The notes under the pieces were generated by a model, which ran no database searches, was not told the origin of the DNA, and was given only the letters and a program-made list of their open reading frames with translations. Of a stretch of DNA of 32,956 nucleotides, positions 1 to 32,956 are shown piece by piece. The translations under genes and the position numbers were made by a program. This DNA is from an uncultured Clostridia bacterium (GTDB taxonomy: Bacteria; Bacillota; Clostridia; Oscillospirales; Ruminococcaceae): NCBI GenBank assembly GCA_947631575.1, contig CANRLW010000014.1:1-32956 (forward strand), written 5' to 3'. The stretch's first letter is position 1. Each line of letters begins with the position of its first letter.

Positions 1-2
1 AA

Positions 3-242
3 ATGCCGAATATAAAATCCGCAAAGAAAAGAGTCCTTGTTTCTAAAGAGAGGACCGAAGCGAACAAGGCTGCCAAGTCCGCACTTCGCACCGCTGTTAA
101 AAAGGCACGCGCAGAGGGTGCAGACGCTGAAACGATAAAGGCGGCGAGCATTGCAGCAGACAAGGCCGCGGGAAAAGGTCTTATCCACAAGAACAAGGCT
201 GCTCGTCTTAAATCGCAGCTTGCTAAAAAGGCTAACGCTTGA
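3..242 (+). CDS. rpsT: 30S ribosomal protein S20
   Basis: Encodes a 79-residue, very basic, Ala/Lys-rich protein with the S20 N-terminus ([11 protein letters not shown]) and the family's helical pattern of Lys, Arg and Ala throughout. S20 binds 16S rRNA in the body of the small subunit and helps early 30S assembly. The length is slightly below the usual 85-90 residues but the protein looks complete. The start is the ATG that gives the canonical N-terminus; its ribosome site and promoter lie off the left edge. A GC-rich hairpin follows the stop, so the gene is probably transcribed alone. Confidence 0.95.
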
Positions 243-251
243 ATATTTTAT

Positions 252-290
252 TCGCCCGCGGCAATATAAAGCTAGCGGGCGACAATTTTA
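252..290 (+). terminator. Probable intrinsic terminator after rpsT
   Basis: The perfect 8-bp stem TCGCCCGC (252-259) / GCGGGCGA (275-282) begins nine bases after the rpsT stop. It is followed by CAATTTTA, a short and imperfect T-rich tail. The stem is strong but the tail is weak, so termination may be partial. Confidence 0.6.
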
Positions 291-297
291 AACTACT

Positions 298-408
298 GTT
301 CAGACTGCATATAAAGCCCCATCTGCGTTGTCAGAAGCCCTGCGGCAGGCACAAAGCCTAGCCGCAGGACTTCTTCCTAGCATCTGGGACTTTCTATGCA
401 GTCTGAAC
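298..408. repeat. 111-nt long imperfect hairpin element
   Basis: Bases 298-345 and 361-408 are near-complete inverted complements. The outer GTTCAGACTGCAT pairs with ATGCAGTCTGAAC, and the inner CCTGCGGC pairs with GCCGCAGG around an AGGC/GCCT mini-stem with loop ACAAA. The middle of the stem carries scattered mismatches. No ORF is present. It looks like a folded mobile repeat or a structured RNA. A degenerate copy of its left arm lies at 8728-8758. Confidence 0.75.
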
Positions 409-431
409 AAGGACCTTTCTTCGTCCGAATT

Positions 432-461
432 TTGACTTTTTCATAAAGTCTGCGGTATACA
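432..461 (+). promoter_or_regulatory. Candidate SigA promoter for the SUFU gene
   Basis: TTGACT (432-437) is separated by 18 nt from TATACA (456-461). A better -10 hexamer, TATAAT at 465-470, lies just downstream but has no -35 at normal spacing. The gene starts at 507 behind an AGGAG ribosome site. Confidence 0.5.
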
Positions 462-506
462 TATTATAATGTATAGTTTTCAAAAGAGTGTTACAGGAGT
501 AGAATT

Positions 507-2513
507 ATGCGCATTGATAATCATGAACTGCTTAAACAACTGAAAGAATGGTCGGACAACGACGAAAACGCAAAGATCGTTTCCGCCGCGCGTCTGTTGC
601 CCTTGAGCGAACTTGACGACGAGGCGCTTACTATTATCGCGGACGCATATATTGAAGAAAAGGAATATAAAAAAGCCGTAAATGTCCTCAAATTACAGCG
701 CGATAGACTCGACGGGGATTATCACTGGCATTTCCGTATGGGAATGGCGCTTTATTTCGTTGCTCTGGGCGGCAAGCTCGACGATGAAAAAAGAAACGAT
801 ATTCTCGAAAAAGCGCAGATCTCATTTGCAAGGTGTATGAACCTAAACCCTCCGGAAAACGTCCTGAACGAGGCGGGAAATTTTCTCGACCTTATTGAAT
901 CCGAAAGAGAAGAAAACGAGGACGAGGAAGATCAAAGCGAATGCGAGCTTTATGACGAAGAAGAAATATATGCCATAGAAGACTATATCGAAGAAAATTT
1001 CGGAGATTTTCCGACAATTTTCCACGAAATATATTCCCCCGATATCCACTGTGACATTTATATTGTGCCGCCGACAGAAAAGCGCGACTATTATACGCTT
1101 ATAACCGTAGGAATGGGCGCGCATATAATGAACGTTCCCGAGGAACTGAGCGAAGAGGAAAACGGGCGCGCGGAGCTTTTGATATGCCTTCCGAAAAACT
1201 GGAAGATCGGCGAAAATTCGGACGAATGGTTCTGGCCGATATCGCTTTTGAAAAATCTTTCGCGGCTGCCGCTGAACCGTGAAACATGGCTCGGCTGGGG
1301 ACACTCGATAGACAACAAAGAGCCTTTTGCCAACAATACAAAGTTCTGCGGGTCGCTGCTTGTATATCCAGAGGACGTAGACGACGGAGCGGAAGTCTGT
1401 AAACTCCCGAACGGCGACACCGTAAACTTTTTTGAAGTCATTCCGTTGTACCGCGAGGAAATAAGTTTTAAGATAGACAATGACGCTCATACCCTGCTTG
1501 AAAAAATGAACGTTTCACATATAGTCGATATAAACCGCGAAAACGTCTGTAAGGGCTATATGAGAAAGGACGTAATAGACTCTGCGCGGATACATTCGGA
1601 AAAGATAATCAACAAAAAACTTCCGCTTGATGAAATAAACGGCTGTAATCATATCGCAATGTTTCTGCACTGGTGTATACAACACGGTTTCAGCAACAAA
1701 TACTTTTTCAGTGACCACGAGGAGCTTGTAAACAGGATCATCGGAGGGGAGTTTATTGACCTGAGAAGTTTTATCATGGATAATTCGCGCGGAGACCTTA
1801 CTACACGCTATCTGAGCTTTTTGGGATATATGTTCACCCGCAGATATTACGACTGGCACAACCGCTTTGACGACTGTTTCTATCCAAAAGACGTGGACAA
1901 ATGCGCCGAAGAATATTTCGGAACGGAAAAATATAACTGTGATGAATTTCAGGACGAGGCATATATGTTCGCTCCGTTTGACAGCGACTATTACAAAAGG
2001 ATCTCAGAATACATACACAAAGCATATAGAATTTTTTATAATGAATACATCGACTATAACTATAACGACTCGCTCCCGCTCATAAAAAAGGCGGAAAAGC
2101 TCTTCGGCTGTAAACTGGAATTTAAAAAGCACCAGCAAGACGCGTGTTATGAATCGCGCAGAAATGTAAGGCTTTGTAAAAAGTCGGGAGAATATCCGAT
2201 CACGTTTGTTCTCATCGAGAAGAAGGAAAGCAACGAAAGTCAGGCAGATAGGCTTTCGCGCATACTGAACACCTGTCAGGAACCTTTTTTATTCGCTGTT
2301 GCTACGGCAAAAACCACCGAGAATATCTTAGAAAAATTTTATGAGAAAGACGCGGTAGTCCTGAAATCAGAAGATCTGAAAGAAAGCTGCAGGGATCTGA
2401 AAAGGTTTTTCGGGATAAAGCCCGTTGTTCTGGAATTTTCGGAAAAAAGCGTAAATATCATGCTCCCGTCTAAAAACGGAGAATATCTCTTATTGAAAGG
2501 AAAACAGAAATGA
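507..2513 (+). CDS. TPR / Suppressor-of-fused domain protein
   Basis: 668 residues, no signal peptide or membrane segment, acidic. Residues about 5-130 are helical with TPR-like repeats (ADAYIEEKEYKKAVNVL, then a second set). An acidic linker at about 132-155 (EREENEDEEDQSE) leads into a Suppressor-of-fused-like domain at about 155-345, with the typical PPTEKRDYYTLITVGMGAHIMNVP and ELLICLPKNWKI segments. A third, mostly helical region at about 375-510 (HIAMFLHWCIQHGF, YEL-type aromatic-rich text) resembles the domain often found C-terminal to bacterial SUFU domains. In bacteria SUFU domains are common in polymorphic-toxin immunity loci, but no toxin gene is next door here. Its stop overlaps the next start by four bases (ATGA), so the two are translationally coupled. 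Function in this genome is inferred only. Confidence 0.75.
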   Translation: MRIDNHELLKQLKEWSDNDENAKIVSAARLLPLSELDDEALTIIADAYIEEKEYKKAVNVLKLQRDRLDGDYHWHFRMGMALYFVALGGKLDDEKRNDILEKAQISFARCMNLNPPENVLNEAGNFLDLIESEREENEDEEDQSECELYDEEEIYAIEDYIEENFGDFPTIFHEIYSPDIHCDIYIVPPTEKRDYYTLITVGMGAHIMNVPEELSEEENGRAELLICLPKNWKIGENSDEWFWPISLLKNLSRLPLNRETWLGWGHSIDNKEPFANNTKFCGSLLVYPEDVDDGAEVCKLPNGDTVNFFEVIPLYREEISFKIDNDAHTLLEKMNVSHIVDINRENVCKGYMRKDVIDSARIHSEKIINKKLPLDEINGCNHIAMFLHWCIQHGFSNKYFFSDHEELVNRIIGGEFIDLRSFIMDNSRGDLTTRYLSFLGYMFTRRYYDWHNRFDDCFYPKDVDKCAEEYFGTEKYNCDEFQDEAYMFAPFDSDYYKRISEYIHKAYRIFYNEYIDYNYNDSLPLIKKAEKLFGCKLEFKKHQQDACYESRRNVRLCKKSGEYPITFVLIEKKESNESQADRLSRILNTCQEPFLFAVATAKTTENILEKFYEKDAVVLKSEDLKESCRDLKRFFGIKPVVLEFSEKSVNIMLPSKNGEYLLLKGKQK

Positions 2514-3097
2514 CCGACAAGGAAGAATTTATATCCATTTACAAGGAAAAAATAACCCGCGACGGCTCGGATAAGCTGCTTGATTTTCTCGAAAACAAAA
2601 GCGATTTTTTTACCGCTCCCGCGTCTACAAAATACCACAGCGCTTTTGAGGGCGGACTGCTCCGACATTCTCTGAATGTATATAAATGCCTTGTGGATTA
2701 TCTCGAAAGACCGAGGGTAAAAGAAGTCTATGACCTTCATGTAAGCGAGGAAACAGCGGCGGTCGTTGCGCTGCTCCATGATATCTGCAAAGTGAACACC
2801 TATACCGTGTCATACCGCAACTCCAAAAACGACAAAACAGGGCAATGGGAAAAAGTTCCTTTTTATTCTATAACCGACAATCTCCCCTACGGCCACGGCG
2901 AAAAGAGCGTTTATATGATAAGCGGCTTTATAAGGCTGACGCGCGAGGAGGCAATGGCTATTCGCTGGCACATGGCGTTTTCGGGAATTGAGGACAAGAA
3001 TACAATAGGAAGGGCTTTGGAAATGTTCCCGCTCGCATTCGCTCTCGCAACAGCGGATATGGAGGCAAGCTATTTCTTAGAAAAAAATCCCGACTAA
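2510..3097 (+). CDS. HD-domain metal-dependent phosphohydrolase
   Basis: 195 residues with a full HD-type set of metal ligands: His53 (LLRHS), His90-Asp91 (LLHDICK), His129 (GHGEKS), His154 (IRWHMAF) and Asp183 (ATADMEA). This order matches HD hydrolases related to the C-terminal domain of YhaM-type exoribonucleases and small stand-alone HD proteins, which cleave phosphomonoesters or phosphodiesters in nucleotides or RNA. The substrate cannot be read from the sequence. It overlaps the SUFU gene by four bases. The GH5 gene follows after 39 bases. Confidence 0.85.
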   Translation: MTDKEEFISIYKEKITRDGSDKLLDFLENKSDFFTAPASTKYHSAFEGGLLRHSLNVYKCLVDYLERPRVKEVYDLHVSEETAAVVALLHDICKVNTYTVSYRNSKNDKTGQWEKVPFYSITDNLPYGHGEKSVYMISGFIRLTREEAMAIRWHMAFSGIEDKNTIGRALEMFPLAFALATADMEASYFLEKNPD

Positions 3098-3136
3098 AAA
3101 ATGTCAGGTCATTTTATATATGAAAGGTAAGAATAT

Positions 3137-4159
3137 ATGAAGAATTTTGAGGGATTTAACAAGGGCGTAAATTTCGGCGGCTGGCTGTCACAGTGCGACT
3201 ATTCAAAAGACAGGCTCGAAAATTTCATAACCGAGGCTGACTTTGAGCGCGTTTCACACTGGGGAATTGACCATGTGCGCGTTCCCGTGGACTATAATGT
3301 AATCCAGACCGAGGACGGAGCGTATAAAGACGACGGTTTTAAGTATGTCGAAAACGCGATTTTGTGGAGCAGAAAGTACGGGCTGAATATGGTGCTCGAC
3401 CTGCACAAGACCTGCGGGTTTGTGTTTGACGATCCGAATTATGTCGGCTTTTTTGATGACGAAAATCTGAGAGAGCGGTTTGTAGAACTGTGGAAGGAGA
3501 TCTCAAGAAGGTTCGGGAAATACTCGGACACGGTGGCGTTTGAGCTTTTAAACGAAGTCACCGACCCTAAGTTCAATAAAACGTGGAACAAGACCGCGAA
3601 GAAAGCGATCTCGGCGATCCGCGGGATATGCCCCGACGTTAAAATTCTGCTCGGAGGTTATCACAACTGCGCGATAGAGGCGATTTTTGACCTTGACATA
3701 CCGACAGATAAAATCGTTGTGTTCAACTTCCACTGTTACGAGCCGATAATTTTCACTCATCAGGGCGCGTACTGGGTAGACAAAATGCCGTCCGATTTCA
3801 GGATAACTTATCCTCAGACCGCCCCCGTTTATACCGAGGAAACGAAAAAAATAAACGCACATCTTACGCCCGAGCTTGAAAAGTTCGGGGACAAGGATAT
3901 TGACTATACGTTTTTTGTAAACAGTTTTAAGCCCGTTGTTGATTATTGCGAAAAGCACGACATCGCGCTTTACTGCGGGGAATACGGGTTTATCGACCTT
4001 GCCGACAAGGAAAGCGGACTGCGCTGGCTGAAAGACATAAACAAGGCGTTTGAAGAACTGAATATCGGCAGAGCTATCTGGAGCTACAAGCAGATGGACT
4101 TCGGACTTATCGACAACGGAAACAGCGAGATACTTGACGAGATGATAAAGTATTTATAA
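3137..4159 (+). CDS. Glycoside hydrolase family 5 (cellulase-type)
   Basis: 340 residues forming a single GH5 TIM barrel. Visible hallmarks are Arg48 (DHVRVPVDY), His90 (LDLHKTCG), the acid/base Glu140 (FELLNEV), His199/Tyr201 (NFHCYEP) and the nucleophile Glu282 (LYCGEYGF). GH5 enzymes retain anomeric configuration and act on beta-1,4-glucans, mannans or related glycosides. There is no signal peptide, dockerin or binding module, so it should work in the cytoplasm on imported oligosaccharides or glycosides. Specificity cannot be assigned. It is read in the same direction as the HD gene (39-base gap) and the next unknown gene (22-base gap), so it is probably part of the same operon. Confidence 0.9.
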   Translation: MKNFEGFNKGVNFGGWLSQCDYSKDRLENFITEADFERVSHWGIDHVRVPVDYNVIQTEDGAYKDDGFKYVENAILWSRKYGLNMVLDLHKTCGFVFDDPNYVGFFDDENLRERFVELWKEISRRFGKYSDTVAFELLNEVTDPKFNKTWNKTAKKAISAIRGICPDVKILLGGYHNCAIEAIFDLDIPTDKIVVFNFHCYEPIIFTHQGAYWVDKMPSDFRITYPQTAPVYTEETKKINAHLTPELEKFGDKDIDYTFFVNSFKPVVDYCEKHDIALYCGEYGFIDLADKESGLRWLKDINKAFEELNIGRAIWSYKQMDFGLIDNGNSEILDEMIKYL

Positions 4160-4181
4160 TTATTTACAATAAGGAGAAAAA

Positions 4182-4898
4182 ATGTTTTTCAAAGATCTTT
4201 TCAGCAAACCTGACAGCAATTCTTCTAAAAGACAAGAAGAAAAAATTACGTTCAGCAATAAAGCTGACCAACAAGGCGGCTTAGAAAAAGTCGTCCTTAC
4301 CACCAGCAAGGATCTGTCTCGGCTCTATAACGGAGCATTGTCTTTAGCAAAGATGTTCGAGAGCCTGCACGAAGATCCCGATATGCGTCTGCTTATCGTG
4401 GCAGGAACAACGGGATATGTCTGCCATGAAACAGTAAAAGCGAAGGGCGAAAAGTTTGATGTGAGGGAAACAAAGGACGGGAGACATTTTTATTTCGGAG
4501 ACGCGATAAACCGCTATTTCTTTGAAAACAGCAATTCGGTCTTTACTTATCTGGGCGGTTATTATCAGCACAAATTCCACGGAAAAGATGTTCCCGACAT
4601 AAATGCCGCCATAATGCAGGGTGTTACCGACATAGGGAATGAGAACTATCTGATATGGGGAAAGTATAGGCCCGATGATGTTTTTAAATTTGCACTTACG
4701 GGCTGGCTGGGGCTGTACCGCCAAAAGGCGGAGGACATCTGCAAAAGCGCGGACGAATGGCCGGAGCTGTTCGGAATAGTACTTCAGGAAATTCTTTTGC
4801 ATATGGACGGCGATCCCGACGAATTGTACCGCAAGGCGTTGGAATGCGCCATGTACCTTTCCAGAATGGATATTGATTCACAAAAGAAACCGATATAA
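4182..4898 (+). CDS. Unknown 238-residue soluble protein
   Basis: I do not recognise a family. The start has a good AAGGAG site (TAAGGAGAAAA) six bases upstream. Residues 1-33 are polar, Lys/Gln/Ser-rich and probably disordered. The rest is a mixed alpha/beta fold with the segments LLIVAGTTGYVCHETV (about 70-85), HFYFGDAINRYFF and FTYLGGYYQHKF, and a helical C-terminus (WPELFGIVLQEILLHMDG). No signal peptide or membrane segment is seen. It is the last gene of the rightward cluster and is followed by a terminator hairpin at 4961. Confidence 0.7.
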   Translation: MFFKDLFSKPDSNSSKRQEEKITFSNKADQQGGLEKVVLTTSKDLSRLYNGALSLAKMFESLHEDPDMRLLIVAGTTGYVCHETVKAKGEKFDVRETKDGRHFYFGDAINRYFFENSNSVFTYLGGYYQHKFHGKDVPDINAAIMQGVTDIGNENYLIWGKYRPDDVFKFALTGWLGLYRQKAEDICKSADEWPELFGIVLQEILLHMDGDPDELYRKALECAMYLSRMDIDSQKKPI

Positions 4899-5502
4899 AG
4901 CGGGTACAGCTTTTAGAGGTAAGAGGTCAAAGGCTGTTTGCTAATTATAATGTATAAAAAAGAGGTGAGGGGTTAAACTCTTACCTCTGACTTTTTTCTT
5001 CTAAAAAGCTATTTCTCTAAAACACGTTCTCTCGCCCTATCCCCCTAACCCCCTTCCCCGAAGGGGAAGGGGGAATTGTGCAGGGCGCTGCGCGCCCTGC
5101 ACCCGCCTCGGTGGTTTCGCCACTCCCTTTACTTAAACGCGCGTTTGACTCCAAAAGTGGAGAACGCGCAAATCGGGCGAGTAAGTTGTTTCGGAGTCTA
5201 GAAGGCGCGGGCTGGTTATTGCCTTTCCACTATTACTGCATACTGTACCCTGTAAACTGTCAACTGTCAGCAAGGGGCGTGGGGCGCGCCAGCGCCCCAC
5301 AATTTCCCCCTTCCCCTTTTAGAGGTAAGAAATTAGAAGTAAGAGGTTAGAGTTTTAGATGAGAGGTTATTCGATTTTCGTAAGTGTTCTAGTCTCTAGC
5401 CTCTTTCTCTGAATAACAAATCGCTTTATCTCCAAAACTACCTTTGACTTCTTACCTCTTACCTCTTACCTCTTACATCTTACTTCTTTTTTTATTGAAC
5501 TC
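4899..5502. repeat. Intergenic modular hairpin repeats, gap 1
   Basis: This non-coding gap carries several members of the repeat family. They are a CCCCCTTCCCC / GGGGAAGGGGG hairpin with loop GAA (5049-5073), a GTGCAGGGCGC hairpin with loop TGC (5078-5102), the TACTGCATACTGTACCCTGT block (about 5235-5270), a GTGGGGCGC hairpin with loop GCCA (5279-5300), and repeated TTACCTC/GAGGTAAG tracts (5320-5490). ORFs crossing it are fortuitous. Confidence 0.8.
4961..4997 (+). terminator. Intrinsic terminator of the SUFU-GH5 cluster
   Basis: AGAGGTGAG (4961-4969) pairs with CTTACCTCT (4980-4988) with one G-T wobble. It is followed by GACTTTTTT. The stem is built from the same AGAGGT/ACCTCT text that recurs as a repeat module in other gaps. 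Confidence 0.65.
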
Positions 5503-5531
5503 TTGACTTCCGGGATAAGTTGTTGTATAAT
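5503..5531 (+). promoter_or_regulatory. Strong SigA promoter of the Ter cluster
   Basis: TTGACT (5503-5508) and TATAAT (5526-5531) are separated by exactly 17 nt. The TerY-like gene starts 44 nt later, behind AAAAAGGAG. No clear promoter of this quality is seen again until after the GH3 gene, so it may drive the whole cluster. Confidence 0.85.
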
Positions 5532-5574
5532 TGAATTAAAGATTCGGCGAAAAAATAAAAAGGAGAATAATTCC

Positions 5575-6222
5575 ATGTCAGACTTTTCACGCAGACTTCC
5601 CGTTTATTTGCTGCTGGACTGTTCGGGGTCAATGATGGGCGAGCCCATAGAGGCAGTAAAACAAGGCATAAAGGCGCTCCTTTCGGAACTGAGAGGCGAC
5701 CCCCAGGCGCTAGAAACGGCGTATCTCTCTGTTATCACCTTTGACAGCTCCGCGCGTCAAGTCACGCCGCTTACCGAGCTGTTACAATTTAAAGAACCCG
5801 AAATATCCGCGGGCGGCGCAACGGCGCTCGGCGAAGCGCTGAATGTCCTCATGGACTGCGTAGAAACGGAAATCAGAAAGTCTACGGAAACTCAAAAGGG
5901 CGACTGGCGGCCGCTTGTGTTTATACTGACGGACGGTTCTCCGACAGATACCGAAACTTTCAGAGAGGCAGTCGTAAAAGTGCGGAATATGAAAGCCGCG
6001 AACATTATAGCCTGCGCGGCAGGTTCAAACGCAAATACCACTTATCTTAAACAGATAACCGAAAGCGTTTTGATGATGAATTCACTTTCGGCGGGAGATA
6101 TGGCTCAATTCTTTGCATGGGTGTCGGGTTCTGTCAAAACGTCCTCTAAAAGCCTTGACGCTAAACCCGGCGGCAATATCGAACTTCCGCCGCCTCCCCA
6201 GGGATTTGTGGTTGTTCCCTGA
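5575..6222 (+). CDS. terY: TerY-like von Willebrand A domain protein
   Basis: 215 residues from the ATG at 5575. An upstream in-frame ATG exists at 5503, but it overlaps the promoter -35 and lacks a ribosome site, whereas 5575 follows AAAAAGGAG. The protein is one VWA domain with an intact metal-ion-dependent adhesion site: DCSGS at 15-19, a Thr in GGATALG, and Asp in LTDGSPTD. The C-terminus is a short Pro-rich tail (ELPPPPQGF). This is the TerY type found with PP2C phosphatases and TerD proteins in Ter stress clusters, where it is thought to act as a metal-dependent binding partner in a phosphorylation switch. The PP2C gene starts 28 bases downstream. Confidence 0.85.
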   Translation: MSDFSRRLPVYLLLDCSGSMMGEPIEAVKQGIKALLSELRGDPQALETAYLSVITFDSSARQVTPLTELLQFKEPEISAGGATALGEALNVLMDCVETEIRKSTETQKGDWRPLVFILTDGSPTDTETFREAVVKVRNMKAANIIACAAGSNANTTYLKQITESVLMMNSLSAGDMAQFFAWVSGSVKTSSKSLDAKPGGNIELPPPPQGFVVVP

Positions 6223-6250
6223 AAGCGCTCTGTAATAAGGAGAACGCCTT

Positions 6251-7768
6251 ATGAATGAAATGATTGAGAGCAAGACTAATGATGCCCTCGGAAAAGACGA
6301 ATGTTCCGAGCCGAAATGCTCCGAAACCGAAACAATCGGCGGAACAATGTCGAATAATTCGGATAATACCGAGCAAGAGGAGAACAATATAGAGACGCCG
6401 AAAGTGTCGCTTGAGAAAAAGGGAATTGAAAAAGCTGCTGAAAACGGCGAGCTTGAGAATAACAAGCGTTTAATTGCCGAAACCGAAAATCTCCCCGAAA
6501 GCGAAAACGACCTTGTAAATTCGGAAGATGCGGACTTGAACGAAAGCACCGAAAACGCTCCCGAAAAGATAAAGCCGCTCTCAAATGAAGAAGTGACGGA
6601 GCATACCTCGGCGCTCTGGAAATATAACCCCATTCCCGAAAACGAGCCTGAGCCTTTCCCGGAGTATCTGACGGCGTTTAAGCAATATCCGAAAAGTACC
6701 GTTATCGGCGCGCGCGTCAGAGGAAAAAAGCACAAGCACGAGGGAACAAACTGCGACGACTGGTTTGAAACGGCAAGTTTTGAGGATATAACGTTTGTCG
6801 CGGTGTCCGACGGCGCAGGCTCAAAAAAGTTCTCGCGCATAGGCGCACGGGCGTCATGTAAAGCGGCGGTCGGGTATCTTTTAAATGCATTTGAAGAACT
6901 GTATGCCGAAAACAGCGGGCTTAGGGAAAACCTGAAACTCGGTCTTTCGGACGGGAAATGTATAGAAGTCTGCCGCGTTCTTGCTCAAAAAGTGAGGACT
7001 TCCGTTATAAAGGCATATGAGGCGGTAGAAACCGCGTTCTATATGAGAAAAACCGACAGCGCATATGAAAAGGTCGTGGGCAGGAGCTTAAAGATAAATG
7101 ACTTTTCGGGAACGCTTTTGATAGCCGTTATTATTCCGACGGGCGTTGAGAAAGAAAACCTCGTTATTTCCTGTCAGATAGGCGACGGAGCTATAGCTAT
7201 ACTCGACACAAAGGGCGGGTTTGAAAATTCGCTGAAACTTATGGGCGTACCCGACGGCGGCGATTTTTCGGGAGAAACGGAATTTCTGACTTCCCCGAAA
7301 ACAAGAACGGAAGAATCTCTTAAAAACAGAACGAAGATAGCCGTAACTTCTGCGGATATGCTCTTTGTCATGACGGACGGCGTTGCGGACGATTATTTTC
7401 CGAACGAAACGGAAATGCACAGGCTCTATCTCGACCTTTTAATAAACGGCATACTCGGCGAAAACGAGTTTTCGGAGCTTACGCAGGAGCAAATGAAGAT
7501 GTTTAAGCGCATACCCGATCCGCTTGTTTATCCGTGGGTAAACGACAAGAGCGTAAAAGTTCCCGTTCAGTATACCAAAAGGATAACGGAGGCTCTGGGG
7601 CTTACGCTCGAAGAAATTTTCACGGACAGGACTGCCGCATATCTTGCGGGTCTTGAAATAAAGTACGGCGAGGATCTTTCGCAGGAAGAAAAGCTGAAAA
7701 TATGGCTGGACAATTATGTTGAAAGAGGCTCATTCGACGACAGAACGCTGGTCGTTGTGTCGATCTAA
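6251..7768 (+). CDS. PP2C-family protein phosphatase (TerY-linked)
   Basis: 505 residues. The first ~140 are acidic, low-complexity and probably disordered, rich in Glu, Asn, Ser and Thr. A PP2C domain follows at about 148-505, with the metal-binding Asps in VSDGAG (Asp187), IGDGA (Asp312), MTDGVADDYF (Asp376) and the terminal DDRTLVVVSI, plus the FSGTLLIAV strand. PP2C enzymes remove phosphate from Ser/Thr using Mn or Mg. In published Ter clusters a TerY-type VWA gene, a PP2C gene and a protein kinase form a triad. The kinase is not next door here. The start follows AAGGAG at about 6237-6242. Confidence 0.88.
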   Translation: MNEMIESKTNDALGKDECSEPKCSETETIGGTMSNNSDNTEQEENNIETPKVSLEKKGIEKAAENGELENNKRLIAETENLPESENDLVNSEDADLNESTENAPEKIKPLSNEEVTEHTSALWKYNPIPENEPEPFPEYLTAFKQYPKSTVIGARVRGKKHKHEGTNCDDWFETASFEDITFVAVSDGAGSKKFSRIGARASCKAAVGYLLNAFEELYAENSGLRENLKLGLSDGKCIEVCRVLAQKVRTSVIKAYEAVETAFYMRKTDSAYEKVVGRSLKINDFSGTLLIAVIIPTGVEKENLVISCQIGDGAIAILDTKGGFENSLKLMGVPDGGDFSGETEFLTSPKTRTEESLKNRTKIAVTSADMLFVMTDGVADDYFPNETEMHRLYLDLLINGILGENEFSELTQEQMKMFKRIPDPLVYPWVNDKSVKVPVQYTKRITEALGLTLEEIFTDRTAAYLAGLEIKYGEDLSQEEKLKIWLDNYVERGSFDDRTLVVVSI

Positions 7769-8113
7769 AACTTAATGCTTACAGCGACGGAGCTGTAATA
7801 ATAAACGGACTGTATAACGCATAATGTTTACGATAGGATTGACAGTATACAGTGTAAAGTGTAAAGTGTACAGTAGAAGGTATCCGTTTCGCGGATATTA
7901 TTAGATTGTTATCTAACTTAAAGGTTTTTGAGCAACCATAAAGAAAAGCTCGTGTGCCTATAGATATAAAACAATCTAAATCTTATCCGCCGTAAGGCGG
8001 ATACAATAGCTGTACACAGTACACTGTCCACTGTATACTGATATGAAGTATCGTCAGCCCCTATGCGGACAATACGGTCTGAAATCAAAACAACTTTTAG
8101 GAGGAAAAGCACT
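7769..8113. repeat. Gap with 198-bp inverted repeat inside Ter cluster
   Basis: A small hairpin TTACAGC / GCTGTAA (7779-7798) follows the PP2C stop. The main feature is an inverted repeat at 7843-8040. CAGTATACAGTG (7843-7854) is a perfect inverse of 8029-8040, and similarity continues inward to GTATCCG. AGATTGTT (7903-7910) pairs with AACAATCT (7970-7977), and the TTATCCGCC-GTAA-GGCGGATA hairpin (about 7984-8003) is nested inside. That same hairpin recurs at 13541-13568. No ORF. Confidence 0.75.
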
Positions 8114-8692
8114 ATGGCAGTATGTTTGACAAAAGGACAAAAAGTTGACCTTACAAAGGGAAACCCCGGGCTTAGCAAGATAATGGTAGGTCTGGGCTGG
8201 GATACGAACAAATATGACGGAGGATCGGACTTCGACCTTGACGCGGCGGCGTTTTTGCTCGGCACTAACGGAAAAGTAACAAACGACGGAGATTTCGTTT
8301 TCTACGGGAATTTAAAGCACAGCTCGGGCGCCGTTGAGCATATGGGCGACAACCTCACCGGTGAGGGCGAGGGCGACGATGAGCAGATAATGGTAGACTT
8401 AAAGGCAATTCCCGCAAATATTGAAAGACTGGATTTCACCGTTACCATCTATGACGCGGACGTTCGCAGGCAGAATTTCGGTCAGGTCAGCAACGCCTTT
8501 ATCCGTATAGTTGACGGCGAAACAAACACGGAGCTTATACGCTATGACCTCGGCGAGGACTTTTCAATTGAAACGGCTGTAGTAGTAGGCGAGATCTACC
8601 GTCACAACGGCGAATGGAAATTCAACGCCATAGGCAGCGGTTTCCAGGGCGGTCTTTTCGCACTCTGCAAGAATTTCGGAGTAAATGTTTAA
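8114..8692 (+). CDS. terD: TerD-family calcium-binding stress protein (first copy)
   Basis: 192 residues from the ATG at 8114, which has a perfect AGGAGG at 8099-8104. An in-frame ATG at 8063 lacks such a site. It is a single TerD domain with the conserved [19 protein letters not shown] segment (DFDLD at 39-43), FYGNL, the acidic [13 protein letters not shown] loop (78-90) that binds calcium, and the [10 protein letters not shown] and C-terminal [14 protein letters not shown] signatures. TerD proteins are cytoplasmic and linked to tellurite, phage and general envelope stress. It lies 345 bases after the PP2C gene across a repeat, with a second TerD downstream. Confidence 0.95.
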
Positions 8693-9130
8693 TATTTGAC
8701 GGGTTGGTTGTGTGAAGTTTAATATTGCAGTCTGTATATAAAACCTAATCAGTGTTGTATGGTTATTCACCAAATGTAGACAATGTGTACACTACCAACA
8801 GGGGTGCTGGAACGGAGTCCCGCGAGGCGGGTCGCAGGGCGCGCCAGCGCCCCGCATTCTCCCCCCCTTCCCCTTTTAGAGGTTAGAGTTTTAGAGGAGA
8901 GGTTGTTTGGTTTTAGTAAGCATTCTAGCCTCTTTCGTTAAACTTCAAACAGCCTTATCTTTCAAAAGCTCCCCAATATTCTTACTTCTTACTTCTAATC
9001 TCTTACTTCTAAAAGGGCAGGGGGATGGAGCGAGTGAACGTAAATTAGAAAAACAACGTTTGAAAAGAATCCCAAATAGGTTTTTATATAAGCTGAATAT
9101 TGATATTCCCCCAAAAGGAGGTATAATTAA
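8693..9130. repeat. Intergenic modular repeats, gap between terD genes
   Basis: No gene. Positions 8728-8758 match the left arm of the long hairpin at 298-345 at about 24 of 31 positions. A degenerate CAACAGGGG block at about 8797 is followed by a GGGCGC hairpin with loop GCCA (8837-8852), C-rich text, TTAGAGGTTAGAG tracts, and an AACAACGTTTGAAAAGAAT block (about 9050) that recurs in the 13.8, 14.0 and 30.3 kb gaps. The ribosome site AAAGGAGG of the next gene ends the gap. Confidence 0.75.
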
Positions 9131-9715
9131 ATGAGCGTTAATCTTACTAAAGGACAAAGAGTAAGCCTTGACAAAAACATGACCATGGCTCTTATAGGTC
9201 TGGGCTGGGACACGAACAAATATGACGGAGGAGCGGATTTTGACCTTGACGCCTGTGCTTTTATGCTCGGAGCAAACGGAAAAGTCCGCAAGGATGAAGA
9301 TTTTATCTTCTACGGAAATCTTCAGAGCGAGGACGGCTCTGTTCGTCATACGGGCGATAATCTGACGGGCGAGGGCGAAGGCGACGATGAAGTTCTTATA
9401 ATCGACTTTACAAAGATCCCCGCGGACATTCAGAAAATTGCCATAACCGTTACTATCTATGACGCGATACCCAGACATCAGAATTTCGGGCAGGTGTCTA
9501 ACGCATATGTGCGCGTTGCGCGTATGGCTGACGAAAATGACACGGTAGGCACAGAAGTTCTGAAATTCGACCTCGCGGAAGAATTTTCGATAGAAACGGG
9601 GCTTGTTGTCTGTGAAATTTACAGAAACGGCGCGGACTGGAAATTCAATGCGGTCGGCGCGGGCTATCAGGGCGGTCTTGAGGCATTGTGCAAAAGTTTC
9701 GGCGTAAACGTTTGA
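9131..9715 (+). CDS. terD: TerD-family calcium-binding stress protein (second copy)
   Basis: 194 residues, start after AAAAGGAGG. It has the full TerD pattern: [19 protein letters not shown] (DFDLD at 36-40), [18 protein letters not shown] (75-87), GQVSNAYVRV and WKFNAVGAGYQGGL. It is a diverged paralogue of the gene at 8114, sharing the motifs but differing at many surface positions. Both keep all acidic calcium ligands. Whether it matches TerD, TerE or TerZ of enterobacteria cannot be decided by eye; they are one family. Confidence 0.95.
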   Translation: MSVNLTKGQRVSLDKNMTMALIGLGWDTNKYDGGADFDLDACAFMLGANGKVRKDEDFIFYGNLQSEDGSVRHTGDNLTGEGEGDDEVLIIDFTKIPADIQKIAITVTIYDAIPRHQNFGQVSNAYVRVARMADENDTVGTEVLKFDLAEEFSIETGLVVCEIYRNGADWKFNAVGAGYQGGLEALCKSFGVNV

Positions 9716-9732
9716 GCGTATGAACGTATAAG

Positions 9733-9764
9733 CGGCTTAGTGGCTTAGTGGCTTATCGGCTTAG
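9733..9764. repeat. Four tandem 8-bp repeats
   Basis: Consensus YGGCTTAK is repeated four times without gaps (CGGCTTAG, TGGCTTAG, TGGCTTAT, CGGCTTAG) in the 118-bp gap after the second terD. It lies about 70 nt before the next start. Confidence 0.75.
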
Positions 9765-9833
9765 CTGCTGGATATCGGCGCGGGGGCTTTTGGGTTTCCG
9801 CGCAGTATTCTTTTAAACAAACAGGAGAGGGAT

Positions 9834-11057
9834 ATGCAGACGGTTCGGGATTTATTCGGCGAGGATACGGGCGGGGAGATAATAATTTCTCCGGGCGAAT
9901 ATGCAGGTCCGATCGTCGTTGACAGAGCGTGTACTATAAAAGGGAATATGTCCGTTATATGGGCGGACAGCGGACCTGTGCTTGTCATAAAGGCGGCGGG
10001 AGTAAAGATTGAAAATCTCAGAGTCGAAGTCACGGGAAACGGCGAATTTACGGCGATAACCTCCGAATATCCCGACACAAAGCTTATAAATGTCGAGGTT
10101 CGCGGAAACGTAAAGGGAATACTTGGCGAGGCGGAAAACTGGGAGCTGCCGAACGTAATTTCCCTCGGAGATTTTGCCGCGGAAGAAGAGAACAAGTTCC
10201 GCGTTAAAATAAACGCTGCGGGAAAAGCAACTCTCGAAAGCAGGGCGAAGGCTCTGACGATAACTCCGGGTTCACTTGAAAAAGGAGAAAACTCCGTTCT
10301 TCTGACGGCGGACGCTCTCAAAGACAACACCATTCTTTACGGCGAAATTATGGTACATTCCGCCGTGTCACGGAGAATTTACGTTATGGGAAAAGCCCGC
10401 GCGGGCGCGCAGAAATACGGCATTCTCGAACCCCCGACAATTGAACATAACAAACCCGCCGAAAGCATATCCACAACACCTCGGACAGACGTTCTGCCTA
10501 TTGAGCAAAACACTGAACATAACATAAACGAAAACATAAGGCAGGCGAAAAAGGGTCAGCGTATTCCGATAAGCGAGCTGGGGTCTGCAAATATAAAGAT
10601 AGTCTTTGAGCATAAGAGCACTGACAAGAGCATAGAAATAGACGGATATGCCTTTTTGCTAAGGGAAAACGGAAAGGTCATGAAAGACGAAGACCTTGTA
10701 TTTTTCGGAAATCCCGAAAGCCCCGACAAGTCGGTTAAAACGGGCAGCGAAGAGCCTTTTATTGAAACAGACCTTGAAAAAACAGAGCCTTCTATAGCTA
10801 AGATAGCCGTTTGTTTTTCGGTATACGGCGATACGCAGAAAAACATTTCCTCGGTAAAAGAACCTGCCGTGCGCATTTTCGGCGGCGGGAAAGAGATGTA
10901 CAGGTTTGAGCTTGGCGGTCTGTCCGAAGAAAAAACGTTTGTGGCTGTCGAGCTTTACAGATATAAAGGCGAATGGAAACTTAACTTTGTCGGCGCGGGA
11001 TATAAGAGCGGACTAAAAAAGCTGTGCGAGAGTTACGGCGTAGAAGTAGAAGAATAA
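9834..11057 (+). CDS. Beta-helix / degenerate TerD fusion protein
   Basis: 407 residues, start after AGGAGAGG. Residues about 1-100 have the short repeating beta strands of a right-handed beta-helix (GEIIISPGEYAGPIVVD, then VLVIKAAGVKIENLRVEV and TKLINVEVRG), as in pectate-lyase-like or NosD-like carbohydrate-binding folds. Residues about 110-190 are a beta-rich, Ig-like stretch. A polar linker at about 195-238 precedes a TerD-like domain (240-407) ending WKLNFVGAGYKSGLKKLCESYGV. That domain has lost the calcium site: DFDLDA has become EIDGYA and the acidic GEGEGDDE loop is absent. No signal peptide is seen, so it is probably cytoplasmic like its neighbours. The function is unknown; it may be a calcium-independent partner of the two TerD proteins. 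Confidence 0.8.
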   Translation: MQTVRDLFGEDTGGEIIISPGEYAGPIVVDRACTIKGNMSVIWADSGPVLVIKAAGVKIENLRVEVTGNGEFTAITSEYPDTKLINVEVRGNVKGILGEAENWELPNVISLGDFAAEEENKFRVKINAAGKATLESRAKALTITPGSLEKGENSVLLTADALKDNTILYGEIMVHSAVSRRIYVMGKARAGAQKYGILEPPTIEHNKPAESISTTPRTDVLPIEQNTEHNINENIRQAKKGQRIPISELGSANIKIVFEHKSTDKSIEIDGYAFLLRENGKVMKDEDLVFFGNPESPDKSVKTGSEEPFIETDLEKTEPSIAKIAVCFSVYGDTQKNISSVKEPAVRIFGGGKEMYRFELGGLSEEKTFVAVELYRYKGEWKLNFVGAGYKSGLKKLCESYGVEVEE

Positions 11058-11105
11058 GACTATATATAACTACATATAAAAGTATAATAATATAGGAGCG
11101 GTATA

Positions 11106-12068
11106 ATGACAGAAATTTCTCGCGCCCGACTTCAGTATATGGTGGGCGGTCTTTTGTATACGCCCGCGGTTACCGAGGGCGTGGCTGAAAAAATAGAAAA
11201 CGGAGCGTTTCGGTGTCTTACGTCAATTGCGTTCTGCCTTGAAGATTCGATAAAGGACGAGGCGCTTGAAAAAGCGGAACAGGAGCTTTTAAAAACGCTC
11301 GGGGAAATGAAACGGTTATCAGATCCCCCGCTTGTTTTTATCCGTATAAGAACGCCCGAACATCTTTTGCACATACATGAGCTTTTCAAAGAGTATTACG
11401 ACATAATAACGGGATATGTCCTGCCGAAATTCGACTTGTCGAACTGCAACGAATACAGCGGGATAATAACGAAAATAAACCTGTACCGTCAAAAGCCCGT
11501 TTACATAATGCCCATAATTGAAAGCAGACCTGCGGCGGACATAAACAGCAGAGCGGAAACGCTCGGCAAAATAAAGGACTGTCTTGACGGCATAAAGGAC
11601 TATGTGCTTAATGTAAGGGTCGGCGGGAATGATTTGAGCAACCTCTACGGACTAAGGCGCAGCGCGGATCATACGCTTTATGACATGGGAGCGGTAAGGG
11701 ATATCCTCATAGACATAATAAACGTTTTTGTGCCCGACTATGTGGTATCCGGCGCAGTCTGGGAATATTTCGGAGAGAACGAAAACGAGCCATGGGCGGT
11801 GGGGCTGAAAAAAGAATTAGCCCTCGACAGGCTTAACGGTTTTGTTGGAAAGACCGCTATCCACCCCTCACAGCTCCCGCTTATATACGAAAGCATGAAA
11901 GTAAACAAATCGGACTATGAGGACGCGCTGAAAATTCTCGGCTGGAGCTCGGATACGCTCGGCGTAGAAAAAAGCGCGGACGGAACAAGAATGAACGAGG
12001 AAAAATGCCACGGGAAATGGGCGCTGAAAACAGCGGCGCTCGGGGAAATTTACGGCTTAAAAGAATAA
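11106..12068 (+). CDS. CitE-like HpcH/HpaI aldolase, Ter-associated type
   Basis: 320 residues, start after TAGGAGCGG. The sequence has the landmarks of the HpcH/HpaI-citrate lyase beta TIM barrel: AFCLEDSI (Glu46-Asp47), VFIRIRTPEH (Arg80), YVLPKFD, MPIIES (Glu139), VRVGGNDLSNLYGLRR (about 171-185) and GKTAIHPSQL. Family members bind Mg and cleave or form C-C bonds on acyl-CoA or keto-acid substrates. This subtype is known from Ter clusters, where it sits with ATP-grasp and phosphoribosyltransferase genes in a proposed small-molecule pathway; none of those are in this window. The GH3 gene begins 10 bases downstream. Confidence 0.85.
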   Translation: MTEISRARLQYMVGGLLYTPAVTEGVAEKIENGAFRCLTSIAFCLEDSIKDEALEKAEQELLKTLGEMKRLSDPPLVFIRIRTPEHLLHIHELFKEYYDIITGYVLPKFDLSNCNEYSGIITKINLYRQKPVYIMPIIESRPAADINSRAETLGKIKDCLDGIKDYVLNVRVGGNDLSNLYGLRRSADHTLYDMGAVRDILIDIINVFVPDYVVSGAVWEYFGENENEPWAVGLKKELALDRLNGFVGKTAIHPSQLPLIYESMKVNKSDYEDALKILGWSSDTLGVEKSADGTRMNEEKCHGKWALKTAALGEIYGLKE

Positions 12069-12078
12069 GGGTGATATT

Positions 12079-13524
12079 ATGAAAAAGATAATGGCGGCGC
12101 TTGTTTTATCTTTGGGCGTTCTGCTTTCGGGCTGTAAAAGCGAGCCGACAATTACCGATAATTATTCGTCGGTATCGTCTTTTACGCAGAGCAGTTCGGA
12201 CAGCTTTAGTTCGTCATATGCCATAAACTCGACAACAGAAAGCACTTCTGAAAGTTCAAGCTCGTCTGTCCGGAGCAGTTCTTTTTCATCATCTTCAAGT
12301 TCATCTTCTAGCTCTTCATCAAGCTCATCTTCAAGTTCAATTTCAAGTTCAAAGTCATCATCTAGCTCATCTTCACATTCATCATCAAGCTCAATTTCAA
12401 GTTCATCTTCAAGTTCATCATCAACAAAAAGCACTCAAACTTCAAGCCAAGCTCCCAAACCGCAAGACCCCGAAACGTATGACGAAAAAGCAGAACGCCT
12501 GCTTTCGGAAATGTCGCTCAGAGAAAAGGTCGGACAGCTTTTCATTGTGCGCCCCGAGGCGCTAGTATCTCCCACAAAAAACCTTTCGGTGGGCTATAAG
12601 AGCGTTACGGCATTGTCCGAGGCAATGAAGAGCAATTTCAAAAAATATCCCGTGGGCGGTGTGGCGCTGTTTGCGGCGAATATTGTTTCTCCAAACCAGA
12701 TAACTTCGTTTAATAAAGCTCTTCTGAATATGTGCGATATACCGCTGTTTATTGCCGTTGACGAAGAAGGCGGCAGAGTAGCGAGGCTCGCAAACAACGA
12801 TAATTTCGGATTGAAAAAATACGAGAGCGCGCAGGCGGTCGGAAAAAGCGGCAACAGCGCGGACGCTCTTGAAATGGGAAACACGATAGGCGGCTATCTG
12901 AAAAAATACGGTTTTAACATGGACTTTGCGCCCGACGCTGACGTTTTTACAAATCCGGAAAATACCGTTATAGGCGACAGGGCGTTTTCAACCGATGCGG
13001 AAATTGCCGCGAAAATGGCGAAGGCAATGGCGCAGGGGCTGAAAAATAACGGCATTATCCCCGTCTACAAGCATTTCCCCGGTCACGGTGACACAAGCGA
13101 GGACAGTCACACGGGCGCGGCTTTTGCAAACAAAACAAAAGAGGAAATGGAAAAATGCGAGTGGCTGCCGTTTATGGGCGCGGGGGAGCTTGACGGCGTT
13201 ATGATAGGGCATATTTCAACGCCTAAAGTAACGGGCGACAACACTCCCGCGACGCTTTCGGAGAAGATGGTTACGGAAATTCTGCGCGGAGAGCTTGGGT
13301 TTAAAGGTCTTGTTATAACGGACGCGCTCGGCATGGGGGCGATAAAGGGAGAAAAGGACTATGCCGTAAGAGCGATACTCGCGGGGTGTGATATACTGCT
13401 TATGCCCGATAATTTATCCGAGGCATTTGAGAGCGTAGTAAACGCCGTAAACAGCGGCGTAATTTCCGAGGAGCGCCTAGATGAAAGCGTTTTGAGAATT
13501 CTAAAATTCAAGGTGCGCTACTAG
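12079..13524 (+). CDS. nagZ: GH3 beta-N-acetylhexosaminidase-type lipoprotein
   Basis: 481 residues. An N-terminal lipoprotein signal (MKKIMAALVLSLGVLLSGC, lipid Cys19) is followed by a Ser-rich linker (about 30-123) with runs of up to ~18 Ser. A GH3 catalytic domain follows (about 133-481). Visible motifs are VGQLFIV, VDEEGGRVARL, KHFPGHGDTSEDSH (331-344; the His344 of the Asp-His dyad is diagnostic of the NagZ type) and ITDALGM with nucleophile Asp415. NagZ enzymes release GlcNAc from muropeptides, and some GH3 relatives act as phosphorylases. The lipid anchor and stalk place it outside the membrane, near peptidoglycan. It follows the aldolase by 10 bases, so it may be co-transcribed with the Ter genes. 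Confidence 0.88.
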   Translation: MKKIMAALVLSLGVLLSGCKSEPTITDNYSSVSSFTQSSSDSFSSSYAINSTTESTSESSSSSVRSSSFSSSSSSSSSSSSSSSSSSISSSKSSSSSSSHSSSSSISSSSSSSSSTKSTQTSSQAPKPQDPETYDEKAERLLSEMSLREKVGQLFIVRPEALVSPTKNLSVGYKSVTALSEAMKSNFKKYPVGGVALFAANIVSPNQITSFNKALLNMCDIPLFIAVDEEGGRVARLANNDNFGLKKYESAQAVGKSGNSADALEMGNTIGGYLKKYGFNMDFAPDADVFTNPENTVIGDRAFSTDAEIAAKMAKAMAQGLKNNGIIPVYKHFPGHGDTSEDSHTGAAFANKTKEEMEKCEWLPFMGAGELDGVMIGHISTPKVTGDNTPATLSEKMVTEILRGELGFKGLVITDALGMGAIKGEKDYAVRAILAGCDILLMPDNLSEAFESVVNAVNSGVISEERLDESVLRILKFKVRY

Positions 13525-13626
13525 AGGTAAGAGTGTTAGCGCGTTATCCGCCGTAAGGCGGATAACGCTGTAAGAGGTAAGAAAGTTAAAGGTGGTTTGG
13601 AAGATAAAGTTTTTTGATTTTCAGAG

Positions 13627-13661
13627 AAAGAGGCTAGAGTTTAAGCTCCAGCCTCTTTTTT
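13627..13661 (+). terminator. Intrinsic terminator downstream of the GH3 gene
   Basis: AAAGAGGCT-A-GAG (13627-13639) pairs with CTC-C-AGCCTCTTT (13646-13658) around loop TTTAAG, with one mismatch. The stem runs straight into a T6 tract. It is the first good terminator after the Ter-GH3 gene string. Confidence 0.8.
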
Positions 13662-14094
13662 GCGTTTATTCAGCGGACTGCCTTTCGGTTATTACTGCAT
13701 ACTGTACCCTGTCTGCTGTCAACTGTCAACAGGGGTCGCGGGGACGAAGTCCCCGCGACTTTCCCCCTTCCCCTTCGGGGAAGGGGGCAGGGGGTTAGGG
13801 CGAGATAACGTTATTTAGAGAGATAATGTTTGAAAAGAACCAAAAATAGGCTTTTGTGCGTTATATTCATCATATAACATTTTGGCTTAAACTCTAGCCC
13901 CTAGCCTCTTCTTTCAATAATTAAAAAACCTTATCTTTCAAAACCTCCTCAAAATTCTTACCTCTTACCTCTTGCATCTAACCTCTAGCAGGTTAGGGCG
14001 AGTAAACATTATAGAGAGAAAACAACGTTTGAAAAAACAACCTTTCCGCTATTACTGCATACTGTACCCTGTCTGCTGTCAACTGTCAACAGGG

Positions 14095-14128
14095 GTCGGC
14101 GTTTTGACAGTGCAAACGCCGACCTTTT
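14095..14128 (+). terminator. Hairpin with T-run in repeat slot
   Basis: GTCGGCGTTT (14095-14104) pairs perfectly with AAACGCCGAC (14114-14123) and is followed by CTTTTT. It occupies the slot where other copies of this repeat carry a GTCGCGGGGAC or GTGGGGCGC hairpin. Confidence 0.6.
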
Positions 14129-14151
14129 TAATGCTGTTAAAGCAGAGCCTT

Positions 14152-14619
14152 TTAGTTTGTGGTAGAGGAAGAACCCTTCATAAGAAAAACAACTGTAAGG
14201 ATATTTCCCAAAAGCGCAAGTATAACGCCTGCCCACATGAAATAAAAACCAACGCTGTGATTATATAACTCCTCAAGACCGCTCATATTGATGTTTATGA
14301 AAATATTCATCACTATGAGGAATATCGAACCCGTGATCGCCGCCTTCATCTTTCCGCGTAATGTACTAATAACTGCCTCTACAAGGAATATCCCGAATAT
14401 AATAAGGTTTCGGATAAGCCCTCCTACGTTGCTCTCAGCGAGAGTACTGAGATCTGTAGCCATTTTTATCACGGTGAAAAAATTAAGATTGCTATAACCC
14501 AACAACTCAAGCTCCACGCGATATTCGGCATTTGCCGTATAAAACGGCAGGAAAACGCCGATAAGCGCCAGAAGATAGCCGCCAAGCGCCACAAAAACCG
14601 GTATAGGAATTCTTTTCAT
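14152..14619 (-). CDS. Small membrane protein, four predicted helices
   Basis: 155 residues, family not recognised. The hydrophobic segments are about 7-26 (PVFVALGGYLLALIGVFLPF), 68-86 (LIRNLIIFGIFLVEAVIS), 93-110 (AITGSIFLIVMNIFININ) and 124-147 (GFYFMWAGVILALLGNILTVV). The ribosome site GGAGG lies just before the ATG on the minus strand, and a consensus promoter is at 14686-14714. The C-terminus is a short polar tail (MKGSSSTTN). Gene arrangement gives no role. Confidence 0.75.
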   Translation of the reverse strand: MKRIPIPVFVALGGYLLALIGVFLPFYTANAEYRVELELLGYSNLNFFTVIKMATDLSTLAESNVGGLIRNLIIFGIFLVEAVISTLRGKMKAAITGSIFLIVMNIFININMSGLEELYNHSVGFYFMWAGVILALLGNILTVVFLMKGSSSTTN

Positions 14620-14685
14620 AAATTACCTCCAATTGAAATTTAGCTGATACGAACACTGATCGTGAAAATTTCACATATCGTTCAC

Positions 14686-14714
14686 ATTATACAACATTCT
14701 GACAATAATGTCAA
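14686..14714 (-). promoter_or_regulatory. SigA promoter for the small membrane protein
   Basis: On the minus strand TTGACA (14714-14709) and TATAAT (14691-14686) are spaced 17 nt, both perfect consensus hexamers. Transcription would enter the gene at 14619 with a leader of about 60 nt. Confidence 0.88.
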
Positions 14715-14743
14715 GACCTGAAAGAGCTTGAATGTAAAAAAGT

Positions 14744-15304
14744 TTATAGACTGTTTTCTATTTCTAATTTATATTTTTCCCAGTCATTTACATAATCGTC
14801 AATAAATGGCGTTATATCGCCGTCTTTGCTTGTAGTTTCATCATATACGCCGACAACGTAAAATCCCGCGTCTTTGGCGGTCTTTGCGGAAGTTATGGTG
14901 TCCTCAAATACCGCGCACTCCGATATATCCGCGCCCAGACGCTCCGCGCACTGTAAGAAAATATCGGGTCTTTCCTTAAACGACCCCGCCTCAAAGCAGT
15001 CTATCATAAACTCCATATAGTCCATAAGCGGCGTTTTTGAAACGAAAGGCTCGCTTACGTCCTTTCTTGTCGCGGTCGCTATACACATCTTTACGCCTTG
15101 GCGCTTTGCGTTTTCAAGAAATTCAAGAACGCCTTCCTTTAAAGTAACTTCATTCCGATAATGCTCGCGCATATTGTCAAAAATAACTTCCCATTCTTCG
15201 GCGGTAGTGCGCGCGCTTACACTTGCGCTTGCACATTCCCTGCGCCAGAAACCCATACTGTTGCAGAGCGTTCCGTCCATATCGAATATGTAAAACTTTT
15301 TCAT
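14744..15304 (-). CDS. HAD-superfamily hydrolase (PGMB/Gph-like)
   Basis: 186 residues from the ATG at 15304, which follows CGGAG. A longer in-frame ATG at 15346 would overlap the -10 hexamer and is unlikely. HAD motif I is FDMDGTLCNS (Asp8, Asp10), motif II is in IATATRKD, the Lys is in SFKERPDIF, and motif IV is VFEDTITSAKTAKDAGF. A helical cap lies between motifs I and II, as in beta-phosphoglucomutase or phosphoglycolate phosphatase relatives. The substrate is probably a small phosphorylated sugar or acid but is not readable. The gene is transcribed alone. Confidence 0.88.
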   Translation of the reverse strand: MKKFYIFDMDGTLCNSMGFWRRECASASVSARTTAEEWEVIFDNMREHYRNEVTLKEGVLEFLENAKRQGVKMCIATATRKDVSEPFVSKTPLMDYMEFMIDCFEAGSFKERPDIFLQCAERLGADISECAVFEDTITSAKTAKDAGFYVVGVYDETTSKDGDITPFIDDYVNDWEKYKLEIENSL

Positions 15305-15337
15305 AAATTTCTCCGTTCTTGTTTGCTTTCTACGATT

Positions 15338-15366
15338 ATTATACAATATTTTTCGTCATTTGTAAA
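15338..15366 (-). promoter_or_regulatory. SigA promoter for the HAD hydrolase
   Basis: On the minus strand TTTACA (15366-15361) and TATAAT (15343-15338) are 17 nt apart, with the start codon at 15304. Confidence 0.8.
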
Positions 15367-15389
15367 GTGCCGAATTTTTTTGTAAAAAA

Positions 15390-15419
15390 TTCACACTTTT
15401 TTCTGTAATATGTTATAAT
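15390..15419 (+). promoter_or_regulatory. Promoter for the ABC transporter pair
   Basis: TTCACA (15390-15395) is followed after 18 nt by TATAAT (15414-15419), about 47 nt before the ABC start. It is divergent from the HAD promoter. Confidence 0.65.
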
Positions 15420-15465
15420 AAATAATATGTAACAAAAAGCAATCTAAGCCTGAAAGGACAAAATA

Positions 15466-16353
15466 ATGGTCAGAATAAGAAATCTGAAAAAATCATACGG
15501 CAAATTCCCCGTACTTCGCGGACTGAATATGGACATCAACGACGGCGACGTTTACGGCTTTCTCGGAAGAAACGGCTGCGGAAAGTCTACGACAATGAAC
15601 ATAATCGCCGACGTTATCCCGAAAGACGATGGGGACATTGAGCTTGGCGGCGGAAAGCCCGTAACCATAGGCTATCTTCCCGAAAGCCCCATGATCTTCG
15701 GCTATATGACCGCGAGAGAATACCTCGGATATATTGCCGCCTGCGCAGAGTATGAAGGCGATATCGAAAAGAGGGTTTCGGAAGTTCTCGATATTGTCGG
15801 TCTCCTGAATGCCGCCGACAGACGCGCAAAGGGATTTTCACGCGGAATGACCCAAAGACTCGGAATGGGCGCGGCTATTATCAAAAAGCCGGATCTGCTC
15901 ATTTTCGACGAGCCGACCTCCGCGCTTGACCCGCAGGGCAGGCTTGAAGTCATTGAGATAATAAACCGCCTTAAAAGCCTCGGCAGCACAATAGTTCTTT
16001 CAACGCATATCCTCTCGGACGTTGAGAGAGTGGCAAACCGCATAGGCATAATGAACGGGGGCGTTCTCGCGGAAGAGGGTTCTCTGCGCGAGATATTGAA
16101 AAAGCACGGCGGCGACGTTATAAACCTCCGCGTCAGAAACCTTACGCAGGAAGGCAAGATAGCGCTTTTAAAGGTTGATTTCGCAAGAGCGGAATATGAC
16201 AACAACATTGATCTTTTCCGCTTTGGAACGGAAAACGCGGAAGACTCCGCGCGCAGGCTTATAAAAATACTTTCCGACAACGACATGACCGTTGAGAGTT
16301 TCAATATCGGAACGGCTACTCTCGAAGAAGTTTTCAAAAAGGTGGTGGGCTAA
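15466..16353 (+). CDS. ABC transporter ATP-binding protein
   Basis: 295 residues with one nucleotide-binding domain. Walker A is GRNGCGKST (34-42), the signature is FSRGMTQ (124-130), Walker B is LLIFDEP with Glu149, and the H-loop is His181. At the Q-loop (YLPESP) the usual Gln appears as Glu, as in some ABC-2 type exporters. The C-terminal ~80 residues are the extension common in drug, antibiotic or Na export ATPases. Its membrane partner starts two bases after the stop. The exported substrate is unknown. Confidence 0.92.
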   Translation: MVRIRNLKKSYGKFPVLRGLNMDINDGDVYGFLGRNGCGKSTTMNIIADVIPKDDGDIELGGGKPVTIGYLPESPMIFGYMTAREYLGYIAACAEYEGDIEKRVSEVLDIVGLLNAADRRAKGFSRGMTQRLGMGAAIIKKPDLLIFDEPTSALDPQGRLEVIEIINRLKSLGSTIVLSTHILSDVERVANRIGIMNGGVLAEEGSLREILKKHGGDVINLRVRNLTQEGKIALLKVDFARAEYDNNIDLFRFGTENAEDSARRLIKILSDNDMTVESFNIGTATLEEVFKKVVG

Positions 16354-16354
16354 G

Positions 16355-17248
16355 ATGCAGCTTAAACATTGTTTTAAAAAGGAATGGTCACAGTTTACGA
16401 GGACATTCAGGCTCCTTGCTCTCATTTTAATATTTTTCGCAATGTTCATGTCTTACCCCGCGCTTTTCGGTTTTGCAGGCTCAATTCTTAATAAAGACTT
16501 TCTCGAAAGCCCGCCCATAGAGGAATCGGCGGCTGTTTCTCTCGGCACTGTCAAAACTTCTGCCAATGACATTATGTCCGAAATAGATATGGACGCAATG
16601 GTCAAAATGTATTCCGACGCGGGATTGATGTTTGGAACTACCGTAGTTATGACGCTTTCAAGCTGCGTTCTTGTAGCAATGCTTTTGTTCATGTCCGCGG
16701 CGGGCGGAGAGCAGAAGAAAAGAGCAATGATAGTTCCCTTGAGCAGCGGGCTTAAATTTAAAAACTACCTTATCCCGAAATTTACTATCTATCCGCTTTT
16801 TTCCTTTGCAATAACCTTCCTCTGCACGACATTTGCGGGAGTTGCCTGCAACATCATTTTCCCAAACAATCACGTAAAAACGGAAAATATGATCGTCGCG
16901 GCGCTTTTGGCGGGGATCTATGTCATGTTTATAATAACTGTTCATCTTTCGCTCGGACTTTGCACTTCGCGCCCCGGAATAATGGCGGCGGCGATCTATG
17001 TCGGATCGTCCATCGTTCAAAGCCTTTTACAGGGTTTCGGCATAACCGAATATCACCCGTTTGCAATAACTTCAATGATAGGCGATATACTGATGTTGCC
17101 CGAATATTCCTTTGCGGACAATATGATGAACATTGTCATAACTATCACGGTGGCATTAGTGGTATGCATTGTTATGTTCTTCCTTGCGCTCGGAGTTCTC
17201 AATGCGAAAAAGATAAACAACCGCGAGGAAATAAAGCCGGAGTTCTGA
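16355..17248 (+). CDS. ABC-2 type transporter membrane subunit
   Basis: 297 residues from the ATG at 16355. The longer reading frame from 16292 overlaps the ATPase gene and is less likely; 16355 sits just after the ATPase stop. Six hydrophobic segments are visible, at about residues 15-38, 88-111, 138-158, 172-195, 205-225 and 252-280. A large extracytoplasmic loop between the first two (about 40-88) is a feature of ABC-2 permeases. It is co-transcribed with the ATPase; together they should form an exporter. The ribosome site is weak (GGTGG), which suggests translational coupling. Confidence 0.8.
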   Translation: MQLKHCFKKEWSQFTRTFRLLALILIFFAMFMSYPALFGFAGSILNKDFLESPPIEESAAVSLGTVKTSANDIMSEIDMDAMVKMYSDAGLMFGTTVVMTLSSCVLVAMLLFMSAAGGEQKKRAMIVPLSSGLKFKNYLIPKFTIYPLFSFAITFLCTTFAGVACNIIFPNNHVKTENMIVAALLAGIYVMFIITVHLSLGLCTSRPGIMAAAIYVGSSIVQSLLQGFGITEYHPFAITSMIGDILMLPEYSFADNMMNIVITITVALVVCIVMFFLALGVLNAKKINNREEIKPEF

Positions 17249-17263
17249 AAAATATCCCGAATA

Positions 17264-17293
17264 TTGACAAGCGGGGTTTCATAAAGTTATAAT
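17264..17293 (+). promoter_or_regulatory. Consensus promoter for glmM
   Basis: TTGACA (17264-17269) and TATAAT (17288-17293) are both perfect, spaced 18 nt. The start is at 17327 behind AAAGGAGA. Confidence 0.85.
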
Positions 17294-17326
17294 GCGATAA
17301 TTTTTATCATATAAAGGAGAAATATA

Positions 17327-18676
17327 ATGTCAAAGTATTTCGGAACGGACGGTTTCCGCGGCGAGGCAAACAAGGGGCTTACCGTTGAACATGCTTTTAA
17401 GATAGGGAGATTTTTGGGGTATTATTACAGAAATCAGCGCAGGAGATGTCAGGTAGTTATAGGAAAAGACACGCGCAGAAGTTCGTATATGCTGGAATAT
17501 GCGCTTACGGCGGGACTTACGGCCTCGGGCGCGGACGCTTATCTACTCCATGTAACTACAACGCCCTCGGTATCTTATGTTGTGAGAACGGACGACTTCG
17601 ACTGCGGAATAATGATCTCCGCCTCGCATAATCCCTTTTATGACAACGGCATAAAGCTGTTCAACTCGCGCGGCGAGAAAATGGACGATACTGTTATAAC
17701 CGAGATAGAGCGTTATCTTGACGGGAAGATACCCGAAGTTCCTCTCGCCACGGGAAAGGACATCGGAAGAGCCTCGGACTATTCCGCGGGAAGAAACCGT
17801 TATATCGGCTATCTTATTTCACTCGCGGTACACTCGTTTAAAGGAAAGCGTATCGGGCTTGACTGTGCAAACGGCTCGGCATTTACCATAGCAAAGAGCG
17901 TTTTTGACGCGCTCGGCGCTAAAACTTATGTCATAAATCAAAAGCCCGACGGCTACAACATAAACACCGCCTGCGGCTCTACGCATATCGAGGGGCTTGT
18001 TTCGCTTGTTAGAGAAGAACAGCTCGACTGCGGCTTTGCGTTTGACGGCGACGCGGACAGGTGCATTGCGGTAGACGAAAACGCAGAAGTTGTAGACGGC
18101 GACAAAATTCTGTATATATGCGGAAGTTATCTGAAGGAAACGGGTAAACTCGACAAAAACACCGTTGTTACAACGGTCATGTCGAATTTAGGACTTTACA
18201 AGGCGTTTGACGAGCTGGGGATAAACTATGAAAAGACCGCTGTCGGAGATAAGTATGTATACGAATGCATGAACGAACACAGCTATATCCTCGGCGGCGA
18301 AAACAGCGGGCATATTATTTTCAGCAACTATGCCAACACCGGCGACGGCATTATTACGGCGCTGAAGATAATGCAGGTCATATGCGCGAAGAAAACGACT
18401 CTTTCACAGCTGTGCAAAGGAATGACGATATATCCGCAGATACTGAAGAATGTAAGGGTAAAGGACAAGAACGCAGTTTTAAGCGACACTGATGTTCAGA
18501 ACGCGGTAAAAGACGCGGAAGAGGCTCTCGGAACGGAAGGCAGGGTGCTTGTAAGACCGTCGGGAACAGAACCGCTCCTCAGGATAATGACCGAGGCAAA
18601 GACAAAAGAGCTTTGCGAGAAGTATATTGAGGATATTGAAAAGGTAGTAAGAGAAAAAGGATTTGTGCTGGAGTGA
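17327..18676 (+). CDS. glmM: Phosphoglucosamine mutase
   Basis: 449 residues, the usual GlmM length. It has FGTDGFRG at the N-terminus, the phosphoserine loop ISASHNPFYDNGIK with Ser100, the metal loop FDGDADR (239-245), the sugar-binding GGENSGH, and RPSGTEPLLRIM near the C-terminus. GlmM converts glucosamine-6-phosphate to glucosamine-1-phosphate for UDP-GlcNAc and cell-wall synthesis. It needs phosphorylation of the active Ser. It has its own promoter (17264-17293) and terminator (18681-18708), so it is monocistronic. Confidence 0.95.
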   Translation: MSKYFGTDGFRGEANKGLTVEHAFKIGRFLGYYYRNQRRRCQVVIGKDTRRSSYMLEYALTAGLTASGADAYLLHVTTTPSVSYVVRTDDFDCGIMISASHNPFYDNGIKLFNSRGEKMDDTVITEIERYLDGKIPEVPLATGKDIGRASDYSAGRNRYIGYLISLAVHSFKGKRIGLDCANGSAFTIAKSVFDALGAKTYVINQKPDGYNINTACGSTHIEGLVSLVREEQLDCGFAFDGDADRCIAVDENAEVVDGDKILYICGSYLKETGKLDKNTVVTTVMSNLGLYKAFDELGINYEKTAVGDKYVYECMNEHSYILGGENSGHIIFSNYANTGDGIITALKIMQVICAKKTTLSQLCKGMTIYPQILKNVRVKDKNAVLSDTDVQNAVKDAEEALGTEGRVLVRPSGTEPLLRIMTEAKTKELCEKYIEDIEKVVREKGFVLE

Positions 18677-18680
18677 TAAA

Positions 18681-18708
18681 AAAGAGGCAGGAAAATTCCT
18701 GCCTCTTT
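18681..18708 (+). terminator. glmM intrinsic terminator
   Basis: AAAGAGGCAGGAA (18681-18693) and TTCCTGCCTCTTT (18696-18708) are perfect complements. The stem directly follows the glmM stop and ends in TTT, with a further CCTGTTTTA tail. Confidence 0.85.
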
Positions 18709-18727
18709 CCTGTTTTATAGGTACATT

Positions 18728-19112
18728 GCCGAAAGGTTGTCCGCTCATTCATCACTTTTGAATAACCTTAACGAACTTCTTTCCCGCACTAAGGTTTTTT
18801 CACACTTAGAGTTGTTCCCCGCTCAACACCTCTTTTAGGATTGCCTTTTCAAAGCACAGCTTTGAAAAGGCAATGCGGGGAAAACTCTTGTTTTCCCCGC
18901 ACCCCAGATTCAATGCCGCAGGCATTTAATCTGATGCGCTGGCTGACGCGTTGCGGGGGCGCTGCCTCCGCGCCCCTGCCAGAGGGAAAAAATTTTTTGA
19001 AAAAAATTTTTTCCCTCTGGACTCCCTTTTCAAAAAACTTTCGTGTCGCCGCCCGTTTTGTGGTTTTGATTTTAAACGTTGTTCGCCGCTCGTAACAGTT
19101 TCTAGCCTCTAG
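18728..19112 (+). repeat. Composite hairpin element, copy 1
   Basis: A roughly 385-bp non-coding element sits between convergent glmM and the PPTase gene. It runs from GCCGAAAGGTTGTCCG to CTAGCCTC. In order it contains a 16-bp perfect hairpin with loop ACA (18840-18874), a GCGGGGAAAAC hairpin with loop TCTT (18875-18900), a CAGATT/AATGCC hairpin with loop GCA (18905-18933), a GCGGGGGC hairpin (about 18953-18971), and a 42-nt AT-cored palindrome CCAGAGGG...CCCTCTGG (18979-19020). An inverted copy lies at 28402-28757. Confidence 0.85.
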
Positions 19113-19119
19113 CCTCTGG

Positions 19120-19746
19120 TTAGACCTTCTTTACAAACTCGGCGAGCAAGTCGGACATTTTTACCTCTTGTACTTTTGCGTCTGCCGCGCCTTTTCCCGA
19201 AACTCCAACAAAAAACTCACCGAACTCTATCGCCGCCGTATCGGGAACGCTGTTTGCGGGAATAGTCCTCATATCCCGCGTTATGCCTATGCCGAGGCGC
19301 TTTAAAAACGCCTCTTTCTTTACCCATATCCGCAAGAAATCTTCTGTCGACTTTATTCCTTGGCGTTCTTCATCTGAAAGCGCGCGCTCGTATATCCGCT
19401 CGTTTACTTCTCTCTCCCTGCTCTCGATATCAACGCCTATTTCCTTTTCTTCCGAAAATGCGACAGCTATCGCGCCCTTTGTATGCGACAATGAAAAGAA
19501 CAATCCGCCGTCCTTTAAATACGGCTTTCCGTAGCTCCCCTTCGCAAACGTCAGCTTTTTCATAGGCGTGCTTGTCCGCTTTTCAATTTCTTTGAGCAAT
19601 AACAGCCTTGACAAAAGCGCGTTTATCCTGTCGGTATCTCCCGCTTTTTTCATAACAGCCTTTCTCCTCGCTCCGTCAAGGCAGCCGAGATATCCCGATA
19701 TTTCTTCCCATGTCGTGTTTCCCGTCTTTAAAACCAGAATTTCCAT
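19120..19746 (-). CDS. 4'-phosphopantetheinyl transferase (Sfp type)
   Basis: 208 residues. PPTase landmarks are GKPYL (73-77), FFSLSHTKG (83-91), the Mg-binding GVDIES (Asp106, Glu108) and WVKKEAFLK (141-149, Glu145). The length is near the Sfp/EntD class and larger than AcpS. It moves phosphopantetheine from CoA onto a carrier-protein Ser. No NRPS, PKS or carrier gene is in the window. It is the last gene of a leftward operon: the GH94 stop is 14 bases upstream, and AGAGG precedes its ATG. Confidence 0.9.
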   Translation of the reverse strand: MEILVLKTGNTTWEEISGYLGCLDGARRKAVMKKAGDTDRINALLSRLLLLKEIEKRTSTPMKKLTFAKGSYGKPYLKDGGLFFSLSHTKGAIAVAFSEEKEIGVDIESREREVNERIYERALSDEERQGIKSTEDFLRIWVKKEAFLKRLGIGITRDMRTIPANSVPDTAAIEFGEFFVGVSGKGAADAKVQEVKMSDLLAEFVKKV

Positions 19747-19760
19747 ATTTACCTCTTATT

Positions 19761-22136
19761 TCACATTTCAACCTTTATCTCATTTACATCTTTGAGAATA
19801 TCCGCGGGTATATAATTTCCCGAAAGCTTTTCGCCGTTTATTGTCACAGCCTTTACGCCATGCTGTGAGCCGTTAGGGTTTGATACATTTATATCAAGAA
19901 GTTTTCCGCGAAAACGCTTTTTCATTGAAAACTCTTTCCATTCGCTCGGTATTGATGGATCTATCTTTATCCCGTTTGCGTCGGGGATAAGCCCTAAAAT
20001 TCCCTCTACAGTTCCCACCATAACGGTAGACGCTGTTCCCGTAAGCCAGTGAACATGCGCTCTGCCCGCAAACGCGCTGTCCTTGCCCTCGACGAATTGT
20101 CCGTATACATAAGGCTCAAGAACGCGCTTTTCGGCAATGTCGTTATAAGTCGCGGGAGACGCCTCTTTCCAGTATTTGTATGCATTGTTTCCTCTGCCAA
20201 GCTTTGTTTCCGCGAGAATGAGCCAGCCCTGCGGCTGTGAGAAAATACCTGCGTTTTCTTTTACGCATACGTTGTAGCAATGCATAAGCGCGCCCTCAAA
20301 CGCATGATCTACATACGGCGGATACATTACCATTGCGCCGTATGGGGTGTTAAGCTCGCGCTCAACGGAATCAAGAGCCTTTTCTCCGCGCTCTTTTCCC
20401 GCAAATCCCGAAATAACAGCCCAGCTTTGCGGGTTCAGCCACATATTCGCCTCGGGGTCGGTATGTTGTCCGATAATTTCGCCCGTTTCACGGTAGCCGC
20501 GAATAAACCTGTCGCCGTCCCAGCAGTTGTCGAGTATCTTGCTTAAACGCCCGTTTATCTCGTCAAGGTATTTTATATATTCCCCGTCGTTTTCAAGCTC
20601 CGCAAACTCGCGCATTATCTTTATCGCATACACGAGCTGAAACGCCACAAATGTGCTTTCGCCCTTTTTGCCAAGCCGCAGGCAGTCGTTCCAGTCGGCG
20701 TGAAGTCCCGCGGGCATTCCGTGAGCGCCGAGGTTGTTCATTGAAAAGCCTATCGCGCGCTTTAAATGCTCATATACCGAGCCTTTCTCGCCGTTGTTTG
20801 CAAAAAGTATTTCCTCATCAAGAAACGCCCTGTCGCCGCTTTCGCCGATATACTTGTACACAGTAGGAAACAGCCACAACGCGTCGTCCGCGCGGTAGGA
20901 CGGGTGTCCCGTTTCGCGTACATAGCTTTCATCGTCGGGGGTGTTTTCTTCTCCCGCTTTGTGGGTGTATTTAACGAGCGGCAGTCCCGCGCCGTTTGTG
21001 ACCTGCGCCGAGAGCATAAACTTTATCTGCTCTTTTGCCTTTTCGGGAGCTAAATGGATAACTCCCTGAATGTCCTGAACGGTGTCGCGGTAGCCGTAGC
21101 CGTTTCTCAGTCCGCAGTATATGAATGATGCGGCTCTTGACCATGTAAACGTTATAAAACAGTTGTAGCTGTTCCAGACGTTTACCATATTGTTGAAATC
21201 ATCATCGGGAGTTTTGACCTGTAGGTTATTGAGCTTTGAATGCCAGTAGGTTTTAATCTCGGAAATTTCCCGCTCTACAGCGCCCTTTTTGGCATATCCC
21301 GCGATAATCTCTTTCGCCTCGTCCTCGTCTTTCTGTCCGAGAATATAAACTATCTCCCGCGTTTCTCCCGCTTTAAGCTCAATGTCGCTTTGCAATGCCC
21401 CGACGGAATTTCCGCAGAAATTAAGCTCGTTTGAAAGCCCGTTTTCGATACCCACAGGGTTTGAATAATTCCTGTAATTTCCGAGGAATTTTTCCCTGTC
21501 GCCGCAGTATGCCGAAACTTCCGCGCCCGAAACGCCGAAAAACCTCGATATGCCGCCCTCTGTTTCGTTTTCGCGCTGGAGAATGAAGTTGCCTTTGAAA
21601 TAAGTGTGAGTGATAAACAGCGTGTACTGGAGATTTACGCCGTCCTGCTCGTAGTTGTTGTCGTTTACAAACTCGCAGACGCCCGTTACGGACAGCTTTC
21701 GCGGCTTTGCGTCATTGTTCGTTATCTTCAAAGCCCAGACCTCGTAGGTCTTGTTCTGCGGAACATAATAGCTCGTTTCGGTCTTTATGTTGTCATACTC
21801 CGAAGAAATGACGGTATAGCCCGTTCCGTGGCGGCATTCGCTTTTATACCGGTCAAGGCTTTTGCAGACAGGCGACCAAGAGCCGCTCCAGTATTCTCCG
21901 CTTTCGCCGTCCTTGATGTAGATATAGCGACCGGGCTTGTCGTTTGACATGGTGTTAAAGCGCTGGCGGAGTATTCTGCCGTTTGCGCCGCTTTTCTCAA
22001 AACTGTAGCCGTCGGCGTTGTTCGATATCATAGCGCCGTATTCGGGAGAACCGAGATAGTTTACCCAAGCCGCGGGGGTGTCGGGTCTTGTTATCACATA
22101 TTCCTTGTTCTGCTCGTCAAAGTGACCGTAGTTCAT
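19761..22136 (-). CDS. GH94 glycoside phosphorylase (cellobiose or chitobiose type)
   Basis: 791 residues, matching the ~790-820 length of cellobiose and diacetylchitobiose phosphorylases and shorter than cellodextrin enzymes. The N-terminal sandwich (MNYGHFDEQNKEYVITRPDTP, WVNYLGSPEYG) is typical. The (alpha/alpha)6 barrel shows YGYRDTVQD, ADWNDCL with the general acid Asp484, and phosphate-site text near EPYVYGQFVEGKD and HWLTGT. The enzyme uses phosphate to split a beta-linked disaccharide inside the cell into sugar-1-phosphate and sugar, saving ATP. The YRDTVQD barrel segment looks closer to the chitobiose type than to the classical cellobiose type, but the donor sugar cannot be fixed by eye. 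AAGGAG lies nine bases upstream, within the end of the GNAT gene. Confidence 0.9.
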   Translation of the reverse strand: MNYGHFDEQNKEYVITRPDTPAAWVNYLGSPEYGAMISNNADGYSFEKSGANGRILRQRFNTMSNDKPGRYIYIKDGESGEYWSGSWSPVCKSLDRYKSECRHGTGYTVISSEYDNIKTETSYYVPQNKTYEVWALKITNNDAKPRKLSVTGVCEFVNDNNYEQDGVNLQYTLFITHTYFKGNFILQRENETEGGISRFFGVSGAEVSAYCGDREKFLGNYRNYSNPVGIENGLSNELNFCGNSVGALQSDIELKAGETREIVYILGQKDEDEAKEIIAGYAKKGAVEREISEIKTYWHSKLNNLQVKTPDDDFNNMVNVWNSYNCFITFTWSRAASFIYCGLRNGYGYRDTVQDIQGVIHLAPEKAKEQIKFMLSAQVTNGAGLPLVKYTHKAGEENTPDDESYVRETGHPSYRADDALWLFPTVYKYIGESGDRAFLDEEILFANNGEKGSVYEHLKRAIGFSMNNLGAHGMPAGLHADWNDCLRLGKKGESTFVAFQLVYAIKIMREFAELENDGEYIKYLDEINGRLSKILDNCWDGDRFIRGYRETGEIIGQHTDPEANMWLNPQSWAVISGFAGKERGEKALDSVERELNTPYGAMVMYPPYVDHAFEGALMHCYNVCVKENAGIFSQPQGWLILAETKLGRGNNAYKYWKEASPATYNDIAEKRVLEPYVYGQFVEGKDSAFAGRAHVHWLTGTASTVMVGTVEGILGLIPDANGIKIDPSIPSEWKEFSMKKRFRGKLLDINVSNPNGSQHGVKAVTINGEKLSGNYIPADILKDVNEIKVEM

Positions 22137-22140
22137 AGTT

Positions 22141-22686
22141 TTAACTCCTTATATTAAATTCATCTTTTAATATCGCGTATGATGCGAAATCCGAAAAGTC
22201 AGGCTCTCCGAGGCTGTTTTTGCGAAAAGCCGCGCTTTTCTTAAAAACTCCCTCTCTGCGCATACCCGCGCGCTCAAGAAGATCTACAGAGCGCGTGTTT
22301 TTTATATCGACCTCGGCAATTATCCTGCGGACGTTCATCTTTTCAAACGCATAGCGAAACATTCCTTTTACCGATTCGAGCGCATAGCCTTTGCCCCAGT
22401 ATGACCTGTTGAAGGTATATCCTATCTCATAAGCCCCGAAAAAATCCTTGTCCTCGAAAAAGAGCTTTCCGATAAGAAAGTTGTTTTCTTTGAGAACGAC
22501 CGCGAAAAATCGTTTGTCCTGCGCGAGCTTTGCAGCTACGGCGAGAGCCTTTTCCCGCGGGAAAACTCCCGACGGCTCAAAATAACATACCTCAGGGTCG
22601 GTAAGTATCTGCGCAAATTCTTCGCTGTCCGACGGACTGAACCGCCTTATTCCGAGCCGTTCAGTTTCAAATATAAACTGTTCCAT
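22141..22686 (-). CDS. GNAT-family acetyltransferase (RimJ/RimL-like)
   Basis: 181 residues. Typical text of the RimJ/RimL subgroup is seen: ETERLGIRRFSPSDSEEFAQIL at the N-terminus, a YEIGYTFNRSYWGKGYALES motif A/B (about 85-106), and VDIKNTRSVDLLERAGMRREGV near the C-terminus. These enzymes use acetyl-CoA to acetylate N-termini or small amines. The substrate is unknown. It is the first gene of the leftward operon; the GH94 gene begins four bases after its stop. Confidence 0.88.
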   Translation of the reverse strand: MEQFIFETERLGIRRFSPSDSEEFAQILTDPEVCYFEPSGVFPREKALAVAAKLAQDKRFFAVVLKENNFLIGKLFFEDKDFFGAYEIGYTFNRSYWGKGYALESVKGMFRYAFEKMNVRRIIAEVDIKNTRSVDLLERAGMRREGVFKKSAAFRKNSLGEPDFSDFASYAILKDEFNIRS

Positions 22687-22728
22687 TTTTCCTCTCCGAC
22701 TTTTTTATACAGTCTACCTTATAATATA

Positions 22729-22756
22729 ATTATACCTCATTTCCAAAAATAAACAA
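22729..22756 (-). promoter_or_regulatory. Promoter of the GNAT-GH94-PPTase operon
   Basis: On the minus strand TTGTTT (22756-22751) and TATAAT (22734-22729) are spaced 16 nt, about 43 nt before the GNAT start at 22686. Confidence 0.6.
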
Positions 22757-22820
22757 GGGCGGTAATTTATACAAATTATCCTGATAAAAATTGTGCAATA
22801 TGACATCTCGCAAAAAACTA

Positions 22821-22849
22821 TTGTAATTCTCGCCGAATTGTAGTATAAT
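22821..22849 (+). promoter_or_regulatory. Promoter of the purD operon
   Basis: TTGTAA (22821-22826), 17 nt, TATAAT (22844-22849). purD starts at 22885 behind AAAGGA. No purine riboswitch fold was evident in the 36-nt leader. Confidence 0.75.
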
Positions 22850-22884
22850 GTTTATGTAAATTTATTGCGAAAGGAATTATTAAA

Positions 22885-24174
22885 ATGAACATACTTATAG
22901 TCGGCGGAGGCGGACGCGAACACGCTATAGCTGCGGCGCTCAAAAAATCACCGAAAGTTGAAAAGCTCTACTGCGCTCCCGGAAACGCGGGAATTTCGAG
23001 AATTGCCGAGTGCTTTCCCGTAAAGGCGACGGATATTGACGGGATAGTTGAGCTTGCGAAAAAGCTGAATCCAGATTATGTCTTTGTAGCTCCCGACGAC
23101 CCGCTTGTAATGGGAATGGTGGATAAGCTTAACGAGGCGGGATTCAAGACCTTCGGTCCTCGCGCGAATGCCGCGATCTTAGAGGGCAGCAAGGCTTTTT
23201 CAAAATCCCTTATGAAGAAATACAATATCCCGACCGCCGCTTATGAAACGTTTACAGACGCGGAAAAGGCTGTCGCTTATATAAAGGAAAAGAACAGCTA
23301 TCCCGCCGTTATAAAGTGCGACGGGCTTGCGCTCGGAAAGGGCGTAATTATCGCGCAGGATCTTGAAGAGGCTCAGGCTGCCGTAAAGTCCATGATGATA
23401 GACCAGAAGTTTGGAAAGAGCGGCGCGGAGGTCGTAATTGAGGAGTTTATGCGCGGCGTTGAAGTGACCGTCCTCGCGTTTACGGACGGAAAGACCGTAA
23501 AGCCTATGATCTCTTCAATGGATCACAAGCGCGCGCTTGACAACGACGAGGGTCTTAATACGGGCGGAATGGGAACTATTGCGCCAAACCCGTTTTATAC
23601 AAAAGAAATCGCCGAAGAATGTATGGAAAAGATTTTCGTTCCGACAATAAACGCCATGCAGGCGGAGGGCAGACCTTTCAAGGGCTGTCTGTATTTCGGG
23701 CTTATGCTTACGAGCGAGGGCGCAAAAGTTGTAGAATACAACTGCCGTTTCGGCGACCCCGAAACGCAGGTTGTATTACCCCTGCTTGAAACCGATCTTG
23801 TAGACATAATAGAGGCAATTTACGAGGAAAGACTTGACAAGCTTGACATAAAGTGGAGCGAAAATTCCTGCGCGTGTGTTGTTATAGCGAGCGGAGGTTA
23901 TCCCGAAAAATACGAAACGGGGAAAGAGATCTCCGGTCTTGACGAAAACGGTCAGCTTTCGGACAATTCCGCGTTCGTTTATCACGCGGGAACAAAGCTT
24001 GAAAACGGAAAGTTCCTCACCGCTGGCGGGCGCGTTCTGGGCGTTACCGCGACGGGAAATGACCTCAAAGCCGCTCTCGAAACCGCATATAAAGCTGTCG
24101 GCGAAATATCTTTTGACAAGGCTCATTTCCGTCATGACATAGGCGCAAGAGCGCTTTCGTTCGACAAGGTATGA
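22885..24174 (+). CDS. purD: Phosphoribosylamine-glycine ligase (GARS)
   Basis: 429 residues, full length. It begins MNILIVGGGGREHAIAAAL and has the GARS ATP-grasp text YPAVIKCDGLALGKGVIIA (about 139-157), SSMDHKRALDNDEGLNTGGMG (about 211-231) and VEYNCRFGDPETQVVLP (about 283-299). The enzyme makes glycinamide ribonucleotide from phosphoribosylamine, glycine and ATP, the second step of de novo purine synthesis. No other pur gene is adjacent. Its stop overlaps the methyltransferase start (ATGA), so the two are translationally coupled. Confidence 0.96.
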   Translation: MNILIVGGGGREHAIAAALKKSPKVEKLYCAPGNAGISRIAECFPVKATDIDGIVELAKKLNPDYVFVAPDDPLVMGMVDKLNEAGFKTFGPRANAAILEGSKAFSKSLMKKYNIPTAAYETFTDAEKAVAYIKEKNSYPAVIKCDGLALGKGVIIAQDLEEAQAAVKSMMIDQKFGKSGAEVVIEEFMRGVEVTVLAFTDGKTVKPMISSMDHKRALDNDEGLNTGGMGTIAPNPFYTKEIAEECMEKIFVPTINAMQAEGRPFKGCLYFGLMLTSEGAKVVEYNCRFGDPETQVVLPLLETDLVDIIEAIYEERLDKLDIKWSENSCACVVIASGGYPEKYETGKEISGLDENGQLSDNSAFVYHAGTKLENGKFLTAGGRVLGVTATGNDLKAALETAYKAVGEISFDKAHFRHDIGARALSFDKV

Positions 24175-25289
24175 ACAAGTACAGATTCTGCGCGCCCTGT
24201 CATTTCGGGCTGGAGAAAACGCTCGAATTTGAGGTAAAAAAGATAGGCGGAGAGGAAATTTCGGTGTCCGACGGGAAAGTATGCTTTTCGGGAACAGCGG
24301 AGACCTGCGCAAAAGCAAACGTTTTCTTCTCCGTGGCGGAGCGCGTTTATATCATACTCGGAGAATTTAAAGCGGCAAATTACGACGACATTTTTTCGGG
24401 AATAGAAAAACTTCCGTTGTCGGAATTTATCGGGAGAAACGACGCTTTTCCGAATAACGGTCATTCGATAAATTCCGCGCTTAAAAGCATTCCCGCAATT
24501 CAAAAGCGCGTAAAGCTGGCGATGGCGAGAAATCTCGGAAAGGCATACGGTCTTGAAAAAATGCCCGAAACGGGAAACGAATGCAAAATTCGCTTTTCCA
24601 TAATGAAAGACATGTTCTCGCTATATCTCGACACAAGCGGCGACGGACTCCACAAGCGCGGCTACCGCGCAATAGGAAATGCCGCGCCGATGAGAGAAAC
24701 GCTTGCGGCGGGGATAGTTGACTTGGCGAGAGTAAGAGAAAGCGACCTCGTGTGCGACCCGTTCTGCGGCTCGGGAACGATACTTATAGAAAGCGCGCTG
24801 AAGGCGCTGAATATTGCGCCGGGGCTAAAGCGGCGCTTTGCGGGGGAGCGACTTATGTTCCTTCCCAAAAGCGCATGGAAAAACGCCCGCGAAGAGGCCC
24901 GATCGCTTATAAAAGAGCGTTCCGATTTCAGGGCTGTCGGTTTCGACAACGACCCCGAGTGTGTAAAGCTGACGCTTGAAAATGCACAAAAAGCGGGAGT
25001 ATCGAATTTTATTTCGGCAAAAGTTCGCGATATAAAGGACTTTTCCCGCTCGGAAATTCCCATGAAAATAATCACAAACCCGCCCTATGGCGAGAGGCTC
25101 TTGGATATAGAGCAGGCTCGCAACATATACAGAATAATGGGCGAAAAACTTCTTCCTCTCGGAAACAATCAACTTTATGTTATCACTTCCGACGAGGAGT
25201 TTGAAAAGCTGTTCGGAAAAAAGTCCGACAAAGACCGAAAGCTGTATAACGGAATGATTAAAGCACGACTGTATTCTTATTATAAGTAA
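24171..25289 (+). CDS. THUMP-domain RNA guanine-N2 methyltransferase (YpsC/RlmL-like)
   Basis: 372 residues. The N-terminus (RFCAPCHFGLEKTLEFEVKKIG) and residues about 45-155 form the ferredoxin-like/THUMP RNA-binding region. The methyltransferase domain has the SAM loop DPFCGSGT (196-203) and the N-methylation motif NPPYGERL (from Asn303). This layout matches YpsC, the Firmicutes counterpart of the N-terminal half of E. coli RlmL, which methylates 23S rRNA G2445. It overlaps purD by four bases and is followed after one base by the transglutaminase gene. Confidence 0.92.
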   Translation: MNKYRFCAPCHFGLEKTLEFEVKKIGGEEISVSDGKVCFSGTAETCAKANVFFSVAERVYIILGEFKAANYDDIFSGIEKLPLSEFIGRNDAFPNNGHSINSALKSIPAIQKRVKLAMARNLGKAYGLEKMPETGNECKIRFSIMKDMFSLYLDTSGDGLHKRGYRAIGNAAPMRETLAAGIVDLARVRESDLVCDPFCGSGTILIESALKALNIAPGLKRRFAGERLMFLPKSAWKNAREEARSLIKERSDFRAVGFDNDPECVKLTLENAQKAGVSNFISAKVRDIKDFSRSEIPMKIITNPPYGERLLDIEQARNIYRIMGEKLLPLGNNQLYVITSDEEFEKLFGKKSDKDRKLYNGMIKARLYSYYK

Positions 25290-25290
25290 T

Positions 25291-27444
25291 ATGAAAAATC
25301 ACTCTACCCCCGCATACCAGGGCGCGGAGCTGTTTTCCGCTCTGGTATTTATCTGCGCAATGAGCGCGGCGCTTATGTATACGATATGCAACAGCGTTGT
25401 CTTTCAGACAACGTGTATAATGACTGCGCTCACTTTCGGAATTTATATGATTTTTTACGCGCTGAGAAAGAAAAAAGCGTATGCGTTTTTTGCGTTTCTG
25501 GCGTGTTTTTTTGTTGTCACTATAATCTTTTCGGTGTTTATACGGCTAAGCCGCGTAAGCCCTGTTGATTTTCTTTTCAGGGCATCGGAATATTACGACG
25601 CGACTATGGCGGCGGCGTTTATCCCTCTTTTCTCGTTTATAATCGGATTTCCGACGGCATATTTCAGCGTTTATATTCCGCGCCCGGCGTTTTTGCTGTT
25701 GCCTGCGTTTATTCCGCTTTTGCTTTCGGCAAAGACTTCAAACGGACTTCCCGCGGGATATGTGGTATTTATGGCGGTAGGATATGCGCTGGTCATACTG
25801 GGCGTTTCGCGTCCCGAATTTCCGAAAGAGAACGTTTATTTTGACGATAAGAAGTCACGGTTTGAGCGTCTGGGCGCTCTGGGAATTTTCGGACTGGTGA
25901 TAGCCGCGGTCATTTACTGCGTTCCGAGAAGTACAGAAACGCCGCTTGGCGATTATCTCGACAACGCGTTTAAAGTCCGCTCGACGTTCTTTGCCGGAAA
26001 CGGTCTTTCAAACTTTACCAACACAAGCAGCGTAAACCACGGCTCAAATGTTCTGTCCGAAAACGTTTTGTTCTATGCGTCTGCGGATAAGCCGATGATA
26101 GTGAGCCGCTGGTTTTTCGACGAATATAATGACGACGGGCACTGGACGGCTCATAAGGATTATACAACGGGCTGGACAAACTGGAGGACATATAAACAAA
26201 ACTTAAACACCGCCGTTCTTTCCTCAAAGCTGCGCGTGGCAGCGGACGTCGGCAAGCTTTCGGAATATGCCGAGCTGCTGAAAACCCTGCCGAAGATCCC
26301 CGAAGAAAACTATTACAATACAAGACTTATGAGGATATACATAGCCGACAAAAGCAACACCCGCGTTGTGATCCACCCGAATATGACCGTAGACGTAAGC
26401 ATTCGCGGCTATGACGACAAAATATATCGGACGCTTATGGACGAGATGTTCACCGACAAAAATTTCGGACAAAACGCGTCCTATACGCTCAGTTATTACG
26501 ACCAGACGCCGAACAAGGCGCTTATTTACCTTTTTGAACAAGTCGACATGGAAGAACTTCTTTCTGCGGCGGAAGAAGAAGGCGTTATCTCCGAAACGGA
26601 AAAAGAGGCGTTTATAAACGAGCGGAATCAAGCGGCGGAATATCGCGAGAAAATTCTTGAAGAGCCCATAAGCCCGAGAATAACAGCGCTTGCAGATGAG
26701 ATAACAGACGGGCTTTCTTCGGACTATGAAAAGGCGCTCGCTATTGAAAAATGGTTTGGCGAGGCAAGATTTGTATACGACCTCGATTTTATTCCGAGGG
26801 AAACGACCGCAGAATATTTCCTCTTTGAGAGCAGGCGCGGCATTTGCACGGACTTTGCCTCGGCGGCGGCTCTGCTTATGAGGGCGGCGGATATCCCGAC
26901 AAGATACGGCGAAGGGTTTGTGCTTGACGCAGATAATTTCAATGAATACGGATATTATGCGGTAAAAGCTGCCGACGCCCATGCATTTGCAATGGGATAT
27001 ATAGAGGGCTATGGGTGGCTCGAAATTGACGGAACAAAATATGCCATAGTAGCAGGCGAGGAAGAAGACAACTCCATAATTCCGTTTATTCTGCTTATTA
27101 TTGCGATAATTCTCGGAACGTTGGCTTTTATTTTCAGAGAAAGGCTGGCGGAAGTTATATTTGCCGTGGGCGTTTGTTTCAGGAGCGACAGAGGAAAAAT
27201 ACGCGCGGTTTATCTGAGGACAAGAAAGCTTGCCTGCAAAATTGCAGATAAAGAACCGAAGAGCACGACTTCCGAAGAAGTGCGCGGCATAATCTCAAAT
27301 TCGCTTATGCTCGGCGCAGAGGCTGAAGAAATAACCTCCTGCGCGGACGCGCTTTTCTATAACGATACCGTAGACCCGCGCGCGGGCAAGCTGTATGCAA
27401 ACTATAGGAAGATCCTGAAAATGAAACGAAAAATGAGGAAGTGA
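25291..27444 (+). CDS. Membrane transglutaminase-like protein (TgpA type)
   Basis: 717 residues. The first ~215 residues hold about six membrane helices. A long extracytoplasmic part follows, ending in a transglutaminase-core domain with Cys519 (GICTDF), His564 (DAHAFAMGY) and Asp580 (WLEID), so the catalytic triad is complete. A further helix lies at about 594-614 (FILLIIAIILGTLAFIF), before a cytoplasmic helical tail. Related TgpA-type proteins usually sit with DUF58 and MoxR ATPase genes. DUF58 follows here after four bases, but MoxR is absent. It starts one base after the methyltransferase stop with no clear ribosome site, so coupling is likely. Confidence 0.88.
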   Translation: MKNHSTPAYQGAELFSALVFICAMSAALMYTICNSVVFQTTCIMTALTFGIYMIFYALRKKKAYAFFAFLACFFVVTIIFSVFIRLSRVSPVDFLFRASEYYDATMAAAFIPLFSFIIGFPTAYFSVYIPRPAFLLLPAFIPLLLSAKTSNGLPAGYVVFMAVGYALVILGVSRPEFPKENVYFDDKKSRFERLGALGIFGLVIAAVIYCVPRSTETPLGDYLDNAFKVRSTFFAGNGLSNFTNTSSVNHGSNVLSENVLFYASADKPMIVSRWFFDEYNDDGHWTAHKDYTTGWTNWRTYKQNLNTAVLSSKLRVAADVGKLSEYAELLKTLPKIPEENYYNTRLMRIYIADKSNTRVVIHPNMTVDVSIRGYDDKIYRTLMDEMFTDKNFGQNASYTLSYYDQTPNKALIYLFEQVDMEELLSAAEEEGVISETEKEAFINERNQAAEYREKILEEPISPRITALADEITDGLSSDYEKALAIEKWFGEARFVYDLDFIPRETTAEYFLFESRRGICTDFASAAALLMRAADIPTRYGEGFVLDADNFNEYGYYAVKAADAHAFAMGYIEGYGWLEIDGTKYAIVAGEEEDNSIIPFILLIIAIILGTLAFIFRERLAEVIFAVGVCFRSDRGKIRAVYLRTRKLACKIADKEPKSTTSEEVRGIISNSLMLGAEAEEITSCADALFYNDTVDPRAGKLYANYRKILKMKRKMRK

Positions 27445-27448
27445 GAAA

Positions 27449-28399
27449 ATGACGCACATCGGGAGCTATATTCAGATATTATTGCTTAGCGCGGTATTTC
27501 TCATTTTCATAAGCGGGGATATCGGTTGGGCGCTTATTTACACGGCGGGAGCGATAATTGTCATATCGGCGGCGCTGCTGTTGTTATCGAAAAAACATTT
27601 TTCCGTAAAGCTCGGTGAGCTTTCAGGAACGGCGAATGTCGGCGAAAAAGTCGAGTTTGAAATAATGCTCAAGAAAACGGGTTTCTGCGTTCTGCCGTAT
27701 ATCGAAATATGCGTTGAAACGGGGAGCAGCATAAGACTAAGAACGTCGCTTGTGTTCAGAAATTCCGCTGTTGTAAAGGGGAGCTTTCGAGTAAACCACA
27801 GCGGGCTTAACAGGATAAAGCTGACGAATGTTACTGTTCGCGACTTTGCGGGACTTTTACAGCTTGATATACCATGCGCCGAGGAAACGCAAAAGGGCGT
27901 ATTGCCGAAGAATGTCGATTATATCGGACCGGAGGTATTTCCGAGCGTTCTGCCCGACGACAGCGGAGATACCGAGGAAGGAACGAGCGTTCTGAGAGGC
28001 GGACTTCCGGGGTATGAACACAGGGAGTATGTCGCGGGAGATCCATTAAGGAGAATTGATTATAAGCTGTCGGCGAAGAAAGATAAGCTGATGATAAGGC
28101 TTGATGAAAGCACGGGGTATTCTTCGACGAACCTTTATATAGAAAAGAACGGACTACCCGGGTGCTGTGACAATGCGTTTGCGCTTGCGGGAAAGCTGGT
28201 AATGCACGGAGGAACGGTCAAAATAACGCATAAAGACGACAGTTTTACGGCGGCAACGCCCGAAACGCTCGTAAAAATGCGGGAGTGGCTGGCGTTCAGA
28301 GAGTTTGCCGCAGACAGTGAAACAGAGTATTCGTTGCCCGAAGATACGAATGTTATTTTTTCGGGGAACGGAGAAGTCAGCGTCAGGATTAAGTACTGA
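27449..28399 (+). CDS. DUF58-domain protein
   Basis: 316 residues with two hydrophobic N-terminal segments (about 7-25 and 27-46). The DUF58 hallmark is HREYVAGDPLRRIDYKLSAKK (about 191-211). DUF58 proteins are partners of MoxR-type AAA ATPases and transglutaminase-like membrane proteins, and are suspected to act in envelope processes. The gene is four bases after the transglutaminase gene and is the last of the purD-led string. The composite hairpin element begins two bases after its stop. Confidence 0.88.
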   Translation: MTHIGSYIQILLLSAVFLIFISGDIGWALIYTAGAIIVISAALLLLSKKHFSVKLGELSGTANVGEKVEFEIMLKKTGFCVLPYIEICVETGSSIRLRTSLVFRNSAVVKGSFRVNHSGLNRIKLTNVTVRDFAGLLQLDIPCAEETQKGVLPKNVDYIGPEVFPSVLPDDSGDTEEGTSVLRGGLPGYEHREYVAGDPLRRIDYKLSAKKDKLMIRLDESTGYSSTNLYIEKNGLPGCCDNAFALAGKLVMHGGTVKITHKDDSFTAATPETLVKMREWLAFREFAADSETEYSLPEDTNVIFSGNGEVSVRIKY

Positions 28400-28401
28400 T
28401 A

Positions 28402-28757
28402 GAGGTTAGAAACTGTTTTGAGCGGCGAACAACGTTTAAAATCAAAACCACCTACGGGCGGCGTCACGAAAGTTTTTTGAAAAGGGAGTCCAGAGGGAAA
28501 AAATTTTTTTCAAAAAATTTTTTCCCTCTGGCAGGGGTGCGGGGGCAGCGCCCCCGCAATCGATTCTTAGCGCTAAAGGGTGCGGGGAAAACAAGAGTTT
28601 TCCCCGCATTGCCGTTTTAAAAACCGTGTTTTTAAAACGGCAATCCTAAAAGAGGTTTTGAGCGTGAAACCGCCTCAGAATTGCACTTACCTTAAAGCGG
28701 GAAAGAAGTTCGTTTAGTTTTTCAACAGTTATAAATGAACGGACAACCTTTCGGCTG
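28402..28757 (-). repeat. Composite hairpin element, copy 2 (inverted)
   Basis: This is the reverse complement of the element at 18728-19112, about 9.3 kb away, again between convergent genes (DUF58 and the carboxypeptidase). Conserved blocks are the 42-nt palindrome (28490-28531), the GCGGGGGC hairpin with loop AGC (28539-28557) and the GCGGGGAAAAC hairpin (28582-28607). The first slot holds a different 17-bp perfect hairpin (28608-28644), and the third slot holds a TTAGCGCTAA palindrome (28567-28576) in place of the longer hairpin of copy 1. A TACTGTACACTG-type block (28758-28800) then abuts the carboxypeptidase stop. Confidence 0.85.
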
Positions 28758-28807
28758 TTACTGAATACTGTACACTGACGCTGTACCCTGTACACAGTCG
28801 AGCTCTA

Positions 28808-29959
28808 TTACATTGAAATAATCTCGCTCAATATTAGCCCCAGACATCGCCCGAAGTCCATTCTCGGTATATCCTCGTTTGCTATGATGTCGGAGCGGAA
28901 AACTGCCGCGCCGTCGAGCGTCACAAGATATTCTCCCAGAAACTGCCCTTTTTCAACGGGAGCCTCGACCTGCTCTACAAACGTGTATTCATATTCGACT
29001 TTGCTTGCGCTGCCTTTTCGGATCACACATTCAACGCCCTGCTGTTCAATTATGGGAACTATCTCCGCTTTTGAGCCGCGCACGACCTTTATAGGCAGAA
29101 GTTTTGAAGTGTCCTGTTCGGGGGTAAATTTCTGATAGTTGTCAAAGCCGTAGTCCAAAAGCTCCTCGCACCTGTCAAAGCGCTCCTCGTCACTGTCGCA
29201 ACCGAGCGCAACCGCTATATACCGCATGTCCTTTCTGTCGGCGCATACAGTAAGACAATATCCCGCGTTATCCGTTGTTCCCGTTTTTCCGCCGACAATA
29301 CCGTTATAATACCTTACGAGCTTGTTTGTGTTTACAAGCTGGGTTTCTCCTCCGCGCAGATAGTCCAGCCATATCAGCCAGTAGCTCCTCAAAACCTCGC
29401 AGTTCATAAGCTCGGCGGTTAATATTGCAATATCCCGCGCAGTCGAATAATGTCCGCTTTCGTCATATCCCACACAGTTTGTATACCGGGTGTTTTTAAG
29501 CCCCAGCTCTTTCGCTCTTTCGTTCATCATTTTCACAAACGCCGCTTCGCTCCCCGCGATATGCTCCGCAAGCGCTATGCATGCGTCATTTGCCGAGCTT
29601 ACAACGACCGCCTCTATAAGCTCCGCCGCGGACATTTCCTCTCCCGCCCTCAGCCAGATTACAGAGCCGTCTGCGTCGGAGGCGTTTACAGAGGCTTTTA
29701 CTTTTTCATCGAGCGACATTTCTCCTCTGTTTATCGATTCTGCCACCAGCAAAAGCGTCATTGTCTTGGTTATGGACGCCATAGGAAGTTTTTTGTCGGG
29801 GTTTTTTGAATAGATGACCTGCCCCGTGTTAGCCTCGAAAAGTATTTCGGATTCCGCGCCGCCGCTTGTTTCGGCATAAGCCGTGCCGCGCGGGATAACG
29901 GTCATGATCATCATAAATGCACAAAGTAAAAAACAAGTCGTTCTTTTTATCTTTTTCAT
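28808..29959 (-). CDS. dacF: D-alanyl-D-alanine carboxypeptidase (PBP5/DacF type)
   Basis: 383 residues from the ATG at 29959, which follows AGAGGTG. An in-frame ATG at 30010 would put extra residues before the signal peptide and is rejected. A Sec signal peptide ends at about GTAYA (29). Active-site motifs are SITK (Ser62, Lys65), SAN (122-124) and KTGT (225-228). A beta-rich C-terminal domain follows, as in PBP5. The enzyme trims the terminal D-Ala from peptidoglycan stem peptides outside the membrane. The last ~20 residues (CLGLILSEIISM) are amphipathic and could anchor the protein. It appears monocistronic; I see no clear -35/-10 pair. Confidence 0.92.
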   Translation of the reverse strand: MKKIKRTTCFLLCAFMMIMTVIPRGTAYAETSGGAESEILFEANTGQVIYSKNPDKKLPMASITKTMTLLLVAESINRGEMSLDEKVKASVNASDADGSVIWLRAGEEMSAAELIEAVVVSSANDACIALAEHIAGSEAAFVKMMNERAKELGLKNTRYTNCVGYDESGHYSTARDIAILTAELMNCEVLRSYWLIWLDYLRGGETQLVNTNKLVRYYNGIVGGKTGTTDNAGYCLTVCADRKDMRYIAVALGCDSDEERFDRCEELLDYGFDNYQKFTPEQDTSKLLPIKVVRGSKAEIVPIIEQQGVECVIRKGSASKVEYEYTFVEQVEAPVEKGQFLGEYLVTLDGAAVFRSDIIANEDIPRMDFGRCLGLILSEIISM

Positions 29960-30491
29960 ATCGCACCTCTTTATAATAAGTATTACAAAATTATTCCCCA
30001 AAAAAATCATCAGCTTGTATAAAAAACCATTTGTTGTTTATTTCAAACGTTATTTGTCTAAATGACGTTATCTCGCCCTGTTGGCAGTTGACAGGAAACA
30101 GGGTACAGTATGCAGTAACAACCAAAAAGCAATTACTTGCCCACGCCCTCACAAGCCCCCAACCAACTCACCCGCCCGATTTGTGCGTTCTCCCTTTTGG
30201 CGTTAAACGCGCTTTCCCTAAAGAACTAACCTCTAGAAGAGCGGGTCGCGGGGACGCAGTCCCCGCGACTTTCCCCTTTCCCCTTCGGGGAAGGGGGCAG
30301 GGGGATAGGGCGAGTGAGCGTTATTTAAAGAAAATAGCGTTTGAAAAGAATAGCCTTTCCGCTATTACTGCATACTGTACCCTGTACCTTGTCAACTGAC
30401 TACAGGGTTAGTTAAGGTTATTGACAGAAATAACGTTCTGAAAAATATTTCCCAAAAATAATTATATACCTTGTCTTAATAATTATACCTC
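29960..30491. repeat. Intergenic modular hairpin repeats, divergent gap
   Basis: No gene. The carboxypeptidase 5' region is followed by TTTCAAACGTTATTTGTC, an inverted TACTGCATACTG-type block (30077-30119), then a GTCGCGGGGAC hairpin with loop GCA (30245-30269), a C-rich hairpin with one mismatch (30272-30298), a GGCGAGTGAGCGTTATTTAAAG block, and a forward TACTGCATACTG block (30364-30400). ORFs that cross this tract are chance. Confidence 0.85.
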
Positions 30492-30520
30492 TTGCAATTA
30501 TCAAATGTTTGTGATATAAT
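30492..30520 (+). promoter_or_regulatory. Promoter of the DUF2339-like gene
   Basis: TTGCAA (30492-30497), 17 nt, TATAAT (30515-30520). The gene starts at 30587 behind AGAAAGGA. Confidence 0.75.
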
Positions 30521-30586
30521 TATTATGGGATAGTTTTTAAGGCTCCCGAAAAACGTTTTTCTACTGTGTTTCAGAAAGGATAATTT

Positions 30587-32566
30587 ATGAACGATCGTAA
30601 CAACCGACAGCAAAATTCGGTTTCAAGCGGCGAAATGTTCGTTGGACTAAATTTGCTAAGTAAAATAGGCGTTATATTTATAATCATAGGAGTTATAGCT
30701 TTTTCCGCGACTTCGGGTTATTATCTGAGCGGCGGGGTAAGAATGACGCTGGTTATTTTTGTCGGCATCATAATGCTTATAGCAGGCGAGATCTTCTACA
30801 GAAAAGGTTCGGTTATATTTGCAAACGCGCTTATTTACGGAGGAGTTGCAGAACTTTATATCTCGGCTCTAATCGGAAAATTCGGCTTTCAGGTATTCGG
30901 CGGCGGAGGCGCGCAGTTTGTGGGACTGTTTGCGGCGGCGGTCAGCTTTTTCCTGGCGAACCGCTATAAGTCTATGCCGCTTACTTTTGTAGCGCTTTTC
31001 TGCGGCATTCTCCCCGCATTTGCAATTGATTCAAACTTTTCGGCTTGTATCTGCCTTTGCTGCCTTATAGCAGAACACGCCGCGGCGGCTGTCACGGCTT
31101 ATAACAGAAACTACAGACCGCTCAATATCGCGGGCGCGGTGCTTATGTGCTATGAGACCCTGATGATCGCTCCTCTGTTTTACGAAACTGTGCGGAATGA
31201 ACTTAAAATACCCGCGGTCATACTGATCCTGTTTATGGTATGCACGGGATTTATTTACACATGCGGCGCGCTTTTAAGCGGCATTCACAGCGACGGAGCG
31301 CTTTCGGCGTCGGAAATTGCCGTTGTAATAACAACGCAGGCTTTTCTGGTTTTCTTTGCAAACGCAAACCTTTATTTCATATTCGGGAAAACCGTTGACC
31401 TTGTCGCAATGATAGTTCTGGCGCTTATCTACCTTGTCTGCGTCATAGGCTTTTCGCTGAGGTTTTCTTCAAAATGCATGGCGTCGAATGTGTTTATAAA
31501 CCTTCTGCTTGTGACGGCGGCGTTTTCAGTTCTTACGCTTTTGACCCGCGAGGCTAATTATTATGCGATACACGGTCTTGCGGCGGCGGTGCTTGTTGTC
31601 GGTGTTCTTATTGAAAGGAATATGCTCAAGATCTGGGGATATGTACTTTTAGGAATAGCAGAATTAGATTTCTTTGTACAGATAGTAGTAAACCGCTATT
31701 ACGAACTTTTTGAACACGAAGTCAACCATCTCGATAATACGATAATGTATATCGTAAATATGGCTCTCTGGCTCGGTATAATGATATTCTACATCATAAG
31801 ACATAATACCGACGGTATAATGTTCAAGATCTTTGCCTGCTTTGCGCTTTTCAACACGGGAGTACTTCTGAGCGTTATTTCCTATAACGATATGTTCCGC
31901 GCTCTTATTGGCACGGGAATGAACAGGGGCTTTGTAACGCTTATAGTGGTGCTTGTGTGCGCATGCTTGTGGCAAATTCTGGGTTTTGCGGCGGGAAAGA
32001 TGAAATACCTCGGAGGGGCAAGTATGCCCGCGTCGCTGTCGTTTTACGGCGTGGGATTGGTGTTCCTCGGAATTGCGAACATAATCCGCTCATCAGCAAA
32101 CAGAAGTGAAATAATGCTCGACGGGCTGTTGATAGCAATAACCATAGCGGTAAATGTTATATCGGTGCTTGCCGTTTTAGACATCACAAAGCAGATAAGC
32201 GAAAAAGCTCCCAAATTTGCAAAAGCAGTCGGACTTGTCGTTTCGCTCTACGGAGTTATGACGCTTACTACTATTCTGGGAACAAACAACTTCGTCAGAT
32301 TTACAAGTTATATCATAAGCATAATTTACATAGTCACCGCGGCGGTCTGGATCTTTGTAGGATTTAAAAAGCTGAATGCCCTGCTAAGACGCTTTGGGCT
32401 GGCTCTGGCGCTGCTGGTTTCGGTAAAGCTGTTCTTGTTCGACTTTATACAAGAGGACGCCATGATAAGAACGGTTTTGTTTATCGGTTTCGGCATTACG
32501 CTCCTCGGAATAGGTCTGGGATATGGAACGGCAGAAGTTAAACTAAGACAAAACAATAAAAAATAG
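30587..32566 (+). CDS. DUF2339-like polytopic membrane protein
   Basis: 659 residues, almost wholly hydrophobic with well over a dozen membrane helices along its length. The N-terminal GLNLLSKIGVIFIIIGVIAF followed by VRMTLVIFVGIIMLIAGE is the DUF2339 pattern (a KxG helix, then a helix ending in Gly-Glu). The typical second-half helices alternate with short polar loops, and the protein ends in a short basic tail (KLRQNNKK). DUF2339 proteins have no settled function. It has its own promoter and no obvious terminator; secD has a separate promoter starting four bases after the stop. Confidence 0.78.
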   Translation: MNDRNNRQQNSVSSGEMFVGLNLLSKIGVIFIIIGVIAFSATSGYYLSGGVRMTLVIFVGIIMLIAGEIFYRKGSVIFANALIYGGVAELYISALIGKFGFQVFGGGGAQFVGLFAAAVSFFLANRYKSMPLTFVALFCGILPAFAIDSNFSACICLCCLIAEHAAAAVTAYNRNYRPLNIAGAVLMCYETLMIAPLFYETVRNELKIPAVILILFMVCTGFIYTCGALLSGIHSDGALSASEIAVVITTQAFLVFFANANLYFIFGKTVDLVAMIVLALIYLVCVIGFSLRFSSKCMASNVFINLLLVTAAFSVLTLLTREANYYAIHGLAAAVLVVGVLIERNMLKIWGYVLLGIAELDFFVQIVVNRYYELFEHEVNHLDNTIMYIVNMALWLGIMIFYIIRHNTDGIMFKIFACFALFNTGVLLSVISYNDMFRALIGTGMNRGFVTLIVVLVCACLWQILGFAAGKMKYLGGASMPASLSFYGVGLVFLGIANIIRSSANRSEIMLDGLLIAITIAVNVISVLAVLDITKQISEKAPKFAKAVGLVVSLYGVMTLTTILGTNNFVRFTSYIISIIYIVTAAVWIFVGFKKLNALLRRFGLALALLVSVKLFLFDFIQEDAMIRTVLFIGFGITLLGIGLGYGTAEVKLRQNNKK

Positions 32567-32569
32567 GTC

Positions 32570-32598
32570 TTGACTATTTTGATGATTTGTGTTATAAT
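32570..32598 (+). promoter_or_regulatory. Consensus promoter for secD
   Basis: TTGACT (32570-32575) and TATAAT (32593-32598) are spaced exactly 17 nt. The secD start at 32781 leaves a leader of about 175 nt. Confidence 0.85.
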
Positions 32599-32622
32599 AA
32601 TATAGCTTGTTTGTTATGTTTG

Positions 32623-32734
32623 AAAAGTTTGCCATTTTTTGGTGGAATTATTAAAGCAAAGCGGCAACTTTTCGCATTACAGCCGGTATAAAAATCAAAT
32701 CACAGGCTTTATAACAGCCTGTATGATCTGTGAT
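32623..32734 (+). promoter_or_regulatory. Structured 5' leader of secD
   Basis: Two candidate stems are visible. AAAAGTTTGCC (32623-32633) pairs with GGCAACTTTT (32663-32672) with a one-base bulge. CAGGCT (32703-32708) pairs with AGCCTG (32716-32721), nested in ATCACA (32699-32704) / TGTGAT (32729-32734). The inner and outer stems share two bases (CA, 32703-32704), so they could compete or stack. It does not match a riboswitch class I recognise. Confidence 0.45.
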
Positions 32735-32780
32735 CAATAATTAAAAGACGTAAAAATTTCTGAAACGGAGTGAATTATAC

Positions 32781-32956
32781 TTGAAAAGCAGGATAACAAA
32801 GCCCGTGTTTTTTATCGTGTTCTTTCTCATTGTTGCTTTTACATTGCTTTCTACAATAGGTATAAAGACCTATTACGGCGATATAAAGACATCGTATGTA
32901 TGGGGAATTGACGATATACGCTGGGGAATAGATATACGCGGAGGCGTAAACGTTAC
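32781..32956 (+). CDS. secD: Protein translocase subunit SecD (5' end, runs off window)
   Basis: The visible 58 codons give a membrane helix (PVFFIVFFLIVAFTLLS, about 8-24) and then WGIDIRGGVNV, the SecD/SecF-type GLDLRGG-like motif near the N-terminus. SecD with SecF uses the proton gradient to help SecYEG complete export. There is no in-frame ATG in the visible part. TTG at 32781 is the likely start: GGAG (32767-32770) is 10 nt upstream and the translation from there begins just before the helix. The 3' end is beyond the window. Confidence 0.85.
   Translation, partial: MKSRITKPVFFIVFFLIVAFTLLSTIGIKTYYGDIKTSYVWGIDDIRWGIDIRGGVNV

Follow-up and report, generated by a model that had tools for sequence, protein, structure and literature searches.

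Modular repeats in the intergenic gaps of the window

The window analysed here, a stretch of 32,956 nucleotides, is part of a 1.88 Mb MAG of an uncultured gut bacterium from rabbit, whose nearest relatives are rabbit ('Lapin') Clostridia MAGs. Its intergenic gaps hold a modular repeat made up of a heptamer array (A), a hairpin slot (B), a poly-C hairpin (C), a block D and a heptamer array (E). The window's own genome (G000) was compared with G004, G006 and G009, giving four carriers from four species. Features lie on the forward strand unless stated otherwise.

The gap at 4.9-5.5 kb contains, on the reverse strand, a D block (4996-5040), a C hairpin block (5042-5075) and a B hairpin GTGCAGGGCGC with the loop TGC (5078-5102). 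Further along, an A array (TACTGCA TACTGTA CCCTGTA ...; 5233-5275) is followed by a B hairpin GTGGGGCGC with the loop GCCA (5279-5300), in whose place G009, G004 and G006 have different hairpins, and by the left half of C and then an E array of TTACCTC / AGAGGTA units (5304-5495). The gap at 8.7-9.1 kb is occupied by a complete MITE-like element (8728-9095), which consists of a left inverted end CAGTCTGTATATAAAACC, a hairpin B, an E array, a D block and a right inverted end GGTTTTTATATAAGCTG, and which lies between two target duplications AATATTG (8721-8727 and 9096-9102). This element is missing in G009 and G006, where the gap measures 69 and 68 bp, and G004 has another insertion at the locus. 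Its B hairpin is a hybrid with the core GGGCGC-GCCA-GCGCCC (8837-8852) and mismatches outside these 6 bp, beginning with A8836 opposite C8853.

At 13.5-14.15 kb, an E array harbors a hairpin GCGTTATCCGCC-GTAA-GGCGGATAACGC (13541-13568), for which there is no counterpart in G006 and G004, and which in G009 has A-T replacing G-C in the stem and a reversed loop (TTAC). There follow an A array (13692-13732), a B hairpin GTCGCGGGGAC with the loop GAA (13735-13759), a C hairpin CCCCCTTCCCC-TTC-GGGGAAGGGGG (13763-13787) and a D block GGGCGAG...TTTGAAAAG (13797-13839). Here, B and C are missing in G006 between blocks that both genomes have, and G004 shows the start of a different B at a contig end. 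A second A array (14052-14092) precedes a further hairpin at 14095-14123. In the gap at 30.0-30.5 kb, a left inverted end CAGCTTGTATAAAAA (30011-30025) is followed by reversed D and A blocks (30029-30125, reverse strand), a B hairpin GTCGCGGGGAC with the loop GCA (30245-30269), for which no match was found in G004, G006 or G009, and C, D and A with a decayed D block (30272-30437).

An earlier, sequence-only reading of the window had proposed that these four gaps share a fixed order of blocks. All stems that it quoted are present where it placed them, but the full order A-B-C-D is found within the window at 13.7 kb only, and the other slots deviate from it: at 5.2 kb A-B-C leads into E without D, the slot at 8.84 kb has only the A tail CTACCAACAGGGG upstream, the hairpin at 14.10 kb lacks C and D downstream, and that at 30.24 kb is preceded by CTAGAAGAGCGG instead of A. 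That the blocks form a repeat family was borne out when the genome and its relatives were searched. One 301-bp copy gave 104 blastn pieces in its own genome (a count that includes the query itself and palindrome matches on both strands), one 167-bp copy had at least 16-26 matches in each of the four close species, and copies of B+C were present in all four.

Pairing and repertoire of the slot stems

B+C copies were collected from approximately 2.0 Mb pooled across the four species. Perfect stems of at least 8 bp were found in 91 of 123 oriented copies, as compared to 16 of 1670 shuffled upstream segments, a control built on 167 copies, of which 44 were later removed as reverse-oriented. Both the abundance of the repeat and the pairing of its stems are thus far above chance. 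Unpaired or mutated slots, which the sequence-only reading would have counted against itself, do occur among these copies, since 14 of the 123 lack a perfect 6-bp stem and several slots are mismatched hybrids; yet perfect stems predominate. The same reading had assigned a different perfect stem to each slot. The stems do vary, but the one at 8.84 kb is the hybrid described above, and 89 of 98 scored stems fall into three recurrent core hairpin families, such that the slot stems are drawn from a small repertoire.

Covariation, for which a test had been proposed, is present across the outer stem positions 1-4, where 227 of 304 are paired (shuffle mean 192, maximum 214 in 2000 shuffles). The signal comes mostly from position 1 (63 of 76 against 39). 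Pairing at the next two positions, 2 and 3, only equals or nearly equals the shuffle maximum (69 against 69 and 59 against 60), and positions 4 and 5 give no signal.

Turnover at syntenic loci

In 72 syntenic comparisons of B+C, which are not independent, the relative yielded no B+C in 45 cases, a different one in 26 and an identical one in a single case, the 27 pairs with both present stemming from approximately 11 loci. The aligned DNA is 87-92% alike. Among the 26 different pairs, five differed only slightly within one stem type when the list was read by eye. The alignments L041/L071 and L031/L088 spanned non-orthologous stretches and were not used, though their intervals remain in the counts of the 72 comparisons. 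Presence or absence of B+C next to shared blocks was also seen at G009_L057:1873 and G004_C11:36530, each compared with the window's own genome. The module structure and the turnover of the slot are real: hairpin modules are gained, lost and apparently exchanged fast, the B+C double hairpin comes and goes between otherwise common neighbouring blocks, and the same hairpin is seldom kept at the same place in close relatives.

Inverted ends and target duplications

Many of the repeat copies are carried inside MITE-like elements, whose inverted ends read CAG[A/C]CTGTATAWAAA, a motif with 63 matches in the window's own genome and none for the reversed pattern. With respect to the hallmarks of MITEs, terminal inverted repeats were present at both ends of 66 elements in the pooled 2.0 Mb, target duplications of 7-9 bp were found in a subset, and empty sites were seen in relatives. 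Direct repeats of at least 7 bp flank seven of the 66 elements (0.3 expected from shuffles) and are lacking in the other 59. One example of an empty site with a duplicated target is that of a 380-bp insertion in G004 (C11:36290, ATTATTCA/ATGATTCA). Twenty-five of the 66 elements are at least 170 bp long; 19 of these carry at least one of the blocks A-E, and the remaining six have M and/or h hairpins only. Inverted-ended elements that carry varying sets of the blocks A-E lie at sites where close relatives have no insertion. An inverted end follows only 43 of the 161 D blocks.

A transposase was sought between end pairs lying 0.7-6 kb apart, of which there were 22, none in the DNA of the own genome, merged into 17 intervals and covering the part of each genome that was read. 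Of 39 ORFs of at least 120 aa listed there, 30 were scanned against Pfam, and none of these was a transposase; they were host-type genes or unnamed. Y1 (PF01797), IS1595, DDE_Tnp_1 and mutator gave no match in the four carriers, where the integrase core (rve) was represented by one fragment at a contig end of the own genome and one gene in G004. Among the genus genomes, 8 of the 38 searched have Y1. The sequence-only reading had also suggested looking for a reverse transcriptase that tracks the repeats. RVT_1 was found in none of the four carriers and in three of six other genus genomes searched, and a retroelement or DGR origin was rejected on its absence from the carriers. Spread by phages or plasmids was likewise rejected, as neither viral contigs (searched with an exact pattern) nor plasmids or phages gave a match.

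Origin of the hairpins

We consider it probable that the repeats in these gaps represent a family of mobile elements, non-autonomous and MITE-like, that are built of nested palindromic modules. Copies sharing A, C and D would swap or replace their hairpin as one unit, such that the stems vary from copy to copy. This might occur by ectopic recombination or gene conversion, or else hairpins might have inserted independently into the same arrays, routes that we infer from the products rather than from a traced donor tract. Template switching may in addition flip loops, sometimes write a stem (as at 14095) and help to maintain matched arms. The transposase of such a family may be lost or unassembled.

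It is unlikely, though conceivable, that the palindromes themselves are mobile, self-renewing units that move without a classical transposase. Hairpins would then be pasted into one another's loops and into the heptamer arrays, which would serve as landing strips, and template copying would keep the hairpins perfect. In support of this, five of the 66 inverted-ended elements have flanks that are complementary over at least 9 bp (0.16 expected), as if the element were seated in the loop of a hairpin, though a plain A/T palindrome accounts for one of these cases, and in two there are longer direct repeats further out.

Less likely again is that the slot stems arise mainly from a palindrome-writing process, namely template switching during replication. 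According to two reports, template-switch mutations create and maintain hairpins, and their marks are arm homogenisation and spacer inversion (PMC8794818; PMC8604942). The hairpins here resemble such cases in suggesting an inverted local copy, arm matching and loop inversion, and differ from the cases published there in being dispersed repeats that occur alongside mobility. A candidate is the segment 14093-14116, which is found in the own genome only and contains the loop of the 14095-14123 stem together with its left arm. Eighteen of its nucleotides match the reverse-complemented local sequence of the three relatives with 2-3 differences, in an alignment of 19 columns that spans the insertion point, and 0, 0 and 1 of 20,000 whole shuffles were as good. 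This test overstates the signal, because the arms of a hairpin match anyway. When the stem was fixed and the loop alone was shuffled, 158 (G006), 610 (G004) and 645 (G009) of 20,000 were as good (p ~0.01-0.03), so that the resemblance to an inverted copy of adjacent DNA suggests a template switch rather than establishing one. The junction could also reflect decay of an old terminator, since the CGCCGACC plus T run retained in the relatives could be a remnant without the other arm, and the own genome diverges slightly more than the other three carriers. Outside the carriers, the gene neighbouring 14093 was found only in G034 and G008 among the 38 genomes searched. On the junction side of this gene they have E-like arrays, and G034 a terminator, but neither has an A array or a junction of the 14093 type, and the direction of change is therefore not polarised.

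Flipped loops in four loop types (GAA/TTC 9:3, GCA/TGC 23:2, GGCA/TGCC 7:1, TTAC/GTAA 15:3) would also be in keeping with template switching, but GCCA loops are never flipped (26:0), and a palindrome inserted in the opposite orientation likewise flips the loop alone. Furthermore, among 147 insertions, inverted copies with p<=0.01 made up seven rows (~1.5 expected), in which one event is counted twice and some reflect merely array or hairpin similarity, as compared to 26 direct copies. Template switching, as invoked by the sequence-only reading, is thus suggested at 14095-14123 and by the flipped loops, but it is not the general source of the stems, because the slots use three recurring families and change mostly as whole modules or MITE-like elements.

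More doubtful still is the view, also raised by that reading, that the family consists of structured RNAs or transcription terminators under selection, in which compensatory changes keep the stems that a transcript needs. Most stems are indeed paired and their pairing covaries, and 18 of the 25 copies in tandem gene pairs are oriented along the genes. The 14095-14123 hairpin has CTTTTT after it and is flanked by a convergent gene pair, and may for these reasons be a terminator, though it alone fits one. However, no Rfam model reached its gathering score within the window, whole elements are absent from syntenic sites, and mismatched hybrids persist. Of 49 B+C copies, 45 could be placed, 25 between tandem, 11 between divergent and 8 between convergent genes and one inside an ORF, which matches the distribution of background bases (57/24/19%); this placement lends no support to a terminator or regulatory role. 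Mobilisation of REP/BIME-like palindromes by a Y1 (RAYT) transposase would fit the many short G+C-rich palindromes, which occur in either orientation and also form composites, but with PF01797 absent from G000, G004, G006 and G009, and since REPs are not known to have inverted ends with target duplications, this origin is highly improbable.

Relation to known repeats

In the literature searched, we found no published description of the present repeat family, nor any paper on heptamer STRR repeats, the intergenic heptamer repeat arrays of cyanobacteria. Comparable mosaics may have escaped annotation in further MAGs from the gut. Covarying stem positions are commonly taken as proof of a selected RNA. 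Here, covarying and swapped stems lie in DNA that close relatives lack at the same loci, such that the RNA signal can be imitated by mobility, by exchange and perhaps by template copying. The four close species offer a natural test of how hairpins originate, flip and spread.

The BOX elements of Streptococcus pneumoniae are modular, their internal modules vary, and they have inverted ends and target duplications; they number more than 100 copies, insert into one another and are nearly limited to close relatives (PMC3049150). The present elements resemble them in all these described features, and differ in that they are built of heptamer arrays and of G+C-rich hairpins of several interchangeable kinds. 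Similarly, they are short, non-coding and intergenic with inverted ends and target duplications, like the RUP, Correia/NEMIS and ERIC MITEs as portrayed in PMC10969869 and PMC2229807, but unlike these they form a nested mosaic of modules with slot exchange, and no partner transposase was found. Double-hairpin elements of fungal mtDNA have been suggested to be mobile (as cited in PMC5910586); the hairpins here lie on a bacterial chromosome, and B+C is often within an inverted-ended element. The TAACTGA heptamer repeats of Beggiatoaceae (PMC4679880) are intergenic 7-nt arrays with ACTG-like words as in our case, whereas the arrays described here are degenerate and part of mobile hairpin mosaics.

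Architecture and distribution of the repeat family

The intergenic repeats belong to a new mosaic family of nested, MITE-like palindromes that moves fast and is carried by a few Clostridia of the rabbit gut; going by their description, the pneumococcal BOX elements are the most similar kind. Block A is an array of degenerate heptamers (TACTGCA TACTGTA CCCTGTA ...CAACAGG) and is followed by the hairpin slot B, a second, poly-C hairpin C (CCCCCTTCCCC-TTC-GGGGAAGGGGG, then CAGGGGGATAGGG) and block D (CGAGTGAGCGTTATTTAGAGAAATAACGTTTGAAAAG). E is another heptamer array, made of TTACCTC/AGAGGTA units, which in several copies sits inside the loop of C. We pooled about 2.0 Mb of DNA from the genome carrying the window (471 kb) and its close relatives G009 (650 kb), G006 (583 kb) and G004 (317 kb); a few stretches overlap, and each copy was counted once by its context. 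In this set, TTTTTATACAAGC comes after 43 of 161 D blocks; it reads as the reverse complement of an inverted end at the opposite side of whole elements.

The window corresponds to contig C14 in a metagenome-assembled genome (MAG) of 1.88 Mb (88 contigs, 97.8% complete), whose aligned DNA is 87-91% identical to that of the three relatives, these being 89-92% identical among themselves. The exact block A pattern TTACTGMATACTGTACMCTGT matched 62 stretches in the GTDB genome collection, a count that possibly leaves out the window's own records, and these came only from four 'Lapin' uncultured Clostridia MAGs; none was found in viral contigs. With a full A-B-C-D copy as query, long matches were obtained in 4 of 37 same-genus genomes, including the own one, short partial matches to the A block (32-50 nt) in four further genomes of the genus, and no match in 24 genomes from other families of the order. 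Two stretches of distant genus members (L123 and L111, from G033 and G024) harbor simpler nested inverted repeats, with a terminator-like hairpin between oppositely oriented heptamer arrays; the arms in L123 are TTAGATTGT/ACAATCTAA.

Slot stems and their turnover

The sequence-only reading held that the slot carries a different perfect stem each time. After removal of 44 reverse-oriented cases from 167 C-like matches, a perfect upstream stem of at least 8 bp was present in 91 of the remaining 123, one of 6-7 bp in 18 and one of less than 6 bp in 14. The slots thus do vary, but they draw from few families, since three inner cores (GGGCGC, 63; GGGGAC, 16; GGGGGC, 10) account for 89 of the 98 stems of at least 7 bp. 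In 76 hairpins with the GGGCGC core, outer positions 1-4 are paired in 227 of 304 cases, as compared to a mean of 192 and a maximum of 214 in 2000 shuffles. The bulk of this covariation comes from position 1 (63 paired; shuffle mean 39.2, maximum 51); position 2 equals the shuffle maximum (69), position 3 lies just under it (59 versus 60), and positions 4 (36; shuffle mean 34.4) and 5 (26; shuffle mean 28.6) show no excess. In ten of these hairpins, position 1 is A-C or G-T, so that the two arms belong to different stem types; the hairpin at window 8837 shows the same hybrid make-up.

At the 4.9-5.5 kb locus, all four species have an element, and the hairpin after A differs between the own genome, G009 and G004; G006 has a fourth hairpin, within a reversed copy, and the stem type of G004 matches that of the own genome's second, reversed copy. 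Among the four, the elements at 8.7 kb (where G004 has another insertion) and 30.2 kb are found only in the own genome, and at 13.7 kb G006 is without B+C between A and D. TerD-domain genes (8063-8692 and 9131-9715) lie on either side of the 8.7-9.1 kb element. Over all syntenic intervals, a few of which pair non-orthologous copies, 68 B+C copies gave 72 comparisons: 45 not found (an interval without an oriented C match), 26 different (any difference in the stem string; 10 inverted) and one identical. By reading the list, we judged five of the 26 to be slightly altered versions of one and the same stem type. Both copies are present in 27 comparisons, which represent about 11 loci; nine of these comparisons come from the 4.9-5.5 kb locus alone.

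Mobility

Comparison with empty sites yielded 62 groups of clean insertions of 60-900 bp, some with the inverted ends CAG[A/C]CTGTATAWAAA. CAGACTGTATAWAAA occurs 63 times in the own genome with at most one mismatch, and its reversed control not at all. Of 66 both-ended elements in the pooled DNA, 41 are shorter than 170 bp, and 19 of the 25 longer ones contain at least one of blocks A-E. A subset shows target duplications: direct repeats of at least 7 bp flank seven of the 66 (0.3 expected), and the 8728-9095 element has AATATTG on each side. Inverted flanks of at least 9 bp surround five (0.16 expected), one being an A/T palindrome. Four inverted-ended elements of G006 (G006_C3:135252, G006_L067:5005, G006_C4:24373 and G006_C2:27488) have flanks complementary over 9-12 bp, as if they had inserted into the loop of an existing hairpin.

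Twenty-two end pairs lie 0.7-6 kb apart, and the 30 of their 39 enclosed ORFs that were scanned contained no transposase; Y1, IS1595, DDE_Tnp_1, mutator and RVT_1 had no match in the four carriers, and rve had weak or single matches only. Because multicopy IS elements are frequently lost from MAGs, this absence is not decisive. We infer both a missing transposase and a route of slot exchange.

The window also contains a 105-bp palindromic MITE (301-405; ends CAGACTGCATATAAA), which is also present, with similar flanks, in G009 and G006. A segment of about 550 bp (22173-22722), with an acetyltransferase-like ORF by eye and an TAGACTGTATAAAAA motif at its edge, is absent from the corresponding place in G009.

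Template switching or a structured RNA as possible explanations

Template switching, as had been proposed, may have contributed some stems by copying. At 14093-14116 the own genome has 24 nt that are missing from the three relatives, and their reverse complement aligns to the relatives' unbroken ACTGTCAA..CGCCGACC, spanning the insertion point. The alignment score was reached by 0, 0 and 1 of 20,000 whole shuffles, a control that is too lenient because every hairpin has matching arms; when only the loop was shuffled and the stem left as it is, the score was equalled by 158 (G006), 610 (G004) and 645 (G009) of 20,000. In the relatives, CGCCGACC is retained and a run of T comes after it, which could alternatively be one half of a terminator since lost. 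Hence, an inverted copy of local sequence is suggested here rather than shown. Elsewhere, 147 insertions of 10-120 nt include seven rows (one event twice) with p<=0.01 as inverted copies and 26 as direct copies. Flipped loops (GAA/TTC 9:3, GCA/TGC 23:2, GGCA/TGCC 7:1, TTAC/GTAA 15:3; GCCA/TGGC 26:0, no flip) are consistent with template switching, and also with a palindrome pasted in the opposite direction.

As to the proposal of a structured RNA or terminator family, the window has no Rfam match. A set of 14 large contigs (genes called by a simple ORF rule) carries 49 B+C copies; the 45 that could be placed comprise 25 in tandem, 11 in divergent and 8 in convergent gaps and one inside an ORF, against 57%, 24% and 19% of background gap bases. 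In tandem gaps, 18 of 25 copies are oriented along the genes. We see nothing in favor of regulatory functions conserved at individual loci.

Other repeats in the window

Another abundant multi-hairpin repeat of about 380 bp, with many matches in the relatives, is present in inverted copies at 18728-19111 and 28400-28755. Both tested ends of the 9.3 kb segment that they bound are on the opposite strand in G006, as would be expected from recombination between the two copies. Lastly, a stretch of 12-base repeats (12277-12444) lies within a glycosyl hydrolase family 3 gene and by eye is serine-rich.
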